Origin: Rufibacter hautae | GTDB lineage: Bacteria > Bacteroidota > Bacteroidia > Cytophagales > Hymenobacteraceae | Assembly: GCF_008271695.1 (NCBI RefSeq) | Contig: NZ_VKKY01000001.1 | Coordinates: 1,792,589 to 1,856,588, forward strand | DNA length: 64,000 nucleotides | Direction of reading: 5' to 3' | Shown here: positions 1 to 64,000 of the stretch, one piece after another | Layout: the number at the start of each line of letters is the position of its first letter | How positions within the stretch are numbered: position 1 is the first letter of the stretch | Made by a program: the position numbers and the translations under genes | Notes under the pieces: model-generated | Databases searched by the model: none | Seen by the model: the letters and a program-made list of their open reading frames with translations, nothing else | What the model was told of the DNA's origin: nothing

Positions 1-249
1 TAAAATACTAACCGAGTCTTGGTAGGCCGGTTTGGTCAAAAACTGGTAACCACCTCCAATTGCGTATATCTGGAAAGCGAACGCATCAGTAGAGAATTGA
101 GCATTGAGCTGCTCAATTCCCTCCAATACATCACTCACGCTCACCTCAGTGACCAGGGCCTCGGAAAGGCATTTCTGCAGTTCCTCTATAGACACCGGTG
201 AGGTGGCGCAAAATATCAGCGCCTGAAGATGGTTCAGTAACAGGTTCAA
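1..249 (-). CDS. scpB: Segregation and condensation protein B, 5' part (runs off the window)
   Basis: The minus strand reads an open frame of 83 codons from a TTG at 247-249 to the window edge, directly after an in-frame TAG. The product begins MNLLLNHLQALIFCATSP, continues SIEELQKCLSEAL and has AIGGGYQFLTKPAY near residue 64. This is the N-terminal winged-helix half of ScpB, with the family hallmark GGYQ..T+P.Y. ScpB works with ScpA and Smc in chromosome condensation and segregation. No ATG is available in frame after the upstream stop, so the start must be TTG or a nearby CTG. The TraR/DksA gene upstream ends only 16 bp away, so the two are probably co-transcribed. The C-terminal half is outside the window. 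Confidence 0.85.
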   Translation of the reverse strand, partial: MNLLLNHLQALIFCATSPVSIEELQKCLSEALVTEVSVSDVLEGIEQLNAQFSTDAFAFQIYAIGGGYQFLTKPAYQDSVSIL

Positions 250-265
250 ATTCTATGCGGTTTAT

Positions 266-649
266 TTAGTCGTTGCGGCTCATTTTGGCCTCAATGGTGT
301 GCTGCGTATGCGGCACCGCCTTTAAACGCTCCTTCGGGATCAATTTGCCAGACTTGATACACACCCCGTAGCTGCCGTTCTTGATCCGGATCAAGGCGTT
401 CTCCAACTGTTGGATGAATTTCAACTGCCGGGAAGCCAACTGGTTCAAGCTTTCTTTCTCCTGGGTATCTGCGCCGTCTTCCAGCACTTTGGAAGTAGAG
501 GCCGTGTTGTCTGTTCCGGAGTCATTTCTGCGGCTCAGGGTTTCCTTAATGAAGGCTACCTCTTTGCGCGCGTTATTTAGTTTCTCAATGATGATTTCCT
601 GAAATTCGTTCAATTCCTCTTGGGAATACCGCTGTTTTTCTTCACTCAT
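266..649 (-). CDS. TraR/DksA family transcriptional regulator lacking most zinc-finger cysteines
   Basis: The 127-aa protein has a long charged helical N-terminal part (residues 1-85, coiled-coil-like) and a C-terminal DksA-type segment, NGSYGVCIKSGKLIPKERL followed by KAVPHTQHTIEAK. DksA proteins bind the RNA polymerase secondary channel and tune initiation with ppGpp. The usual C-x2-C...C-x2-C zinc site is reduced to a single Cys, with SG, HT and EA where the other ligands should be. A zinc-less finger is, as far as I recall, common in Bacteroidota members, so the gene is probably functional. It starts at an ATG and is followed closely by scpB. A TAATTTTG -7 box lies about 150 bp upstream. 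Confidence 0.85.
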   Translation of the reverse strand: MSEEKQRYSQEELNEFQEIIIEKLNNARKEVAFIKETLSRRNDSGTDNTASTSKVLEDGADTQEKESLNQLASRQLKFIQQLENALIRIKNGSYGVCIKSGKLIPKERLKAVPHTQHTIEAKMSRND

Positions 650-1011
650 GGCTTTAGGGTTCGTAACGGTTTAGCTATAGTTTGTTAGTATGTAAGGGTT
701 AGCCAACTTTATTTGAGGGAGAGAACATCTTGCGTAAAGTACGGAGATTTTATACTGACCCTTGATTTTTTAAGACAATGGCTACTTATTTTTTGCGCAA
801 AATTACAATTAATATTTCTATAAAGTAAGCAGAGAATCAAATTGATAGCCAAAATATATAATTTTATTCCATTTAACTGCTACTTACTATCTCTGGAACT
901 CTGTTTTAAGCCTGCTTTATCAATTCTTGGTTAAAAACTGCTACTCTATTATCTTTCTGTTAAGGAGCATTTTTGATACCTGTTGATCACAGCCCATAAC
1001 GTGTACTTTTC
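650..1011. other. Non-coding gap, AT-rich
   Basis: No convincing gene in either strand. The stretch is AT-rich, especially around 780-900, and lies between the ribH terminator and the TraR/DksA start. It probably holds the TraR/DksA promoter. Confidence 0.5.
798..805 (-). promoter_or_regulatory. Candidate -7 box for the TraR/DksA-scpB unit
   Basis: The minus strand reads TAATTTTG, a match to the Bacteroidota -7 consensus TAnnTTTG, in an AT-rich stretch about 150 bp before the ATG at 649. I did not find a clear TTG/TTTG element at the usual spacing, so this is tentative. Confidence 0.3.
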
Positions 1012-1052
1012 TAAAAACCAGAAGGTCAACCACATAGTAGCTGACCTTCTGG
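1012..1052 (-). terminator. Rho-independent terminator after ribH
   Basis: An 11-bp perfect stem, CCAGAAGGTCA (1018-1028) with TGACCTTCTGG (1042-1052), followed on the minus strand by TTTTTAG. It lies 22 bp after the ribH stop. Confidence 0.75.
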
Positions 1053-1074
1053 ATTGGTGCTTAGGTAAGGGATT

Positions 1075-1557
1075 TTAGTTTACCCAATTCAGCATCTGGA
1101 TGGCGGTTGCGGCCGCTTCCACGCCTTTGTTCCCGTGCTTGCCACCCGCACGATCCCAGGCCTGCTGCTCATCATTGGTGGTGACTAGCCCAAAAATTAC
1201 GGGCTTGTTGAACTTGAGACCTACCTGGGTAAGCCCCTGGGCAACAGCGTGGCAGATATAATCATCGTGCTTGGTTTCGCCTTTGATCACTACGCCCAAG
1301 GCGATGACCGCGTCTATCTCGTTGCTCTGAGCCAGGAACTGGGCACCCAGCGTCAGTTCAAAAGAGCCGGGCACCGTGTTGCGGTAGATGTTCTCGGGTT
1401 TGGCGCCGTGCTGCAGCAGCGTTTCATAAGCACCTATGCACAAGGTGTCGGTGATTTCTTTGTTCCACTCGGCCACTACCAGGCCAAACTTCTTGCCTGA
1501 AATATCCGGCAGGTTATCTGAATTATACTCACTGAGGTTTTTAAGGGCGCTTGCCAT
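1075..1557 (-). CDS. ribH: 6,7-dimethyl-8-ribityllumazine synthase
   Basis: 160 aa, the normal length for the family. RibH condenses 5-amino-6-ribitylaminouracil with 3,4-dihydroxy-2-butanone 4-phosphate to give 6,7-dimethyl-8-ribityllumazine, the penultimate step of riboflavin synthesis, in the cytosol. Visible hallmarks are the substrate-binding VAEWN near residue 28, PGSFELTLGAQ near 63, the loop ALGVVIKGETKHDDYIC near 86 (GETxHxxYI with the catalytic His), and FGLVTTNDEQQAWDR toward the C-terminus. It follows the TPR protein gene on the same strand but is separated from it by a strong terminator, so it probably has its own promoter. No riboswitch-like structure was recognised upstream. 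Confidence 0.96.
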   Translation of the reverse strand: MASALKNLSEYNSDNLPDISGKKFGLVVAEWNKEITDTLCIGAYETLLQHGAKPENIYRNTVPGSFELTLGAQFLAQSNEIDAVIALGVVIKGETKHDDYICHAVAQGLTQVGLKFNKPVIFGLVTTNDEQQAWDRAGGKHGNKGVEAAATAIQMLNWVN

Positions 1558-1656
1558 CTGTAAGGGAGGTTAAGGGGGCGTTGATATCTCTTGGCTGTGT
1601 ATTTTGGGCTTTATTTGCCAAAAACAACCCGGAAACGGTTCTACGCAAATTTGCAT

Positions 1657-1706
1657 AAAAAAACAGAGCGGCTGCCGAAATAATTTTCAGCAGCCGCTCT
1701 GTTTTT
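1657..1706 (-). terminator. Strong terminator between the TPR gene and ribH
   Basis: A 17-bp perfect stem (1659-1675 with 1690-1706) with core CAGAGCGGCTGC, flanked by A-runs and T-runs on the two sides, so it can act in both directions. It sits 19 bp after the TPR gene stop. Confidence 0.85.
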
Positions 1707-1724
1707 AGTTGGCTTTAAGGAGCC

Positions 1725-2447
1725 TTATTTCTTGGCTAATCCCTCGGCACGGGCCTTGTATTTCTTGGCTTCGTTTACCTCTGGGCTCAGTGGATAATCG
1801 TTGATCACGCGGTCATACACCTCAATGGCCTCTGCGTACTGGTTTGCGGCTTCGTGGGCTACGGCAGCTTTCATGAGGTACTGCGGAGAGAAGAAGTCGT
1901 TGGCTTTGTGCTCAGCGGCTTTCTTGTACAGAGAAGCAGCCTCTTCTTTCTTACCAAGTTCCAGGTTGGCATCGCCTTGCAGGCTGTAGACACGGGCTTG
2001 GAGCAGCAGGTCGTCAGACTTGAATTCTTCCAGGTAGTTCAGCGCCTCTTGGTATTTTCCTTGCTTCAAAGAAACCACACCAGCGTAGAAGTTGGCCAGC
2101 TTACCGGCTTTGGTGCTGCCGTACTCGTCGGCAACGGCTTTGAAGCCATCGTTTTGGCCATCGCCGTTCAGGGCTTTGCTCAGGGAATCAGCTTCTAAAT
2201 AATATTCTGCCTGGAACATGGCCGCCAGGGCCTCTTGGTTCTTCGTCTGTTGGTTTTGGTAATACAGGAACCCTCCAACTACGGCGGCAGCAATGGCTAC
2301 AAAAATCCCGATGAACAGGTTTTTATGGCGCTCCACATAACTCTCCGACTTCAATAGGCGGTCAGCTAGCGCATCTGGATTTTCCAACAGCTCGTACTCG
2401 CCTTCCCGCTTCAGTTCGTCTTCGCGCTTGATTGTGTTATTTGACAT
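1725..2447 (-). CDS. Membrane-anchored tetratricopeptide repeat protein
   Basis: 240 aa. The charged cytosolic N-terminus (about 40 residues) is followed by one membrane segment, FIGIFVAIAAAVVGGFLYY (about 45-63). The outer part is helical and repeat-rich: YAGVVSLKQGKYQEALNYLEEF, YSLQGDANLELGKKEEAASLY and AAVAHEAANQYAEAIEVYDRVINDYP are TPR motifs, ending in a tail of basic residues. The layout resembles YfgM-type or Tol-Pal-accessory TPR anchors of the cell envelope, but no specific partner can be named. The neighbours are pdhA upstream and ribH downstream, both on the same strand. Confidence 0.75.
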   Translation of the reverse strand: MSNNTIKREDELKREGEYELLENPDALADRLLKSESYVERHKNLFIGIFVAIAAAVVGGFLYYQNQQTKNQEALAAMFQAEYYLEADSLSKALNGDGQNDGFKAVADEYGSTKAGKLANFYAGVVSLKQGKYQEALNYLEEFKSDDLLLQARVYSLQGDANLELGKKEEAASLYKKAAEHKANDFFSPQYLMKAAVAHEAANQYAEAIEVYDRVINDYPLSPEVNEAKKYKARAEGLAKK

Positions 2448-2542
2448 CAGTATTTATAATAATAAGATTTAGATGCTGTTCTTGAAAACCCTTGTCCGCT
2501 GAACCCCAAATTGTTGAGTGGGGTTCCCGTGGAGCCGGATTT

Positions 2543-3589
2543 TTAGTCCATCACGTAAGGATAGTCTTTTTCTACGTAGATATCGGTGTACAATTCCTCC
2601 GGGGCCGGGTAAGGAGACTTCTCCGCGAACTCCACAGACTCTAGTACCTGGGCTTTGATCTTGTTGTCAATTTCCTCCAGTTCCTGCTCCGTAGCGAAGT
2701 TGTTTTCCAGGATGGTGAAACGCACGCTCTCAATGGGGTCTTGGTTACGGTAGTTTTCCAGTTCTTCTTTGGTGCGGTACTTGGCCGGGTCAGACATGGA
2801 GTGACCTTTGTAGCGGTAAGTGCGGAACTCCAGGAAAGTTGGGCCTTCACCGGCGCGGGCACGCTCAGCAGCGCGGGCTACGGCTTCGTGCACGTCTTCG
2901 CAACGCATGGCGTTCACGGCCTCAGACGGCATGTCATAAGAAAGACCCAGTTTGTACAGCTCGGTCACGTTAGACGTACGCTGCACCGAGGTACCCATGG
3001 CGTAGCCGTTGTTCTCTACCACGAAGATCACGGGCAGTTTCCACAGCATGGCCATGTTGAAGGCTTCGTGCAAAGCACCCTGGCGCACCGCACCGTCACC
3101 CATATAAGTGATGGCCACGTTGCCGGTCTTGTTGTATTTCTCAGCGAAGGCCAGACCAGCGCCAAGCGGAACTTGCGCCCCCACAATGCCGTGGCCGCCT
3201 ACGAAATTGACTTCTTTATCGAAAATGTGCATGGAACCGCCTTTGCCTTTAGAGCAACCGGTGGCTTTGGCGTACAGTTCGGCCATGACGGCGTTTGGCG
3301 AGGTGCCTAACCCCAGCGGGTGGGCGTGGTCGCGGTACGCGGTGATCCATTTATCGTCTTTGGTGAGCGCGGTGATGGCACCGGCCGCACAGGCTTCCTG
3401 CCCGATGTAAAGGTGACAGAAACCTTTGATTTTCTGCTGGCCGTATAACTGACCGGCTTTCTCCTCAAATTTGCGCATGAGTTGCATCATCTCATACCAG
3501 CGCATGTAGGTCTCTTTTGAAAATGCTGGGGCAGCGTTTACCTTTGCCTTTTTCGCATCATTCGTCTTCGCTGCTTTCGTCTCTGCCAT
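2543..3589 (-). CDS. pdhA: Pyruvate dehydrogenase E1 component, alpha subunit
   Basis: 348 aa. E1-alpha and E1-beta use thiamine diphosphate to decarboxylate pyruvate and pass the acetyl group to the E2 lipoyl domain. Signs are IGQEACAAGAITALTKDD near residue 66, RDHAHPLGLG near 86, SKGKGGSMH near 113, and the ThDP/Mg motif MGDGAVRQGALHEAFNMA...VENN at about 163-193. The phosphorylation-loop equivalent YRYKGHSMSDPAKYRTKEE is at about 263-281. The N-terminus has an extra 20-residue Lys/Ala-rich tail. The beta and E2 genes are not adjacent, so the complex is encoded at several loci here. The gene is divergent from recF. Confidence 0.93.
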   Translation of the reverse strand: MAETKAAKTNDAKKAKVNAAPAFSKETYMRWYEMMQLMRKFEEKAGQLYGQQKIKGFCHLYIGQEACAAGAITALTKDDKWITAYRDHAHPLGLGTSPNAVMAELYAKATGCSKGKGGSMHIFDKEVNFVGGHGIVGAQVPLGAGLAFAEKYNKTGNVAITYMGDGAVRQGALHEAFNMAMLWKLPVIFVVENNGYAMGTSVQRTSNVTELYKLGLSYDMPSEAVNAMRCEDVHEAVARAAERARAGEGPTFLEFRTYRYKGHSMSDPAKYRTKEELENYRNQDPIESVRFTILENNFATEQELEEIDNKIKAQVLESVEFAEKSPYPAPEELYTDIYVEKDYPYVMD

Positions 3590-3728
3590 ACTATATGTTT
3601 TGTTCGTAAGGGTTAAGTCAAAAATTTCAGAGCTTGCAGACCGGCTTTTTCAGAGTAGATTTAGCCCGGGCTCAGTTCTGTAAGGTATTATAACATGCGA
3701 AATTAAGTAAAAATCTGTAAACAAGTTC

Positions 3729-4844
3729 ATGCTCCTCGAAAATCTACACGTCCTGCACTTCAAGAATTACGAGGAAGCCACCCTGCCTTTTTCTCCGCAC
3801 ATCAACTGTTTCATTGGCGACAACGGCAGCGGCAAAACCAACCTGCTGGACGCTATCCATTACCTTTCGCTCACCAAAAGCGCCTTCACCTCCTCAGACC
3901 TGCAGAACATCAAAGAGGGCGAAGACTACTTCATTGTACGAGGCCGGTTCAAAACCGAAGAGAAAATAAGTGCCGTTCAGTGCTATTTAAAGACGGGCCA
4001 GAAAAAGATTATCACCTTAAACAAAGCACCTTATGACCGCGTGAGCGAGCACGTGGGCAAGTTCCCGGTGGTTTTGATCTCGCCCTATGACACCGATCTG
4101 ATCAGAGAAGGCAGCGAGGAGCGGCGCAAGTTCTTTGACTCCCTCATGGCCCAACTGGACCACTCGTATTTGGACCTGCTCATCCACTACACCTATGTAC
4201 TCAAACAACGGAACTCGCTTTTGAAGCAGTTCTATGAGAAAAGCTACGTAGACAAAGAGTACCTGCAGATTCTGGACGAGCAACTGATGCCGCTTGGAAC
4301 TGAATTGAGTATCCGGCGGGCCGCTTTTCTGGAGACGTTTGAGCCCGTGTTCCAGCGCCATTACCAGCACCTTTCAGACTCGCATGAGGTAGTCACCCTC
4401 GGGTACCAGAGCCAGTTGATCCGGCAGAACTACGCGTACCTGCTTGATCAGAGCCAGCGCAAGGACCTGCTGCTGCAACGCACCACCGTGGGCCCGCACA
4501 AAGACGATTTCGTGTTCCTGATGGACGGGAAGAGCGTGAAGAACTTCGGGTCGCAGGGCCAGCAGAAGAGTTATGTCATCGCACTCAAGCTAGCCCAGTT
4601 TGAGGTGCTTTCTGCCAAAAACGGCCAGAAACCGCTTCTCCTCTTGGACGATATCTTTGACCGCTTGGACGAGAAACGCATTACGCAGCTCATGCAACTG
4701 GTGGCGAACAACACCTTCGGGCAGATCTTCCTCACCGACACGCACCTGGAACGCACCGACAAAATCTTGCAGCCTTTGTCAAATAACATCCGCCGGTTCA
4801 GAATCTCAGAAGGCACCGCTGTGACTATTGAGGATGAGGAGTAG
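3729..4844 (+). CDS. recF: DNA replication and repair protein RecF
   Basis: 371 aa, normal length. RecF is an SMC-like ATPase that loads RecA at ssDNA-dsDNA junctions together with RecO and RecR. It opens MLLENLHVLHFKNYEEATL, has Walker A GDNGSGKTN at residues 30-38, the RecF-family segment REGSEERRKFFDSLMAQLD near 125, the ABC-type signature GSQGQQKSYVIALKLAQ near 278, and Walker B LLLLDDIFDRLDEKR near 305. A DUF721/DciA-like gene follows on the same strand about 290 bp downstream, a pairing common in Bacteroidota. In many bacteria recF is origin-proximal, which fits the parS found elsewhere in the window. Confidence 0.96.
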   Translation: MLLENLHVLHFKNYEEATLPFSPHINCFIGDNGSGKTNLLDAIHYLSLTKSAFTSSDLQNIKEGEDYFIVRGRFKTEEKISAVQCYLKTGQKKIITLNKAPYDRVSEHVGKFPVVLISPYDTDLIREGSEERRKFFDSLMAQLDHSYLDLLIHYTYVLKQRNSLLKQFYEKSYVDKEYLQILDEQLMPLGTELSIRRAAFLETFEPVFQRHYQHLSDSHEVVTLGYQSQLIRQNYAYLLDQSQRKDLLLQRTTVGPHKDDFVFLMDGKSVKNFGSQGQQKSYVIALKLAQFEVLSAKNGQKPLLLLDDIFDRLDEKRITQLMQLVANNTFGQIFLTDTHLERTDKILQPLSNNIRRFRISEGTAVTIEDEE

Positions 4845-4881
4845 TGTCTGCTTGTAAATTGCTGATTGTTGATTGCTTTCT

Positions 4882-4912
4882 CTCTTTTGCCGCTGGCGCG
4901 AGCAGCGGGTCT
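4882..4912. repeat. Solo hairpin related to the REP core at 40985-41081
   Basis: CCGCTG and CAGCGG flank GCGCGAG. The segment GCTGGCGCGAGC is identical to the start of the inner arm of the 40912-41181 composite element. It is short, so a chance match is possible. Confidence 0.35.
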
Positions 4913-5133
4913 CCCAAATAAAAATCTCCACCATTACCGTAAAAAGAAGAGAAGTCTCGTATGAAGAGATGTGTTTTGCGCTCGTTTATTGATAATCAGG
5001 GGGAAAGCGAAAGTGCATAACTGGGCTTGTTTTGGGGATAACCGAGTGGGTAAATTCATCTGCCCCAAACCCCTCCAAAGCGCGCATAATTGGAGTACCT
5101 TAGCGCCACAGCACAACCAAAATAAAACTGAAT

Positions 5134-5460
5134 ATGTCCCTGCGTCCGCTTAATCCCAGAAACCCGTTCATGCGCAAAGCCGATACCATCTCCCTGAAAG
5201 ACAGTATTGATGCCATGCTCCGTGCCTACAAACTCAACGGAAAACTGAGCGAGGTGCAACTGGTGAGTTCCTGGGAGAAGATCATGGGCAAAGCCATTTC
5301 CCTTAAAACGCAGGAAGTGTTTGTGCGCAACCGCAAGCTGTACGTGCGCCTTACCTCGGCCCCGCTCAAGCACGAGCTCAACATGGCCAAAACCAAAGTA
5401 GTCACGCTCATCAACTCTGAGATGGGCAGCCAGGTCATTGATGACGTTATCTTCTTATAG
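5134..5460 (+). CDS. DUF721 / DciA-like protein
   Basis: 108 aa. The core has the DUF721 pattern: LKDSIDAMLRAYKLNGKL, VQLVSSWEKIMGKAIS, TQEVFVRNRKLYVRLTSAP and a C-terminal LKHELNMAKTKVVTLINSEMG with IDDVIFL at the end. DciA proteins of this family assist loading of the replicative helicase DnaB in bacteria that lack DnaC or DnaI; that role here is inferred from the family. The gene lies downstream of recF. A TACCTTAG sequence shortly upstream resembles a -7 box. Confidence 0.8.
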   Translation: MSLRPLNPRNPFMRKADTISLKDSIDAMLRAYKLNGKLSEVQLVSSWEKIMGKAISLKTQEVFVRNRKLYVRLTSAPLKHELNMAKTKVVTLINSEMGSQVIDDVIFL

Positions 5461-5522
5461 TTTCTTGTAATTTCCGCCGCGGTCTCCCCTGCCGTCACAC
5501 GCTTGCCTCAGAAATCACTTCT

Positions 5523-6059
5523 ATGACCACTTTCAAGTACGTGCTGGCGACGCTGGCCGCGGTTGCCCTTTCCTGGCCATTGCATGAATTGGCGCATTGG
5601 CTCACCGGCGAGTTGCTGGGCTATGACATGACCATGACCCTCAACGCCACGTACCCCACCGGCAGAAAATACCTGCACGAGTGGCACGGCCATGTCATGA
5701 GCGCCGCCGGCCCCATCCTGACCATCCTGCAGGCGCTCCTGATCTATTTCCTCCTGAAAAGAAACGGCACTACCCTGCTCTTCCCGTTCCTGGTTACCTG
5801 TCTGTACATGCGCCTGATGGCCGCCGGCATAAGTTTCCTCAACCCCAATGACGAAGCCAGAATAAGCAAGGCCCTAGGCATTGGCATGTTCACACTGCCG
5901 CTGCTGGTCTCCGGCCTGCTCTTTTTCCTCACCTACGATGTCTCCAAAGCCCGGAAGCTCAAAACGAAGCTCATTCTCTGGACCGTCTTCCTGATCATGT
6001 TCTTCAGCTCCATCCTGATACTCTCTGACCAGGCTTTTAAGGTGAAGCTGCTTTCTTAG
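5523..6059 (+). CDS. Membrane protein with an HExxH metalloprotease-like motif
   Basis: 178 aa with about four to five hydrophobic segments. The first transmembrane segment ends in HELAH (residues 21-25), a zinc-binding HExxH in the position expected for a site-2-protease-like (M50 family) fold. SAAGP at 60-64 starts the second helix, as in many M50-like proteins, and FLNPNDEAR near 106-113 could supply an Asp or Glu third ligand. No PDZ or CBS domain is present. It may be an intramembrane protease or a family relative without activity. It starts 62 bp after the DUF721 gene and may be co-transcribed with it. Confidence 0.6.
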   Translation: MTTFKYVLATLAAVALSWPLHELAHWLTGELLGYDMTMTLNATYPTGRKYLHEWHGHVMSAAGPILTILQALLIYFLLKRNGTTLLFPFLVTCLYMRLMAAGISFLNPNDEARISKALGIGMFTLPLLVSGLLFFLTYDVSKARKLKTKLILWTVFLIMFFSSILILSDQAFKVKLLS

Positions 6060-6121
6060 CCACTGGCCTTCCACTTCTTCTGTTTTTGCCCTACTTTTAA
6101 TCAAACAGCCCAGAAAAGGTC

Positions 6122-6697
6122 ATGCAGCCACCCAGACTTGAACCAGATTTATTCCGCCCGGTTTCCCATTCCCGCACCACGCTCACCGAGCTCATGATTC
6201 CCAGTTACGCCAACTTCGGGGGGAAGATCCACGGGGGCATTCTGCTATCGCTCATGGACAAGGTGGCGTACGCCTGCGCCGCCAAGCACGCGGGAAACTA
6301 CTGCGTAACCGTGACGGTAGACGGTGTCCATTTCCTACAGCCCGTAGAAGTGGGTGAACTGGTCAGCCTCATGGCTTCGGTGAACTACGTGGGCAAAACC
6401 TCTCTTATGGTGGGCATCAAAGTAGTGGCCGAGAACGTGAAATCGGGGTTTATGAAGCACACCAACACCTCTTACTTCACCATGGTAGCCAAAGGCGAGG
6501 ACGATAAGCCTGCCCAAGTGCCGGGCCTGCTCCTGGAAACTCCAGACGATGCCCGCCGCTTTATTGAGGCCATCCAACGGAAAGAAATCAAGACCCGCTC
6601 TGAAAAAGAATTCAAAGAGATCAAGACCAACCTGGAACTGCGCCAGAACATCACGGCCTTGCTGGGGCAACGGTGCCAACTAGGTTTTGAGCTGTAG
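6122..6697 (+). CDS. Acyl-CoA thioesterase (YciA-like hotdog fold)
   Basis: 191 aa. The hotdog domain covers about residues 15-135: LTELMIPSYANFGGKIHGGILLSLMDKVAYACAAKHAG carries the conserved N-x-GG-x-[IL]-x-GG...D pattern, followed by VTVDGVHFLQPVEVGELVSL and a strand-rich C-terminal half. These enzymes hydrolyse acyl-CoA to free acid and CoA in the cytosol. A charged helical tail of about 45 residues extends the usual fold. It lies 62 bp after the membrane HELAH gene on the same strand. Confidence 0.85.
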   Translation: MQPPRLEPDLFRPVSHSRTTLTELMIPSYANFGGKIHGGILLSLMDKVAYACAAKHAGNYCVTVTVDGVHFLQPVEVGELVSLMASVNYVGKTSLMVGIKVVAENVKSGFMKHTNTSYFTMVAKGEDDKPAQVPGLLLETPDDARRFIEAIQRKEIKTRSEKEFKEIKTNLELRQNITALLGQRCQLGFEL

Positions 6698-6700
6698 GGT

Positions 6701-6736
6701 GTTTTAAGGCTGTTTTTCAGAAATCAGGGTAAAAAC
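6701..6736. repeat. Dispersed nested palindrome (copy 1)
   Basis: GTTTTAAGGCTG...CAGGGTAAAAAC around a TTTTTCAGAAA centre; reversed orientation by the GAAATC mark. Just after the thioesterase stop. Confidence 0.7.
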
Positions 6737-6776
6737 GGAGCCGCGGATTTGTGAGGTTGAAGGATTACCGGTAGAA

Positions 6777-6838
6777 CTGCTTTCCAGGGGAACGCACCCC
6801 TGCCCCTCCCAGGAGGGGATTTTTCCTACTAACGCACC
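6777..6838. repeat. C-rich intergenic hairpin
   Basis: CCCCTCC-CA-GGAGGGG followed by ATTTTTCC: a perfect 7-bp stem in a C-rich stretch. Similar C-rich hairpins occur at 12259-12292 and 39385-39446. Confidence 0.5.
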
Positions 6839-6882
6839 TACAAAAGTCTAGCTTGGCTTTCCTTTTAGACCCACTTCCCCAT

Positions 6883-8355
6883 TTACAGCAGCGGCGAGAG
6901 CAGGCGGGCCAGTTTCTCGAAGAACTGTTTCAGGCGGGGCCTCTGTCGCCAGGCTTCCAGGTCAATTTTGGAGGCGTGCTGCAGGTCTTGGTAAAAGATG
7001 TCGCGGAGCTGTTGCGAGAGATGGGTATCATACACCACGGCGTTCACCTCAAAATTCAGCTCAAAGCTGCGGTTGTCCATGTTGGCGGTGCCCACCATGC
7101 TCACGGCCTCGTCAATGACCATGGTCTTGGCATGGATGAAGCCTTTCTGGTACAGGTAAATCTCCACCCCGGCATGGAGCATATCGTCATAGTAAGACCA
7201 GGCCGCCGCATTCACCAGCGCCGAGTCTGAGATGCCCGGCACCAGCAGTTTCACCTTCACGCCACCCAGCGCCGCCACCGTGAGCGCCTGCAGAATGCCT
7301 TCGCCGGGAATAAAATAGGGCGTGGTAATGAGCACCTCTTCCTGCGCCAGGTAAATGGCCTGCAACAGCGAGAACATGATGGTGGGCATGGGCGAGTCTG
7401 GTCCGCTGGCGGCTATCTGCACGGGCGCGTGGCCATCGGGGAGCGGCGCCGCCAGGAAATACCTGCGGTGCGGCGGCAGCAGCTGCCCCGAGGCAAAGTT
7501 CCAGTCACAGAAAAACAGGTACTGCAAATAGTAGATGCCTGGTCCGTCAATGCGCAGGTGGGTGTCTCGCCAGTACAGCCGTTTGCTTTCCCCGGGATGG
7601 TTGATGTACCGGTCGGCCACGTTGATGCCGCCCACAAATGCGGTCTTGGCATCTACCAAAATGATCTTGCGGTGATTGCGATAGTTCAGCCGGTTGGCCA
7701 ACAAAAGGAACCGCACCCGATGGAACGGGAAAGCCTCTACCCCGCCGGCCCGCAGCTCGTTTACGTATCTCTTCCGGATAGACCGGCTGCCGTAATCGTC
7801 ATAGATAAAGCGCACCTGCACGCCTTCCCGCGCCTTCTGGATGAGAACCTCCTTGATCTGGTTGCCAATGTTATCGTCTTCAATGATGTAATACTCCAGG
7901 TGGATGTGGTGACGGGCATCGCGGAGCGCCTGCAGCACCTCGGGAAACTTCTCTTCGCCGTTCAGCAGCAGTTTCACGCGGTTTCTGCCCGTGAGCGGAC
8001 TAAGGCCGTCGTTGAGCAAAAGCTTGACTAGTTCGCGGTAGCCCTGTACTTTTTCATTGCTTGTCGCCAGGGTTTCCTCTGAGTAAGCCTCCACGCGGTG
8101 TTCCAATTTCTGGAGGAACATTTCGTCCTTGACCAGCTTCTTGGTGTAGATCTTCCGCTTCTTGTAGTTAATCCCGAAGGAGAAATAAATGATGATGCCC
8201 ACAAACGGCACAAAGATGGCCAGCAGCAGGTACGCCAGCGTTTTAGATGTGGAACCCGTGTCATAGATAATGCGCAGGCACACCAGACCCACCACCGTAA
8301 AGTAGACGATGTTCCAGATCAATAACCAATCTACGCTGTTCAGCAGGTACGCCAC
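6883..8355 (-). CDS. cls: Cardiolipin synthase (phospholipase D family)
   Basis: 490 aa, usual length. Two N-terminal membrane segments (WLLIWNIVYFTVVGLVCL and LAYLLLAIFVPFVGIIIYFSF) precede two PLD domains. Each has an HKD motif: HRKIILVDAKTAFVGG near residue 230 and HAKTMVIDEAVSMVGTANMD near 407. It joins two phosphatidylglycerol molecules into cardiolipin and glycerol at the inner membrane. The first possible start after an in-frame stop is GTG at 8355. Same strand as the downstream-numbered hydrolase gene but with a 97-bp gap between them. Confidence 0.93.
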   Translation of the reverse strand: MAYLLNSVDWLLIWNIVYFTVVGLVCLRIIYDTGSTSKTLAYLLLAIFVPFVGIIIYFSFGINYKKRKIYTKKLVKDEMFLQKLEHRVEAYSEETLATSNEKVQGYRELVKLLLNDGLSPLTGRNRVKLLLNGEEKFPEVLQALRDARHHIHLEYYIIEDDNIGNQIKEVLIQKAREGVQVRFIYDDYGSRSIRKRYVNELRAGGVEAFPFHRVRFLLLANRLNYRNHRKIILVDAKTAFVGGINVADRYINHPGESKRLYWRDTHLRIDGPGIYYLQYLFFCDWNFASGQLLPPHRRYFLAAPLPDGHAPVQIAASGPDSPMPTIMFSLLQAIYLAQEEVLITTPYFIPGEGILQALTVAALGGVKVKLLVPGISDSALVNAAAWSYYDDMLHAGVEIYLYQKGFIHAKTMVIDEAVSMVGTANMDNRSFELNFEVNAVVYDTHLSQQLRDIFYQDLQHASKIDLEAWRQRPRLKQFFEKLARLLSPLL

Positions 8356-8452
8356 AGAAGCTTTGTTTCAGACTTGTTTTTAGGAAAATAGGCGCAAATC
8401 ACCCTCGACCCACGCACTCTCAATATGCACAAAGCAGCGCTATGCCGGTGGT

Positions 8453-9505
8453 CTATTGCGCTTGGGGCTCTGCCCGATGTCTTTCTTCCCGCACCCCGAA
8501 GATGGCCCGGTACATGTGCTGCAAGGTTTCCCTTGACCAGCCTTTCACGCGGCCGCGCTGCATGACCAGGGTATTGTCTACCCCTGCCGGACTCAGGAAA
8601 TAATGGAACGTGAAGCGGGCATAGGGGTTTTGCCAGCCCAGGATCTGCCCGTACCGCAGCACGTTGAACACCAGCGTATCGTTCCAGCGCTCAGCGGTGT
8701 AATAGCCGGCGGCAAACCGTTTCAGTTCCTGTACTTCCTCGGGGCTTACCGCCGAGGTAAGCAGTTTCTCGTTTTTTGGAAAAAACCTGAAATCCGTGAC
8801 GTAATCATCCGGCGAGAAAACGGAGCGATGGCCCACGTAATAACCGGCATCTGTGGCGGCCACGGCGTACCAAAGCCAATTGTTGAACGGCGTAGGCGTA
8901 ACCATGAGGCTTGTGTGGGGCAGTTGCTTTTTAGCCAGAGAAGCCTCAATCCCCTCCCTTATCACGGACTTGTTTACCACCGCATACAGCAGGTACAGCC
9001 CCGCAGGCAGCAAGCCCACCAAAGCCCATCGGTTTCTTACCGGCAAGGTATTTCTGAGCACCAGCAGCGCTATCAAAGCCGCCACCGGCCAAATGGTGAA
9101 GAACGGATCTGCTACGTACAGCAGGTGAAACGAAAACCGCTGGTGACTGAACGGCTCCAGCAATCCCGTACCGTAGGCGTTGCAGGTATCCAGCAGATCA
9201 TGGGCAAACAACTGCACCACAAAAAACAGAAAGAACTGCTGCCACCTGACCTGACCTTTCCGGTGCCACTTACTTGCCAGCAACGTGAGCAGTACCGCCA
9301 ACAGCAACCCGAAGAAAAACGAATGGGTGAACCCGCGGTGCACCAGCAGATTCTCTGAGGTCGGAAGCCACAGCGCTGCCACTACGTCCATATCGGGGAG
9401 GTTCTGGGCTACCGCGCCATAAAGTAAAGCCCGCTTCCCCAGCTTTCTGGAAAGCACAAGCTCGCCGAGGCAAGCGCCCAAAGCAGCATGCGTAAGTGAA
9501 TCCAT
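8453..9505 (-). CDS. Membrane-bound metal-dependent hydrolase (YdjM/LexA-binding-like)
   Basis: About 350 aa from the ATG at 9505 (MDSLTHAALGACLGELVL); a longer frame from a TTG at 9544 adds 13 residues with no homology-like content. The start MDSLTHA and the later NLPDMD and HRGFTHSFFFGLL and HDLLDTCNAYGTGLL carry the conserved His and Asp residues of the YdjM family, with several membrane helices between. The C-terminal 150 residues form a soluble domain. The biochemical substrate is not known. Gene order gives no clue to a pathway. Confidence 0.8.
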   Translation of the reverse strand: MDSLTHAALGACLGELVLSRKLGKRALLYGAVAQNLPDMDVVAALWLPTSENLLVHRGFTHSFFFGLLLAVLLTLLASKWHRKGQVRWQQFFLFFVVQLFAHDLLDTCNAYGTGLLEPFSHQRFSFHLLYVADPFFTIWPVAALIALLVLRNTLPVRNRWALVGLLPAGLYLLYAVVNKSVIREGIEASLAKKQLPHTSLMVTPTPFNNWLWYAVAATDAGYYVGHRSVFSPDDYVTDFRFFPKNEKLLTSAVSPEEVQELKRFAAGYYTAERWNDTLVFNVLRYGQILGWQNPYARFTFHYFLSPAGVDNTLVMQRGRVKGWSRETLQHMYRAIFGVREERHRAEPQAQ

Positions 9506-9549
9506 TTGGTTCCTGTTTGGTGTTTCTCTACGCACAGAAACCAAAAGCC

Positions 9550-9585
9550 GTTTTAAGAGCGCTTTTCAGAAATCGGCTTTGAAAC
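9550..9585. repeat. Dispersed nested palindrome (copy 2)
   Basis: GTTTTAAGAGCGC...GGCTTTGAAAC around TTTTCAGAAATC; reversed orientation. Confidence 0.75.
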
Positions 9586-9669
9586 AGAGGCAGGCTATTC
9601 TGTATAGATTTGCACCTCTACGGCCTAGTTCCTACCGGCGATCTTCAGAAACCATCGGCCAGAAAAAAT

Positions 9670-9713
9670 CCCTCTTTTAGAGCTGTTTCGCGGAAAACGG
9701 CCTTAAAAGAGGG
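9670..9713. repeat. Dispersed nested palindrome (copy 3), terminator-like
   Basis: CCCTCTTTTAGAGCTGTTT pairs with AAAACGGCCTTAAAAGAGGG around CGCGG. The outer 9-10 bp pair perfectly, extending the core element. Lies past the stop of the ABC ATPase gene (minus strand). Confidence 0.8.
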
Positions 9714-9788
9714 ATATATCCAATCAATCTACGTGTGGATTACTGGTACATCATCAGGTGCTTTTCCACAGGTTTTTACTGTGGATAT

Positions 9789-10481
9789 CTATACCGTAAA
9801 ATAGCTTTCCAGCTGTTTGAGGGTGGTTTCGTCGGTTTTCATGTCTTCTATGACTTGACCTTTTTCCAGCAGCACAATGCGGTCGCAGACCTCTATTACG
9901 TGGCTTAGGTCGTGGCTGGAGATGAGCAGGGTCATGCCTTGGCGTTTGAGGTCTTTCAACAGGTTCTTGAGCCTGATCTGGGAACTTGGGTCCAGGTTGG
10001 CGAAAGGCTCATCCAGAATTAGCAGCTCGGGGTCAGACATCACGGCGGCGGCCACGCCTACCTTCTTCTGGTTGCCCTTGGAGAAATCCCGGATGTACTT
10101 GCGCTGCTCCAGAATCTCGCCGTTAAAGAAATCGCGGAAGCGGTCCAGAAAGGCCTGCACATCGCCGGTAGTTAAGCCGTTGAGCTTGCCGATGAACGCG
10201 AAATACTCCTCGGGCGTGAGGAAGTCAATGAGGAAGCCTTCGTCCAGGTGAGAGCCGGTGTACTGTTTCCAGTCCTCGGTGGCGCGCACGTTCTCGCCCT
10301 TGCTGAACACCTCGCCTTTGGTTGGACGGATCAGGTCCAGGATCATCCGGAAGAAAGTGGTCTTGCCGGCGCCGTTGTTGCCCACCAGGCCAATGGTTTC
10401 GCCTTTCTGCACGGTCAGCGCCGGGATGTTCACCACCGTCACGCCGTTGTAATTCTTTTGAAGGTCGCGTACTTCTATCAT
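9789..10481 (-). CDS. ABC transporter ATP-binding protein
   Basis: 230 aa, one complete nucleotide-binding domain: Walker A GLVGNNGAGKTTFF at about 32-45, Q-loop region, signature FSKGNQKKVG near 139, Walker B LLILDEPFANLDP near 159, and the switch His in LLISSHDLSH near 190. It belongs to the exporter-type group that works with separate multi-pass partners. The gene for a DUF5687 membrane protein ends 37 bp upstream on the same strand, so the two probably form a two-gene export unit. The substrate is not known. Confidence 0.92.
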   Translation of the reverse strand: MIEVRDLQKNYNGVTVVNIPALTVQKGETIGLVGNNGAGKTTFFRMILDLIRPTKGEVFSKGENVRATEDWKQYTGSHLDEGFLIDFLTPEEYFAFIGKLNGLTTGDVQAFLDRFRDFFNGEILEQRKYIRDFSKGNQKKVGVAAAVMSDPELLILDEPFANLDPSSQIRLKNLLKDLKRQGMTLLISSHDLSHVIEVCDRIVLLEKGQVIEDMKTDETTLKQLESYFTV

Positions 10482-10518
10482 CTCGTTATGCGGCTATTTT
10501 TTGAAATCAGGGTTAAAA

Positions 10519-12006
10519 CTAAGCTTGCCGGAAACCGGCCGCGATGGCGTATTTCTCGCGCTGGAAACGGCTGACCACTATGCCCAGCAACTGCCGGTGG
10601 AAAAGGAATCCCAGCAGACCAAGGGTGCCTACGGCCGCGATTCCCCACCAAGGCTTGTCCATCAGCCCGAAGGGCAGGTACACCAGGATTGGGAGGAGCA
10701 GCGCGGGCAGCATCAGGATGAACTGTGAGGCACCCACCCCCTGCCAGTTAAAGGAAGCGCTCTTGCTCAGGTCAATCCGCTTTTTGTTGTAAGTGCTTAG
10801 GTACAGCACCACAAACGTGTTGATCCCGATGTTGTAGAGAAAGCAGGCCGTGTTGATGAGCATGATTTTTACGCCGCTACCCGGCATGAGCCCATACAGC
10901 AGCGTCACCAGGTAAGCGACGGTACAGGCGGGCACAAACAGCCAGAACTTGCCCAAGTAGAAGGTATACGGGCTGAGGCGTTTGGTGAGCAGGGCATCAA
11001 AGTGAGCGCTCTGCCAGCCCGGCACAAACTGGCCGTAGCTCAGCATCATGAAACCCGTCATGAAAATACCCGGAAAGATAAGCATGGCAAACCCTTTGGT
11101 GTACATTTCCTGGGTGTAGAAGATGAACCCATAGGCCATAAAGAGGACAGACATCATGGTGGTGGACTTAGGCCGTTTGTGGCGCAGAATCAACTTCAAC
11201 TCAAGCCCAATGAGCGTACCCAATTCCCCGAAACGCTGCAGGAAACCGATCTCGGCGGAGGTGCCCACCTTAGACTGTTTCCTGATGCGTATTTCCTCTG
11301 GGTACGTGTGCGCGATCAGGAAGCGGTAGTTGAGCAGATAGACCGCCACGAGCAGCACCAAGGGTACCAGCACCCAAACCGGGGTCATGCCCAAAGCCCG
11401 GAAGAACGCCCCAGAAGCGGTTCCAACTGAGATCAAGTTCAGGTAATCTAAGGTAGCCAAGGCCACTATCGCCAGCAGAAACCCGAAGGTCACCAAGGGT
11501 TTCTCCACCAGTTGACGCTTGAAGTAAAGTGTCAAAAAGTTATTGATCAAAGTAATCAGAAACAGCCCTAAAACCCACATCCAGGCACCAGTTAGCCCGT
11601 ACACCTGCGGCAATACTTTCAGCGCAAACGGGACGAACAGCAGCAAAGACATGTAATTGAAGAAGCTGGTGATAGACTTCCAGAGCACGAAATGCACCAG
11701 TTTGCCTTTGCCTACCGGCAAGTGCAGGTACGGTTGAATGCCCAGCACCGGCAACTCCTGCATAAAGAACCTAAAGGCCAGGTCAAACAAGAAGTAGTAC
11801 AGCAGCGCCCCGTTGATTACCGCCACCGGATCTTTGTCTGGCCACACCTGCTCAAGGATCTTGTCCATGAACAAGCTCAGCAGTACCACATACAGCAGCA
11901 ACAGGAGCATGAAGAAGCCCAATACCAGGTTCACGGCAAGGTTCTTCTGCCATACACTGGAACGGGTAGCTTCTTTCCATTGGTGAGAAAGTAGAAGTCT
12001 GATCAT
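10519..12006 (-). CDS. DUF5687 family membrane protein, ABC permease partner
   Basis: 495 aa with about 10-12 hydrophobic segments. It opens MIRLLLSHQWKEATRSSVWQ, with conserved blocks QELPVLGIQPYLHLPVGKGKL near residue 84 and FLTLYFKRQLVEKPLV, and a C-terminal pair of helices. I recall this pattern as DUF5687, a Bacteroidota family encoded beside ABC ATPases. It is probably the membrane half of an exporter with the adjacent ATPase; the ATPase lies 37 bp downstream. The substrate is unknown. Confidence 0.82.
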   Translation of the reverse strand: MIRLLLSHQWKEATRSSVWQKNLAVNLVLGFFMLLLLLYVVLLSLFMDKILEQVWPDKDPVAVINGALLYYFLFDLAFRFFMQELPVLGIQPYLHLPVGKGKLVHFVLWKSITSFFNYMSLLLFVPFALKVLPQVYGLTGAWMWVLGLFLITLINNFLTLYFKRQLVEKPLVTFGFLLAIVALATLDYLNLISVGTASGAFFRALGMTPVWVLVPLVLLVAVYLLNYRFLIAHTYPEEIRIRKQSKVGTSAEIGFLQRFGELGTLIGLELKLILRHKRPKSTTMMSVLFMAYGFIFYTQEMYTKGFAMLIFPGIFMTGFMMLSYGQFVPGWQSAHFDALLTKRLSPYTFYLGKFWLFVPACTVAYLVTLLYGLMPGSGVKIMLINTACFLYNIGINTFVVLYLSTYNKKRIDLSKSASFNWQGVGASQFILMLPALLLPILVYLPFGLMDKPWWGIAAVGTLGLLGFLFHRQLLGIVVSRFQREKYAIAAGFRQA

Positions 12007-12168
12007 AAAGGGAAGGTAGTAAGGAAGGCTGTTCCATTCGTTAGTATCCCGAACCGCCTAAATATTACAGCCTTGCCCTGGTTTTTTCTTGAGCTTACCG
12101 GTACAAAATGGATGCGTTTGGAGGGGCTTGGTTGTGGAAGACACCTAGAACTGAGGCCTGTGCCAAAC

Positions 12169-12217
12169 GGCAGTTACAAACTGCCTACATGGTAGGTCCA
12201 AGTCACAGACTTGAACC
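12169..12217 (+). repeat. Half copy of the mirrored hairpin (REP-like) element
   Basis: Two hairpins, GGCAGTT-ACA-AACTGCC and CAAGTC-ACA-GACTTG, joined by a TACATGGTAGGTC linker. Closely matches 41131-41181, with paired changes in the first stem. Confidence 0.8.
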
Positions 12218-12258
12218 ATGGTAAGTAGAGAGCAAACGCCACTACCAGCAGGTGTAAA

Positions 12259-12292
12259 CACCCCCCTTCGCCCCCTCAAGGGGAGAGTCTCC
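12259..12292. repeat. C-rich intergenic hairpin
   Basis: CCCCT-CA-AGGGG within CACCCCCCTTCG...GAGAGTCTCC; same style as 6777-6838 and 39385-39446. Confidence 0.5.
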
Positions 12293-12619
12293 GCTTAGTA
12301 AGCATTCCTATTTCCAGCCTTTCGGTTGAGCGCCTTGTCAGGTTCCGGTGCCGTAAGGCATTGCGACTGAAAGGAGCAAAGGAAGCTGGCGCAGCGCGAT
12401 GCCGGAAGGCGGGGCCTCGCGGCCGTGAGCGCTCGGAGCCCAGCTATGCAACAGCACAGTGAGTGCACCCACGCAAACAGCGGCGCCACGCCAGCACAAG
12501 CGGACTACGAGCGCAAAAAGAAAAAGAAGATGGCTAACCTAACAGCAGGAACTTCGCTGCCTGAGAAAACTAGCGAAATCGAGCCAAAAAAGGCTTAAAG
12601 AAAATAATGAATACCTCGG

Positions 12620-13258
12620 CTATGCCGCCACTTCCACACTCTCCAACTCACTATACGCCGCTTTCAAGGCCTTCAGATGGCCCCCGAACATCTGCCGGAT
12701 GTACCACTTCAAAAAGAAATAACCCAGCACCGCGCCAATGACAAACCCGATGATAAGGCGCAGATACATTTGCTCCCAGGGCAGGTGCGAAATGTTGATG
12801 CCTTTGGCCAGTTTGAGATAAGCCAGTTGCCCAACCGCCAACCCAATGGGCGCCAGCAGCATGTTCGTCCAGAAGTAGAGCTTGGTGAGGCCGGTGAGCA
12901 TCTCAATGAGGTTGCGCAGGGTGGACCGCAGATTGGCAGTAGTCACGTTGAGGCCTTTCACATAAGACAGCCTTGCCCAAAAATAGCCCAGAAACGGTAG
13001 GCAGACCACCATCACCACCACGCACAAGACCTGGAAAGCCGTGTCTTCCTTCACCAGCACCGCGCACACCCCAAACAGTATGACCGTAAAGGCCTGCACC
13101 ACCAACTCAAAGTAGATGTTCCGTCTAAGTTTGGTCAAGGCGTTCTCGGTACGGGCCTTGAGCAAGCCTGTGATCTGGTGCTCGGTCACCTGGTGCTCCG
13201 CCGCCGCTTGGGCCGCGTACACCTTCCAGGTATCTTTGAGGCTATCTAAATTCATCAT
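12620..13258 (-). CDS. Membrane protein coupled to an ECF sigma factor (possible anti-sigma)
   Basis: 212 aa. A soluble N-terminal region of about 50 residues (LDSLKDTWKVYAAQAAAEHQ, then helical) is followed by four hydrophobic segments, around 49-68, 74-93, 127-147 and 164-184. Its start overlaps the 3' end of the sigma factor gene by 17 bp, so translation is likely coupled. A soluble N-terminus plus membrane helices next to an ECF sigma gene is the usual arrangement of an anti-sigma factor. No zinc-binding anti-sigma motif (HxxxCxxC) is present, so the role is inferred from context. Confidence 0.65.
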   Translation of the reverse strand: MMNLDSLKDTWKVYAAQAAAEHQVTEHQITGLLKARTENALTKLRRNIYFELVVQAFTVILFGVCAVLVKEDTAFQVLCVVVMVVCLPFLGYFWARLSYVKGLNVTTANLRSTLRNLIEMLTGLTKLYFWTNMLLAPIGLAVGQLAYLKLAKGINISHLPWEQMYLRLIIGFVIGAVLGYFFLKWYIRQMFGGHLKALKAAYSELESVEVAA

Positions 13259-13760
13259 ACACCGGGGTTAACAGCTTCTCTAGTTTCGCTTTGATGCGGT
13301 TCAACTTCACACCTACGTTTGATTTGGTGATCCCTATGATCTCAGCCATCTCATCGTAGCTTTTGTCTTCCAGGTACAGCATCACAATGGCCTTTTCCAC
13401 CTGCGAGAGCTGGTCAATGGCGGCGTAGAGATATTTTATTTTCAATTCGTATTCAGCGGAGGTATCGGGCGAGGCCGGAATCTGCAGGTCCATGTCTGAG
13501 AGAGAGCCGTGGTGGGGGCGGCGGCTATCTTTCCGGAAACTGGAGACGGCGGTGTTCAAGGCTACGCGGTACATCCAGGTACTTACCTTGGACTCATGCT
13601 TAAACGAGGGATAGGACCGCCAAAGTTGCAGCACTATGTCCTGAAACAGATCTTTCCGCTCCTCGGGGTCCCGGCAGTACATGCTGCACACCTTATGGAT
13701 CAGCGCCTGATCCTGGGCAATGAGCTTGACAAATTCTGCGCGTAAAGCCGGATTCTCCAC
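13242..13760 (-). CDS. ECF-type RNA polymerase sigma factor
   Basis: 172 aa. Region 2 covers about residues 15-85 (KVCSMYCRDPEERKDLFQDIVLQLWRSYPSF, then KVSTWMYRVALNTAVSSFRK). Region 4 is at 110-165 (LYAAIDQLSQVEKAIVMLYLEDKSYDEMAEIIGITKSNVGVKLNRIKAKL) with a helix-turn-helix. It directs RNA polymerase to a small regulon. The start is GTG at 13760; no ATG lies in a suitable place. It overlaps the membrane protein gene that follows, a typical sigma/anti-sigma pair. Confidence 0.93.
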   Translation of the reverse strand: MENPALRAEFVKLIAQDQALIHKVCSMYCRDPEERKDLFQDIVLQLWRSYPSFKHESKVSTWMYRVALNTAVSSFRKDSRRPHHGSLSDMDLQIPASPDTSAEYELKIKYLYAAIDQLSQVEKAIVMLYLEDKSYDEMAEIIGITKSNVGVKLNRIKAKLEKLLTPVYDEFR

Positions 13761-13851
13761 CGTAGTACGTAAAGGTTTAAGGTATTAGTAGCCTTGGCCT
13801 CTGGTAAATTACACGGGAAAGCGTAAAAACAGAAAGGTATTGAAAACAGAA

Positions 13852-13895
13852 CCCCGTTTTTGGGCTGTTTTTCTTTAAACAGCCCCAAAACGGGG
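13852..13895. repeat. Dispersed nested palindrome (copy 4), terminator-like
   Basis: CCCCGTTTTTGGGCTGTTT pairs almost perfectly with AAACAGCCCCAAAACGGGG, loop about 6 nt. Lies 36 bp after the glutamate dehydrogenase stop (minus strand), where a terminator is expected. Confidence 0.85.
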
Positions 13896-13930
13896 AACAG
13901 GTAATGGGTAAACAGGCCATTTCTTCCCCA

Positions 13931-15379
13931 TCAAGGGAAAATACCCAATGACTGGTAACTCACGCCAATCTTCTCAATGGCGGCGTAGAAACCGGCGGTG
14001 CGCAGGTCTGTGATGCCTTTGACCTGGTGGGTTACCTCGCGCATCTCCTGGTAGGCCGTGATCATGGTATCCTCCAGACCCGAGTACACCAAGTCCTTTT
14101 CATCGGCACCGTGGATGATGAGTAGCTTTTCCTCGGCAGAGAGGCTTTTACCGGTGGTCTTCTCAATGGTGTTCACCAGGCGCTTGAGGCTGGCTTCCTC
14201 GGCGCGTTTGCCCATCCGCCCAAAACGCACGTTAGACAGGTTCTTGAGCCACTCAAAATAGGAAACAGTCACCCCGCCGGCGTTCAGGTACAGGTCTGGG
14301 ATGATGACTACCCCGCGGGTATGCAGAATCCGCTCGGCTTCCTGCGTGATAGGTCCATTGGCGCCCTCGGCGATGATCTTGGCTTTGATGTGCTCGGCGT
14401 TTCCGCTGTGGATCTGGTTTTCCAGGGCCGCCGGCAACAGCACATCGCAGTCGTACTCCAGCATTTCAATGGAGTTGGGGATGAACTTGCCGCCCGGGTG
14501 CCCTTCAAAGCTCTCGTTCTGCTTGCGGTAATGGAAGATGCTGTCAATGTCCACGCCGTCTGGATTGTAGATACCGCCTTCGCGCTCGGCTACGCCAATG
14601 ATGATAGCGCCATCCTGCTGCAGGAACTTGCCCGCATGGTACCCTACGTTCCCTATCCCCTGGATGATGATTCTCTTGCCGGCCAGTCCGCTGGTGAGGC
14701 CTAGTGGCTTCAGCACGGCCTCGTCATGCAGTGATTCCCGCAGCCCGAAGAAAATGCCCAAGCCCGTGGCTTCGTTCCGACCCCGGATACCGCCCTGGCC
14801 CACCGGTTTACCGGTCACGCAGCCCAAAGCATTGGTTTCCCCGAACTTAAAAGTGTGGTAGGTATCGGCAATCCAAGCCATCTCGCGGCCGCTGGTTCCG
14901 TAATCTGGAGCGGGCACGTCTACGGCCGGGCCTATCAGGTTTTTCTTGATGAGCTCAGAGGCAAACCGGCGGGTCACCTTCTCCAGCATCTCCACAGACG
15001 AGGTTCTGGGGTTTATTTTCACGCCGCCCTTGGCCCCGCCAAACGGCACATCCACCACGGCGCACTTGAAGGTCATGAGGCTGGCCAGCGCCACAACCTC
15101 GTCTTCGTCTACGTGCATGCTGTACCTGATACCGCCTTTGGTAGGCAGCTTGTGTTGGCTATGCTGGGCCCTTATTCCTTCAAACACATGCACCTGCCCG
15201 TCTACCTCCACGGGGAAATTCACTTTGTAGACGCTGTTGCAGGCCTTGATCTGCGCCAGAATACCGGGATGAAGCTTGGAATGTTGGGCGGCCTGGTCAT
15301 AGTAGTAGTGGACACTATCCAGAAATTCTCTGCCGGGTGACACAGCGGGGCTCTTAATGGATGACACGGATTGACTCAT
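13931..15379 (-). CDS. Glutamate dehydrogenase (Glu/Leu/Phe/Val dehydrogenase family)
   Basis: 482 aa. It interconverts glutamate and 2-oxoglutarate plus ammonia with NAD(P). Visible: the substrate-site KGGIRYSMHVDEDEVVALASLMTFKCAV near residue 80, the catalytic Lys in VPFGGAKGGVK near 112, DVPAPDYGTSGREMAWI near 150, and the Rossmann motif GIGNVGYHAGKFL near 240. It is longer than the usual 410-450 aa because of a 25-residue N-terminus and a C-terminal extension. Bounded by the copy-4 palindrome downstream and a divergent M28 peptidase upstream. Confidence 0.93.
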   Translation of the reverse strand: MSQSVSSIKSPAVSPGREFLDSVHYYYDQAAQHSKLHPGILAQIKACNSVYKVNFPVEVDGQVHVFEGIRAQHSQHKLPTKGGIRYSMHVDEDEVVALASLMTFKCAVVDVPFGGAKGGVKINPRTSSVEMLEKVTRRFASELIKKNLIGPAVDVPAPDYGTSGREMAWIADTYHTFKFGETNALGCVTGKPVGQGGIRGRNEATGLGIFFGLRESLHDEAVLKPLGLTSGLAGKRIIIQGIGNVGYHAGKFLQQDGAIIIGVAEREGGIYNPDGVDIDSIFHYRKQNESFEGHPGGKFIPNSIEMLEYDCDVLLPAALENQIHSGNAEHIKAKIIAEGANGPITQEAERILHTRGVVIIPDLYLNAGGVTVSYFEWLKNLSNVRFGRMGKRAEEASLKRLVNTIEKTTGKSLSAEEKLLIIHGADEKDLVYSGLEDTMITAYQEMREVTHQVKGITDLRTAGFYAAIEKIGVSYQSLGIFP

Positions 15380-15441
15380 AGTTTCTGCAATTGGTGGTTT
15401 AGGTAAAACGTACTAACACCAGTTCACGTTGCTTTGCCGGT

Positions 15442-15465
15442 AAAATGTTCCACGGAGAACATTTT
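15442..15465. promoter_or_regulatory. Inverted repeat in a divergent intergenic region
   Basis: AAAATGTTC and GAACATTTT, 9-bp perfect arms around CACGGA, between the divergent gdh and M28 genes. It may be an operator, but could also be another chance palindrome. Confidence 0.35.
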
Positions 15466-15474
15466 GCGCCCTAC

Positions 15475-15512
15475 CGTTTCTGCCCTCATTTCTGAGAAAC
15501 AGGCCCAAAACC
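15475..15512. repeat. Dispersed nested palindrome (copy 5), degenerate
   Basis: CGTTTCTGCCCTC...CAGGCCCAAAACC around TTTCTGAGAAA. In the divergent gap. Confidence 0.55.
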
Positions 15513-15608
15513 GTTTTTCGCTTTCTGCATAGGCCTTCGCCATTGGTTTTTGTGGAATAATCCGGAAATTACAGGTCAGGTTATACAAACAAAGCCACCA
15601 CCTTATTT

Positions 15609-16985
15609 ATGTTTACTTCTATTTCCTCGTTTGCCCGCGCAGGTTCCGCTGCCCTGGGCTTCCTTTTCCTTTCTAACCTTACCTCGGCGCAAACCATTGT
15701 CAAAGCAGATCCCCTGATCAAAGGCCTTACCGAGCAGGTGTCGGCGCAGGAGCTGGAGCGCCTGGTGCGCGGCTTGGTGAGCTTTGAGACCCGCCACTCC
15801 TTGAGCACCGTCAAAGACAAGAAGAAAGGCATCGGCGCTGCCCGTAATTGGGCCGAAGCCGAGCTGCAGAAAGCCGCCGCCACCTCGGGCGGACGCATGA
15901 CCGTGACCCAGGACAAATACACCGTGAAAGCCGATGGCCGCCGCATCAAGGAAGACGTGGAGATGGCCAACGTAATGGCTACCCTCAAAGGCACCGACCC
16001 CAATGATGACCGCGTGTTCATTGTGAGCGGCCACATAGACTCCCGCAACACCGATGTGATGGACGTGACCGGTAAAGCCCCCGGCGCCAACGACGATGGT
16101 TCCGGCACCGCCGCCGTGATTGAACTGGCCCGCGTCATGGCCAAGCAGCAGTTCCCGGCCACCATCATCTTCGTGTGCGTGCAGGGCGAAGAGCAAGGGT
16201 TGTACGGCGCCAAGCATTTGGCCGAAAAAGCCAAGGCCGAGAACTGGAACTTGGTCGCCATGCTCAACAATGACATGATTGGGAACTCCTTCTCTGATGA
16301 GACCAACCTCAAAGACAACACCCGCGTGCGGATCTTCTCCGAGGGCGTGCCCGCGTTCGAGACCCCTGAGATGACCGCCCTGCGCAAAAGCATTGGCGGC
16401 GAGAACGACAGCCGCAGCCGCCAGTTGGCCCGCTACATGAAAGAAATGACCTCGCGTTATATCCCGCAACTGGAAGTAGTCCTGAACTACCGCACCGACC
16501 GTTTCCTGCGCGGCGGCGACCACACGCCGTTCAGCCAGGCGGGTTTCACGGCCATCAGGGTTTGTGAGATGAACGAGAACTACCGCTACCAGCACCAGGA
16601 TGTGCGCACCGAGAAAGGCATCGCCTACGGCGATTTCCCGGAGCACGTGGACTTTGAGTACGTTCGCAAGAACACCGCTATGAACCTGGCTACCCTGGCC
16701 AGCCTGGCCTTGGCCCCATCCTCCCCGGAGGAAGTAGGTGTGGTGACCAGCAACCTCACGAACCAAACTGAGTTGCGCTGGAAAGCCCCGGCCAAAGGCG
16801 AGCGCCCAGCGGGTTACTACATCCTCATGCGCGATACCTCGGCCCCCATGTGGGAAAAGAAAATCTACGTGGAAGGCACCACCACTACCCTGCCCTACTC
16901 CAAAGACAACTACTTCTTTGCCGTGCAGGCAGTAGATGCTGAGGGCCACGAGAGCCTTCCGGTTATGCCTAAGCCGCTCCGCTAA
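15609..16985 (+). CDS. Secreted M28 family zinc aminopeptidase
   Basis: 458 aa. Signal peptide: residues 1-28, ending LFLSNLTSAQ. The M28 domain (about 40-360) has zinc ligands in the usual order: HIDSRNTDVMD, then PGANDDGSGTAAVIELARVM, VQGEEQGLYGAKHLAE, NNDMIGNS and GGDHTPFSQAGF. These enzymes release amino acids from peptide N-termini. A C-terminal segment of about 90 residues (ELRWKAPAKGERPAGYYILMR) resembles a fibronectin type III domain. It probably acts in the periplasm or outside the cell. A hairpin terminator follows at 17021-17060. Confidence 0.9.
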   Translation: MFTSISSFARAGSAALGFLFLSNLTSAQTIVKADPLIKGLTEQVSAQELERLVRGLVSFETRHSLSTVKDKKKGIGAARNWAEAELQKAAATSGGRMTVTQDKYTVKADGRRIKEDVEMANVMATLKGTDPNDDRVFIVSGHIDSRNTDVMDVTGKAPGANDDGSGTAAVIELARVMAKQQFPATIIFVCVQGEEQGLYGAKHLAEKAKAENWNLVAMLNNDMIGNSFSDETNLKDNTRVRIFSEGVPAFETPEMTALRKSIGGENDSRSRQLARYMKEMTSRYIPQLEVVLNYRTDRFLRGGDHTPFSQAGFTAIRVCEMNENYRYQHQDVRTEKGIAYGDFPEHVDFEYVRKNTAMNLATLASLALAPSSPEEVGVVTSNLTNQTELRWKAPAKGERPAGYYILMRDTSAPMWEKKIYVEGTTTTLPYSKDNYFFAVQAVDAEGHESLPVMPKPLR

Positions 16986-16988
16986 GCA

Positions 16989-17025
16989 CGTTTAGGGGCT
17001 GATTTTCTAAAAAGCCTTCAAAACA
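16989..17025. repeat. Dispersed nested palindrome (copy 6)
   Basis: GTTTAGGGGCTGATTTTC...AAAGCCTTCAAAAC, forward orientation. Its end abuts the terminator that follows the M28 gene. Confidence 0.65.
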
Positions 17026-17060
17026 GGCCCGGTAGTAAGTTCTGCCGGGCCTGTTTCTTT
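17021..17060 (+). terminator. Terminator after the M28 peptidase
   Basis: Perfect 12-bp stem AAACAGGCCCGG with CCGGGCCTGTTT, followed by a pyrimidine/T-rich tail. Confidence 0.8.
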
Positions 17061-17158
17061 CAGGGCAAAACCGTATTTTTACCTTAGCATCACGGCCCTA
17101 AGCTACGTAGGGAGAAAATCAGTTTACCAAGCCTGCCTGTCTTTTAGCACTGTTGCCC

Positions 17159-18520
17159 ATGTCTACCGCCATCACTGCTCCTACTCTTAAACCATCGCTG
17201 CTCACGTGGCTCCGGCAACCGGTAGACAACGCGCCTTTGGTGGTGTTCAGGTGGTTGTTTGGCTTGCTGTTGTTTCTGGAGACGGCGGGCGCTATCATAA
17301 CGGGTTGGGTGAAGAAAAACCTGGTAGAGCCCACGGTCTCTTTCCCGTTCATTGGGTTTGAGTGGCTCAGGCCTTTGCCCGGCAACGGCATGTATTTCTA
17401 TTATGGCCTCATGGCCCTGCTAGGCTTGCTGGTGATGGTTGGGTTGTATTACCGGGCCAGCATGGTTCTTTTCACGGTGCTTTGGTGGGGCACTTACCTC
17501 ATGCAGAAAACCAGCTACAACAACCACTACTACCTGCTGCTGGTCCTTTGCTTCTTGATGCTGTTGGTGCCCGCCCATGCGTACGCCTCCGTAGATGCCC
17601 GGCGCAAACCAGAGCTAAAATCCCTTTCCTGCCCAAGGTGGTGCCTGGTCATCTTTGTGGCCCAAATGGGGATTGTCTACACCTACGCCTCCGTTGCTAA
17701 AATGAATGCCGATTGGCTCGCGGGTATTCCCATCAAGGTTTGGTTTGCCAATAAATCGCACTTCTGGCTCATTGGTGGACTGCTCCAGGAGACCTGGTTT
17801 CAGAAGTTGGTGGTGTACGGCGGCATCTTCTTTGACCTGCTCATTGTTCCGCTGCTGCTCTGGCGACGTACCCGGTTCTTGGCTTTCTGCATGGCTATCT
17901 TCTTCCACGGCTTTAACTCGGCCATCTTCCACATAGGTATTTTCCCGTACCTGGCCCTGGCCTTGTGTTTGTTCTTTTTTCCGCCGGAAACCATTAGAAG
18001 AAGGTTCCTGCGCAAGAAGCCGGCATTCACGGCCAGTGAGAGCCCTGTTCAGGAAATAAGCACCCGAGAAAGGCTTTTCTTCTGGTTTCTGGGCATTCAT
18101 TTGCTGGTACAGGTTCTGCTGCCGCTGCGGCACTGGTGGTTTCCGGGTAACCCCAACTGGACCGAGGAAGGACACCGTATGTCCTGGCACATGATGCTAC
18201 GCACCAAAAATGGCTACGCTTCCTTCAAGGTGCTGGCAGACAACCAACTGTTCTGGGAATATCCAGAGAACCACCTCACCGCCAAACAAGCCCGCACCGT
18301 AGCCACGCACCCAGACCTTCTCTGGCAGTACTGTCAGTTCCTGGAGCGTAAGTACCGGCAGCAGGGTTATAGAGAGGTGAAAGTGTTTGCCCATACCCAG
18401 GTGAGCCTCAACAAACGGCCTTTTCAGTTATTGGTAGACTCTACCGTGAACCTGGCCGGGGTTGCTTGGCTGCCGCATCAGCCTTCCCCTTGGATTGTAC
18501 CGCTGCAGGAAAAGAAATAA
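17159..18520 (+). CDS. HTTM (vitamin-K gamma-carboxylase-like) membrane protein
   Basis: 453 aa from the ATG at 17159; the longer frame begins at a TTG six bases earlier. The N-terminal 300 residues form many membrane helices of the HTTM family: VVFRWLFGLLLFLETAGAIIT, YRASMVLFTVLWWGTYLMQKTSYNNHYYL, VARTQMGIVYTYASVAKMN-like blocks (here CLVIFVAQMGIVYTYASVAKMN), and FHGFNSAIFHIGIFPYL. The C-terminal 130 residues form a soluble domain with HRMSWHMMLRTKNG. The family includes the eukaryotic gamma-glutamyl carboxylase, but substrate and role in Bacteroidota are unknown. No partner gene is adjacent. Confidence 0.85.
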   Translation: MSTAITAPTLKPSLLTWLRQPVDNAPLVVFRWLFGLLLFLETAGAIITGWVKKNLVEPTVSFPFIGFEWLRPLPGNGMYFYYGLMALLGLLVMVGLYYRASMVLFTVLWWGTYLMQKTSYNNHYYLLLVLCFLMLLVPAHAYASVDARRKPELKSLSCPRWCLVIFVAQMGIVYTYASVAKMNADWLAGIPIKVWFANKSHFWLIGGLLQETWFQKLVVYGGIFFDLLIVPLLLWRRTRFLAFCMAIFFHGFNSAIFHIGIFPYLALALCLFFFPPETIRRRFLRKKPAFTASESPVQEISTRERLFFWFLGIHLLVQVLLPLRHWWFPGNPNWTEEGHRMSWHMMLRTKNGYASFKVLADNQLFWEYPENHLTAKQARTVATHPDLLWQYCQFLERKYRQQGYREVKVFAHTQVSLNKRPFQLLVDSTVNLAGVAWLPHQPSPWIVPLQEKK

Positions 18521-18816
18521 TCCTCCTGTAAATTCGATTCTACGCTGGCGTTTTCCGGAAAATTGGACCATTCAATGCGCTAAACCCTATCTGCTCAAGG
18601 GCAATCCTTGATGAAGAGGAGGAATCATGTTGCTTTTCAGGCCATAACACCAACCTTTTTAGGCCTCTGGTAGTAAGTGCAGCTAACCGGCTTTAAGAAT
18701 GGATTTTAGCGTATAACAAAGGGCCATCTCTCCCTTAATGATGCCCTGCACCTGCCAAAGGGAAAATAGCGCCATGCCACCAAGCCTTTTATCTACATTT
18801 ATTTCCCGTAGTTCAT

Positions 18817-21135
18817 ATGTTTAAACTCTTACCTCAATTAAGGGTATTCCTGTTCCTGCTGTTATTTGTCTCCTGGCAAGCCTCTGCCCAGAAAGTTGGG
18901 TTGGTGCTCAGCGGCGGCGGTGCCAAGGGGTTGGCCCACGTGGGCGTGCTCAAAGTGCTGGAGAAAAACAACATTCCCATTGATTACATTGTGGGCACCA
19001 GTATGGGCTCTGTGGTGGGCGCGCTGTACGCCGCTGGCTACTCGCCCCAGGACATAGAAGACCTGGTATTGTCCCCTAAATTCCAGTACTGGGTGTCTGG
19101 CCGGCCGCTGGAGGAACACGCCTTCAACTACTTCAGCTTAGACCCTTCGCCGGCGGCGCTACGGTTGCCTATCTCTCTGCAGAAAAGCATCAAAGTACAG
19201 ACCACCAGCGGACTGGTGAGCGACGTGAACCTGAACTACGCCCTGGCTTCTACGCTGGCGGCGGGCGGGGCCATCTCCAAGTATGACTTCAACAAGCTGT
19301 TTGTACCCTACCGCAGCCTAACCGCCGAGATCTTCACGCGCCAGCAGATTGTGCAGCGCAGCGGCTCCTTAGCTGATGCCGTCCGTAATTCCATGGCCGT
19401 GCCGCTGGCTTTCCGCCCTATTCGCCAGGCCGATGGGCGCTACCTGTTTGATGGCGGCCTGTTCAACAACTTCCCTACCGATGTGCTGCGCTCAGAATTC
19501 AAGCCCGATGTCATCATTGGCGTGAACGTGGGCGATGTCTCCTTCAAAAAATACCCGCATGAAAAGGACGATGAACTGTTAAGCTCTTCCCTCGTTTTCC
19601 TGGGCTTTGACGTAGCCGATACCTTGGCCGTTGGCCCCAACGGCATCCTTATCCAACCTGATCTGGAAGGATACGGTACCACCGCCTTTGACCGGGTGAA
19701 AGATCTGATTGACATTGGGGTGAAAGCCGCCGAGGAGAAGTTGCCGCTCATGAAACAGCGCATCAAGCGCGAGGTAGACTCCGTGAGTTTGCAGCAAAGA
19801 CGGCAGGCGTTCCAGAAACAGGCGCCCCCGCCGCGTTTCGCCAGCGTCAAGATCCAGGGTCTTAAGGAAAACCAGCACAACTACGTGCGCAACTTCTTCC
19901 GGAGAAACGAAGACAACAAATACGAGATAGGCGAAATTGAGGAAGGCTACTACCGGTTGGCGGCCAATGACTTCTTCAAGGGAATCTACCCGCGCATCAG
20001 GTTCGATAGCCTGGCTGGCGGATATGAACTAAGCATTGACGCCCAGCAGAGCAACAACGCCACCGCCGAGGTGGGCGCCGTCTTCAGTACCCGGCCGGTA
20101 GACAACCTGTACCTGGGGCTGGAATACCGGTACCTGAACCGATTGCTGTACACGGTGGGCGCCAACGCCAACATAGGCCGGTTCTACTCCGCGGGGCAGT
20201 TCGGTTTCCGGGTGAACATACCGGCCAAGCTGCCGTTCTATGTGGAACCCTCGGTGATGTACAGTTCCCTCAATTACCGTGACGTGAACGATTTCCTTAA
20301 CCGCGATGCCGCCAGTACCCAGGTGCGCCAGCGCGATTTCAAGTTAGGCATGCAAGCCGGGTTCAGCCATAATTTCAGGAGCCGGGTAGTAATGGATCTC
20401 TCGTATTTCTCCAATGAAGATGAGTACGCGAACGTGAGAACCGTGTCCTCTGAAGACGTACTGGACGAGACCGACTTCACCGGATACACGGCCGCGTTGC
20501 GGTTTGAGCGGAACTCCCTGAACCGGAAAATGTACTCCACCCGAGGCCGCCGGGCGGTGATGGGCATCCGCGGCGTACAAGGTGAAGAGGCGTACAAGCC
20601 AGGCACCACCTCCCTGAATCCGGACAGGCGCACGGCAGATCACCAATGGCTGCAAATCTCTGGTTCGCTGGAAGAGTACTTCCCTTTTAACAATGATAGA
20701 AGCTCGTGGGGCTATTTTCTGGAAGGGGTGGTCAGCACGCAGGGCACCTTCTCCAACTACCGGTCATCGGTTAACACTTCCCCCATCTTTGCGCCGCTGC
20801 CAGATTCCCGCACCCTGTTCCTGGACAAGTACCGCGCTAGCCGGTACGGGGCCGCGGGCCTGCGCTATTCTGCCACCTTACTGACCAAGTTTGAATGGCG
20901 CACCGAAACCTACGTACACGTGATCCACGGACCGCTGGAAGAAGGCCCCATGCAGGAAGCCATCAGAGCCAAAGGGTTTGAGCGGCCGAGAGTCACGGCC
21001 AGCACCGGCGTGATTCTACACCTACCCATCGGGCCGGCGGCCCTGCATTTCATCCACTATGACAATGACGAGAACCGCTGGAGTGTCTTCGGGCACGTAG
21101 GTTTCCTGCTGTTCAGGGGCCGTACGCTGCAGTAG
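18817..21135 (+). CDS. Patatin-like phospholipase fused to an outer-membrane beta-barrel (type Vd secretion, PlpD-like)
   Basis: 772 aa. Signal peptide 1-24. The patatin domain starts at KVGLVLSGGGAKGLAHVGVL (oxyanion loop 33-38), with the nucleophile elbow GTSMG at 60-64 (Ser62) and the catalytic Asp in DGGLFNNFPTDV near 212. After about residue 330 comes a POTRA-like stretch (RFASVKIQGLKENQHNYVRNFFRRNE) and then a beta-strand-rich barrel ending LLFRGRTLQ. This is the architecture of self-secreting lipases of type Vd. The enzyme probably cleaves phospholipids or acyl esters at the outer membrane. The gene is isolated, with a 296-bp leader in which I see no second gene. Confidence 0.9.
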   Translation: MFKLLPQLRVFLFLLLFVSWQASAQKVGLVLSGGGAKGLAHVGVLKVLEKNNIPIDYIVGTSMGSVVGALYAAGYSPQDIEDLVLSPKFQYWVSGRPLEEHAFNYFSLDPSPAALRLPISLQKSIKVQTTSGLVSDVNLNYALASTLAAGGAISKYDFNKLFVPYRSLTAEIFTRQQIVQRSGSLADAVRNSMAVPLAFRPIRQADGRYLFDGGLFNNFPTDVLRSEFKPDVIIGVNVGDVSFKKYPHEKDDELLSSSLVFLGFDVADTLAVGPNGILIQPDLEGYGTTAFDRVKDLIDIGVKAAEEKLPLMKQRIKREVDSVSLQQRRQAFQKQAPPPRFASVKIQGLKENQHNYVRNFFRRNEDNKYEIGEIEEGYYRLAANDFFKGIYPRIRFDSLAGGYELSIDAQQSNNATAEVGAVFSTRPVDNLYLGLEYRYLNRLLYTVGANANIGRFYSAGQFGFRVNIPAKLPFYVEPSVMYSSLNYRDVNDFLNRDAASTQVRQRDFKLGMQAGFSHNFRSRVVMDLSYFSNEDEYANVRTVSSEDVLDETDFTGYTAALRFERNSLNRKMYSTRGRRAVMGIRGVQGEEAYKPGTTSLNPDRRTADHQWLQISGSLEEYFPFNNDRSSWGYFLEGVVSTQGTFSNYRSSVNTSPIFAPLPDSRTLFLDKYRASRYGAAGLRYSATLLTKFEWRTETYVHVIHGPLEEGPMQEAIRAKGFERPRVTASTGVILHLPIGPAALHFIHYDNDENRWSVFGHVGFLLFRGRTLQ

Positions 21136-21146
21136 CCTTCCAATCG

Positions 21147-21182
21147 GTTTAGGGCCTCTTTTCAGAAAAGGAGCCCTAAAAC
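21147..21182. repeat. Dispersed nested palindrome (copy 7), terminator position
   Basis: GTTTAGGGCCTC-TTTTCAGAAAAG-GAGCCCTAAAAC, nearly perfect. It lies 11 bp after the patatin stop. Confidence 0.85.
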
Positions 21183-21195
21183 AACTAAATTGAAA

Positions 21196-22194
21196 TCAGT
21201 TCAGGGAAAGCAGGTTGTAGTAATCGTACACGGTTTTCAGGAAAGGAAGGACCGCACCGTGCTGCACTTTCTCATGCAGGGTGCTTACCAATTTGCCGGC
21301 TGCATCATACGTGTTGGTTTCCTGCAAGACAAGCTGCTTGTTGCGGTAGATGAGCTTCTGGGTGACCTGCCCCTGCGCATTGTAAGTGATGGTGAGGATT
21401 TCAGGCTGGGCCATTACCGGATGACGGATTTCCAGCTTCTCAGGTAACTGGGCGGCATTGTAGCTGATCTTGATGTTTTTGATTGGGCCGCTGCCATCTA
21501 GGCTCATGAGTTTTCTTCTTACCACCAACCCGTTCTCCTCCAGGTAATGCCATTTGGGGCCTTGTTCCTTCAAAAGGTGGTCTAAACTATAGCGGTGCAC
21601 GAACCCTTGGTAGGTAGGAGTATCGTTCACATTCTGGTACGTTACTTTCTGGTCTTGTCCCAGGTGGTCAACGGCCACCGTGGCCAGCAGAAGTTCCTGG
21701 CCTTGCTCCAGGGCGTAAAGGCGCTTGCTTTGCACGTATTGGGGAAGGTACTGCAGGTTGCGTTTGTATTTAATGCCCACGGCGCTCAGTTCATGGGTTG
21801 TAACAGAGTAATAGTTGTCCTTGATTTCATCGCCGGAGGCTATCTCCAGAATGACCTCAAACAAGGTGGCATCGTTTTTCAATTGGGTACCCTGGGTTTT
21901 GCCCAGGATGAGGATTGCGTCCAGGCCTTGTTTCTGCGCTTTGTTTCTGAGCTGCTCTACCAACTTCGCGTACGCCACCTCGCCTTCTGCTTTCTCCTCC
22001 ACCACGGCAATTTTCACATAGGCGGTATCAGTGGGCCGTTCCCCGGGAAAAAACACCTCCACTTCCTGGCTGTGGCCGGGCGTGGGAAGAGAAGACAATC
22101 GGTCACTGGAGGCAATTGGTTCATAGGCCCGCATGCAGGCGGTCTGGACCAACAGCACAGAAAGCAGCAGCACTGAAGAAAAGAAGGTTTTCAT
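21196..22194 (-). CDS. Lipoprotein of unknown function
   Basis: 332 aa. The signal peptide ends in LLVQTAC (lipobox, Cys at about residue 20), so it is a lipidated envelope protein. The body has no motif I recognise. The C-terminal third contains LTITYNAQGQVTQKLIYRNKQLVLQETNTYDAAGKLVST, a YD/RHS-like repeat pattern often seen in Bacteroidota lipoproteins. The middle shows VKIAVVEEKAEGEVAYAKLVEQLRNKAQKQGLDAILILGKTQGT, which looks like a small alpha/beta domain. It stands alone between a patatin gene (convergent) and the GIN gene. Confidence 0.7.
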   Translation of the reverse strand: MKTFFSSVLLLSVLLVQTACMRAYEPIASSDRLSSLPTPGHSQEVEVFFPGERPTDTAYVKIAVVEEKAEGEVAYAKLVEQLRNKAQKQGLDAILILGKTQGTQLKNDATLFEVILEIASGDEIKDNYYSVTTHELSAVGIKYKRNLQYLPQYVQSKRLYALEQGQELLLATVAVDHLGQDQKVTYQNVNDTPTYQGFVHRYSLDHLLKEQGPKWHYLEENGLVVRRKLMSLDGSGPIKNIKISYNAAQLPEKLEIRHPVMAQPEILTITYNAQGQVTQKLIYRNKQLVLQETNTYDAAGKLVSTLHEKVQHGAVLPFLKTVYDYYNLLSLN

Positions 22195-22281
22195 AGAAAC
22201 GTAGGTCTGAAGAATCTCCCCTAAAGACCAACAACCAGAGCCTTACCCCTATTCTAGGTGCCTGAGGTAGAGGCAAGAAAA

Positions 22282-22320
22282 AGCCCCGCTTCTTTGAACA
22301 CAGTTCTGGGAAACGGGGCT
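22282..22320 (-). terminator. Hairpin AGCCCCG...CGGGGCT flanked by A and T runs
   Basis: 7-bp perfect outer stem with a TTC/GGAA inner part. Related in style to the dispersed palindrome. On the minus strand AAGCCCCG leads to TTTTT, fitting a terminator of the GIN-gene transcript. Confidence 0.5.
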
Positions 22321-22514
22321 AAAAACAGGAAAAGTATGGATCGGGTTTCAGGCAAATAGCCTACCTTCATGCCCGGTGGTTCACCAGAAGTGAAGGGAAA
22401 TCGTTGGCTTTATTTCACGTCTCTCTACAAACATCAGATCCAAAAACCTGAAGAAATGCAGCCCGATTTCCCTTACACTTTGGCTTTTGCCTATAAGACC
22501 TTTAGCAATTAAGC

Positions 22515-22552
22515 CGTTTTAAAGCCGATTTCCGGAAAACAAGGCTAGAACG
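22515..22552. repeat. Dispersed nested palindrome (copy 8)
   Basis: CGTTTTAAAGCCGATTTCC...GGAAAACAAGGCTAGAACG, forward orientation by GATTTC. Confidence 0.75.
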
Positions 22553-22594
22553 ATGTCTGTCTAATGCCCTCCGGTACGGCTGATATCGCTTGAA

Positions 22595-23323
22595 TTAACC
22601 GCGTTTCTTCACGGTGCCGCTGCCACTCACGCGGCTGTCTACGCTGGGCGAGCCTTCATACGAAACCCGGCCGCTGCCGCTGATGCTGGATTTGAGCGAG
22701 GAAGTGGCGTTGATCTCGCAGGAGCCCGAGCCGCTGATGCTTACCTGGGCCGAGTTGGTCTTGAACTCATACCCTTTCATGGAACCTGAGCCGCTCACCG
22801 AGATGGTGCTCTCCTGGCCTTCGCCTTTCAGTTCCACGCTGCCAGACCCCGAGATGCGGCTGGACAGGTTTTCTACGTTAGCGTTCAGCTGGATGCCGCC
22901 CGAGCCGCTCACCGCCAGATCCAGTGATTTAGCCTTGAAAGTACCCTCTCCCTTGATCTTCCCGGAGCCGCTGACCGCCAGGTGGTCTACCTGCGGCACA
23001 GTGATGTAGATGGTCACGCGGTCATTGCCCGACGAGGACCAGTTCCAGTTTCTGTCCTCGTCTTTTCTCTTGATAGACAGGCGGCCATTTTTCACCTCCG
23101 TCTCCAAGTCTGCCAACTGGTCTTTGTCTCCTTCTACTTTCACGCTCTGGGTACCGCCCTGGCGCAGGATCACATTGGCCGGATACGCCAGCCCTATCTC
23201 ATGGAAAGCCGGCAGGTTACGGGTTTGCTCATCAAAGGCAGTACGATTGGCTCCTCTGAAGGACGACAAGGAAGCAATAAGGGCCAAAACAGCCAGTAAT
23301 GGGAACAAGTTGGTTTTTTTCAT
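22595..23323 (-). CDS. Head GIN domain-containing protein (DUF2807)
   Basis: About 242 aa from the ATG at 23323 (MKKTNLFPLLAVLALIASLSS), a classic signal peptide; an upstream ATG at 23347 adds eight residues. The mature part is a beta-helix made of repeated short rungs ending in SGSG, e.g. HLAVSGSGKIKGEG, DLAVSGSGGIQL, SRISGSGSVELKG, ISVSGSGSMKGYEF, VSISGSGSCEI, SSISGSGRVSYEG, SRVSGSGTVKKRG: at least seven units at about 20-residue spacing. The family is periplasmic/surface-facing in Bacteroidota; its function is not known to me. The TonB gene is divergent. Confidence 0.9.
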   Translation of the reverse strand: MKKTNLFPLLAVLALIASLSSFRGANRTAFDEQTRNLPAFHEIGLAYPANVILRQGGTQSVKVEGDKDQLADLETEVKNGRLSIKRKDEDRNWNWSSSGNDRVTIYITVPQVDHLAVSGSGKIKGEGTFKAKSLDLAVSGSGGIQLNANVENLSSRISGSGSVELKGEGQESTISVSGSGSMKGYEFKTNSAQVSISGSGSCEINATSSLKSSISGSGRVSYEGSPSVDSRVSGSGTVKKRG

Positions 23324-23412
23324 GGGAGTGGTAGCGTTACGTTTCATTCTAAAGATGAGTCACGCCCATGAAGGGTTGCTTCCCAACCTATATATTTTTT
23401 CAGCCCTACCCG

Positions 23413-23448
23413 GTTTTGGGCCTGTTTAACTGAAAACGCCTCTAAAAC
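23413..23448. repeat. Dispersed nested palindrome (copy 9)
   Basis: GTTTTGGGCCTG-TTTAACTGAAAAC-GCCTCTAAAAC. In the divergent gap between the GIN and TonB genes. Confidence 0.7.
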
Positions 23449-23591
23449 AGCCCGGCAGTTAGTCTACAACCCAAACCCATTCAGAGACAAATTGCGCATG
23501 TTGGTCTTCTTAACAGAATATTAATATTCTCCTATGTAGGGGTGATGGCTGTTTTCGCGGTCTTTTGAAGAATACCTGCTTAAACAGTATC

Positions 23592-25961
23592 ATGCAATCT
23601 CTTCCTTACCAATCGTCTTGCAGAAAGCTTCTCTTGCTTTTCTTCTGCACCTTCCTCTTCGCTCTCCCTTTGTCAGGAAATGCCCAACAGAAACTCACCC
23701 TCAGCGGCTACGTGAAAGACCAGTCCTCCGGCGAAGGCCTCATTGGCGCCACCGTAGGCGTGCGCGAGCTCTCCGGCGTGGGCGCCGCCACGAACGAATA
23801 CGGCTTCTTCTCCCTCACTCTGCCACAAGGCACCTACACCGTGGTGGTAAGCTACCTGGGCTTCGTCACGCACACCCAGATGGTGGCGCTCTCTTCTCCG
23901 CAGAAACTCAACATCGAGCTTAAAAGTGACCAGACCGCCCTGCAGGAAGTAGTGGTCACCAGCACCGATGTGAAAGACGAGAACGTGCGCAGCATGGAAA
24001 TGAGCACCATGAAAATGCAGGTCGCCGAGCTCAAGAAAATGCCGGCCCTCATGGGCGAGGTGGACGTGATCAAGGCCATCCAGATGACGCCGGGCGTACA
24101 GACGGCCGGTGAGGGAACCAGCGGCTTCTACGTGCGCGGCGGCGGCGTGGACCAGAACCTGATTTTGCTGGACGAGGCCCCCGTGTACAACGCCTCCCAC
24201 CTCATGGGCTTCTTCTCCGTGTTCAACGCCGATGCCATCAAAGACGTGCAGCTCTACAAAGGCGGCATCCCCGCGGAGCACGGCGGCCGGTTGTCCTCGC
24301 TGCTGGACATCCGGATGAAAGAAGGGAACAGCAAACGGTTCGCCGCCTCGGGCGGGATCGGAACGCTCAGCAGCCGCCTGACCGTGGAAGCGCCTATCGT
24401 GAAAGACAAAGGCTCGTTCATCCTCTCGGGCCGCAGAACCTACGCTGATGTATTTTTCAAACTCAGCTCAGACGAAGGCATCAAAGACAACCAGCTCTAT
24501 TTCTACGACCTGAACCTGAAAGCCAACTACATTCTGGGTCCGAAGGACAGGCTGTTCGTGAGCGGGTACTTCGGGCGCGATGTGGCGGGCAACAACTCCG
24601 GTGCGTTTGACTGGGGCAACGCCACGGCCACTCTGCGCTGGAACCACCTCTTTAACGACAAGCTGTTCACCAATACCACGCTCATCTTCTCAGATTTTGA
24701 CTACTCGCTGGGCTCCAAAGAGAAATCTTCTGAGTTCACCTGGACCTCGCACATCATTGACTACAGCCTCAAAAACGACTACACCTACTACCTCAATCCG
24801 CAGCACCAGTTCAAGTTTGGGTGGATGGGCACGTTCCACCGGTTCCAGCCGGGCGTAGTGAAACCAGGCCCCGAGTCGTACTTCAACGAGATCAGGTTAG
24901 ACGGATCAAACGCCCTAGAAACTGCCGCGTACCTGAGCCACCAGTATGAGATCACGTCGCGCCTTTCTATGGAGTACGGCCTGCGCTTCTCTTATTTCGC
25001 GAACGTGGGCAAAGGCACCGTGTATGAGTACGCTGAGGACGGTTTCACCAAAATCGGGCGCAAAGACTACGGCTCTCTGGAAGTCATCAAAGACTATAGG
25101 GGCTTGGAGCCGCGCTTCTCAGCGAAGTACCAGGTAGATGAGAAAAGCTCCGTGAAGACCTCCTACAACCGCATGCGCCAGTACCTGCACCTGTTGTCTA
25201 ACTCCACCGCCTCGCTGCCTTTTGACGTGTGGGTGCCCAGCAACCACTACACCAAACCGCAGATCGCTGACCAAGTGGCCGCCGGGTACTTCCGAAACTT
25301 CCAAGACAACATGTTTGAGGCCTCGGTGGAGGTGTACTACAAATGGATGCAGAACCAGATTGACTACAAAGACAATTCTGATGTGTTCCTGAACAACCGC
25401 ATTGACACGGTGTTGCTGCGTGGTTCGGGCACGTCTTACGGCGCGGAGTTTATGCTGCGCAAGCAGAAAGGCGATTTCACCGGCTGGATTGGCTACACCT
25501 GGTCTAAAACTGACCGCACGGTGCCCGGCATCAACGGCGGCAAGGCCTACCCGGTACGCTACGACCGTCGTCACTCGGTGAACGTGGTTTCTACTTACCA
25601 ACTGAACCAACGCTGGAGCTTCGGGGCCAACTGGACCTACGCTACCGGGGGGGCCACCACTATGCCCGTGGGCCGCTTTGAGTACGAGGGGCACTCCTAT
25701 CCTATCTACTCCTCGCGCAACGGGTTCCGGTTGCCCGCTTACCACCGCTTGGACTTAGCGGTAACCTATGACCGACCCAGAAGCCTAACCGGCAAGAAGC
25801 ATGACAGCAGCTGGAGCCTCTCACTCTACAATGCTTACAACCGCAAAAACGCGTTTTCCATCGCTTTTAGAGAAAACGAGGACAATACGGCCCAGACCGA
25901 GGCGGTAAAAACCTACATGTTCGGGATCATCCCGGCTATTACTTACAACTTCAATTTCTAA
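23592..25961 (+). CDS. TonB-dependent receptor with carboxypeptidase-like plug extension
   Basis: 789 aa from the ATG at 23592, which gives a good signal peptide ending in SGNAQQ; the frame extends upstream to a TTG at 23565. After the signal a carboxypeptidase-regulatory-like domain appears (LSGYVKDQSSGEGLIGATVGV...NEYGFFSLTLPQGTYTVVVSYLGF), then the plug (QEVVVTSTDVKD...GVQTAGEGTSGFYVRGGGVDQNLILLDEAPVYN), then a 22-strand-type barrel ending FGIIPAITYNFNF. It imports an unidentified large ligand across the outer membrane using TonB energy. No SusD-like gene follows; a DUF4249 lipoprotein gene lies 21 bp downstream, forming a two-gene unit. Confidence 0.93.
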   Translation: MQSLPYQSSCRKLLLLFFCTFLFALPLSGNAQQKLTLSGYVKDQSSGEGLIGATVGVRELSGVGAATNEYGFFSLTLPQGTYTVVVSYLGFVTHTQMVALSSPQKLNIELKSDQTALQEVVVTSTDVKDENVRSMEMSTMKMQVAELKKMPALMGEVDVIKAIQMTPGVQTAGEGTSGFYVRGGGVDQNLILLDEAPVYNASHLMGFFSVFNADAIKDVQLYKGGIPAEHGGRLSSLLDIRMKEGNSKRFAASGGIGTLSSRLTVEAPIVKDKGSFILSGRRTYADVFFKLSSDEGIKDNQLYFYDLNLKANYILGPKDRLFVSGYFGRDVAGNNSGAFDWGNATATLRWNHLFNDKLFTNTTLIFSDFDYSLGSKEKSSEFTWTSHIIDYSLKNDYTYYLNPQHQFKFGWMGTFHRFQPGVVKPGPESYFNEIRLDGSNALETAAYLSHQYEITSRLSMEYGLRFSYFANVGKGTVYEYAEDGFTKIGRKDYGSLEVIKDYRGLEPRFSAKYQVDEKSSVKTSYNRMRQYLHLLSNSTASLPFDVWVPSNHYTKPQIADQVAAGYFRNFQDNMFEASVEVYYKWMQNQIDYKDNSDVFLNNRIDTVLLRGSGTSYGAEFMLRKQKGDFTGWIGYTWSKTDRTVPGINGGKAYPVRYDRRHSVNVVSTYQLNQRWSFGANWTYATGGATTMPVGRFEYEGHSYPIYSSRNGFRLPAYHRLDLAVTYDRPRSLTGKKHDSSWSLSLYNAYNRKNAFSIAFRENEDNTAQTEAVKTYMFGIIPAITYNFNF

Positions 25962-25982
25962 GTGAATTACCTAGAATAGACC

Positions 25983-26786
25983 ATGAAAAGATATTTGTTT
26001 TTCCTGCTTTCCTCCTTGCTTTTGTTCAGCAGCTGTGAGGAAGTCATTGACTACGATTTACCCGAAGAGTCCGCCAAAGTAGTGATAGAAGGGCTGGTCA
26101 CCGATCAGCCGGGCCCTTACACCGTGCGCCTGTCCTCTTCCAAAGGCTACCTGACCCAAGGTCCGGCGGCCGGCTTTGACAATGCCGTGGTACGTATCAA
26201 AGACAATGAGGGCTTTGAGGAGATTCTGCAAGCCAAAGGCAACGGTTTGTACCAGACAACCCAACTGCAAGGCAAACGCGGCAACACGTACCACCTCAAC
26301 GTGCAGCTGAACGGGCAGGAGTACACCGCCAGCAGCTTCCTGAAACCCGTGAGCACCCTTGACTCCCTGACCTACCACTTCAAAGAAGGCACCGCCGAGG
26401 TAGACGAGGGATACTACGCCACCATCTTTTTCCAAGAGCCCGCCGGCAAAGGCGATCTCTACAAGTTCAACATCTACGTGAACGGCAAGCGCGACAAAGA
26501 AATAGTGGCCATCAACGATGACCTCTACGATGGCAACTACGGCGACCCCGAGATTGGCATTGAACTGGAAGACGGAGATGTGATGAAGGTGGAGATGCTT
26601 TCCCTGGACCGGCCCGGCTATGAGTTCTTCCGGGTGCTCTCCCGCATGCAGTACTACACCGGCGGGCCGTTTGATGCCCCACCGGCCAACGCTCCGGGCA
26701 ACATCAGCAACGGTGCCATCGGGTACTTTGGGGCTTCGGCCGTTTCTGTTATTGAGCGGAAGGTAGAATCCGGAAACATCAGGTAA
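25983..26786 (+). CDS. DUF4249 domain lipoprotein
   Basis: 267 aa. The N-terminus MKRYLFFLLSSLLLFSSCEE has a lipobox (LFSSC, Cys18). It then reads VIDYDLPEESAKVVIEGLVTDQPGPYTVRLS, the pattern I recognise as DUF4249, an extracellular or surface beta-rich lipoprotein often encoded directly after a TonB-dependent receptor. The gap to the receptor gene is 21 bp, so they are almost certainly co-transcribed and act together in substrate capture. The ligand is unknown. Confidence 0.88.
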   Translation: MKRYLFFLLSSLLLFSSCEEVIDYDLPEESAKVVIEGLVTDQPGPYTVRLSSSKGYLTQGPAAGFDNAVVRIKDNEGFEEILQAKGNGLYQTTQLQGKRGNTYHLNVQLNGQEYTASSFLKPVSTLDSLTYHFKEGTAEVDEGYYATIFFQEPAGKGDLYKFNIYVNGKRDKEIVAINDDLYDGNYGDPEIGIELEDGDVMKVEMLSLDRPGYEFFRVLSRMQYYTGGPFDAPPANAPGNISNGAIGYFGASAVSVIERKVESGNIR

Positions 26787-26805
26787 GCGCTACATCCCGC
26801 CAGTT

Positions 26806-26854
26806 CGTTTTGGAGCTATTTTGGAGCCGTTTTCCAGAAATCGGCTCTAAAACG
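26806..26854. repeat. Dispersed nested palindrome (copy 10) with duplicated left arm
   Basis: CGTTTTGGAGC occurs, then TATTTTGGAGCCG, then TTTTCCAGAAATC, then GGCTCTAAAACG. The left arm is present twice. Reversed orientation mark. Confidence 0.75.
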
Positions 26855-26876
26855 GGCGCTTGAAATATGCCAAAAA

Positions 26877-26909
26877 CAAAAGGGTCTACCACTATGGTAG
26901 ACCCTTTTG
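26877..26909. terminator. Bidirectional terminator between DUF4249 and fasciclin genes
   Basis: CAAAAGGGTCTACC and GGTAGACCCTTTTG form a 14-bp perfect stem with loop ACTAT between two convergent genes. Confidence 0.85.
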
Positions 26910-26928
26910 CATTCACACGTGTCGTTAT

Positions 26929-27429
26929 CTAAAGTGCGTTAGTAGGTGGTGGAATGGCTCCGCTGAGTTGGTGCCAGACGCCATTCATATAGAGTTGGTC
27001 TGATTTCATCAGCCGCAGGCCACTCACCATGAGCGTTCCTTTTTTGCGGCAGACGCGCAGGCTGTTTCCGCCCATTGATTTTATGTCGGCGCCATCGCGC
27101 AGGTCCTCGGTGGTGAGGGTTCCTTTCACAATGTGCTGCTCCAAAAAGCTTCTGAGTTGTTCCGGCGAGTCGTTTTGGTGCTGGCCTAAAGCCTGGCTTG
27201 AAGGCGCAAAGAAGGTGTATTCCCCGCTGTTGGTGAGCATGGGCATCAAACCTGCTTTGGTCACCATGTCCAGCAGTACCGGGTCTTTCTGCGCGATGCC
27301 TTCGCCCAAGCTAGTTCGGTTTACCTTAGACACAGCAGCTGTCTTAGCCAAAAGAGATTGAGCCCTGCCGTTTGCCTGAAAAAACACGCAAAGGCAAAAC
27401 ACCAGATATACCTTAGTAAAATTCAACAT
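26929..27429 (-). CDS. Fasciclin domain-containing secreted protein
   Basis: 166 aa, one fasciclin (FAS1) domain after a signal peptide (CVFFQANGRAQ). The FAS1 hallmarks are LLDMVTKAGLMPMLTNSGEYTFFAPSSQAL near residues 50-80, LEQHIVKGTLTTEDL near 92-106 and GNSLRVCRKKGTLMVSG near 120. FAS1 proteins mediate surface adhesion or binding; the partner is not known. The gene is isolated. Confidence 0.9.
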   Translation of the reverse strand: MLNFTKVYLVFCLCVFFQANGRAQSLLAKTAAVSKVNRTSLGEGIAQKDPVLLDMVTKAGLMPMLTNSGEYTFFAPSSQALGQHQNDSPEQLRSFLEQHIVKGTLTTEDLRDGADIKSMGGNSLRVCRKKGTLMVSGLRLMKSDQLYMNGVWHQLSGAIPPPTNAL

Positions 27430-27530
27430 TCATCTACCCTCCTTTTCCTTAAAAATGCTGTAATACAATAGTATACGTAAGTTCCAAAGAAAAGATAGAG
27501 CCATGCTCCTAGGGTAAATACAAAACTACC

Positions 27531-28166
27531 CTAACCTGTAATGGATTGAATGATGGTCTGGAAGAAGTTCAGGAGTTGGCTAGGTATCAAAATGATGCTC
27601 ACCACAAACCCGAAAGCCGCGCCATAGAAGTGGGCACTGTGGTTGATGCCGTCGCCGCTGCTCCTGGTGCTTAGGTAATAGGAATAGAAGAGATACAATG
27701 CCCCAAAGATGTATCCTTTGATGGGAATGGGAATAGGGAAAATGAGCATCTCCGTTAGCGGGTTGAAATAGATGCTGGCAAAGATGATGGCCGCCACCCC
27801 GCCTGAGGCCCCCAGAGAATAGTACCGGCTGTCGTTCTTATGTTTGAAGTACGTGGGCAGGTCTGATATGATGATGGCTAATAGGTAGAGCGAGACGTAG
27901 AGAATGGCCCCAGTGGTAAACCCGAACACCCCCATAAACTGGTTCTCTACCACCCCCCCGAAGAAGTACAGCGAGAACATATTGAAGAAAAGGTGCATGA
28001 AATCGGCGTGCAGAAAGCCGGAGGTGAGCAGGCGCCACCACTCATTGTTGCGCGCCACCGACTGCGGATGATGCACCCAATTCTCCATCAGGTTCTGGTT
28101 CTGCCAGGCAAACAAAGAAGCAAGGACGGTAACGGCAATGATGATAAAGGTGATGGTAATGGGCAT
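27531..28166 (-). CDS. Rhomboid family intramembrane serine protease
   Basis: 211 aa with six membrane helices. The catalytic Ser lies in YYSLGASGGVAAIIFASIYF (GASG) near residue 113, and the catalytic His in NHSAHFYGAAFGFVVS near 178. The HADFMHLFFNMFSLYFFGG loop is typical. Rhomboids cleave membrane-anchored substrates within the bilayer. The natural substrate is unknown. The start is the first ATG; the gene is alone with a gap of about 100 bp to the fasciclin gene. Confidence 0.93.
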   Translation of the reverse strand: MPITITFIIIAVTVLASLFAWQNQNLMENWVHHPQSVARNNEWWRLLTSGFLHADFMHLFFNMFSLYFFGGVVENQFMGVFGFTTGAILYVSLYLLAIIISDLPTYFKHKNDSRYYSLGASGGVAAIIFASIYFNPLTEMLIFPIPIPIKGYIFGALYLFYSYYLSTRSSGDGINHSAHFYGAAFGFVVSIILIPSQLLNFFQTIIQSITG

Positions 28167-28327
28167 GTGGCTCTAAATAGGTACAGAACAGATGAGGCAG
28201 CAGCCCCAAACAAAGGCTCAAGTTAGCAAAACCTGAGCAATTAAGACGATGAACGGCATTCTCCCTCCGCCAGTTTAGAAGGTAAGAAATCACCTTTTAC
28301 AGACCAAGCAACCAGAAGTATGAAAGC

Positions 28328-28365
28328 CGTTTTACGCACCATTCAAGAAAAACAGGGCTAAAACA
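28328..28365. repeat. Dispersed nested palindrome (copy 11), degenerate left arm
   Basis: CGTTTTACGCACCATTC...GAAAAACAGGGCTAAAACAG. The right arm is well conserved. Confidence 0.55.
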
Positions 28366-28428
28366 GCTTACCTCCAACTCAATCAACTAGAAAGCTACTT
28401 CATAAATCGGCAAAGCCGAAATCAAGCA

Positions 28429-29403
28429 TTAGCTCTCGCGCTCAATCAACTGAAGGGCCAGTTGCCGGAGCAGTTCTTTTTTGCTGTTGAGGGCATTAAC
28501 TTCGTTCAGGTGGTGGAGGGCTTTCTGGAAGTAGTGGTTGATCTGGCTGTGGGTAGTGGCCTGGATGTCCAGCTCGTCATAGATGGATTTTACGGCCGCT
28601 ACTTTCTGCTTTTCCTGACCGTTGTCGCCTTGGCCCTGCCAGCGGCGCAGTTCCTCGCGCTGCGTGGCGGAGGAGCGTTCCAGGGCTTTCAGTAGCAGGT
28701 ACGTTTTCTTGTCTGAGACAATATCGCCGCCCACGCGCTTCCCGAATTTGGCTTGGTCCCCGTACACATCCAGCAGGTCATCGCGGAGCTGGAAAGCAAT
28801 GCCCATGTTGATCCCGAATTCCTTCAGGTGGCGGGCATCTTCTGCGGCAGCGTTGTTGAGCAGCGCACCCAGCTCCAGCGCGAAGCCCAGCAGCACGGCG
28901 GTCTTGAGCTTGATCATGTGCAGGTACTCTTCAATCCGCACATCCTGGCGGCTCTCAAAGTTCATGTCCAGTTGCTGACCTTCGCATACCTCGGCAGCGC
29001 AGGTACTGAACAGCTGCAATACTTTAGGCAATTTTAAAGGATCAACGCCCAGAAAGCACTCATAGGCGCGCACCAGCATGACATCGCCGCTGAGAATAGC
29101 GGTGCTGGTGTTCCATTTCTCGTGCACGGTTTCCTGGCCGCGGCGCAAAGGCGCGTTGTCCATGATGTCATCGTGCATGAGCGTGAAGTTATGGAAAACC
29201 TCTACCCCAACGGCGGGCATGAGGGCCTTCTCCACGTCGTCATGGAAGAGGTAAGCACCCAGGACCGTCAGCAGCGGACGCACTCTTTTACCGCCCAGGT
29301 CCATCATGTACCGGATGGGCGCATAGAGTTCATCGGGGAACTGCCCGTACCGGAGGGTAGACAGCGTCTGGTGGATACGTTCTGAGAATTGGGAGATATT
29401 CAC
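28429..29403 (-). CDS. Polyprenyl synthetase (geranylgeranyl/octaprenyl-type)
   Basis: About 324 aa from the GTG at 29403 (MNISQFSERIHQTL); an in-frame TTG at 29430 adds nine residues. The class-specific Asp-rich motifs are visible: HDDIMD near residue 90 (first, DDxxD) and RDDLLD near 208 (second). GKRVRPLL near 46 is the substrate-binding motif. It extends allylic diphosphates with IPP to make the chain for quinones or lipid carriers. A -7 box TAGCTTTG lies about 50-75 bp upstream. Confidence 0.92.
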   Translation of the reverse strand: MNISQFSERIHQTLSTLRYGQFPDELYAPIRYMMDLGGKRVRPLLTVLGAYLFHDDVEKALMPAVGVEVFHNFTLMHDDIMDNAPLRRGQETVHEKWNTSTAILSGDVMLVRAYECFLGVDPLKLPKVLQLFSTCAAEVCEGQQLDMNFESRQDVRIEEYLHMIKLKTAVLLGFALELGALLNNAAAEDARHLKEFGINMGIAFQLRDDLLDVYGDQAKFGKRVGGDIVSDKKTYLLLKALERSSATQREELRRWQGQGDNGQEKQKVAAVKSIYDELDIQATTHSQINHYFQKALHHLNEVNALNSKKELLRQLALQLIERES

Positions 29404-29475
29404 AGGAGTATTTTTTAAGCGATTGGGCAAAGTCCTTTGGGTTAGATGAAAATGCGGTTTCTTTACTTACCGCCA

Positions 29476-29483
29476 AAGCTACA
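29476..29483 (-). promoter_or_regulatory. Candidate -7 box of the polyprenyl synthase promoter
   Basis: Minus strand reads TAGCTTTG (TAnnTTTG), in an AT-rich stretch before the gene. No clear TTTG at the -33 spacing. Confidence 0.45.
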
Positions 29484-29528
29484 GTAAAATAAAGAAACCG
29501 CGTTTTTGTTTTTACTCATAAGCCTTAA

Positions 29529-29574
29529 AAAGCGTTTCCAGACCCTTTTGGGTAAAAGAGCCCGAAAACGCTTT
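29529..29574 (-). repeat. Dispersed nested palindrome (copy 12) acting as terminator of rnr
   Basis: AAAGCGTTT...AAAACGCTTT outer stem of about 9 bp, with CCAGACCC/GGGT and TTTT/AAAA inside. It is 13 bp after the rnr stop. Confidence 0.75.
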
Positions 29575-29586
29575 CAAAGAAACCGA

Positions 29587-31938
29587 TTATTTCTTCACGG
29601 TGTCAATCAAGATCAGGTCAATGGTACGCTCCAGCACGTTGGCGGCTTTCACCTCCACCATCACCTCATCGCCAAACGAGATAATGCGTTTGTTGTTCTG
29701 CCCGATGATGCGGTAGTTAGCGGAGTCCAGTTCGTAGAAGTCGTCCTGCAGATCGGCTAGGCGGACCATGCCTTCGCACTTGTTCTCCTCAATCTCCACG
29801 TACATGCCCCAGTCAGTTAAGCCAGACACGATGCCCTTGAACTGCTGCCCAATGAACCCGCTGATGTACTCCACCTGCTTGAACTTGATGGATGCCCGCT
29901 CAGCATCGGCGGCGCGTTTCTCCATGTCTGAGGAGTGCTGGCTGCGCTCTTCAAACTCTTCCTTCTCGGCGGAGAAATCCTTCTGCTCATACTGGTGTAT
30001 CAAGCGGTGCGCCATCATATCTGGGTACCGCCGGATAGGTGACGTGAAGTGCGAGTAGTGCGCGAACGCCAACCCGAAGTGCCCTTCTTCCTCGGTGCTG
30101 TACTTGGCTTTGGCCATGGTTCTGATAGCCAAACTCTGCAGTACGCTTTGTTCGGGCTTGCCATGGGTCTGATCGGCCAGCTTGTTCAGCTCTTTGGAGA
30201 TGTCCTTGCCTTCCTCCAGATCTACCTTGTACCCGAACTTGCGCGCGAACACAGAGAAGTTCAACAGTTTCTCCGGATCTGGCGCACCGTGCGTACGGTA
30301 CACCATGGTAAGTTTCTTGTTGCCTTTGCGCTGCTTGTACACGTGCTCGGCCACGTACTTGTTGGCCAGCAGCATGAACTCCTCAATGAGTTTGTGCGCG
30401 TCTTTGCGCTCTTTCACGTACAGGTGCAGCGGCTTGCCGTTCTCATCCAGCTTGAATTTCACCTCGATGGTCTCAAAGTTCACGGCTCCGTTCTGGAAGC
30501 GTTTGTCTTTGAATTTCTTGGCCAGCTCGTTCAGCTTCAGGATTTCCTGCGCGTAATCGCCTTCGCCGGTCTCAATCACCTCCTGGGCTTCTTCGTAGGC
30601 GAAGCGGCGGTCTGAGTGAATGATGGTACGGCCCACCCAGTAGTTGTGGACCTTGGCGTTGTCATCCATCTCAAACACCACTGAGAACGTGAGTTTGTCT
30701 TCGTGCGGACGCAGCGAGCACAGGCCGTTAGACAGGCGCTCGGGCAGCATGGGAATGGTACGGTCTACCAGGTACACCGAGGTGGCGCGGCGGTAAGCCT
30801 CTTTCTCCAGTCTGCTGTTGGGCTGCACGTAATGGGTCACATCGGCAATGTGCACCCCAATCTCCCAGTTGCCGTTCTCCAGTTGGCGCATGCTCAGGGC
30901 ATCGTCAAAGTCTTTGGCATCTGCCGGGTCAATGGTGAATGTGGTGATGTCTCTGAAGTCGCGGCGCTTGGCGATTTCCTCCTGGGTGATGGTATCCGGT
31001 ATGGCATTGGCCTCTTTCTCCACCGACTCTGGGAACTCAAACGGCAACCCGAACTCAGCCATGATGGCGTGGATCTCGGCGTTGTGCTCACCTGCCGGTC
31101 CAAAGACGCGGATGATCTCGCCCGTAGGGCTTTTCTGCGGATCCTCGGGCCACTCCGTCACTTTCACCAGCACTTTGTCGCCGTGGTTGGCATCGGCTAA
31201 GCCGCGCTCGCCCACAAATACGTCAAAGTACATTTTCTTCTGATCGGGCACGATGAAGCCGTAGCCTTTGGACATCTCCAGACGGCCCACGATCTCCTCG
31301 CGCTGGCGCTGGATCACCTCCACCACTTCCCCCTCGGGACGTTCATTGGCCCGGCGGGTTCTGCGCAGTTGTATGCGCACGGTATCGCCGTCCATGGCAA
31401 ACATGAGTTTCTCTACCGGTACCCGGATGTCCTGCTCGCTTTCCTCGGTCACCACATAGGCGTGACGGGCGTTGGCCAAGTCCACCTTGCCCACCATGGT
31501 AGCGCCTCCCCGGCGGGAGACAGTGGCGCCGCGGTCAGAATCTCTCTCTCGGCGGCTGCCGCGCTCAGGGCGGTCAAAGCTTTTCTCCACGCTGCCGCGG
31601 AACTCTGGGTTCAGGATATAGGAGTCATCCGGCAGGAAAATCAACTCGCCGTTTTTGCTCATCTTTTTCAGGAGACTGGAAACCACTTCGCGGCCTTCTT
31701 TGTCGTTGACGCCCAACCGGCGGTGCAGCTGGCGGTACGTGAACACCTTCTTAGGCTCCTGCCCGAAGATATTCAACAGCACCTCCCTAGACACCTCGCC
31801 CGCGTTCTGGCTGCGGCCACTGCGTCTGCCGGAAGCGCCGCCTTTTTCGCGGCGGGGAGCACCTTTGTCTTTTCTGGTATTACTAGACCGCGGGGCAGAA
31901 TCTCTGCCGGCACCCGGGCCTCTTCTTTTTCTTTCCAT
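29587..31938 (-). CDS. rnr: Ribonuclease R
   Basis: 783 aa. RNase R is a 3'-5' exoribonuclease that degrades structured RNA. The N-terminal 55 residues are low-complexity and Arg/Gly/Ser/Lys-rich (MERKRRGPGAGRDSAPRSS...). Then come a winged-helix part (EVLLNIFGQEPKKVFTYRQL), cold-shock domains, and the RNB domain with the acidic cluster IDPADAKDFDDALSM near 340. YSHFTSPIRRYPDMMAHRL is near 655 and a C-terminal S1 domain (GFIGQQFKGIVSGLTDWGMYVEIEENKCEG) is near 690. Length and order match RNase R. Downstream is the copy-12 palindrome. Confidence 0.95.
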   Translation of the reverse strand: MERKRRGPGAGRDSAPRSSNTRKDKGAPRREKGGASGRRSGRSQNAGEVSREVLLNIFGQEPKKVFTYRQLHRRLGVNDKEGREVVSSLLKKMSKNGELIFLPDDSYILNPEFRGSVEKSFDRPERGSRRERDSDRGATVSRRGGATMVGKVDLANARHAYVVTEESEQDIRVPVEKLMFAMDGDTVRIQLRRTRRANERPEGEVVEVIQRQREEIVGRLEMSKGYGFIVPDQKKMYFDVFVGERGLADANHGDKVLVKVTEWPEDPQKSPTGEIIRVFGPAGEHNAEIHAIMAEFGLPFEFPESVEKEANAIPDTITQEEIAKRRDFRDITTFTIDPADAKDFDDALSMRQLENGNWEIGVHIADVTHYVQPNSRLEKEAYRRATSVYLVDRTIPMLPERLSNGLCSLRPHEDKLTFSVVFEMDDNAKVHNYWVGRTIIHSDRRFAYEEAQEVIETGEGDYAQEILKLNELAKKFKDKRFQNGAVNFETIEVKFKLDENGKPLHLYVKERKDAHKLIEEFMLLANKYVAEHVYKQRKGNKKLTMVYRTHGAPDPEKLLNFSVFARKFGYKVDLEEGKDISKELNKLADQTHGKPEQSVLQSLAIRTMAKAKYSTEEEGHFGLAFAHYSHFTSPIRRYPDMMAHRLIHQYEQKDFSAEKEEFEERSQHSSDMEKRAADAERASIKFKQVEYISGFIGQQFKGIVSGLTDWGMYVEIEENKCEGMVRLADLQDDFYELDSANYRIIGQNNKRIISFGDEVMVEVKAANVLERTIDLILIDTVKK

Positions 31939-32055
31939 TAATTCTTTTCAATTTCTAGTAGATTCTGTTTTCAAGGCAGAACCTGGGCGGCATGGTAGCT
32001 GCCAAATAAGTTTCAATCCTGCTTCCCTTCTACGTTGGAAAGCGTTTAGTATATG

Positions 32056-32093
32056 CTGTTTAAAGCCTCATTTTACGAAAACATGGCAAAAAC
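32056..32093. repeat. Dispersed nested palindrome (copy 13), degenerate
   Basis: CTGTTTAAAGCCTCATTTTACGAAAACATGGC...AAAAAC. Between rnr and the ABC gene. Confidence 0.5.
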
Positions 32094-32123
32094 ACCTTTG
32101 CGGGGAAGCACCTGCAAATATAT

Positions 32124-33947
32124 CTATTGTTCTATACTTGCTTTGTACGCTTTTCGTTTCTCTTGCGCCGCTAAAATATCCTTGAGCTCCCCAGCCGGGA
32201 CGGCCTGGAGCAAGGCTTTGGTGTAAGGCTGCTGCGGAGAAGCGAAAATCTGGTGCGCGGGCCCCTGCTCCACAATGCGGCCTTTGTCCATCACCAGCAG
32301 GCGATCAGACATGAATCTGGCCAAAGAGAGGTCGTGGGTAATAAAGAGGAGCGTGAGGTTGAAATCGCGCTTGAGACGGTTGAGCAGGTTCAGGATCTGG
32401 GCCTGCACCGATACGTCTAAAGACGAGACGATTTCATCACAGATGATACACGTGGGTTCCAGCGCCAACGCCCTGGCAATGCAGATACGCTGTAATTGTC
32501 CGCCGGAAAATTCATGGGGATAACGGTGAAAATGCTCGGGCAGAAGGTGAACGGTCTCTAGTAACTCAAAGGTCCGGTGCCTTCTCTCCTGTTGGGTATG
32601 TAACACCCCGTGCACCTGCATGGGTTCCATAATGGCGGCCCCTATTTTCATCATAGGATTGAGCGAAGCCAACGGATTTTGGAAGATCATCTGGAAGTCT
32701 TTCCTGCTTTTCCGCAGCTCCTCCGCGGGCAAATCAAACCAATCTTTCCTGTTGAAAACTACTTTCCCCAAGGTAGGCTCTATCAACCGCAACAAAGCCC
32801 GCCCCAACGTGGTTTTCCCACAGCCAGATTCGCCCACGATGCCCAACGTCTCACCCGGGAAAACCTCAAAGGAAATGCCGTTTACTGCTTTCACCACCTC
32901 TTTTTGTTGCCAAAAGAACAATCTACCCCGGGTGAATTTCACGTGGATATCTTGTACTTGCAGGATAGGCTCTCCTGCTATCTCTTTCTCCCTTGAAAAG
33001 TCCTGATCTTGCTTCACTTTTTGGGTCTTTTCCACTGCTTTCTGAGGGCTTTCCGTTTCAGCGTCATTTTCCTGAAAACGGTTCTGAAACTCCCCCGGGC
33101 TGAAGTCTAAAAGGGTGGGCAAAACGTTTCCTTGGGTGTGCAAGGTGGGCCTACAGGCGAGCAAGGCTTTGGTGTACGGATGCTGCGGATTGGTAAAGAT
33201 TTGCGTTACGGTCCCCTCTTCCACTATATGGCCTTGGTACATCACTAAAATCCGGTCTGCGATTTCGGCCACTACGCCCAGGTCATGGGAAATAAATAGC
33301 AGGGCCATCTCTTTTCTAAGCCGCAGTTCATTGAGCAACTGCAGGATTCCGGCCTGTACGGTGACATCCAAGGCTGTGGTAGGTTCATCCGCGATGAGGA
33401 GAGAAGGTTCGCAGGCCATGGCCATGGCAATCATGATCCGTTGCTTCTGTCCCCCGGAAAGCTCATGTGGAAAACGCCTGAAAATCTTTTCCGGCTCGGG
33501 CAGCTTCACTAACTCAAAAAGCGCCAGGGTGCGGGAATACGCCTCTTTTTTTGAAATAGGCAAGTGGATGAGCAAAGCCTCTGCAACCTGTTTTCCACAG
33601 GAGATCACGGGGTTCAAGGAGGAGGAAGGGTCTTGGAAGATGATGGAAATCTCCTGGCCTCTTACCTGGGGCAACTGCTTTTCCAGGAGTTTCAATAAGT
33701 CTATCCGGCCCAATCCAGGAGAGTTGAACATAGCAGAACCAGAGATCTGAACCTCACCTCGGGGCAAAAGCTGCATGAGCGATAGGGCTGTCACTGTCTT
33801 ACCCGAGCCGGACTCCCCCACAATGGCCACAGCCTCCCCTTTCCTGATCTCAAATGAAATACCCTTTACAGCCGGCACCGTTTCCTGTCGCGTTTCAAAG
33901 GCGATATCCAATTGGTCTACTTGTAACAAGGGCGCGGCTGTAGGCAT
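32124..33947 (-). CDS. Dipeptide/oligopeptide-type ABC ATPase with two fused NBDs
   Basis: 607 aa, two complete ATPase domains of the peptide/nickel importer group. The first (about 8-250) has Walker A VGESGSGKTVTALSLM and Walker B LIADEPTTALDVTVQ; the second (about 330-590) has VGESGCGKTTLGRALLRL and IICDEIVSSLDVSVQ. Both have the SGGQ signature (HELSGGQKQRIMIAMA and HEFSGGQLQRICIARALALE). Each ends with the PHP-type oligopeptide C-terminal segment (PQHPYTKALL, PQQPYTKALL). The fusion resembles GsiA/YejF. No permease or binding-protein gene is next to it, so partners lie elsewhere or it works with other subunits. Confidence 0.93.
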   Translation of the reverse strand: MPTAAPLLQVDQLDIAFETRQETVPAVKGISFEIRKGEAVAIVGESGSGKTVTALSLMQLLPRGEVQISGSAMFNSPGLGRIDLLKLLEKQLPQVRGQEISIIFQDPSSSLNPVISCGKQVAEALLIHLPISKKEAYSRTLALFELVKLPEPEKIFRRFPHELSGGQKQRIMIAMAMACEPSLLIADEPTTALDVTVQAGILQLLNELRLRKEMALLFISHDLGVVAEIADRILVMYQGHIVEEGTVTQIFTNPQHPYTKALLACRPTLHTQGNVLPTLLDFSPGEFQNRFQENDAETESPQKAVEKTQKVKQDQDFSREKEIAGEPILQVQDIHVKFTRGRLFFWQQKEVVKAVNGISFEVFPGETLGIVGESGCGKTTLGRALLRLIEPTLGKVVFNRKDWFDLPAEELRKSRKDFQMIFQNPLASLNPMMKIGAAIMEPMQVHGVLHTQQERRHRTFELLETVHLLPEHFHRYPHEFSGGQLQRICIARALALEPTCIICDEIVSSLDVSVQAQILNLLNRLKRDFNLTLLFITHDLSLARFMSDRLLVMDKGRIVEQGPAHQIFASPQQPYTKALLQAVPAGELKDILAAQEKRKAYKASIEQ

Positions 33948-34196
33948 ATAGACAGTGAGTTGCGTAGGGATGGAGACTTGGCTTAAATATGCTTAAGATA
34001 TCATCTGCCTTACCTGATTTTTAACCACCAATAGAACTAAATACTAGCAGAATGTTGACCAGATTTCCGCTTGAAACATCTTTGACGCCTCTATATAGCA
34101 GAAAATTTATTTATCGGCACAACTTAAATAATTAAACCTGAGTATTGACATTACCGCGTGCCCTCCTCCATTTCTTTTGATTTTAGAGCCGTTTTT

Positions 34197-34811
34197 ATGA
34201 AACACGTTAACTTCCTAAGCAACCTTCTTTTAAAAAGCGTTTTAGTAGGGTTCTTTTTCCTGTTTGCCGTACAGGGTGCCTCCGCGCAATACCGCTATCC
34301 CAACCATTTCAGAACCGGTGTAGGGTTCGCCTACATCCTGGACGGAGACAATAGCGGCGCCTTGTTCTCCCAGCAATATACCCGTGAACTCACAGACCAT
34401 CTCCATTTCACAGTTTCCGCGGAGTACCTCAGTTCCTCCCGATATGATAAACAGATACAGCTTTTCACTTCCAGAAAAGCCTTTGTCATGTTTGATGCCT
34501 CCTTCTTCTATGACCTGCTGGAGACGGAGCGCTACACCATTAAATTCGGGGCGGGGCCTGCCGTGCGGCGGCGTTCAGAATTAGACCTGGTGAGAGGAGG
34601 CGTGGATGATGATGTAGTCACTACGCCAGGTAGAAGTTCAGATGAGGTGTTCGTCCATATTAGAGAAAAGGACTTCGGGGGCAAAGCGGTTTTTGAAACT
34701 GACTTCTTTGATGACAGCCGTTTGTTCTTCGGGATGCGGGCTGCCGGGTATTTCTATAATAAAGGAACTTCCATCTTCGCGGTGGGCCTTAACATGGGCT
34801 ACTCCTTTTAA
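34197..34811 (+). CDS. Outer-membrane beta-barrel-like exported protein
   Basis: About 204 aa from the ATG at 34197 (MKHVNFLSNLLLKSVLVGFFFLFAVQ); the frame also extends 39 bp to a GTG. The signal peptide ends in GASAQ. The rest is strand-rich with alternating hydrophobic residues and aromatic ends (FRTGVGFAYILDG, LHFTVSAEYLSSSRYD, YTIKFGAGPAVRRRS, SRLFFGMRAAGYF, SIFAVGLNMGYSF), the look of an 8-strand outer-membrane barrel with terminal F. No specific function is visible. A half copy of the dispersed palindrome abuts the start. Confidence 0.75.
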   Translation: MKHVNFLSNLLLKSVLVGFFFLFAVQGASAQYRYPNHFRTGVGFAYILDGDNSGALFSQQYTRELTDHLHFTVSAEYLSSSRYDKQIQLFTSRKAFVMFDASFFYDLLETERYTIKFGAGPAVRRRSELDLVRGGVDDDVVTTPGRSSDEVFVHIREKDFGGKAVFETDFFDDSRLFFGMRAAGYFYNKGTSIFAVGLNMGYSF

Positions 34812-34834
34812 GCCGATTTCTTAAAAACACCTAT

Positions 34835-34874
34835 AAAAAAAGAGGGCTGCCTATTTAGACAGCCCTCTTTTTTT
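34835..34874. terminator. Bidirectional terminator between beta-barrel gene and lspA
   Basis: AAAAAAAGAGGGCTG and CAGCCCTCTTTTTTT form a 15-bp perfect stem with a 10-nt loop between convergent genes. It overlaps the end of the lspA coding frame. Confidence 0.9.
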
Positions 34875-35490
34875 ATGCCTCTACAATATTGATCTCGTGT
34901 TTTTCTTTCACTGGTGGTTGGTTCAAGAATCGGTTCTGGTTGAAGATGATGATCAGAACCCCCACAAAGATAGCGGCATCGGCTACGTTGAAGATGGGCC
35001 ACAGCGACATGGCTGTTCCCCCAATAAGCGGGATCCAGTTTGGCAAAATGCCTTCCCAAATGTCAATGTAGAACATGTCTATCACTTGGCCGTGCAGCCA
35101 CGGGGTAGAAACGCCGTAGGGCGCGTTGTCCAGCAAAACGCCGTAAAAAACGCTGTCAATGAGGTTACCGATAGCCCCGCCCAAAATTAAGCCTACACAG
35201 AAGATCAGTCCTTTGTGGTACTGGTTTTTGATGAGGTAGTACACCAGATACCCGATGGCCACCATAGCCACCATCCGGAAGACCGTCAGAATGATTTTGC
35301 CGTAAGCCGATCCCAGCTCCACCCCGAACGCCATGCCTGGGTTTAGGGTGTAATGCAGCTTAAACCAGTCCCCGAACACCGGGATCTGCCCGGACATGCC
35401 CATTTGCATGTTGTTGTGCACCAGCATTTTCACGGCCTGGTCTACGGCGATCACCAGCAAGGCAACCAGATAGTATTTTGCGTACTTCAT
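34873..35490 (-). CDS. lspA: Lipoprotein signal peptidase (signal peptidase II)
   Basis: 205 aa, a little longer than typical at the C-terminus. Four membrane helices with catalytic Asp residues in GGAIGNLIDSVFYG near residue 110 and FNVADAAIFVGVLII near 165-180, and the family signature FKLHYTLNPGMAFGVEL near 43. It removes the signal peptide from prolipoproteins after diacylglyceryl transfer. The ileS gene follows upstream-numbered on the same strand with a gap of about 100 bp that holds a long palindrome, so they may be one transcription unit. Confidence 0.95.
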   Translation of the reverse strand: MKYAKYYLVALLVIAVDQAVKMLVHNNMQMGMSGQIPVFGDWFKLHYTLNPGMAFGVELGSAYGKIILTVFRMVAMVAIGYLVYYLIKNQYHKGLIFCVGLILGGAIGNLIDSVFYGVLLDNAPYGVSTPWLHGQVIDMFYIDIWEGILPNWIPLIGGTAMSLWPIFNVADAAIFVGVLIIIFNQNRFLNQPPVKEKHEINIVEA

Positions 35491-35503
35491 GAGTAAGGTT
35501 TAA

Positions 35504-35551
35504 CCGGCCGTTTCAAGCTTCTTTGTCTTAAAGGAGGCCGAAAACGGCCGG
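35504..35551. repeat. Dispersed palindrome (copy 14) with long outer stem
   Basis: CCGGCCGTTT and AAACGGCCGG form a 10-bp perfect outer stem around a TTTGTCTTAAAGG centre. Between ileS and lspA on the same strand. Confidence 0.75.
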
Positions 35552-35589
35552 CGTTCAATCTTCTTTTAAATTCCTGGGTAAGTGTGCTC

Positions 35590-38500
35590 TTATCTGGCTA
35601 CTTCCAGCCTCACCGGCAAACTGAAGCCTTCCATGTCCAGCACGGCAGCTTCTGCACCAGCGAGCGACGGCACCAAAGTCAGTTCCACTGCCTGTACTTC
35701 CTCAGAAATGTACCCTCCAAAGGCTTGAACGGCCGCAGCCACTTCTTCATTGCCATCCTGCAGGAACACTCTGATTTTATCCTGTACATCCAGACCGCTG
35801 TCCTTACGCAGGTTTTGCAAACGGTTTACCAATTCACGGGCCATGCCTTCCAGGCGAAGTTCTTCGGTGATGGTGATGTCCAAGGCCACGGTCAACGCAC
35901 CTTCTGAAGCCACGAGCCAACCCGGTATATCCTCTGACATGATTTCTACGTCTTCGCGGCTGAGCACGGTCGTGTCATCCTCCACCGGAATCTCGAAGAA
36001 ACCTTCGCGCTCCATTTTGGCGATGTCTTCCTGGCTCATCTGCTGGATCTGGGCAGCCACCAACTTCAGCTTAGGACCGAACACCTGGCCCAGGCGTTTG
36101 AAGTTCGGTTTGATCTTCTTCACCAGAATGCCGGTGGTGTCTTCCAAGTACTCCAGGCTCTTCACGTTCACCTCAGAGAGAATCAGATCTTCTACAGCCT
36201 GTAGCTGCGTTTTCATCTTCTCATCCAAAATCGGAATTAAGATACGGCCCAACGGCTGACGCACTTTGATCATGTGCTTCTTGCGCAGCGAGTGCACCAG
36301 AGAAGAAACGCTCTGCGCCAGTTGCATGCGTTGCTCCAGGTCTACGTTGATCAGGTTCTCGTGTACCTGCGGGAAAGACTCCAGGTGGATGGACTCGGCT
36401 TTGCTGCGGCCACTCACCAGGTTCAAGTCCAGGAACAGACGGTCCATGTAGAACGGCGCAATCGGCGAAGCCAGTTTGGCCACGGTTTCCAGACAGGTAT
36501 ACAGCGTTTGGTAAGCGGCTTGCTTGTCCTGGTTCAGTTCGCCTTTCCAGAAACGTTTGCGGTTCAGGCGCACATACCAGTTGCTCAGCTCATCGGCCAC
36601 AAAATCCTGAATGGCGCGGGCAGCTTTGGTAGGATCGTAGTCGTCAAAGTACGCACCTACTTCTTTCACCAGCGTGTTCAAGCGGGAGATGATCCAGCGG
36701 TCACTCTCGGTGCGTTGCGCTACCGGGATCTCTGCTCCCTCAAACGTGAAGCCGTCCAGGTTGGCGTATAGCGCGAAGAAAGAGTACGTGTTCTGCAATG
36801 TCCCGAAGAAACGGCGTTGCACTTCGGTGACGCCGTCCAGGTTGAACTTGAGGTTATCCCAAGGAGGAGCATTCACGATCATGTACCAGCGGGTGGCATC
36901 CGGTCCGAAACGGCCGATGGTCTCAAACGGATCCACGGCGTTGCCGAGGCGCTTGCTCATCTTGTTTCCGTTCTTGTCCAGCACCAGGCCGTTCGCGATC
37001 ACGTTCTTGAACGCCACGCTATCTTCCAGCATCACAGCCAGCGCGTGCAGGGTGAAGAACCAACCACGGGTCTGGTCTACGCCCTCGGCGATGAAGTCTG
37101 CCGGGAAGTTGGCGTCAAATTTATCTTTGTTCTCAAACGGGTAGTGCCACTGGGCGTACGGCATGGCGCCGGAGTCAAACCACACGTCAATGAGGTCGGT
37201 CTCGCGCTTCATCGGCTTGCCGCTTGGGCTCACCAGGATGATGTTGTCTACGTATGGACGGTGCAGGTCGAAGCCATCGTAGTTGAAATCGGTGATGCCC
37301 AGCTCAGCCCGAGGCTCCTCGGTCCCGGTTGGGCTCAGGGCGAACTCGCCGGCAAATTCCAGCAGGGTGTTGGTCTGGTGCTGCGTTGGGGTACCAGTCG
37401 CTTTGCCTTCGGATTTATGGGCCAGGCGCAGCGGATTCTCTTGCATGAAACCGGCGTCTAAGCTGCGCTCAATCTCGCGGTCCAGCTCGGCTACTGACCC
37501 GATGCAGATTTCCTCATCGCCTTCCTCGGTGCGCCAGATAGGCAGCGGCGTTCCCCAGTAGCGCGAGCGCGACAGGTTCCAGTCCACCAGGTTCTCCAGC
37601 CAGTTTCCGAAACGGCCCGTGCCGGTTGACTCCGGTTTCCAGTTGATGGTCTTGTTCAGGTCAATCAACCGTTGCTTCACCGCGGTGGTTTTGATGAACC
37701 AGGCATCCAACGGATAATACAGAATCGGTTTATCAGTACGCCAGGAGTGCGGGTACGTGTGCTCGTACTTCTCCACCTTGAAGGCTTTATTCTCTTCCTT
37801 CAGGATGATGGAGATGATGACATCCGTGGTTTTATAATCCGGATGGGTTTCATCTTCATTGGTGTAGTTCTTCACGTAGAAGTCATCGGGCCCAAGTGGT
37901 TTGTGGGTTTTGATGTTGTACTTCTGAACGCCTTCCTGCAGCCTTACGCCAATCTCATCAATGAACTTTCCTCTCCGGTCAACAGTGGGTAGCTCATTGC
38001 CTAGTTCGTCTTTGATGGTGAGGGCAGGGATGCCGTGCTGTTTGGCAACCCTAAAGTCATCGGCCCCGAAGGTTGGCGACGTATGCACCACGCCGGTACC
38101 GTCCTCGGTGGTCACGAAATCTCCGGCCACCACCTGGAACGCTTGGTCTGCATCGTAGAACGGTTGCAGATACGGCATCAGTTGCTCATACCGAAGTCCC
38201 ACCAATTGCTTCCCGGTAAACTCTTGCACAATCTCAAACGGAATGGCTTTGTCTCCGGGTTTGTAGTCAGCGAGCTGTAGGTCTTTGTTCTTGTCTGAAA
38301 AATACTTTCCTACCAGCGCCTTCGCTAACACCACACTCACAGGTTTATGGGTGTACGGGTTGAAGGTATTGATCTGCACATAGGTGATTTTCTCGCCAAC
38401 GGCCAGAGCGGTGTTGGAAGGCAAGGTCCAGGGCGTGGTGGTCCAGGCTAGGATGTAGACACCATCGTTAGACCCGGAGAAAAGAAAATCAGACTTGGAA

Positions 38501-39150
38501 TCTTTCTTGACTTTGAACTGCGCCACGATGGACGTGTCCTTCACTTCTTTGTAGCAGCCCGGCTGGTTCAGTTCATGGGAGCTGAGCCCGGTGCCATCGG
38601 AAGGCGAGTACGGCTGAATGGTGTAGCCTTTGTAGAGGTAGCCTTTGTCATAGAGTTTCCGGAGCAGGGCCCAGTTAGACTCTATGTATTGGTTGTCAAA
38701 GGTGATGTACGGTTTGTCCAAGTCAACCCAGTAACCCATGCGCTCAGTAAGGTCATCCCACTGGTGCTTGAAGCGCATCACGGTCTCGCGGCAACGGGCA
38801 TTGTACTCCTCCACCGAGATGGTCTTCCCGATGTCGTCTTTGATAATGCCCAGTTCTTTCTCTACCTGCAGCTCAATAGGTAACCCGTGGGTATCCCAGC
38901 CGCCTTTGCGTACTACCTGAAATCCCTGCAGGGTTTTGTAGCGGCAGAAAATATCTTTCACGGCCCGGGCCATTACGTGGTGAATACCTGGCGCACCGTT
39001 GGCCGAGGGCGGTCCCTCATAAAACACGAACGTGGGCTGACCCGCGCGGGTCTCCACCGATTTCTCAAAGATGCGGTTCTCTTTCCAGTAGGCTCTCACC
39101 TCTTCGGCCAGACCCGCATAGTCTAGTTGCTTATACTCGTTGTACTTCAC
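35590..39150 (-). CDS. ileS: Isoleucyl-tRNA synthetase
   Basis: 1186 aa from the GTG at 39150 (MKYNEYKQLDYAGLAEE, a start familiar in Bacteroidota); the frame runs back to a TTG at 39222, adding 24 residues. Class I signature GIHH (of GAPGIHHVMARAVKDIF) near residue 57 and KMSKS motif KNGNKMSKRLGN near 686. The CP1 editing domain is present (TTPWTLPSNTALAVGE). The tRNA-Ile-binding C-terminus is of the bacterial long type, with LRKKHMIKVRQPLGRI. It charges tRNA-Ile in the cytosol. Downstream lies lspA; no dksA gene lies between them. Confidence 0.95.
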   Translation of the reverse strand: MKYNEYKQLDYAGLAEEVRAYWKENRIFEKSVETRAGQPTFVFYEGPPSANGAPGIHHVMARAVKDIFCRYKTLQGFQVVRKGGWDTHGLPIELQVEKELGIIKDDIGKTISVEEYNARCRETVMRFKHQWDDLTERMGYWVDLDKPYITFDNQYIESNWALLRKLYDKGYLYKGYTIQPYSPSDGTGLSSHELNQPGCYKEVKDTSIVAQFKVKKDSKSDFLFSGSNDGVYILAWTTTPWTLPSNTALAVGEKITYVQINTFNPYTHKPVSVVLAKALVGKYFSDKNKDLQLADYKPGDKAIPFEIVQEFTGKQLVGLRYEQLMPYLQPFYDADQAFQVVAGDFVTTEDGTGVVHTSPTFGADDFRVAKQHGIPALTIKDELGNELPTVDRRGKFIDEIGVRLQEGVQKYNIKTHKPLGPDDFYVKNYTNEDETHPDYKTTDVIISIILKEENKAFKVEKYEHTYPHSWRTDKPILYYPLDAWFIKTTAVKQRLIDLNKTINWKPESTGTGRFGNWLENLVDWNLSRSRYWGTPLPIWRTEEGDEEICIGSVAELDREIERSLDAGFMQENPLRLAHKSEGKATGTPTQHQTNTLLEFAGEFALSPTGTEEPRAELGITDFNYDGFDLHRPYVDNIILVSPSGKPMKRETDLIDVWFDSGAMPYAQWHYPFENKDKFDANFPADFIAEGVDQTRGWFFTLHALAVMLEDSVAFKNVIANGLVLDKNGNKMSKRLGNAVDPFETIGRFGPDATRWYMIVNAPPWDNLKFNLDGVTEVQRRFFGTLQNTYSFFALYANLDGFTFEGAEIPVAQRTESDRWIISRLNTLVKEVGAYFDDYDPTKAARAIQDFVADELSNWYVRLNRKRFWKGELNQDKQAAYQTLYTCLETVAKLASPIAPFYMDRLFLDLNLVSGRSKAESIHLESFPQVHENLINVDLEQRMQLAQSVSSLVHSLRKKHMIKVRQPLGRILIPILDEKMKTQLQAVEDLILSEVNVKSLEYLEDTTGILVKKIKPNFKRLGQVFGPKLKLVAAQIQQMSQEDIAKMEREGFFEIPVEDDTTVLSREDVEIMSEDIPGWLVASEGALTVALDITITEELRLEGMARELVNRLQNLRKDSGLDVQDKIRVFLQDGNEEVAAAVQAFGGYISEEVQAVELTLVPSLAGAEAAVLDMEGFSLPVRLEVAR

Positions 39151-39288
39151 CTTTTTGTCTGTATGCTGTGGTAGGTGTTCTTCAATTCTAAAATATCGGT
39201 CTTGCAGAAGGTATTTCGTCAAAGCCTATACTAGCTAAAGCTTTACGTGACAGAATAAATTGCCTCTCTCTCGCAAGCCATAATTAAG

Positions 39289-39296
39289 CAAAGTTA
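39289..39296 (-). promoter_or_regulatory. Candidate -7 box of ileS
   Basis: Minus strand reads TAACTTTG, matching TAnnTTTG. No good -33 element nearby. Confidence 0.4.
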
Positions 39297-39335
39297 AACA
39301 ATAAATAACTTCTGTTAGGATTCCAACGCTTTTTT

Positions 39336-39375
39336 CCGCTTCGGGGCTACTTTTTTGAAAACAAGCTGGAAACGG
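39336..39375. repeat. Dispersed palindrome (degenerate copy 15)
   Basis: CCGCTTCGGGGCTAC...GAAAACAAGCTGGAAACGG. Right half recognisable, left half degraded. Confidence 0.4.
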
Positions 39376-39384
39376 GAAGTGCCT

Positions 39385-39446
39385 TACCCCCCTATTCACC
39401 ACCCCGCTCTTCGGGCACGCCTCTTGGTTAAAGAGGGGAGTTTCTA
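39385..39446. repeat. C-rich intergenic hairpin
   Basis: ACCCCCCT...CACCCCG...CCTCTT-GGTTA-AAGAGG. Same style as 6777-6838 and 12259-12292. Confidence 0.45.
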
Positions 39447-39474
39447 TTTGCCCACTCTGTACCGCCTACACAAT

Positions 39475-39509
39475 AGACCTCGTAGCGTCCGGAGGTCCTG
39501 CGAGCGTCT
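39475..39509. repeat. AGAC/GTCT stem-loop with TCCGGA centre
   Basis: AGACCTCG pairs with CGAG-C-GTCT with one bulged C. REP-like hairpin, sequence not matched elsewhere in the window. Confidence 0.4.
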
Positions 39510-39558
39510 GTGCCTATAGCCGTTCCTGGCGAGAAGGATGCCCCGTGGACAACTTTTC

Positions 39559-39594
39559 ATTTTAAGCCTACTTTTCCAAAAACGGCCTTGAAAC
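39559..39594. repeat. Dispersed nested palindrome (copy 16)
   Basis: ATTTTAAGCCTACTTTTC...AAAAACGGCCTTGAAAC. Confidence 0.6.
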
Positions 39595-39720
39595 AGGAAA
39601 ACCACTTTTTCACAGGATAACTTTCATGCTTTCGGCCTAGGCAGATTTTATTCATGGATTTTCTATCGGCTGGATTTCCTTTCTTTGTTTCTTTGCCGGT
39701 ACACCTAAAAACAGAAAAAG

Positions 39721-40809
39721 ATGAATTCGACCCAAATCGTCTCTTTGAGTTATCAACCGTTGAATTTGCCTCTAATAGAACCTTTCGCCATAGCCACGGG
39801 CACGCAGTACCAGGTGGAGAATGTGGTGGTGCAGGTGCAACTGGCAGATGGGACCACCGGTTTGGGCGAGGCGGCTCCGTTCCCGGCGGTGAGCGGTGAA
39901 ACGCAGGAGAGCACCTTGGCGGTACTGCAGGATTTGGAGAAACACCTCATCGGGAAGGACGTCAAAAACTGGCGCACCCTGGCCAAGGAATTGGAGAAAC
40001 TGGCTCCGCAGGCACCCGCTGCTCGTTGCGGGGTAGAGATGGCAATTCTGGATGCGCTCTGCAAACACTACCAGATGCCGCTTTATGTTTTCTTCGGCGG
40101 CGTAAAGACGGAGCTGGTCACTGACCTGACCATTACCGCCGGAGATGAAGCTCACGCGGCAGCCTCGGCCAAGTCAATCGTGGAACGCGGCTTCTCTATT
40201 ATAAAGGTAAAGACCGAGGGAACCGATGTGGATTATGATTTGCGCCGCCTGCAGGCAATCCACAATGCTGCTCCAGGAGCAAAACTGATTGTAGACGGAA
40301 ATTGCGGCTATGACTTGGCACGCGCCCAGCAGTTTGTTCACAGGCTAAATGAAGCGAAAATCCCAGTTATCTTACTCGAACAGCCACTTCCAAGAGAAAG
40401 TTGGGAAGATTTAGCGGTGTTGGCAACTACTTGCCCTTTCCCCATTGCCGCTGATGAATCTGCGCGCAGCGCCCACGACGTTGCGCACTTAGCCCAGGAC
40501 CGAAGCGCCTCGGTTGTCAACATAAAATTGATGAAGTGCGGCGTGCTAGAAGCTTTGCAGATGGCAGCCTTAGCGCAGGTCCACGGACTGGGTCTAATGA
40601 TTGGGGGTATGGTAGAATCTATTCTGGCCATGACCTTCTCGGCTCATTTCGCGGCCGGCATTGGTGGGTTCGGCTACATAGATTTGGATACTCCTCTATT
40701 TATAGCCGAGCATCCGTTTACCGGAGGCTTTGAACAAGTGGGTGAGAATTTGACTTTAAATCCTAAAGAAACTGGTCATGGAGTAGACTTCGCCCCTACC
40801 CTTTTGTGA
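39721..40809 (+). CDS. L-Ala-D/L-Glu epimerase-type dipeptide epimerase
   Basis: 362 aa, enolase superfamily. It opens SLSYQPLNLPLIEPFAIATGT, with GLGEAAPFPAVSGETQEST near residue 47 (typical of dipeptide epimerases), and the catalytic pattern IIKVKTEG (KxK near 158), IVDGNCGYD, LLEQPLPRESWEDL and AADESARSAHD, where metal-binding Asp/Glu residues lie. A Lys in VNIKLMKCG near 270 completes the site. It epimerises dipeptides, probably L-Ala-D-Glu from murein recycling. It lies alone; a palindromic terminator follows. Confidence 0.9.
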   Translation: MNSTQIVSLSYQPLNLPLIEPFAIATGTQYQVENVVVQVQLADGTTGLGEAAPFPAVSGETQESTLAVLQDLEKHLIGKDVKNWRTLAKELEKLAPQAPAARCGVEMAILDALCKHYQMPLYVFFGGVKTELVTDLTITAGDEAHAAASAKSIVERGFSIIKVKTEGTDVDYDLRRLQAIHNAAPGAKLIVDGNCGYDLARAQQFVHRLNEAKIPVILLEQPLPRESWEDLAVLATTCPFPIAADESARSAHDVAHLAQDRSASVVNIKLMKCGVLEALQMAALAQVHGLGLMIGGMVESILAMTFSAHFAAGIGGFGYIDLDTPLFIAEHPFTGGFEQVGENLTLNPKETGHGVDFAPTLL

Positions 40810-40829
40810 GGTAATCCGTTCAAGAATTG

Positions 40830-40877
40830 AAAAGCGGTTTGGGCATGTTTTACTGAAAACATACCCAAACCGCTTTT
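40830..40877 (+). repeat. Dispersed nested palindrome (copy 17), terminator of the epimerase gene
   Basis: AAAAGCGGTTTGGGCATGTTTT and AAAACATACCCAAACCGCTTTT give an almost perfect 22-bp stem, loop ACTG. A GGGCAT/ATACCC pair replaces the GGGCTG/CAGCCC of other copies. It is 21 bp after the epimerase stop. Confidence 0.9.
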
Positions 40878-40911
40878 TGGTTTATAGGTGGACTCCACCT
40901 AAAAGTTATAT

Positions 40912-41181
40912 GGTTCAAGTCTGTGACTTGGACCTACTATGACCTGCAGTTTGTAACTGCAGCTAAAGCAAAGCTTTTCTTTTCGCTGGCGCGAGCCTCC
41001 GGCTCGTGTCCGTGCGCATTCCTGATTACCTATTGCATATGCTCAGCAATGTGAAGGCACGAGCCGGAGGCTAGCGCCAGCATGTACCACATATATATAA
41101 TAAAGGACATCTTTTGAAGCAAACGCTTCACTGCAGTTACAAACTGCAGACCATAGTAGGTCCAAGTCACAGACTTGAACC
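40912..41181. mobile_element. Composite mirrored hairpin element (REP/MITE-like)
   Basis: Two 51-bp arms, 40912-40962 and 41131-41181, are inverted copies of each other (49 of 51 positions). Each holds two hairpins with TGT/ACA loops: CAAGTC-TGT-GACTTG and CTGCAGTT-TGT-AACTGCAG. Between them lies an inner pair, GCTGGCGCGAGCC at 40985-41008 and its mirror at 41058-41081. No transposase gene is present, so it is a non-autonomous repeat; a REP-transposase elsewhere in the genome would be the natural partner (inference). Confidence 0.75.
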
Positions 41182-41302
41182 ATGATTTAGGTTGTGTATG
41201 GGTGTGTAATGAAAGAGTAAGTTCTAAGCGTTAAAAGGCCTAAACATCCACGTGGAAAACTCTCTTTTAGATATTTTCTTAATCTTAACTTATCAAACAC
41301 GT

Positions 41303-41336
41303 AAAAGGCCTCTACATTTCTGCAGAGGCCATTTTT
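41303..41336 (-). terminator. Terminator of glyS
   Basis: GGCCTCT and AGAGGCC stem with an A-run on one side and ATTTTTG on the other. 52 bp after the glyS stop. Confidence 0.6.
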
Positions 41337-41344
41337 GTGTTAAT

Positions 41345-41380
41345 GCGTTTAGAAGCTGCTTTTGTGAAAACAGCAGATTT
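41345..41380. repeat. Dispersed palindrome fragment (copy 18)
   Basis: GCGTTTAGAAGCTGCTTTTGTGAAAACAGCAG. The inner stem is intact, the outer one is lost. Confidence 0.5.
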
Positions 41381-41387
41381 CCACAGC

Positions 41388-42884
41388 TTAGATTTTCTCA
41401 AAAATGCGCTTGAAGCTTACGGCGGCTCCTATGTACTGGCGGAGTTCTGAAATGTGCATACGCTTCTGCTCGCGGCTGTCGCGGTCACGGACGGTGACGG
41501 TGTCGTTCTCCAGGGTCTCATAATCCACGGCGATACAGAATGGTGTTCCGATGAGATCCTGGCGGGTGTAGCGTTTCCCAATAGCGTCGCGCTCTTCGTA
41601 GATCATGTTGAAATCGAATTTCAGGTCATCGAAGATTTGCATGGCTTTCTCTGGAAGGCCGTCTTTCTTTACGAGCGGGAATACGGCAGCTTTTACTGGG
41701 GCAATGGCCGGATGGAATTTTAGGAAAGTACGGGTTTTAGTGTTCTCGCCTTCGGTGATTTCTTCTTCCTGGTAGGCGTTGCAGAGCGTCATCAGGAACA
41801 GACGGTCGGCGCCCACGGAGGTCTCTACCACGTACGGCACGTAGTTTCCGAAGGGTTTGCCGTCTTCGTTCAGGTCGTTGTCAAAGTACTGCTGCTTTTT
41901 GCGGCTAAGGTTCTGGTGCTGCGTTAGGTCAAAATCAGTACGGGAGTGGATGCCTTCTACTTCTTTGAAACCGAACGGGAATTCAAACTCAATATCTACG
42001 GCGGCGTTGGCGTAGTGGGCCAGTTTCTCGTGGTCGTGGAAACGGAGCTTTTCGGTAGGAACACCTAGCGCTTCGTGCCAGTTGCGGCGCATGGTTCTCC
42101 AGTGCTGGTACCATTCCATTTCGGTGCCAGGGCGTACGAAGAACTGCATCTCCATCTGCTCGAACTCGCGCATTCTGAAGATGAACTGGCGGGCCACAAT
42201 CTCGTTCCGGAAGGCCTTACCTATCTGGGCAATCCCGAAGGGCACTTTCATACGGCCTGATTTCTGCACGTTCAGAAAGTTCACGAAGATTCCCTGGGCG
42301 GTTTCGGGGCGTAGATAAATGGTGCTGGAGTCTTCGGCCACAGATCCTACCTGTGTGGAGAACATTAGGTTGAATTGGCGCACCTCGGTCCAGTTAGAAG
42401 TACCTGAGATAGGGCATTTTATGTTTTCTGAGATAATCAATTGCTGTACGCCTTTCAAATCTTCGGCGCCTAGCAAGCGTCCCATTTCCTGCAGCAAAGA
42501 TTGGGCTTTCTCCACATCGCCGGCTTTCTCGTATTCGGCGGCTTTCTCCTCTAGCAGAACATCGGCGCGGTAGCGTTTCTTGGAGTCGAGGTTGTCAATC
42601 ATGGGATCGTTGAACGAGTCCACGTGGCCCGATGCTTTCCAGGTGTTGGGGTGCATGAAGATGGCAGCGTCAATGCCTACCACGTTCTGGTGTAGTTGGG
42701 TCATGCATTTCCACCAAAGCGTTTTGAGGTTGTTTTTCAACTCCACCCCATTTTGCCCGTAATCATACACGGCTTGCAGGCCGTCATAGATTTCGCTGGA
42801 CGGGAATACGAAGCCGTATTCCTTGGCATGCGAGATGATATCTTTTAATTGTGCGTTTTCTGTGGGTTTCTCAGTTGTGCTCAT
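41388..42884 (-). CDS. glyS: Glycyl-tRNA synthetase (class II, alpha-2 type)
   Basis: 498 aa from the ATG at 42884 (MSTTEKPTENAQLKDIISHAKEYGFVFPSSEIYDGLQAVYDYG), the usual start of bacterial/eukaryote-type GlyRS. The frame extends upstream but that part overlaps the promoter. Class II motif 2 is FRNEIVARQFIFRMREFEQMEMQFFV near residue 210 and motif 3 is VVETSVGADRLFL near 335. The C-terminal anticodon domain follows. It charges tRNA-Gly. The -7 box TATATTTG lies five bases before the ATG, so the mRNA may be leaderless. Confidence 0.95.
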   Translation of the reverse strand: MSTTEKPTENAQLKDIISHAKEYGFVFPSSEIYDGLQAVYDYGQNGVELKNNLKTLWWKCMTQLHQNVVGIDAAIFMHPNTWKASGHVDSFNDPMIDNLDSKKRYRADVLLEEKAAEYEKAGDVEKAQSLLQEMGRLLGAEDLKGVQQLIISENIKCPISGTSNWTEVRQFNLMFSTQVGSVAEDSSTIYLRPETAQGIFVNFLNVQKSGRMKVPFGIAQIGKAFRNEIVARQFIFRMREFEQMEMQFFVRPGTEMEWYQHWRTMRRNWHEALGVPTEKLRFHDHEKLAHYANAAVDIEFEFPFGFKEVEGIHSRTDFDLTQHQNLSRKKQQYFDNDLNEDGKPFGNYVPYVVETSVGADRLFLMTLCNAYQEEEITEGENTKTRTFLKFHPAIAPVKAAVFPLVKKDGLPEKAMQIFDDLKFDFNMIYEERDAIGKRYTRQDLIGTPFCIAVDYETLENDTVTVRDRDSREQKRMHISELRQYIGAAVSFKRIFEKI

Positions 42885-42889
42885 GGCCG

Positions 42890-42897
42890 CAAATATA
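42890..42897 (-). promoter_or_regulatory. -7 box of glyS, implying a leaderless mRNA
   Basis: The minus strand reads TATATTTG (perfect TAnnTTTG), five bases before the ATG at 42884. Confidence 0.55.
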
Positions 42898-43072
42898 GAG
42901 GTTTCATCGGCACTTTTTCTAAAACGCCGGATGGGTTTGGTTAGAGAAGTACCGCATCTGGGGCGGAAATGTTCTGGCAAGATGCCTGATTATAAGGGGA
43001 GTTAACGGCTTGTTCGTACTTTTGCCTTGCTAAAAATACGTAGAGGTAATATTCCTTAACAATTCGGTAACA

Positions 43073-43100
43073 TTGTAAGGTGTTTTAACCTTTACTTTTG
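43073..43100 (+). promoter_or_regulatory. Promoter of the phosphate transporter gene
   Basis: TTG at 43073-43075, 17-nt spacer, TACTTTTG at 43093-43100, 28 bp before the ATG at 43129. Fits the Bacteroidota -33/-7 consensus. Confidence 0.6.
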
Positions 43101-43128
43101 GCAGCTTTTTTCTCACCTATATTATATT

Positions 43129-44535
43129 ATGTTCGGATTAGAAACTGATCTACTGATCTTGCTGGTAATTTGCTTGCTGGCCGCTTGTGCATTTGAATTT
43201 GTGAACGGTTTCCATGATACGGCCAACGCCGTGGCCACCGTCATCTACACCAACACCCTTCGCCCCTGGGCCGCCGTGGTCTGGTCTGGCTTCTGGAACT
43301 TCATCGGGGTTTTTGCCGGTGGTATTGGCGTGGCCATGGGTATTGTGTACCTCCTGCCCATTGAAACGCTCATTGACCAGGATGTCTGGCACGGCATTGC
43401 CATGATTGCGGCTTTATTGATAAGCGCCATTATCTGGAACGTGGGTACCTGGTACTACGGTCTGCCTTCTTCCAGTTCGCATACGCTCATCGGCTCCATC
43501 CTGGGACTAGGGATCGCCTATTCGCTTCTGCCTTCTACCACCGAGGCTACCTTTGCCTGGTCTGAGGCCACTAAAACGGGGATGTCGCTCTTGGTGTCTC
43601 CTTTCCTAGGCTTCACTTTAACCGTTTTCCTGATGTTCCTTTTGAAGCGGTTTGTGAAAAACAAGACCATTTTCAAGGAGCCGCACAAACGCAAGGCGCC
43701 ACCCCTTTGGATCAGAATTATTTTGATCATCACCTGTACCCTGGTTTCTTTCTTCCACGGATCCAATGACGGCCAGAAAGGCGTGGGTCTGGTAATGTTG
43801 ATTTTGATTGCCATTGTTCCTTCTTACTATGCCTTGGACCGCGACAAAGATCCGATGGGCTTGTTGAGCTCCGTTACCCAGGTAGAGCAGGTATTGACCA
43901 AAGTAGACAGCACCGTTCTTTCTGCCACCGATGCCAAGCAGTTAAGTCTGTTGAATGCTGAGACCCGCGAAATGAGAAGCCTTCTTACCGCTAATCCCTC
44001 TACCGAGGCTTTACCTAAAGACAGCCGTTTCCTGTTGCGCCGTGATATCCTTTTGATCACCAAAGGCACCGATAAGTTGATGGAGAGCCAGGACATCACG
44101 TTAAGCCAACGTGACCGTGACCAATTGAAAACTGGGGTAACCGGCTTGCGTTCCTACACAGATTACGCCCCTAACTGGGTGATCATGATGATTGCGCTTT
44201 CCTTGGGAATCGGGACCATGATTGGCTGGAAACGCATTGTGAAAACCATTGGCGAGAAAATCGGGAAGGAACACCTGACCTACGCGCAGGGTGCCTCGGC
44301 TGAGTTCATGGCTGCCAGCGTGATTGGTTTCTCTACGTTCGTGTTCAAATTGCCCGTAAGTACCACCCACATCCTTTCTTCTGGTATTGCCGGTAGTATG
44401 GTGGCCAACCGCGGGATCAAAAACCTGAATGCCGGCACCATCCGGAACATTGCCTTGGCCTGGGTATTGACCCTGCCGGTTTCCATGTTCCTCTCCGGAA
44501 CGTTGTTCCTGATCTTCCGCTGGATGTTTTCCTAA
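43129..44535 (+). CDS. Inorganic phosphate transporter (PiT family)
   Basis: 468 aa with about 10-12 membrane helices. The family signatures are GFHDTANAVATVIYTNTL near residue 26 (first half) and STTHILSSGIAGSMVAN near 403 (second half), plus FFHGSNDGQKGVGLVML near 204. A large cytosolic loop (about 240-340) separates the halves, as usual. It imports phosphate, probably with H+ or Na+. A bidirectional terminator follows; glyS is divergent with about 240 bp between them. No phoU-like gene is adjacent. Confidence 0.95.
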   Translation: MFGLETDLLILLVICLLAACAFEFVNGFHDTANAVATVIYTNTLRPWAAVVWSGFWNFIGVFAGGIGVAMGIVYLLPIETLIDQDVWHGIAMIAALLISAIIWNVGTWYYGLPSSSSHTLIGSILGLGIAYSLLPSTTEATFAWSEATKTGMSLLVSPFLGFTLTVFLMFLLKRFVKNKTIFKEPHKRKAPPLWIRIILIITCTLVSFFHGSNDGQKGVGLVMLILIAIVPSYYALDRDKDPMGLLSSVTQVEQVLTKVDSTVLSATDAKQLSLLNAETREMRSLLTANPSTEALPKDSRFLLRRDILLITKGTDKLMESQDITLSQRDRDQLKTGVTGLRSYTDYAPNWVIMMIALSLGIGTMIGWKRIVKTIGEKIGKEHLTYAQGASAEFMAASVIGFSTFVFKLPVSTTHILSSGIAGSMVANRGIKNLNAGTIRNIALAWVLTLPVSMFLSGTLFLIFRWMFS

Positions 44536-44553
44536 ACTACTTTTTACTTCAAT

Positions 44554-44589
44554 AAAAAAGAGCCGCTGCATTACTGCAGCGGCTCTTTT
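44554..44589. terminator. Terminator after the phosphate transporter
   Basis: AAAAGAGCCGCTGCA and TGCAGCGGCTCTTTT form a 15-bp perfect stem with loop TTAC, T-rich tail. Confidence 0.9.
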
Positions 44590-44656
44590 GCTTTTACCCC
44601 CTTTCTAAGCTCATCTGCTTACCAGAGATTCTTTCTCTTCCTATATCTTGAAGCTG

Positions 44657-44691
44657 CTTTAAGGCTGATTTCTGTAAAACGGCTCCTAAAC
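44657..44691. repeat. Dispersed nested palindrome (copy 19)
   Basis: CTTTAAGGCTGATTTCTG...TAAAACGGCTCCTAAAC, forward orientation. Confidence 0.65.
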
Positions 44692-44908
44692 AGTAGGGTA
44701 ATTTCATACGCATGCTCTACAGGTTCATCTTACATCCATGAAGCTTTCTTCCATAGACTCAAGAGCCAACCTTCAAATGGAACGTGAACCCCGAAAGGCA
44801 GTTCTTGAATACAGGCCTTTTAACAGGCTACAGCGTGAGCTGGCTTATGAGAGCTCGCTATTCCTGGGCTGATGGCTGTACGGGTTTAAAAATGGCTTCT
44901 ACGGGGCC

Positions 44909-44956
44909 TTCCTTTTGGCTGTTCCACGCCTATTTCCGTGGAACAGCCAAAAGGAA
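44909..44956. repeat. Perfect 20-bp inverted repeat
   Basis: TTCCTTTTGGCTGTTCCACG and CGTGGAACAGCCAAAAGGAA around an 8-nt loop. No T-run on either side, so it is not a simple terminator. The inner TGTTCCACG/CGTGGAACA resembles split halves of a parS-type palindrome. Confidence 0.85.
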
Positions 44957-45070
44957 CCGCGCCAGAATCACGTATTTGGTGTAAACCGGGCAAATGACTT
45001 GGTATATGTCCTCCATTTTGGGCTTGAATTTGGTAGAATAGCCCCTAAATGCCTGAAGTAGGAAGTAGCT

Positions 45071-45106
45071 AAAAACAGAAAGAACCGCCGTGGGCGGTTC
45101 TTTCTG
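45071..45106 (-). terminator. Terminator of the acidic protein gene
   Basis: CAGAAAGAACCGCC and GGCGGTTCTTTCTG, 14-bp perfect stem, loop GTG, TTTTT on the minus strand. Confidence 0.85.
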
Positions 45107-45143
45107 CTTAGTGGGGTATGTAGCGGCTGCTAGATACTGCTCC

Positions 45144-45623
45144 TTAGCCTTCTTTCGGCCAGAGAACTTCCAGGTTATCGTCCATATGTACCCCGAAGTT
45201 CACGGCCAGTAGCTTGCCTTCTTCAAAGTACAGGTCAATCATCTCTTTCTCGTAAGAGAGGCAGGTCACGTTGTTCTCGATTTTCTCTTTCTCTACGTTC
45301 TGCACGCCGTGCTGCTTGAACAGATCTTCTACTTCCTGCTGGCCCATTTCAAAGATCTTCTTCCCGAACAAAGTCACGTTAGGGTTGGCCGTCTCAATGC
45401 AGCTCAGGCGGTAGTCGTCTTCTTTGTCAAAGTAGAACGAGAAGCCGCTGTCCCAGTAGTTCCAGGCTTTGTGCTCAAACTCGTCTTCCTCGTCAGACTC
45501 TTCTATTTCTTCAGGCTCGCCCATGATCTCCTCCACGTCGTCCATGCTCAATCCGAAGTGTAAATCGCCAATGCCGTATCCCAGCTTTATCTCGTTGTCA
45601 AATTGCTCTTGATCCTGTTCCAT
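45144..45623 (-). CDS. Acidic protein of unknown function
   Basis: 159 aa, rich in Asp and Glu. No motif I recognise with confidence. The start IKLGYGIGDLHFGLSMDDVEEIMGEPEE looks like the G-x-L..G.s..ev...lG.P pattern seen in BamE/SmpA-like and related small domains. A strongly acidic linker (EESDEEDEFEHK) follows, then an alpha/beta-like part. It is soluble with no signal peptide. It borders the candidate origin region and has its own terminator. A -7-like TATTTTTG lies about 55 bp upstream. Confidence 0.7.
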   Translation of the reverse strand: MEQDQEQFDNEIKLGYGIGDLHFGLSMDDVEEIMGEPEEIEESDEEDEFEHKAWNYWDSGFSFYFDKEDDYRLSCIETANPNVTLFGKKIFEMGQQEVEDLFKQHGVQNVEKEKIENNVTCLSYEKEMIDLYFEEGKLLAVNFGVHMDDNLEVLWPKEG

Positions 45624-45676
45624 AGTTTCTATTGGTTATATGGTTCCGTTTCCGGGTTTGTTTTCCTAAAACTACT

Positions 45677-45684
45677 CAAAAATA
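45677..45684 (-). promoter_or_regulatory. Candidate -7 box of the acidic protein gene
   Basis: Minus strand reads TATTTTTG (TAnnTTTG), 54 bp before the ATG at 45623. It lies at the left edge of the candidate origin region. Confidence 0.4.
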
Positions 45685-45689
45685 GCGGG

Positions 45690-46190
45690 TCTTCCACATT
45701 TGCCCCTGCTGAGGCCCTGTTCCGGAAAATCGCGCCGCGCCCCAGCTCCCCCTTCTCATTCCTGATTTTTCGGCTTTTCCCACTTTTCCACGGAGTCAAC
45801 TTGATATCTATTATAAAATGATTTTTTTCTAAAAAGAATCTTGTTCGTCATTAGGGCTGTGCAGAAGTGGATAAGATTTCTTGTCCCCACGTTTTCCCCG
45901 GCGTTCTGAAATATCCTCTCAGTAGTCACCTTTATTCCCCATTCTCTGTGGATTCTTTTCTGGTCTCTATCAAGCACTTACGGGAGCTTTCCACTTCTTC
46001 ACACCAAAAGCCGGGGAAAAGGCCCAACGTTTATACTCACGTGAATAACTTTCAAGAATTTCTGTTTTTATGCACGGCCACCCACAATTGCCTGTTTGAA
46101 CGTAGAATCTTCGGTTTTGGGTTTCTGGATTATCAGACTTGCGCCGGTTTTATCCAGATTCTTGTCCACAGTTATCCACCCTGTTTCCAC
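45690..46190. other. Candidate replication origin (AT-rich tract plus DnaA-box cluster)
   Basis: Gene-free. Nonamers close to TTATCCACA: TTATCCACT (45866-45874, minus), TTATTCACG (46040-46048, minus), TTATGCACG (46068-46076), TTATCCAGA (46150-46158), TTGTCCACA (46162-46170) and TTATCCACC (46172-46180), each 8/9 when N is allowed at position 5; weaker 7/9 ones at 45690-45698, 45784-45792 and 45947-45955. A strongly AT-rich tract lies at 45800-45845 (unwinding-element-like). The last three boxes are within 31 bp. The nearest gene ends at 46192. Confidence 0.5.
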
Positions 46191-46191
46191 G

Positions 46192-47781
46192 CTAGAATTC
46201 GATGGCCTGCGATTCAATTTCCCAGTTGGCCCTGATCTCCCAAATGTCTTTGGGCAGGATCACCGGCTCTGGCAATCTGCGCTCCTTCAGGAGGCCGTTG
46301 TCCCATTTTCCGTTACCGTTCAGGTCCACCAAAATCCTGATCTGGTAAGACCCGGGCTTGAGATCGTCCCAAAGAATGGTTTTCTGGTTCTTCACTTCCT
46401 TCACCACAGCATTCTGAGTCAGGAGCTGCACTATGAAGTTTTGCTGCTTGGTAGAGAACACCACCTTCAGGCTGCCGGCATCTACCTTATCGCTTACCTG
46501 GAGGCTCTGCGGCATTTTTCCATACGGATCCCCAATGTACGGTAAGACCTTAGTGGTATCCATGTTGACCTCAATCTCGCGTTTGGCCACCAGCGGCAAC
46601 CTGAACGTGATCTGGGTGGTCTCCGGATTAAACCGGAAATCTGAGGTGTCTTTGGTAGTGACGGTGGTGGCGGAATCCAGCACGAAGGAGAAGGCTCCTA
46701 CTGGGTTTACTACTTTGGTAGGCACCTCAAACTGCACTCTGATTTGCTCGCCGGGTTTCACGGGTGACCCGTTCAAGACCGCAAAGCTGTTGTTTTTGCG
46801 GGGAGCCGCTTTTCCGCTGAGGCGCACGGCCACCGTGTCCAGGCGGGAGTTGTTGGCGCTGTCCTGTACTTCCACAAGCCAATGCTTCTCATCGGGCTTT
46901 CCGGGGAACAGGCGCAGGGTTTTGCCGTTGTTCCCGATCAGGTATCTCATGTTGGGGTCTTTGTCTGCAGCGGTAACTGTCGCCTGGGCGATTCCCTCGT
47001 TGTACTCTACTTCATACATGTTCAGGAAGCTTCTTCTAGCGATGACGTTTGGCCGGGTCACATCCTGGGTATGCAGTTGCAGCTGGACGCCCTCTACCGA
47101 TGGTCGTACTTTGATAGTGTCGGTGGTATAGGCAATGTATTCCTTCTCGTTGTCGTACCGCAGGTTGTTGTTCGTCTCGGTTAAACCGTAGATGAAGTAA
47201 TTGCCTTCTTTGATGTTCCGGAAGCTGAAATTCCCGCTGGAGTCTGTGTTGGTCACGTACAGCGGCCGGCCTTTGGTCACCTGGGAAGTATCTGTCACCG
47301 GGTACAAGAGCACGTTCACCTCTTTGGGTGGCGTATTGCTGAACAGTAGGTTGGCCTTGCCGCTTACCCGCCCGGAGTCTAACAACGGACCCGTACTAAA
47401 AGTGATGATCACGTCCCGAGCTGGGTTTTTCTCCGTCACATCTGCCAGGCTTTTCCTGAAGTTGAGGCTATAGGTGGTATTCTCTTCCCAGGGTTGCGAA
47501 AAGGTGAGTTCCACGGTGCCGTCTTTTACCCTGCTCTTATAGGTATTGTCTGTAAACGGCGCGATGATGAGTTGCCGCGTGAGGTCTACCGTCTGAATGT
47601 TTTCATCAAAGGTCAACCTGATCTCCTCGGGTTTCACGTTAGTCTGCCCGTTGCTGGGATAGCTGCTCACAAGTTTAGGAGGCGTGACATCTTTGGCTCC
47701 CCCCTCGGGGCTGCTGATGCTGGCGCACCCACCTAGAAACAGGGCCAAGCCCGTGAGTGCGTTTTTAAGCTGATTTTTCAT
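46192..47781 (-). CDS. Lipoprotein with bacterial Ig-like (Big_5) domain
   Basis: 529 aa. The lipobox is LALFLGGCAS (Cys near residue 19). An Ig-like Big_5 domain follows (residues about 32-130: VTPPKLVSSYPSNGQTNVKPEEIRLTFDENIQ... and TTYSLNFRKSLADVTEKNPARDVIITFSTG). Then comes a carboxypeptidase-like module (TNTDSSGNFSFRNIKEGNYFIYGL), further beta-rich modules, and a C-terminal KTILWDDLKPGSYQIRILVDLNGNGKWD. It is an anchored outer-envelope protein of a type common in Bacteroidota; the role is not known. The stop lies about 12 bp from the last DnaA-like box. Confidence 0.8.
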   Translation of the reverse strand: MKNQLKNALTGLALFLGGCASISSPEGGAKDVTPPKLVSSYPSNGQTNVKPEEIRLTFDENIQTVDLTRQLIIAPFTDNTYKSRVKDGTVELTFSQPWEENTTYSLNFRKSLADVTEKNPARDVIITFSTGPLLDSGRVSGKANLLFSNTPPKEVNVLLYPVTDTSQVTKGRPLYVTNTDSSGNFSFRNIKEGNYFIYGLTETNNNLRYDNEKEYIAYTTDTIKVRPSVEGVQLQLHTQDVTRPNVIARRSFLNMYEVEYNEGIAQATVTAADKDPNMRYLIGNNGKTLRLFPGKPDEKHWLVEVQDSANNSRLDTVAVRLSGKAAPRKNNSFAVLNGSPVKPGEQIRVQFEVPTKVVNPVGAFSFVLDSATTVTTKDTSDFRFNPETTQITFRLPLVAKREIEVNMDTTKVLPYIGDPYGKMPQSLQVSDKVDAGSLKVVFSTKQQNFIVQLLTQNAVVKEVKNQKTILWDDLKPGSYQIRILVDLNGNGKWDNGLLKERRLPEPVILPKDIWEIRANWEIESQAIEF

Positions 47782-47800
47782 TTGTGGCTTTAAAATGGAA

Positions 47801-47830
47801 ATGACCTTACAGTGTGAACTGCAAGGTCAT
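47801..47830 (-). terminator. Hairpin after the methyltransferase gene
   Basis: ATGACCTT-A-CAGT / ACTG-C-AAGGTCAT with loop GTGA, one mismatch. No T-run, so efficiency is uncertain. Confidence 0.45.
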
Positions 47831-47848
47831 TACGCTTAGTGTGTGTGG

Positions 47849-48736
47849 TTAATTTTTTTGTGCGATGAAGATTTGGCTGGAATACGAATTGTCATTCTGG
47901 GCGCCGTAGAGATTAGACCTGAAGCCCGTAAAAAAGGAACCCAGCATCTTGCTCTGCCCATGCTTGTACTTCTCACTAAGGATGCTCACGTAATAAGCGT
48001 CCCACTTCATGGGCAACACTTCTTTGAGCTGCAGCCGGTGTTTTTTCAATAGCCGCTGCATGCTGGCCTTGTTGAAGTGGTACAAATGCCGTGGCACATC
48101 ATAAGCCGCCCAGTTGGCTCCGTACTTCTTGGCGTCATATGAATCGGCGTTTGGAACGGCAATTACAATATGGCCCCCTTTTTTGGTAGCGTTCACCAGC
48201 GCTTTCAGGGTCTCGTTCAACTGGTGGATGTGCTCCAGCACGTGCCACATGGTAACTACCTCAAATGTTTCCTGGCCCAAATTCTCCAAAGAACCTTGAA
48301 ACAGCGACTTCCCTATTTTCTCCTCGGTCTGCTGGCGGGCGATTTCGTTGGGCTCTACTCCTTCTACTTGCCAGCCCTGTTTTTGGCAGGACTGTAGGAA
48401 GTAGCCTACGCCACAACCGTAATCCAGAATGCGGCCTTTGTTTCCCAGTTTGTTGACCAGCTCCACCTTGTTCTTTACCGCCATGGAACGAACCAAACGG
48501 TACGTTTTATTGAGCAAGCCTTTACTGGTGTCTGAATGGGAAATGTATTCCTCCGAGGCATAGTATGGAGCTATGCTCTCCTCGGGCGGACGCGGGTTCG
48601 TGAACTTGAGCTGGCAGTTGGTGCACTGCACAATCACAAAACTTTCCTGGCTTACGCTTTTGTCTTGTACTACTAAAAAATTCTTAAACTCTGTTTTGGA
48701 ACAAATGGGGCAATGGTCTAGCCGTTCGTAGCTCAT
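47849..48736 (-). CDS. Class I SAM-dependent methyltransferase
   Basis: 295 aa. It opens with a zinc-like Cys segment HCPICSKTEFKN and VQCTNCQLKFTNPRP, then the SAM motif GRILDYGCGVGYFLQSCQ near residue 103 and VEPNEIARQQT near 125. TMWHVLEHIHQL follows near 162 as a post-SAM motif. The family includes sugar or lipid O-methyltransferases with N-terminal zinc ribbons. It starts one base after the mnmG stop codon, so the two are probably translated from one mRNA. Confidence 0.88.
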   Translation of the reverse strand: MSYERLDHCPICSKTEFKNFLVVQDKSVSQESFVIVQCTNCQLKFTNPRPPEESIAPYYASEEYISHSDTSKGLLNKTYRLVRSMAVKNKVELVNKLGNKGRILDYGCGVGYFLQSCQKQGWQVEGVEPNEIARQQTEEKIGKSLFQGSLENLGQETFEVVTMWHVLEHIHQLNETLKALVNATKKGGHIVIAVPNADSYDAKKYGANWAAYDVPRHLYHFNKASMQRLLKKHRLQLKEVLPMKWDAYYVSILSEKYKHGQSKMLGSFFTGFRSNLYGAQNDNSYSSQIFIAQKN

Positions 48737-48737
48737 T

Positions 48738-50600
48738 CTATTTTCCTAAGTATACCATCAGGATGGAAATATCTGCGGGAGATACGCCACTGATGCGGGA
48801 TGCTTGTCCTAAGGTTTCTGGCTGCACTTTGAAAAGTTTCTCGCGGGCTTCGTTAGAAAGCGCCGTGATAGCTTTGTAGTCTAGCCGGTCTTTGATGCGG
48901 TAGTTTTCCAGTTCCTCCATTTTGGAGGCCATCTGATTTTCTTTCTCAATATAGCTCGCATATTTCAAAAGAATAACCGCCTGCTCCAAGCTATCTGGTA
49001 AATATTTGCTAAGGTACAGTTTCAGGCTCTCTGATGATTCTACCAGGTGTTCCAGTTCCACATTCGGGCGCTTCAGCAAATTACCGGCTTTGGCTCGCTC
49101 GCTGATGGGTGCGGAGTCCAAAGAAAGCAGCATGGCATTCACCTCCTCAGGCTCAATCCCTTTCTGCTGCAGATACGTGAGTACTTCCTGTGTCTCCTGC
49201 TTCTTGCGGTTCACTTTCTGCAGACGCTCTTCTGAGGCTAGGCCCAGTTCATAACCTTTCTCGGTGAGGCGAAGATCGGCGTTGTCTTGGCGTAATAAAA
49301 TTCGGTGCTCCGCACGGGAAGTGAACATCCGGTACGGTTCGTTTGTGCCCTTGTTTACCAAATCATCGATCAAAACACCTATGTAGGCCTCTGATCTTTT
49401 CAAGACGAAAGGGTCTGAGTTATGCACCTTATTATGGGCGTTAATTCCCGCCATAAGGCCTTGGCAGGCCGCTTCCTCGTATCCGGTGGTACCGTTAATC
49501 TGCCCTGCGAAGTAGAGGTTATCCACCAACTTCGTCTCCAATGTTAGGTTCAATTGGGTAGGTGGGAAGAAGTCATATTCAATGGCGTAACCAGGTCTGA
49601 ACATCTTCGCGTTCTCAAATCCGGGGATCTCCCGAAGTGCTTTCAGCTGCACATCTTCTGGCAATGAGCTGGAGAAACCGTTCACGTACACTTCCACGGT
49701 GCTCCATCCTTCTGGTTCCACGAAGATTTGGTGCCGGTCGCGTTCCGCGAAACGATTGATTTTGTCTTCTATCGATGGGCAGTAACGTGGGCCTAAACCT
49801 TGGATGCGTCCCTGGAACATGGGCGATTTCTCAAACCCGGTTTTCAGGATATCGTGTACTTTGGAGTTGGTGTAGGTAATGTAGCAGCTCCGCTGATTGG
49901 TGAGCGCTGGCGTATCAGTGTAAGAGAACTTAGACGGATTCTCATCGCCCTTCTGCTCTTCCATTACCTCATAGTTCAGGCTACGGCCGTCTACCCGCGG
50001 CGGTGTTCCGGTCTTCATGCGGCCGGCTTCAAAGCCTAGAGATACTAATTGTTCAGTGATGCCTTTCGCGGATTTTTCGGCGGCTCTGCCGCCTCCCAAT
50101 TTTTTCTCACCAATATGGATGATGCCGTTCAGGAAGGTACCGTTAGTTAAGACTACCGCTTTGGCTCTGATCTCAATTCCTAAGCTGGTCTTCACTCCTA
50201 CTGCTTGGCCGTCTTCCACCAAAATCTCGGAGACCATCTCCTGCCAGAAATCAATATTAGGCGTTTGCTCCAAGGCCATTCTCCATTCCTCGGCGAAACG
50301 CATACGGTCGCTTTGGGCCCGAGGGCTCCACATGGCTGGGCCTTTGGACATGTTCAGCATCCGGAACTGGATCATGGTCTTGTCTGTGATGATACCGCTC
50401 ATGCCGCCTAGGGCGTCAACTTCCCGTACAATCTGGCCTTTGGCTACGCCACCCATGGCTGGGTTGCAGGACATCTGCGCAATAGTGTTCATGTTCATGG
50501 TTACGAGCAATACCTTCGACCCCATGGTGGCGGCCGCATGTGCAGCTTCGCACCCGGCATGTCCCGCCCCAACTACTATTACATCATAACTTGTGAACAT
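48738..50600 (-). CDS. mnmG: tRNA uridine-5-carboxymethylaminomethyl modification enzyme
   Basis: 620 aa, usual length. MnmG (GidA) with MnmE adds the cmnm5 group to wobble U34 of some tRNAs, using FAD and NADH. The FAD motif [19 protein letters not shown] is near residue 10, then [22 protein letters not shown] near 50, and the FAD-binding [11 protein letters not shown] near 190. The C-terminal helical MnmE-binding region ends [12 protein letters not shown]...[19 protein letters not shown]. It overlaps or abuts the methyltransferase gene by one base. A parS-type palindrome lies just before its start. Confidence 0.97.
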
Positions 50601-50616
50601 AGTGTGGATTAGTGTT

Positions 50617-50634
50617 ATGTTTCACGTGAAACAT
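50617..50634. promoter_or_regulatory. Perfect parS centromere-like site
   Basis: The 16-mer TGTTTCACGTGAAACA at 50618-50633 is identical to the B. subtilis-type parS consensus. It extends to an 18-bp perfect palindrome with flanking A/T. It lies 17 bp upstream of the mnmG ATG. Confidence 0.85.
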
Positions 50635-50669
50635 TGTTGATAAGTGAGGAAAACTCAGGAAACAGGTGT

Positions 50670-51101
50670 TTACAACTTAAGCAGATCTAAACACTCATTT
50701 TCTTTGGTTCGCATTAACGCCTTCTTTTCTGGCGTTTTATCATCGAAACCGAGCAGGTGGAGTAAGCCATGCGCCATTACCCGGTGAAGTTCTTCTTCTG
50801 GGGAAATGTTGAAAGTGGTGGCATTGTCCACAATGCGGTCTATACTAATGAAAACATCACCTTCAATAACTCCATCAAAGTCGGAATTATCAAAGGTGAT
50901 GACATCAGTGAGCGTATCATGCTCTAAGTATTCTACATTCATCTGATGAAGATATTCATCGGAACAAAAAATGTAGTTCAAAGATTCTAATTCGAAGTCA
51001 TATTTCGAAATTATTTCCAAAAGCCACGTTTTGACTTTCTCTTCGTTTTTAACCTCAAATTCTATCTCCTCGGTAAAGAACTCAATGGGTAGTTCCTGCA
51101 T
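50670..51101 (-). CDS. ybeY: Endoribonuclease YbeY (rRNA maturation factor)
   Basis: 143 aa from the ATG at 51101; the frame goes back to a TTG at 51107. The family motif is HGLLHLLGFDDKTPEKKALM near residue 113; YbeY normally has three histidines (H-x3-H-x5-H) but the last is Asp here. A similar substitution (HGxLHLxGYxDKT) is, as far as I recall, common in Bacteroidota. It helps 16S 3'-end processing and ribosome quality control. The start overlaps the preceding gene by 20 bp. Confidence 0.92.
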   Translation of the reverse strand: MQELPIEFFTEEIEFEVKNEEKVKTWLLEIISKYDFELESLNYIFCSDEYLHQMNVEYLEHDTLTDVITFDNSDFDGVIEGDVFISIDRIVDNATTFNISPEEELHRVMAHGLLHLLGFDDKTPEKKALMRTKENECLDLLKL

Positions 51102-51501
51102 TCTCAATATTGAAAGTTAAAGAAACCGTACGGCCGTCATTGCTGAAAGAAACATCATCGCAGAGGTTGCGCATTAAGAAGATTCCTCTTCCGCCGGGGT
51201 TCTCCAGGTTCTCTGGGGCAGTAGGGTCAGATAAGGTCTCTGGGTCAAATCCGTTTCCTTCATCCTGTACTTCAAAGCGCAGTTGGTTGGGCTCTACAAA
51301 AAGAGAAAGATAGACGTTCTTATCTTTATCAAACTTGTTGCCGTGTCTGATGGCGTTGTTCACAGATTCCGTCACGGCAACCATGATATTACCATAGATG
51401 TCATCCTCAATCTGAAATTTCTCCCGTGAGTTGTCAATGAAGCTCTCCACGATACGGATATTCTCAATGATAGAAGGAATCTGAATTTTTACTTGATTCA
51501 T
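51082..51501 (-). CDS. ATP-binding protein of the HATPase (RsbW-like) family
   Basis: 139 aa, a single GHKL/HATPase domain: N-box ESVNNAIRHGNKF near residue 50, G1 DEGNGFDP near 80, G2 GGRGIFLMRNLCD near 103. RsbW-type proteins are serine kinases that switch anti-sigma partners; without a partner gene the role is open. The stop overlaps the ybeY start by 20 bp, so it is translationally coupled. The neighbours downstream are ybeY and mnmG. Confidence 0.85.
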   Translation of the reverse strand: MNQVKIQIPSIIENIRIVESFIDNSREKFQIEDDIYGNIMVAVTESVNNAIRHGNKFDKDKNVYLSLFVEPNQLRFEVQDEGNGFDPETLSDPTAPENLENPGGRGIFLMRNLCDDVSFSNDGRTVSLTFNIENAGTTH

Positions 51502-51534
51502 AATATGTTTACTATATCTGAAATGTCTGCAAAT

Positions 51535-54500
51535 CTAATAACCTAATCGCTTAAAATAAGCATCTACTTGCTTTTTATAATAAGGTGTCAAAGCAGGTAG
51601 GTTCTGACGGAGCGATTCTGTCTGCTGTTTCTGCCGTTCCTGGTACTTCTGAAGCGATGGCGGTATACGGGCGGGCAATTCCTTAGCGGTATTTGCTTCT
51701 CGTTTCTCGTCCAGATCGCGTTCATTGGCGGCTTTCTCAGCTTGCAGCAAACGAGTCAAAATCTCCTTTTGCCGCATCATGGTCTGCTCTGTAAGACGTT
51801 TATTAACGAGATCAGTTTCGGTTTGTTCCATGAGCTTGCTCAAATTACTGAGTTTCTCCCCTCCTTCTTTGCCTCCCGGCTGGGTAGGCGAAGGGGCCAG
51901 TTCTTTCATGGCATTCCGGAGCATTTCCTGCTGCGCCGCCAGGCGGGCCAGTTGCTCTGATAATTGCTGACCACTTTTCCCACTCTGCTGCAACTGCTGG
52001 ATCTGCTCATTCAACTGCTGCTGCATCTGCCCCAAGGCACCCGGTTGGTTCTTGCCGTTCTTGCCTTTCCCTTTCTTCTTGCCCGGTCCACTTTGCTGCA
52101 TGGCCATCATGGCCTGTTGCATCTGCTGCTGCACATCACTCAACATCAAGGCCAGGTTGTTCATGGAGGTCATAGCCAGCTGCTGGTGCTGACCGGTCTT
52201 AGGCAAGTTACGGTCTTTGATGGCCTCAGAACTGTTCTGCATCTCCCCTTCCATGGCACCTACTTCACGGGTCACAAACGACTGGATCTGCGGCACGCGT
52301 TTGGCCAGGGAGAGCAATGAATCTTCAATAATCTTAGCGTCATCTGAGAGTTTGATCTGCTGTTGGGCCAGCCCGATGAACCTAGGGTCGCTCTGCTGCA
52401 CGTTCCGGAAGTCCTTCATGAGTTTCTCCTGGTCAAAGGACAGCGTTACCAGGTTCTCTAGGATATCCCGCAGGTGGTCCAGGTTCTGCTGCATCTGCTG
52501 GGAGTCGCCTTCCATTTCCTGGCTTTGCATCTGCTGCGACATCTGCTTCATCTTTTGCGCCGCTGATTTCTGCGACTGGCTCGCTTTCTTGTTCTGGCCT
52601 TTCTGCATAGACTCCTGGGCATTCTCCTGCTCCTGCTCAATCTGCTCCTCCATCTTCTCGGTGTCAGGGATGTCTTCAGGGTTCTCCAGTTGCTCATTCA
52701 TCTTCTCGGCCTCTTTGAGGTCTTCCTGCATCTGCTTGAATTCCTCTTGCAGTTGCTTTTGTTCCTGCTGTAGGCTTTGATCAGGTTTGTTGTTCTGCTC
52801 GCCGGTTTTGTTCGCCAGATCCTCCTGCTTCTTGGCTAGATCGTCTAGCTTCTGTTGGGCATTGTCTAGCTTCTGCTCTACTTGTAGCTGCTTGAACATC
52901 TCCAGCAAGCGGTCCAGCTCTTTCTGCAGGTTTTCTTCTTTGTTATTGAGTTTGTCCAGGAGCGGCTGGATCTGTTCTGGCCGAGGCTGCTTTTGCTCCA
53001 GCAGTTTCTCCAGTTGTTCGTAAAGCTTCTTAGTCTCGTCGTCCAGCAGTTGGTCCATCATCTTCTTGAGTTGGTCGCGTTTCTCGGCTAGTTTCTCGTT
53101 TTGGGGCGAGAAACGCTCCTGCTGCTGGTTCAACTGCTCGTTCATCTTCTGCAACTGGGCCAGTTCTTCTTGCAAAGCCTTCTTCTTCTCGGCAAGTTCC
53201 TGCAGGGCTTTTTTATCCTGGTAAGAGAGTTCTTTCTTTAGCTTGGTTTTCTCTTCGTTCTGCTCCAGAGATTTCTTCAGTTCCTCGGCCTTGGTGAGCG
53301 ACGACTTCATCTGGGACTGCACTTGCTGCGAGGATTCTTCAATGGATTTCTGCACCTCAGACGGGTCTGGGTACTTGAAGATGAAGGTTGAAGTGCGCGC
53401 GCTCTTCGGTTGGGGCACCTGGTCGTTATCCGTTACTTGCACAAAGTACTCCAGTCTGTCGCCGGGCTGCAGATTCAGCGGCTTCAGGTTCATCTGCCGG
53501 AAATACGACTGCGTGGCCAAAGAGCCGCTGAACGGAATAGAAACCGCTCGGTAGCCAGTGGCCGCTTTGTTTCCTCTGAGCACGCGGTAGTGCAGGGAAA
53601 GATTGCTGAAGCCGTAATCATCTGAGATGGTCCCTCCTACTACTAAATAAGAGTACAGCACCGAGTCACGGAATTGCTCTAAAGTAATCTCAGGGTTGCG
53701 GTCTGGGATAACGGTGACCTGGTGCGAGATCTGCTCTTTATTTTCTGAGTAGCGGTTCTTGAGGTGCATGCTGTAGCGCTGGCTCTGCATGAACGTCTTC
53801 CGCACCACGTATTCCTCGTCTTCGGTTTGGGCTTTTACTTTCTGGGCCGGCGCATCAAACTGTAACCAGAGCGAATCGGCGTTGTCTGCGGCCAGGCGCC
53901 AGGTCACTTGCGTTCCCTCAGGAATAGTCAAATCTCCTGTGTTGTCTAGGATTTCGGAAGGACGTTTGGTATAGGCAGGATAACGTAACTGGGCTTTCAA
54001 CTGCCGAAGCATGGGCCTGGCCACTACGGTTAAGCGGTTTTCATCTGAATAGAAGCCGGCGCCGGTCAACTGGAAATCCACCGACTCCTGCACTTGCTCA
54101 AAATCATAAGCGTAGGTCTGGTCTTTCAACTTATTGAGCGGCATCTGCCGGCCGTCAATGACCAGAAACACTTCTTCTGGCACGCGGTTCCCTTCAATGT
54201 TCACCTTCAACTGAAAATCCTCGCCTTTGAATGCCTGCAAGGAGGAATTCTGGATTTCAAACTGGAAAGGAGCTTTGGGGGCATAATGCCGCTTGAAATG
54301 GATGATGCGCTCCGTTCCCTGCACAAACAAAGTCGGGTAAATAAAAGCCAAAACCACTACCAAGGTAAGCGGCAGCAGCAGGTATTTAAAGTAAGAGCGG
54401 TTCTGGGTGAATTTAATCCGTTCCGGAAAGCGATACCCCACCAATTCCTCTGAGCGTTGCTCTACACTAGCAGCTACCAGGCCATTGCTCATGGCTACGT

Positions 54501-54855
54501 TTTTCAACTGCAGCAAATTGAGCAAGTGGTCCTGGATCTCAGGGAAGTAATTGGAAACCTGTTGGGCAGCCTGCTCATCGGTGAGGAGCTTTTTCAGGTT
54601 GGTCAATCCCATAATGGGTGCCCAAAGCCACCGGATCACGGCAAAAGCACTGATGGCCAGAAACGAGAACAAGAGAAAGGCCCGTACCTCCGGCTGGAAA
54701 TAGAAGAAATACTCCAGAACGGTGATGAGCAGATAAGAAGAAAGCACCAACCCCAATGAGAGTAAAGCACCTTTAAAAAGCAGGTTCAGGTAGAATTTGC
54801 GTTTAAACGCCTGAAGCTGCTGTAAAACTGTATCCAAAGAACCGGCAGCCCGCAT
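51535..54855 (-). CDS. DUF4175 family membrane protein with long Gln/Glu-rich coiled coil
   Basis: 1106 aa. Three N-terminal membrane segments (LFKGALLSLGLVLSSYLLITVLEYFFYF, AFLLFSFLAISAFAVIRWLW, YFKYLLLPLTLVVVLAFIYPTLF) are followed by an ectodomain with beta-rich modules to about residue 480. A long charged coiled coil follows (about 480-1000), with strings of Gln, Glu and Lys and the segments MQQAMMAMQQSGPGKKKGKGKNGKNQ. The C-terminus ends KQVDAYFKRLGY. This is the layout I know as DUF4175, conserved in Bacteroidota. The function is unknown. It is transcribed toward the HATPase gene (33-bp gap). Confidence 0.85.
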   Translation of the reverse strand: MRAAGSLDTVLQQLQAFKRKFYLNLLFKGALLSLGLVLSSYLLITVLEYFFYFQPEVRAFLLFSFLAISAFAVIRWLWAPIMGLTNLKKLLTDEQAAQQVSNYFPEIQDHLLNLLQLKNVAMSNGLVAASVEQRSEELVGYRFPERIKFTQNRSYFKYLLLPLTLVVVLAFIYPTLFVQGTERIIHFKRHYAPKAPFQFEIQNSSLQAFKGEDFQLKVNIEGNRVPEEVFLVIDGRQMPLNKLKDQTYAYDFEQVQESVDFQLTGAGFYSDENRLTVVARPMLRQLKAQLRYPAYTKRPSEILDNTGDLTIPEGTQVTWRLAADNADSLWLQFDAPAQKVKAQTEDEEYVVRKTFMQSQRYSMHLKNRYSENKEQISHQVTVIPDRNPEITLEQFRDSVLYSYLVVGGTISDDYGFSNLSLHYRVLRGNKAATGYRAVSIPFSGSLATQSYFRQMNLKPLNLQPGDRLEYFVQVTDNDQVPQPKSARTSTFIFKYPDPSEVQKSIEESSQQVQSQMKSSLTKAEELKKSLEQNEEKTKLKKELSYQDKKALQELAEKKKALQEELAQLQKMNEQLNQQQERFSPQNEKLAEKRDQLKKMMDQLLDDETKKLYEQLEKLLEQKQPRPEQIQPLLDKLNNKEENLQKELDRLLEMFKQLQVEQKLDNAQQKLDDLAKKQEDLANKTGEQNNKPDQSLQQEQKQLQEEFKQMQEDLKEAEKMNEQLENPEDIPDTEKMEEQIEQEQENAQESMQKGQNKKASQSQKSAAQKMKQMSQQMQSQEMEGDSQQMQQNLDHLRDILENLVTLSFDQEKLMKDFRNVQQSDPRFIGLAQQQIKLSDDAKIIEDSLLSLAKRVPQIQSFVTREVGAMEGEMQNSSEAIKDRNLPKTGQHQQLAMTSMNNLALMLSDVQQQMQQAMMAMQQSGPGKKKGKGKNGKNQPGALGQMQQQLNEQIQQLQQSGKSGQQLSEQLARLAAQQEMLRNAMKELAPSPTQPGGKEGGEKLSNLSKLMEQTETDLVNKRLTEQTMMRQKEILTRLLQAEKAANERDLDEKREANTAKELPARIPPSLQKYQERQKQQTESLRQNLPALTPYYKKQVDAYFKRLGY

Positions 54856-55213
54856 AAGTGAGATAAGATTAGAGTAGCCCGAAACAACGGTACGGGAGAA
54901 ATGAGTACCAGCCGTTTCCTTTTATTGTCATACGTATTTAATCAGCAGAGTATTAACTCTTTTGCTTACTAATTTATTGTTAATTCTCTGATTTGAGAGC
55001 ATTCCGCAGGGTTTTTGGGCTATATTCCTCAAATCAGGTGAAAAACGAAACAGGAGAGGAAAATGGTTCCTGTGGATAGGTGACGAATGGTTTTCCCTAG
55101 TCTATAATATAAGGAGGGACGCTGTCCACAGAAGAAGTAAAACAAAAATACGTTTCTGGCCTGTTTTCCCAGAAACAGACCAAAAACGCATTTTCAAGGT
55201 AGGAGGAGAAAAT
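54856..55213. other. Non-coding gap with one dispersed palindrome
   Basis: 358 bp. It contains the palindrome at 55151-55188; otherwise no structure of note. Confidence 0.5.
55151..55188. repeat. Dispersed nested palindrome (copy 20)
   Basis: CGTTTCTGGCCTGTTTTCC...AGAAACAGACCAAAAACG, strong. 26 bp after the xth stop. Confidence 0.8.
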
Positions 55214-55987
55214 CTAGTTTTCCACGGGGTGCATCTCCAAAAGGATAGGGCAATGATCTGAGTGTTTAGCCTCAGGTAAGATAGCGGCCCGCTTCATCAA
55301 AGGCTTCAAGTGCTCAGAAACCAAGAGGTAATCAATCCGCCAGCCCAGGTTCTTGGCCCGTACGTTGGCTCGGTAGCTCCACCAAGTGTATTGGTGCGGC
55401 TCCTGGTTGAAGTGCCGGAACGAATCAATGTAGCCATCCTTCAGGAAACTGGAGAACCAGTTCCGTTCTTCGGGCAGGAAGCCGGAGGAGTTGGCATTTG
55501 ATTTGGGGTTGTGGATATCAATGGCCTGATGGCAGATGTTATAGTCACCACAGATGACCAAACCGGGCACCGTGTCCTTTAAACCCTGAATGTACTGTTG
55601 GAAATCGCGGAGCCACTCCATCTTGAACGCCTGGCGGTGCTCGCCGCTGGAGCCCGAAGGCATGTACACGTTCAACACCGAGTAGCTATCATAATCTGCC
55701 CGGATCACTCTGCCCTCGTGGTCGTACTGCTCAATGCCGCAGCCAATGCACACGTTTTTAGGCTCCTTTTTGGAAAGGATGGCCACCCCGCTGTAGCCTT
55801 TCTTGATGGCCGGATGCAGGTACACATGATACCCTATCTCCTCAAAGCAGGCTTTGTCAAACTTGGTCTCGTCGGCTTTGATTTCCTGCAGGCAAAGTAC
55901 GTCTGGGTTGGCGGCTTTCACCCAATCCAGAAAGCCTTTGGAGATGGCAGACCTGATGCCGTTTACGTTGTAGCTGATAATCTTCAT
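55214..55987 (-). CDS. xth: Exodeoxyribonuclease III (AP endonuclease)
   Basis: 257 aa, XthA family. Active-site signs: ISYNVNGIRSA near residue 4, LQEIKADE near 34 (metal-binding Glu), GYSGVAILSK near 64, VICGDYNICHQAID near 149 (Asp, Asn) and the C-terminal KHSDHCPILLEM near 245 (catalytic His/Asp). It cleaves at abasic sites and has 3'-5' exonuclease activity. Its start overlaps the preceding gene by 4 bp (ATGA), suggesting coupled translation with the small gene upstream. Confidence 0.93.
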   Translation of the reverse strand: MKIISYNVNGIRSAISKGFLDWVKAANPDVLCLQEIKADETKFDKACFEEIGYHVYLHPAIKKGYSGVAILSKKEPKNVCIGCGIEQYDHEGRVIRADYDSYSVLNVYMPSGSSGEHRQAFKMEWLRDFQQYIQGLKDTVPGLVICGDYNICHQAIDIHNPKSNANSSGFLPEERNWFSSFLKDGYIDSFRHFNQEPHQYTWWSYRANVRAKNLGWRIDYLLVSEHLKPLMKRAAILPEAKHSDHCPILLEMHPVEN

Positions 55988-56328
55988 GAATTCATTTCGT
56001 CAAAGTACTCCAGGGCGTGCCACTTGAGCATGCGCTCCTGCTCTTTCAGGTTACAGGCCGGCAGCGGCTTCACCGATTTCCAGTGCGGCCATCCTTCCTG
56101 GTCCAAGCCATCCAGTTCATAGTAACCGGACAAGCTCAAGAGTTTGCAAGTGGCAATGTGCATCAAGTCCTGCTTTTCTTCTTTGGTGAACTCCCGTACT
56201 CCCTGGCCCAACTCCTGCACGCCTACCAGAAAAAGGATAGCATTCAGATCAGGCTTTTTTCCAAACTGTTTCTTGATGTCCTGGCGCAACGCTGCCCAAC
56301 GGACATCAAAATCTTCTTCGTTCTCCAT
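55984..56328 (-). CDS. Conserved hypothetical protein upstream of xth
   Basis: 114 aa. No recognised domain. It is mostly helical and hydrophilic with FDVRWAALRQDIKKQFGKKPDLNAILFLVGVQELGQG in the middle and no signal. The ATGA overlap with xth and the same strand suggest that the two are one translation unit, so a DNA-repair-linked role is possible but unproved. Confidence 0.65.
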   Translation of the reverse strand: MENEEDFDVRWAALRQDIKKQFGKKPDLNAILFLVGVQELGQGVREFTKEEKQDLMHIATCKLLSLSGYYELDGLDQEGWPHWKSVKPLPACNLKEQERMLKWHALEYFDEMNS

Positions 56329-56401
56329 TGAAATTTTGTGTGTATAAGTGGCCCAACGCAGAAGTGGATTTCTCTGCGCTATCCACCATTTTTCTAAACT
56401 T

Positions 56402-56437
56402 ATTTAGAGCCTAATTTGATGAAAATAGCCCTAAAAC
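56402..56437. repeat. Dispersed nested palindrome (copy 21)
   Basis: ATTTAGAGCCTAATTTG...GAAAATAGCCCTAAAAC. Confidence 0.6.
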
Positions 56438-56520
56438 CGTGTTTTAAGTAGATTAATCCTGTTGCTGATTTCCGTGATGGAACGGCATCAAAGGAAGTAA
56501 TCCACAAGTAAAAGCAAGCA

Positions 56521-56556
56521 GTTTTAGGGCTGATTTCCAGAAAACAGGTCGGGAAC
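56521..56556. repeat. Dispersed nested palindrome (copy 22)
   Basis: GTTTTAGGGCTGATTTCC...AGAAAACAGGTCGGGAAC, forward orientation, close to consensus. 11 bp after the CMD gene stop. Confidence 0.8.
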
Positions 56557-56566
56557 AGAAATGGTT

Positions 56567-56923
56567 CTAGGCTTGGGTTTGCCCTTCGGTTTTCAGTTCT
56601 TCCCAATACTCCACAGCTCTTCTGAAGTGCGGAATCACGATAGAACCACCAATTAAATTGGAGATGGCGAAGACTTCGTACACTTCTTCATCCGTCAGGC
56701 CGCACTCAAAGCATTTGCCTAAGTGGTACTTGATGCAGTCATCGCAGCGTAAGACCATGGAGCAGGCCAGGCCCAGCATCTCTTTGGTCTTTACATCCAG
56801 CGCACCTTCTGCGTAGGCATTCGTATCTAGGTTGAAAAAGCGCTTGATCACTTTATTGTCCGCCTCCATGATCTTCTCGTTCATGCGGGTGCGGTAATCG
56901 TTGAATTCTGTTACTAAGCTCAT
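56567..56923 (-). CDS. Carboxymuconolactone decarboxylase family protein (AhpD-like)
   Basis: About 118 aa from the ATG at 56923 (MSLVTEFNDYRTRMNEKIM, matching the usual start); two more ATGs lie upstream in frame. The AhpD-like redox motif CDDCIKYHL (Cys-x2-Cys...His) is near residue 60, after the EGALDVKTKEMLGLACSMVLR helix. The family includes peroxidase-linked AhpD proteins and gamma-carboxymuconolactone decarboxylases; the CxxC motif supports a redox role. It is divergent from comF. Confidence 0.88.
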   Translation of the reverse strand: MSLVTEFNDYRTRMNEKIMEADNKVIKRFFNLDTNAYAEGALDVKTKEMLGLACSMVLRCDDCIKYHLGKCFECGLTDEEVYEVFAISNLIGGSIVIPHFRRAVEYWEELKTEGQTQA

Positions 56924-56991
56924 TTTATGCGTCATTAAAGGCGGCATTCTGCGCCGCTATGTAAAGTTACATCAAAATACCCAAGTAGTCT

Positions 56992-57705
56992 ATGTCACAG
57001 CTGCAGATGGGCCTCAGGTCCCTTTACCATGACTTTCTGGTGTTACTTTTTCCGGAGGAGTGCCGGGCTTGCGGTGGTGAGTTAGCCCTTGGGGAAGAAG
57101 TTGTCTGTAGCCATTGCCGCATCAAACTTCCTTACACGGACTTCCACCTCTCCCCTACTCAGAACTCTTTGCATGAAGTTTTCTGGGGAAGGGTGCCTAT
57201 CCAATTAGCCGTGGCGTATCTCAAGTTCCAAGAGAAAGGACGGGTGCAACGATTACTCCACCAATTGAAATACAAAGGGCAGGAAGAAGTAGGCGAAGTG
57301 TTAGGGAGATGGTTTGGTGCTCAGATTAAAAAGCAGGATGACTTCAGATCAATAGACTTGGTAGTGCCAGTACCTCTGCATAAAAGCAAGTTGAAGCAAA
57401 GAGGCTATAATCAGGTGGAAGCATTTGCCAGAGAAATAGCAGATGCTTTAGAGAAGCCCTTAGTGGTGGATGCCTTGCAGAAGAACCGAGTCAGTGCCAC
57501 CCAAACTTCAAAAAATCGGGAGGCCCGATGGGAGGCCATGCGGCAGTTGTATGCCATTCAAAAACCAGCGGCCGTTCAAGGAAAGCATGTGTTGTTGGTA
57601 GACGATGTCATCACTACCGGGGCTACCATTGAGGCCTGTGCGGATATCCTGCTAAAGAATGGAGCCAGTGGTGTAAGTGTGGCTTCTATTGCATACACCT
57701 TATAA
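56992..57705 (+). CDS. ComF family phosphoribosyltransferase-like protein
   Basis: 237 aa. An N-terminal zinc ribbon ECRACGG...VCSHCR (two CxxC) is followed by a PRTase domain with the PRPP-binding VLLVDDVITTGATIEACADILL near residue 198. ComF proteins are implicated in DNA uptake and in recombination-linked processing in competent bacteria; the precise role is uncertain. The gene is convergent with gldJ and they share a terminator. Confidence 0.9.
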   Translation: MSQLQMGLRSLYHDFLVLLFPEECRACGGELALGEEVVCSHCRIKLPYTDFHLSPTQNSLHEVFWGRVPIQLAVAYLKFQEKGRVQRLLHQLKYKGQEEVGEVLGRWFGAQIKKQDDFRSIDLVVPVPLHKSKLKQRGYNQVEAFAREIADALEKPLVVDALQKNRVSATQTSKNREARWEAMRQLYAIQKPAAVQGKHVLLVDDVITTGATIEACADILLKNGASGVSVASIAYTL

Positions 57706-57724
57706 TAAGGAGTACCTAAACCCC

Positions 57725-57767
57725 ATAAAACAAGAAAGGCCGGAATTACCGGCCTTTCTTGTTTTAT
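57725..57767. terminator. Bidirectional terminator between comF and gldJ
   Basis: ATAAAACAAGAAAGGCCGG and CCGGCCTTTCTTGTTTTAT form a perfect 19-bp stem with loop AATTA. It serves both convergent genes. Confidence 0.95.
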
Positions 57768-57783
57768 GGAAATAAAGGATTTC

Positions 57784-58971
57784 TTATTTGTTTGAGCCAG
57801 TGTTGATCATGGCGCAACGGAAACCGATGGTAGAGGTAGCAGAGTCCTGCTCCATGTAACGACGAGTTCCTGGAGACAACCAGTACGCCACATCTTTCCA
57901 AGAACCACCTTTGAACACACGCACGGTGTTGGTGATCAATGATTGGAAGCCGGCTACGTCATACATAGATGAATCATCCTGAACTCCGTTACGACGCACT
58001 GGGTTCAAGTCTTCCACGTCTTGGAAGGAAAGCGGACGGTATACGTCTTGTACCCACTCGTTCACGTTACCAGCCATGTTATACAGACCGAAGTCGTTTG
58101 GTGGGTAAGCGTACACGTACTCAGTGATCATGGCGCCGTCGTTCAAAGAACCTGCAATACCAGCGTAGTCACCACGGCCACGTTTGAAGTTAGCCAGGAA
58201 CTGGCCTTGTCCTTTACCATATGGGTTACGCACCTGGTGTCCATCCCAAGGATAGATACGCTTGTTGGTTTGGTTTTCCTCTTCGCTCAACTGGGTTCCA
58301 ATCAAAGCCTGAGCAGCGTATTCCCACTCAGCTTCTGTTGGGAGACGGTAGTTGGGCAGAATGGCGCCAGACTCAATGGGAGGCGTAGTTCCTTCGGCTA
58401 ATTCGCCATCATAGTCAGCCGCCAGGTTTTTGTTTACCATGGCCGTTCTCCAGGTACAGTAATCCTGAGCCTGTAACCAGCTCACCCCTACTACTGGGTA
58501 GTAACGGAAACCTGGGTAACGCAGGTAATAGTTTACGTAAGGGTCATTGAAAGACAATTCACGCTCCCAAACGGTAGTGTCTGGCAAAGCCTTAGCGTAG
58601 ATTTCTTCAGAAGAGTCTTTTCTGATGTAGTGCAGGTACTCCAACCAGTGAATGTTGGCTACCTCGGCTTCGTCCATGTAGAAAGACGCCACGGTAACGG
58701 TACGCTCAATGTTGTCGCGGGTCATGGCCACATCTTCCTCAGAAGAACCAAGGGTAGTTCTACCGCCTTCAATAAATACCAAACCGGGTCCTTCAGGTAC
58801 GTCGCTATAATCGGCTACAGCAAAACCACCTTCTTCATCGTCATAGGCAATCCCCGTGGCGGTACTATTTTTCCCGGGATCCTGGCTGGTGGGACGGTTG
58901 TTTTTAGAGCAGGAGGAGAAAACGATTGCTCCCGCCGCCAACACGTACATTAAGTGTTTAGAAAGTTTCAT
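57784..58971 (-). CDS. gldJ: Gliding motility lipoprotein GldJ
   Basis: About 395 aa from the ATG at 58971; the frame extends to GTG at 59028. Lipobox AIVFSSC (Cys near residue 21). The FGE-sulfatase-like fold is visible: EGPGLVFIEGGRTTLGSS near 60, YMDEAEVANIHWLEYLHYI near 100, NYRLPTEAEWEYAAQ near 208, and NEWVQDVYRPLSFQDV and GGSWKDVAYWLSPGTRRYM in the C-terminal third. GldJ is needed for gliding and stabilises GldK in type IX secretion; this is family knowledge. It lies 74 bp after the porP stop on the same strand. Confidence 0.85.
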   Translation of the reverse strand: MKLSKHLMYVLAAGAIVFSSCSKNNRPTSQDPGKNSTATGIAYDDEEGGFAVADYSDVPEGPGLVFIEGGRTTLGSSEEDVAMTRDNIERTVTVASFYMDEAEVANIHWLEYLHYIRKDSSEEIYAKALPDTTVWERELSFNDPYVNYYLRYPGFRYYPVVGVSWLQAQDYCTWRTAMVNKNLAADYDGELAEGTTPPIESGAILPNYRLPTEAEWEYAAQALIGTQLSEEENQTNKRIYPWDGHQVRNPYGKGQGQFLANFKRGRGDYAGIAGSLNDGAMITEYVYAYPPNDFGLYNMAGNVNEWVQDVYRPLSFQDVEDLNPVRRNGVQDDSSMYDVAGFQSLITNTVRVFKGGSWKDVAYWLSPGTRRYMEQDSATSTIGFRCAMINTGSNK

Positions 58972-59044
58972 AAAATTGGTAAATACCGGTAAGATTGTAT
59001 TCTTTAGATCAAATGTGGCTTTTAACACGCAATAATAGAGAAAA

Positions 59045-60121
59045 TTAGAATGCCGGGCAAGAAATGCGGTTGTATTTCTTATCTGACCCCGACCTTTTAA
59101 AAATCTTTAAGTAATCCACTTTCTCAAAGGAAAGAACGAGCTCGTGTGTAGGGCCTATGGCTACCGGGCTGGCCGCTAGCGGATGCCGGTACCCATATCC
59201 TATTTTAAATCCTTTATGTGTAACGCCAACTATCCCCTGAATAGTGCTTGCAATTGAAGTATTTTTTGCGCCCGGTAGCAAGGTAGCTCCTAGTCCTAGT
59301 GTGACTGGTGTGATATTGGCGTAAATAGTTGCGTCTAAGCGGTTAAAGCTGCGCTGGTGCGTATACGAAACCGTGGGAATAAAGCTGATTTCCTCAAACC
59401 GATCTCGGTTAAAATAGCTTTTTACATAGAACTTATAACCCGTCTGAAATTGCAGCACCGGAGCGGCCGTACTGGCTGACATCTCCCCTACTTTGGGATT
59501 ATTCAAATGGTGCCCCGAAACGCCCAGCCAGAACTGCGGCGTGAACAACAGCAACCCGCCAGACAAGGTGAGGTAAGAGGTTCTGTCCAATCCAAAGATC
59601 TCGGAAGTAGGGTTGGTGACCGTGCCGTTGGAGTTCAATTGGTCTTCAAAGATGAGCCCACCGGCAGAAGGCTTCTGTGAGCCGTAGCCCACCTGCATGC
59701 CGGCACTTAAATCCAATTTCTCCTTTAGCTTGGCATGGTAGGCATAGAGAAGGCCCGCTTGTATCTTTTGGTACCCGCCTGCCGGTGCTTTGTCTGCCAT
59801 AACGGTAGCACCTACCCCATTTTTGGATTGGGTAAACCGGTACTCTCCGCTGGCCCATTGGGTATTGTACCCGCCGTTGACTCCTGTCCATTGTGACCTA
59901 TGACCGGCTGTTATGCTGTAGTCAGACAATAATCCGGTGAAAGCCGGGTTAAGAAAGAGACGGTGCGCATACGGCAGGGTGCTGGTGCTTTCCTGCGCTA
60001 ACGTTATAGTAGACACAAAGAGCAAAGAAAAGAGCAGCAACCATAACCTTGCCAGCCCTCCTTGCCACCGGTTGCATCCACGGCATACAAATTGCAGGAA
60101 CCCATGTAAGCGTATATTCAT
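59045..60121 (-). CDS. PorP/SprF family type IX secretion membrane protein
   Basis: About 358 aa from the ATG at 60121 (MNIRLHGFLQF); an upstream ATG at 60154 adds 11 residues but overlaps a -7-like box. A hydrophobic segment (LARLWLLLFSLLFVSTITLAQ) acts as signal. The mature start is QESTSTLPYAHRLFLNPAFTGLLSDYSI, typical of PorP/SprF, followed by a strand-rich barrel. The product is an outer-membrane partner of the type IX secretion system. It is transcribed toward gldJ. Confidence 0.85.
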   Translation of the reverse strand: MNIRLHGFLQFVCRGCNRWQGGLARLWLLLFSLLFVSTITLAQESTSTLPYAHRLFLNPAFTGLLSDYSITAGHRSQWTGVNGGYNTQWASGEYRFTQSKNGVGATVMADKAPAGGYQKIQAGLLYAYHAKLKEKLDLSAGMQVGYGSQKPSAGGLIFEDQLNSNGTVTNPTSEIFGLDRTSYLTLSGGLLLFTPQFWLGVSGHHLNNPKVGEMSASTAAPVLQFQTGYKFYVKSYFNRDRFEEISFIPTVSYTHQRSFNRLDATIYANITPVTLGLGATLLPGAKNTSIASTIQGIVGVTHKGFKIGYGYRHPLAASPVAIGPTHELVLSFEKVDYLKIFKRSGSDKKYNRISCPAF

Positions 60122-60132
60122 CTGAAAATACC

Positions 60133-60140
60133 TAAACTTA
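60133..60140 (-). promoter_or_regulatory. Candidate -7 box of porP-gldJ
   Basis: Minus strand reads TAAGTTTA, one base off TAnnTTTG, 12 bp before the ATG at 60121. Its position argues for that ATG as the start. Confidence 0.35.
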
Positions 60141-60166
60141 CAAGCTGAAAACACATCATTACTAAC

Positions 60167-63100
60167 ATGAGGAAAGTATTTATAGGTCTGGCAGTATTTA
60201 TTGTGGTATTGCTGGCCGCAGCTGCTCTCATCCCCATCTTCTTCAAAGATAAGATCAAGGAGCGCCTGGATAAAGAGATTGCCAAAAGTATCAACGCCCG
60301 CGTCTTATACGAAACAAATAACGTAAGTCTGTCGCTATTTCGCACATTCCCAGACCTGGGCCTGAGCGTAAAAGAACTCACCATTGTAGGCAAGGATTCC
60401 TTCCAGCGTGACACCCTCGCCTACCTGCCAGATTTCAATCTGGGCTTGGACCTGATGAGCGTGATCTCCGGCGACCAGATCGAGATCAACTCGGTGCAGA
60501 TGGACGAGCCGCGCCTCAAGCTGTTGGTGCTCAAAAGCGGAAAAGCCAACTGGGACATCTTCATCCCTGATTCCGCCGCTACCCCCGAGGCCCAGGACAC
60601 CACTGACTTCAAGATGGGTATTGAGGAATGGAAAATCAACAATGGGCAGATTGTGTACCAAGACCTGAGCATCCCGTTTGGGGTGAACGCCTACAATGTG
60701 CAGCATACCGGCAGCGGCGACTTGGCCAAAGACGTTTTCGATATGGAAACCAAGACGCAGGCCGAGCGCTTCACCATGACCTACGGAGGCGTGAACTACA
60801 TTGAGAACAAGAAGCTGGACGCTGATGTGACCCTGGCCATGGACCTGGCCAACATGAAGTACACCTTCAAAGACAACAACTTCCGGATCAATGATTTTGC
60901 CTTAGGCATGGCCGGCTCCATTGCCATGCCCACCGATGACATCAACCTGGATTTAACTTTTAAGGCCCTGGAGACTGATTTCAAGAATATCTTCTCGTTG
61001 GTGCCCGGTGTATTCACTAATAAATTCAAGGATGTGAAGACCGATGGCAAAGTAGCGTTCAACGGTTATGTGAAAGGAATCTTTAATGAGACCACTATGC
61101 CAGGCTTCGGGGTAGACCTGAAAGTGAACAACGGAACCTTCCAGTACCCAGATCTTCCGCAGGCCGCCAAGAATATCAACATTGACATGAGCGTGAAAAA
61201 CGCGGATGGCAACATTGACCACACGTTAATTGATGTCCGCAGACTGCACCTTGACCTGGGCAAGAACCCGGTGGATGGCCGCGTAGTCATTGATGGTTTG
61301 GAGCCGATGAAAGTAGATGGAAACCTGAAAGCCAAGTTAGACTTGGCCGAGGTGACCAAAGTGTTCCCGCTGGAAGGCACCACCCTCCGCGGCTTGCTGG
61401 ACATAGACGCCAATGCAAAAGGCGTGTACTTTGAAAACCACATGCCGGTAGTGACCGCCAAACTGAACCTTTCCAACGGTTACGTGAAATCATCCTCGTT
61501 CCCAGCGCCATTGGAACAAGTAACGGTGGCTTCTACCGTAGTGAACCGCACCGGCAACGCCGCCGATACAGACATCCAGGTGTCCCGCTTTAAGATGCTC
61601 TTAGACAAAGAACCGCTGGAAGGCCGCGTGTCCATCAAGAACCTGGCTCAACCCCAGTTCGATGCTGATGTGAAAGGAGTACTGGATTTGACCAAACTCA
61701 CCAAGATCTTCCCCATCGAAGGCACCACCCTCAGCGGCCGCCTGAACGGAAACATCCTAGCCAAAGGCAAGATGACCGATGTGGACGCCGGCCGTTACGG
61801 CAACGTGCAAGCCAGCGGCACCGTGCAGATTGCACAACTAAACTACAAGAGCACCGATCTGCCTCAGGGCATGCGCATCAACTCGGCTAGGGCTACTTTC
61901 AACAATGAGAAGGTGGCGCTTCAAGGACTCAATGGGTTCCTGGGCAAGAGCGATGTACAGATGGACGGCACTGTCTCCAATTACATGGGCTACCTGTTCT
62001 CAGAAAACCAGCCCTTGCGCGGTAACTTCTCCCTGCGGTCCAACAGTTTCAATGTGAACGAATGGATGGTAGATGAGCATACCGGCCAAACGGTACCTTC
62101 CTCTACCCAAGAAGCACAGGGTGTGGTGCAGATCCCAGCTAACCTGGACATGGTGTTGACAACCCAGGCGGGAACCGTTATCTACGATAACCTGAAGCTG
62201 CAGAATGTGAAGGGAAAAGTGACCCTTAAAGACCAGATAGCCAGACTGGAAGATGTTTCTTTCAACACGCTGGGCGGCCAGTTTTCCACTACCGGTTCTT
62301 ATGACTCCAGAGACCTTATCCACCCAAAATTCTCCTTTGGGCTGGACATCAAGAACCTTGATTTTCAAGAATCTTTCAACTCCTTCAATACCATCCAACA
62401 GATTGCGCCCATCGCCAAACTGCTGAAAGGTGAGTTCTCCTCTAAGTTCAATTTCAGCGGAGAGTTGGGAAGTGACATGATGCCGGTGATGAGCACGCTT
62501 ACCGGTAAAGGCATGATTGAGGTAGTAGAAGCCGTGGTGACGAACATCAAGGCCCTGAGCAAGATCAGCCAGTTGACCAACCTGAAGGAAGTTCAGAACT
62601 TCACCCTCAAAAACCGAGGCTTTGCGGCTGAGATCGTGGGTGGCAACCTGGTGGTAAAGCCCTTTGACTTTGCCGTGGGCGACATCAAGATGACCGTAGG
62701 CGGCACGAACAATGTCAGCGGAAAAGTAGACTATGTGGTGGCCATGGATGTCCCTTCCGGGAAGGTAGGAAACGCTTTGGCCGGAAAGATCACCAGCCTT
62801 ACGGGCGTGCAGAACCTCAACGGCCTGGAGCGGGTAACCTTGCAACTGGGCGTGACCGGAAACTACAATGACCCGGCTGTGGCCCTGAAAGGCAGCAGCC
62901 TCAAAGCCGAGGCTTCCTCTCTGGTGAAACAGGTGGTGACCAGCAAATTGGAAGGCGTGAAAGAGAAATACAACGTGAACGTGCCTACGAACAAAGATAG
63001 CCTCAAAGTTGAATTAGCCAGAAAGCAGCAGGAAATGGAGCTGAAGGCCCGCCAGGAGTTGGAGGTGAAACGCCAGGAAGCGGAGCAAAAACTCAAAGCC

Positions 63101-63181
63101 GAGGCCAAATCAAGGCTGAATAAACTTCTTGCTCCCAGAAAGCCAACTACCTCAACGCCAGTAGATACCACCAAGAAGTAG
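60167..63181 (+). CDS. AsmA family protein
   Basis: 1004 aa. N-terminal membrane anchor VFIGLAVFIVVLLAAAALIPIFF (residues 4-26). It then reads FKDKIKERLDKEIAKSINARVLY, the AsmA start, followed by very long repetitive strand-rich repeats (IDMSVKNADGNIDHTLIDVRRLHLDLGKNPVDGRVVIDGL and similar) to about 960. A charged helical tail (QQEMELKARQELEVKRQEAEQKLK) follows. The family includes TamB/AsmA-like proteins that move lipids between membranes; this is family knowledge. It is divergent from porP with 45 bp between the starts. Confidence 0.88.
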   Translation: MRKVFIGLAVFIVVLLAAAALIPIFFKDKIKERLDKEIAKSINARVLYETNNVSLSLFRTFPDLGLSVKELTIVGKDSFQRDTLAYLPDFNLGLDLMSVISGDQIEINSVQMDEPRLKLLVLKSGKANWDIFIPDSAATPEAQDTTDFKMGIEEWKINNGQIVYQDLSIPFGVNAYNVQHTGSGDLAKDVFDMETKTQAERFTMTYGGVNYIENKKLDADVTLAMDLANMKYTFKDNNFRINDFALGMAGSIAMPTDDINLDLTFKALETDFKNIFSLVPGVFTNKFKDVKTDGKVAFNGYVKGIFNETTMPGFGVDLKVNNGTFQYPDLPQAAKNINIDMSVKNADGNIDHTLIDVRRLHLDLGKNPVDGRVVIDGLEPMKVDGNLKAKLDLAEVTKVFPLEGTTLRGLLDIDANAKGVYFENHMPVVTAKLNLSNGYVKSSSFPAPLEQVTVASTVVNRTGNAADTDIQVSRFKMLLDKEPLEGRVSIKNLAQPQFDADVKGVLDLTKLTKIFPIEGTTLSGRLNGNILAKGKMTDVDAGRYGNVQASGTVQIAQLNYKSTDLPQGMRINSARATFNNEKVALQGLNGFLGKSDVQMDGTVSNYMGYLFSENQPLRGNFSLRSNSFNVNEWMVDEHTGQTVPSSTQEAQGVVQIPANLDMVLTTQAGTVIYDNLKLQNVKGKVTLKDQIARLEDVSFNTLGGQFSTTGSYDSRDLIHPKFSFGLDIKNLDFQESFNSFNTIQQIAPIAKLLKGEFSSKFNFSGELGSDMMPVMSTLTGKGMIEVVEAVVTNIKALSKISQLTNLKEVQNFTLKNRGFAAEIVGGNLVVKPFDFAVGDIKMTVGGTNNVSGKVDYVVAMDVPSGKVGNALAGKITSLTGVQNLNGLERVTLQLGVTGNYNDPAVALKGSSLKAEASSLVKQVVTSKLEGVKEKYNVNVPTNKDSLKVELARKQQEMELKARQELEVKRQEAEQKLKAEAKSRLNKLLAPRKPTTSTPVDTTKK

Positions 63182-63200
63182 TAAGAATAACCATATTTTT

Positions 63201-63247
63201 AAAGCCGTTTTTAGTCTTTTTTCTTAAAATAGGCTAAAAACGGCTTT
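63201..63247 (+). repeat. Dispersed nested palindrome (copy 23), terminator of asmA
   Basis: AAAGCCGTTTTTAG and CTAAAAACGGCTTT form a 14-bp perfect outer stem, followed by ATTTTTG. 20 bp after the asmA stop. Confidence 0.85.
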
Positions 63248-63266
63248 ATTTTTGTTTGGCAATCTT

Positions 63267-63292
63267 CCGCCAGCCTTGCGTAAAGGTGGCGG
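63267..63292 (+). promoter_or_regulatory. GC-rich hairpin upstream of the DUF4382 gene
   Basis: CCGCCA-G-CCTT-GCGTA-AAGG-TGGCGG, with no T-run. Possibly a leader or binding-site hairpin; purpose unknown. Confidence 0.3.
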
Positions 63293-63333
63293 CCGCCAAA
63301 ATCGGTGGTCTTGTTCCTACTCACCTTTCTATT

Positions 63334-64000
63334 ATGAAAAAACGATTGCTATTTGGAATGCTGTGGACGGCAGCCGTAGGGTTTGCCGCTTGTTCTGATG
63401 AAAATGACCCGGCCGGGTCGTCCCGCATGGAAGTACGCCTCACCGATGCGCCCGGGGATTACGCCGAAGTAAACGTGGACATCCGCTCGGTGCAGATCCA
63501 CCGCGAAGCCAACGATGATGAGGCTAGCTGGGAAACTCTGGAGACCATCCATCCTGGCGTATACAACCTTCTGGACTTTGCCAACGGCCGTGATACCTTG
63601 CTCGCCAGCGCCAACCTTCCCGCCGGACGCATTTCCCAGATCAGGTTAGTGCTCGGGAATAACAACTCCCTCAAATTGAAAGGTGAAACGGCTACCCGTC
63701 CGTTGACCACTCCTAGTGGCCAGACCTCGGGTTTGAAACTGCAGATCAACGCCGACCTGGTCGCCGATGTAACGTACCGGTTGCTGTTAGACTTTGATGC
63801 GGCTAAGTCAATTGTTCCACGTGGGAACAGCGGACAGTACAACCTGAAGCCGGTCATCCGGACGTTTGCAGAAGCCATCGCAGGAGGTATCAAAGGAACC
63901 GTAACCCCGGCTGATGCCAAACCCGGCATCCTGGTGATTTCCGCGGCCAACGACACCATTGGCGGTTTCACCGATGACGCAGGCCGTTACCTGATCAAGG
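63334..64000 (+). CDS. DUF4382 domain lipoprotein, 5' part (runs off the window)
   Basis: From the ATG at 63334, 222 codons remain open to the end. The signal MKKRLLFGMLWTAAVGFAAC gives a lipobox (GFAAC, Cys20). The body SSRMEVRLTDAPGDYAEVN, VDIRSVQIHRE, GVYNLLDFANGRDTLLASANLPAG and ISQIRLVLGNNNSLKL is the DUF4382 pattern seen in Bacteroidota surface lipoproteins. A carboxypeptidase-like module begins near the edge (GGIKGTVTPADAKPGIL...TIGGFTDDAGRYLIK). Function unknown. The gap of about 150 bp from asmA holds the terminator. Confidence 0.85.
   Translation, partial: MKKRLLFGMLWTAAVGFAACSDENDPAGSSRMEVRLTDAPGDYAEVNVDIRSVQIHREANDDEASWETLETIHPGVYNLLDFANGRDTLLASANLPAGRISQIRLVLGNNNSLKLKGETATRPLTTPSGQTSGLKLQINADLVADVTYRLLLDFDAAKSIVPRGNSGQYNLKPVIRTFAEAIAGGIKGTVTPADAKPGILVISAANDTIGGFTDDAGRYLIK

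Follow-up and report, generated by a model that had tools for sequence, protein, structure and literature searches.

The window analyzed here, a stretch of 64 kb of the Rufibacter hautae genome, raises the question of what is represented by a degenerate palindrome that recurs between its genes, i.e., whether it is a mobile element, a terminator or a recognition site. An earlier note on this DNA had described a dispersed family of nested palindromes with outer and inner arms. The family is real and the plan was right, the consensus being YGTTTTARGSCTGTTTTC-NN-GAAAACAGSCYTAAAACR. The site is restricted to one genus, symmetric, positioned between genes with a tendency toward one copy per gap, conserved in place, spelled in species dialects and split into paired and unpaired copies.

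The palindromic site in the window

Using a site matrix that was learned on 464 kb of the R. hautae genome and afterwards refined, 40 palindromic sites with a score of at least 18 are found in the window, i.e., one per 1.6 kb (Table 1), so that the earlier count of at least 23 copies at one per ~2.5 kb had understated the family. The comparison with shuffled sequence that had been proposed speaks for the family as well, as the site matrix scores no higher than 14.7 on 320 kb of shuffled window sequence. Shuffles of 400–464 kb reach 16.5–18.4 with sister versions of the matrix and therefore the three weakest sites (at 22291, 23551 and 53079) are doubtful. In the whole R. hautae genome, the skeleton pattern of the site matches 633 times versus once for the reversed pattern. 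As had been noticed before, the copies are placed almost only between genes: 35 of the 40 lie outside predicted genes, the calls being those of a simple home-made gene finder that missed some genes. Searching the window with a simple pattern gave 22 matches with 22.9 expected, nothing above chance, and a near-exact consensus pattern had no match in the R. hautae genome; both searches fail because the motif is degenerate. Neither an Rfam match at gathering score nor a tRNA was found in the window. The arms are statistically symmetric, and over all copies they fit the consensus almost independently of each other.

Table 1. Palindromic sites in the 64-kb window, scored with the refined matrix; G-numbers denote related genomes.
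Site	Position	Score	Location and remarks
1	903..938	22.5	tandem gap
2	1601..1636	33.4	tandem gap; orthologous site in 5/5 relatives compared
3	4597..4632	20.5	within predicted gene, doubtful
4	4973..5008	22.7	tandem gap
5	6082..6117	28.4	short tandem gap
6	6701..6736	43.8	convergent gap, 1 nt after stop
7	8365..8400	35.6	tandem gap; weaker in G014, absent from G003, G010, G004
8	9550..9585	33.8	tandem gap
9	9674..9709	34.7	shares tandem gap with site 8, extended stem
10	10484..10519	23.8	short tandem gap
11	13856..13891	43.5	37 nt after stop, extended paired stem 13852-13895
12	15476..15511	35.9	middle of divergent gap, arms incompletely paired
13	16990..17025	26.0	2 nt after stop
14	21147..21182	37.6	convergent gap
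15	22291..22326	19.5	tandem gap, weak and doubtful
16	22516..22551	34.3	tandem gap
17	23413..23448	35.6	divergent gap
18	23551..23586	19.7	divergent gap, weak and doubtful
19	25853..25888	20.8	within predicted gene, doubtful
20	26818..26853	40.2	convergent gap; adjoins separate terminator-like palindrome 26877-26909
21	28329..28364	31.7	tandem gap
22	29534..29569	30.6	15 nt after stop
23	32058..32093	35.7	tandem gap; same place in 6/6 genomes
24	33055..33090	29.2	within predicted gene
25	34804..34839	27.1	convergent gap; overlaps terminator-like palindrome 34833-34876
26	35510..35545	28.2	tandem gap; offset 48-50 in 6/6 genomes; species dialect in G004, G012
27	39338..39373	33.9	divergent gap
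28	39559..39594	38.8	shares divergent gap with site 27
29	40836..40871	29.6	24 nt after stop, paired stem 40830-40877 and T run
30	41347..41382	20.6	shares convergent gap with site 29
31	44656..44691	36.9	convergent gap
32	45015..45050	25.5	shares convergent gap with site 31
33	45648..45683	28.2	tandem gap, 22 nt from left-hand gene
34	47761..47796	22.3	spans edge of predicted gene
35	53079..53114	18.0	in gene, doubtful; kept in relatives, explicable by coding sequence
36	55011..55046	33.1	tandem gap
37	55152..55187	38.7	24 nt after stop, paired stem
38	56402..56437	35.1	tandem gap, arms incompletely paired
39	56521..56556	35.0	8 nt after stop
40	63206..63241	29.7	22 nt after stop, paired stem and T run

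Restriction to Rufibacter and conservation in place

Counting per genome in related Hymenobacteraceae, as suggested in the earlier note, gave 186–1561 matches of the skeleton pattern in each of 16 of 16 Rufibacter genomes (reversed control: 0–2) and 0–3 in each of the other 188 genomes from the family. In 40 kb each of two related genera, no symmetric motif as strong as that of G012 was found by a method that is weak on 40 kb of R. hautae too.

In orthologous gaps, the sites hold the same place while their spelling follows each species' own dialect. Considering the gaps for which both anchors were found in the relative, R. hautae and R. immobilis (G004) share 113 gaps, of which 68 carry a site in both species, 10 only in R. 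hautae, 4 only in G004 and 31 in neither (p = 6e-15), and in 41 of the 68 the offset is at most 5 bp, with some scores between 10 and 20 in 4. For G012, 45 gaps could be compared, with sites in both species in 22, in one only in 9 and in neither in 14. The dialects are seen at defined positions: an A at half-site position 5 is present in 97/136 cases in G004 versus 26/136 in R. hautae, and C[AG] at half-site positions 12–13 in 41/44 in G012 versus 3/44 in R. hautae. For three gaps differing in presence (8, 10 and 14), inspection by eye of the poorly aligning flanks made evident neither empty sites or clean insertions nor target duplications.

Placement in intergenic gaps

Across Rufibacter, the site occurs in most of the longer intergenic gaps and is usually single. 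In G012, gaps of 80–400 bp with 0, 1, 2 and at least 3 sites number 41, 82, 7 and 0, compared to 67, 40, 16 and 7 expected from a Poisson distribution. The same holds in 7 of 7 genomes for gaps of this length, one-site gaps being above and empty gaps as well as gaps with at least two sites being below the Poisson values. Short gaps of 36–70 bp are occupied in 9/15 convergent and 6/73 tandem cases and longer ones in 105/124 convergent (at least 100 bp) and 248/376 tandem cases (at least 150 bp), leaving 128 of these tandem gaps without a site, as are 78/170 divergent gaps of at least 100 bp. The neighboring gap has little effect, also across short genes, as a site follows in 0.57 of 96 gaps after a site and in 0.64 of 56 after none (gaps of 80–500 bp). 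In G012, a stretch of 36% GC is devoid of sites.

Separate terminators (gaps of 100–400 bp) are present in 26/147 tandem gaps without and 41/253 with a site (p = 0.78) and in 6/15 and 36/83 convergent gaps, respectively. Promoter-like motifs (gaps of 80–500 bp) are found in 29/191 tandem gaps without and 52/291 with a site. As both are equally frequent with or without a site, the sites mark no unit borders visibly beyond gap class and length. Where a tandem gap has a single site plus a separate terminator, the terminator precedes the site in 32/38, and in divergent gaps promoter-like motifs with the consensus TANNTTTG lie on the outward side by 19:6 and 16:5; this order of terminator, site and promoter was counted without a control and is partly expected from the usual positions of terminators and promoters.

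Arm pairing and the central dinucleotide

The earlier note had stated that paired positions change together, which holds for a subset of the copies. If all copies are pooled, arm pairing is approximately at the level of column shuffles, apart from a few positions where it is slightly higher. By class (sites scoring at least 20), the pairing excess summed over flank −6..0 is 0.86 in 192 sites at most 40 nt after a stop codon and 0.77 in 179 convergent sites, compared to 0.19 for the 116 divergent sites and 0.17 for the 238 remaining tandem ones, with 82 coding sites analyzed apart and 12 "far" sites counted but left out of the test. Distal tandem copies show a small pairing excess at two positions. 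Despite their low pairing excess, divergent and other tandem sites keep the skeleton and the asymmetry of the center. Both examples given for covariation (the stems of sites 11 and 29) are 3′-proximal copies, i.e., they belong to a class with real pairing excess; the stem of site 29 has other letters yet is fully paired in G014, G003 and G012, while in G010 and G004 one pair is imperfect. RNA covariation as a property common to all copies is rejected in view of the near-shuffle pairing and is kept for the 3′-proximal and convergent copies. Likewise, the suggested reuse as a terminator applies to copies at most 40 nt after a stop codon and to convergent copies, which have extended co-varying stems, but not to divergent copies.

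An asymmetric center marking direction had also been proposed. The central dinucleotide is indeed asymmetric and species-specific, strongly in G012, G004 and G013 and moderately in G006, but it is weak or absent in R. hautae, G005 and G008 and the arms are symmetric (center and pairing counts use sites scoring at least 22, or at least 20 in some counts). Relative to tandem genes, it points the same way in 128 cases and the opposite way in 90 (p = 0.012), inconsistently between genomes. Palindrome instability found no support as cause of the asymmetry, self-complementary centers in G012 occurring in 7/91 sites with good and 7/79 with poor arms.

Alternative explanations

It is very unlikely that the copies are ordinary bidirectional intrinsic terminators sharing a consensus through chance or mutation bias. 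The extended stems fit such terminators, as do a TTTTT run no more than 20 bp from an end, present in 116/821 sites, the position of 295/409 tandem sites closer to the stop than to the next start, and the overlap of simple-rule terminators with the site in 20/83 site-bearing gaps of the convergent and 26/253 of the tandem class. However, the 36-bp geometry is fixed, divergent gaps show the same consensus without pairing excess, the site is confined to one genus and separate terminators stand beside it. The Rufibacter site is not simply a terminator. Spread of a REP/REPIN- or MITE-like element by a transposase, which the earlier note had considered, appears unlikely as well. The sites resemble REP/REPIN sequences with their RAYT transposases, as portrayed in PMC3116915 and PMC3733652, in being dispersed, extragenic, palindromic and multicopy with species-specific sequence, and their copy number is very high. 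The REP-type transposase gene to be looked for is represented by matches of the RAYT model in 16/16 Rufibacter genomes, 15 of them above the cut-off (in G003 the single match is interrupted by a stop; in G006 a single 237-aa frame carries two partial ones, below the cut-off, and there is no Y1_Tnp match). Sites lie at most 500 bp away on both sides of 8, on one side of 5 and on no side of 7 of 20 RAYT-type genes from 6 genomes, compared to 98, 173 and 90 of 361 control genes of 450–900 bp, not clearly an excess where each gap tends to have one site. A REP-like nature is disfavored, as the Y1_Tnp model has matches in 8/9 genomes that lack the motif and belong to other genera of the family, and as 5 of the 20 stretches contain other short hairpins close to the RAYT-type gene. 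Near-identical copy pairs outnumber those of a matrix simulation in G004 (44 versus 14 of 93) and G005 (15 versus 2 of 67), and identical 40-mers in G012, G004 and G013 exceed one simulation. Such copies are what copying would give, and they count against the reading favored below. Copy similarity is about that of independent draws in one matrix simulation in R. hautae, G008 and G006, with a slight excess in G012 and G013. Because the sites keep their positions between species while changing in place and the copies resemble independent draws, with some excess in G004 and G005, spread by transposition, and thereby a MITE-like element, is not supported. Moreover, gaps with two or more sites are underrepresented and divergent copies show no pairing excess, whereas REPINs are doublets according to PMC3116915.

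A site for a serine-recombinase-like protein, active or domesticated, would have a 2-bp crossover center that must match between sites. This would account for a non-self-complementary, species-specific center between symmetric arms, for the independence of its asymmetry from arm perfection and for the length, which is similar to that of large serine integrase sites. It is nonetheless improbable, as the center is weak or absent in three species and moderate in another, PF00239 is found in 16/16 Rufibacter genomes at just 1 to 10 each and also in 3/3 genomes of related genera of the family, and gene order should become scrambled if thousands of sites recombined with each other. Somewhat less improbable, though still doubtful, is a signal preferred in DNA uptake, for which conspecific recombination would drive thousands of sites to one dialect (molecular drive). 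Copy number, species dialects, an information content above need and the site-free 36% GC stretch in G012 would fit, and the DUS of Neisseriaceae offer a parallel, with thousands of copies and one conserved dialect per species (PMC3630211). Uptake should however not count gaps, and both the excess of exactly-one-site gaps at the expense of empty ones and the near independence of neighboring gaps, also across short genes, speak against it. Furthermore, DUS are 10–12 bp long, in contrast to the Rufibacter site with its 36–40 bp, two-fold symmetry, mostly intergenic location and one copy per gap. HIP1 of cyanobacteria is also a palindrome highly iterated over a taxon, but it is an 8-mer, GCGATCGC, linked to methyltransferases (PMC4390886), while the Rufibacter site is degenerate, longer and located between genes.

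A putative protein-bound boundary

The explanation that we prefer, tentatively and with a confidence somewhat short of even, is a site in duplex DNA for a putative dimeric or tetrameric Rufibacter protein, forming a boundary between transcription units, with a terminator role added near 3′ ends. Each copy would be a recognition site of 36–40 bp with two-fold symmetry, consisting of two half-sites of 18–20 bp, in each of which two T/A tracts at a distance of about 11 bp enclose positions rich in G/C, and with an asymmetric 2-bp center in several species. The protein that most likely binds it would be sequence-specific, and the bound complex might keep the end of one transcription unit apart from the beginning of its neighbor, either by stopping read-through RNA polymerase or by restricting the spread of supercoils. 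Copies directly after a stop codon would additionally have been incorporated into terminator-type hairpins. As the preference of the protein drifts between species, the sites would follow by substitution in place, resulting in dialects. The binding protein and the boundary function are what we infer from the sequences. A possible function at gene ends would be shared with BIME/gyrase or IHF sites and with roadblock terminators such as those of Reb1 or TTF-I, although the Rufibacter site is confined to one genus. The longer gaps that lack a site, and the similar frequency of separate terminators and promoter-like motifs with and without one, count against the boundary reading. By our estimate, about 12 bits would suffice to locate about 2,000 sites, and the 54 bits in G012, a species with a sharp motif, are far above this, which counts against a plain protein site; moreover, a species-specific asymmetric center is not expected of a plain symmetric dimer.

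The stability in place together with the species-specific spelling in most of the longer gaps suggests that the putative protein reads very many gene boundaries. It is possible, though more doubtful than the binding site as such, that this constitutes a genus-wide boundary code, i.e., a 40-bp site, typically one per transcription-unit border, with a putative reader protein and thousands of sites re-spelled in place per species. If true, some bacteria would possess a general sequence-specific device marking transcription-unit borders, akin to insulators, which arose in one genus and spread to most of its longer gene gaps. The genomes of 16 species with several dialects would then represent a natural experiment on how a protein and some thousands of its sites evolve together, and the site might possibly serve as a sequence-only predictor of transcription-unit borders in Rufibacter genomes.

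Architecture and taxonomic range of the site

The core of the site comprises 36 bp with two-fold symmetry (40 bp including the edges) and has the consensus YGTTTTARGSCTGTTTTC-NN-GAAAACAGSCYTAAAACR, in which most of the information is carried by four T/A tracts at set distances, the two of each half being about 11 bp from each other. A matrix trained on 464 kb of R. hautae sequence yielded 345 sites at a threshold passed by 5 shuffled sites. With a refined 40-bp matrix, 40 sites in the window score at least 18 compared to a maximum of 14.7 in 320 kb of shuffled window. As other shuffles peaked at 16.5–18.4, site scores under 20 are doubtful. Inside predicted genes lie 89 of 345 sites at a score of at least 10.5, 33 of 258 at 20 and 5 of 143 at 30. 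The information per site matrix is lowest in the Rufibacter genome G008 (22.8 bits) and highest in G012 (54 bits), with 28.8 bits in R. hautae.

The skeleton GTTTN9TTTN4AAAN9AAAC matches the R. hautae genome 633 times and the reversed control pattern once. Among 204 family genomes, 186–1561 matches were counted in the 16 Rufibacter genomes (control 0–2) and 0–3 in the other 188, while 395 genomes drawn across the phylum gave 0–4 in all but R. hautae, which was included (control 0–5). Extrapolation from the densities in seven genomes suggests about 1,600–3,300 sites per Rufibacter genome.

Placement between genes

Sites occupy 102 of 153 gaps of 80–400 bp in R. hautae, 54/83 in R. immobilis (G004), 61/121 in G008, 89/130 in G012, 41/68 in G005, 43/66 in G006 and 36/61 in G013. 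A single site per gap is the rule: in G012, 41/82/7/0 of these gaps hold 0/1/2/3 or more sites versus 67/40/16/7 in a Poisson distribution, and the other six genomes depart in the same direction, towards more single-site gaps. At 36–70 bp, 9 of 15 convergent and 6 of 73 tandem gaps are occupied, the short tandem ones presumably being mostly operon-internal; at 100 bp or more the counts are 105/124 for convergent and 92/170 for divergent gaps, and at 150 bp or more 248/376 for tandem gaps. Where a tandem gap holds one site plus a separate terminator, the latter precedes the site in 32 of 38 cases, and promoter-like motifs of divergent gaps are found mainly on the outward sides (19:6 and 16:5), both orders being partly expected from the usual positions of these elements. 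Neither separate terminators nor promoter-like motifs are commoner in gaps with a site than in gaps without, which counts against a strict border mark.

Coordinates of individual features in the window and in other Rufibacter genomes
Location	Feature	Observation
window 1659-1706	strong bidirectional terminator-like palindrome, apart from sites	
window 26877-26909	strong bidirectional terminator-like palindrome, apart from sites	
window 57723-57769	strong bidirectional terminator-like palindrome, apart from sites	surrounding gap without site in R. hautae, with site in G010 and G012
window 40830-40877	site with terminator-type hairpin	stem fully re-paired with other letters in 3/5 relatives; a single imperfect pair in 2/5
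G012:C1 107.5-139 kb (L055, L056)	probably a foreign island, 31 kb	36% GC vs ~50% in genome; zero sites; 5 genes only, called with host codon model
G002:C12:754-1152	PF00239 match	only one in G002
G005:C1:2269617-2270069	PF00239 match	only one in G005

Duplex DNA, hairpins and the central dinucleotide

If a hairpin mattered for every copy, the arms should pair beyond column composition. Over all copies, arm pairing is hardly above column expectation; an excess recurs at position 6 in several genomes and, less regularly, at position 5 and flanks -4 to -1. Split into four gene-context classes across seven genomes, a strong excess in the flanks and arm positions 5-7 is found for copies no more than 40 nt past a stop (192) and for convergent-gap copies (179), a small one for 238 tandem copies farther from stops (position 6, z 3.1; position -2, z 2.6), and none stands out among the 116 divergent-gap copies. 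Since skeleton and centre are similar in all four classes while the pairing excess is class-dependent, the common property is a duplex-DNA site, of which a subset has been reworked into terminator-type hairpins. The paired letters that the earlier note saw changing together are thus a feature of copies near stops and in convergent gaps and not of divergent ones, with only a small excess in distal tandem copies, and reuse as a terminator is supported for this subset (e.g., 40830-40877), not for the family.

In several genomes the central dinucleotide is not self-complementary and is characteristic of the species, being CA/TG in 142/170 sites of G012 (self-complementary 14 vs 77 expected), 53/76 of G013 (11 vs 29) and 41/77 of G006 (18 vs 26), and GG/CC in 49/92 of R. 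immobilis (4 vs 31). The effect is weak or absent in R. hautae (39 vs 51), G005 (18 vs 21) and G008 (24 vs 28), and centre asymmetry showed no dependence on arm perfection. Serine recombinases have a crossover dinucleotide at the centre of their sites, which the asymmetric centre recalls; PF00239 profile matches occur in 16/16 Rufibacter genomes and also in 3/3 genomes of related genera in the family.

Evolution in place and possible origin

Among 113 gaps comparable between R. hautae and R. immobilis, a site is present in both genomes in 68, in only one of them in 14 and in neither in 31, with intermediate scores (10 to 20) in 4, and the offset of shared sites agrees within 5 bp in 41/68. At shared places each species keeps its own spelling, or dialect: position 5 is A in 97/136 R. 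immobilis half-sites vs 26/136 in R. hautae, and positions 12-13 read C[AG] in 41/44 G012 half-sites vs 3/44 in R. hautae. In the close pair R. hautae/G014, identity is 93% in the skeleton, a figure helped by matrix-based site selection, 72% at variable arm positions and 67% in the flanks. The data agree better with dispersed sites that change in concert where they stand than with sites that jump. Nearest-neighbour identity is near that of a single simulation from the matrix in R. hautae (29.45 vs 29.22) and G012 (37.4 vs 36.3); near-identical pairs are clearly more numerous than simulated in R. immobilis (44 vs 14 of 93) and G005 (15 vs 2 of 67), and identical 40-mers occur in G012, R. immobilis and G013, so some copying or conversion between sites may occur.

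The earlier note had suggested a REP-like element and a search for its transposase. RAYT-model matches were indeed found in 16/16 Rufibacter genomes, 15 above cut-off, but the conserved places between species and the one-per-gap rule weigh against a RAYT-linked origin. Sites lie within 500 bp on 0/1/2 sides of 7/5/8 of 20 RAYT-type genes (6 genomes) compared to 90/173/98 of 361 control genes, a comparison that points neither towards nor away from a tie to RAYT, and other short hairpins occur near the gene in 5 of the 20 stretches. Those in L178, L184, L190 and L192 (GTTCGGGATT..AATCCCGAAC, CTTTCGGATT..AATCCGAAAG, CTTCCGGATT..AATCCGGAAG) are perhaps the true REP elements of the genus; a different type, TTGTTGGTG..CACCAACAA, has three copies close to a RAYT-type gene of G012 (L181) and one in gap 10 of G010. 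A RAYT-bearing region is common to L178 (G012) and L190 (G013) with 98.7% (712 bp) and 96.3% (750 bp) identity, against a background in which one compared protein is 84% (G012) and 75% (G013) identical to that of the window. The G013 copy holds a site in the G012 dialect, that is, no re-spelling followed the apparent transfer.

Assessment

Among the titles listed from open-access journals for Rufibacter, Hymenobacter, concerted intergenic palindromes and boundary proteins, and among the first 8 of 4,457 matches for Hymenobacteraceae, none describes the site. Its novelty rests on the combination of features and would be smaller if the binder proves to be a known protein type. Computation gives good support to the pattern, its restriction to the genus, its placement and its dialects, and these suggest that the site would serve a boundary function in Rufibacter, with a predicted protein as its reader.
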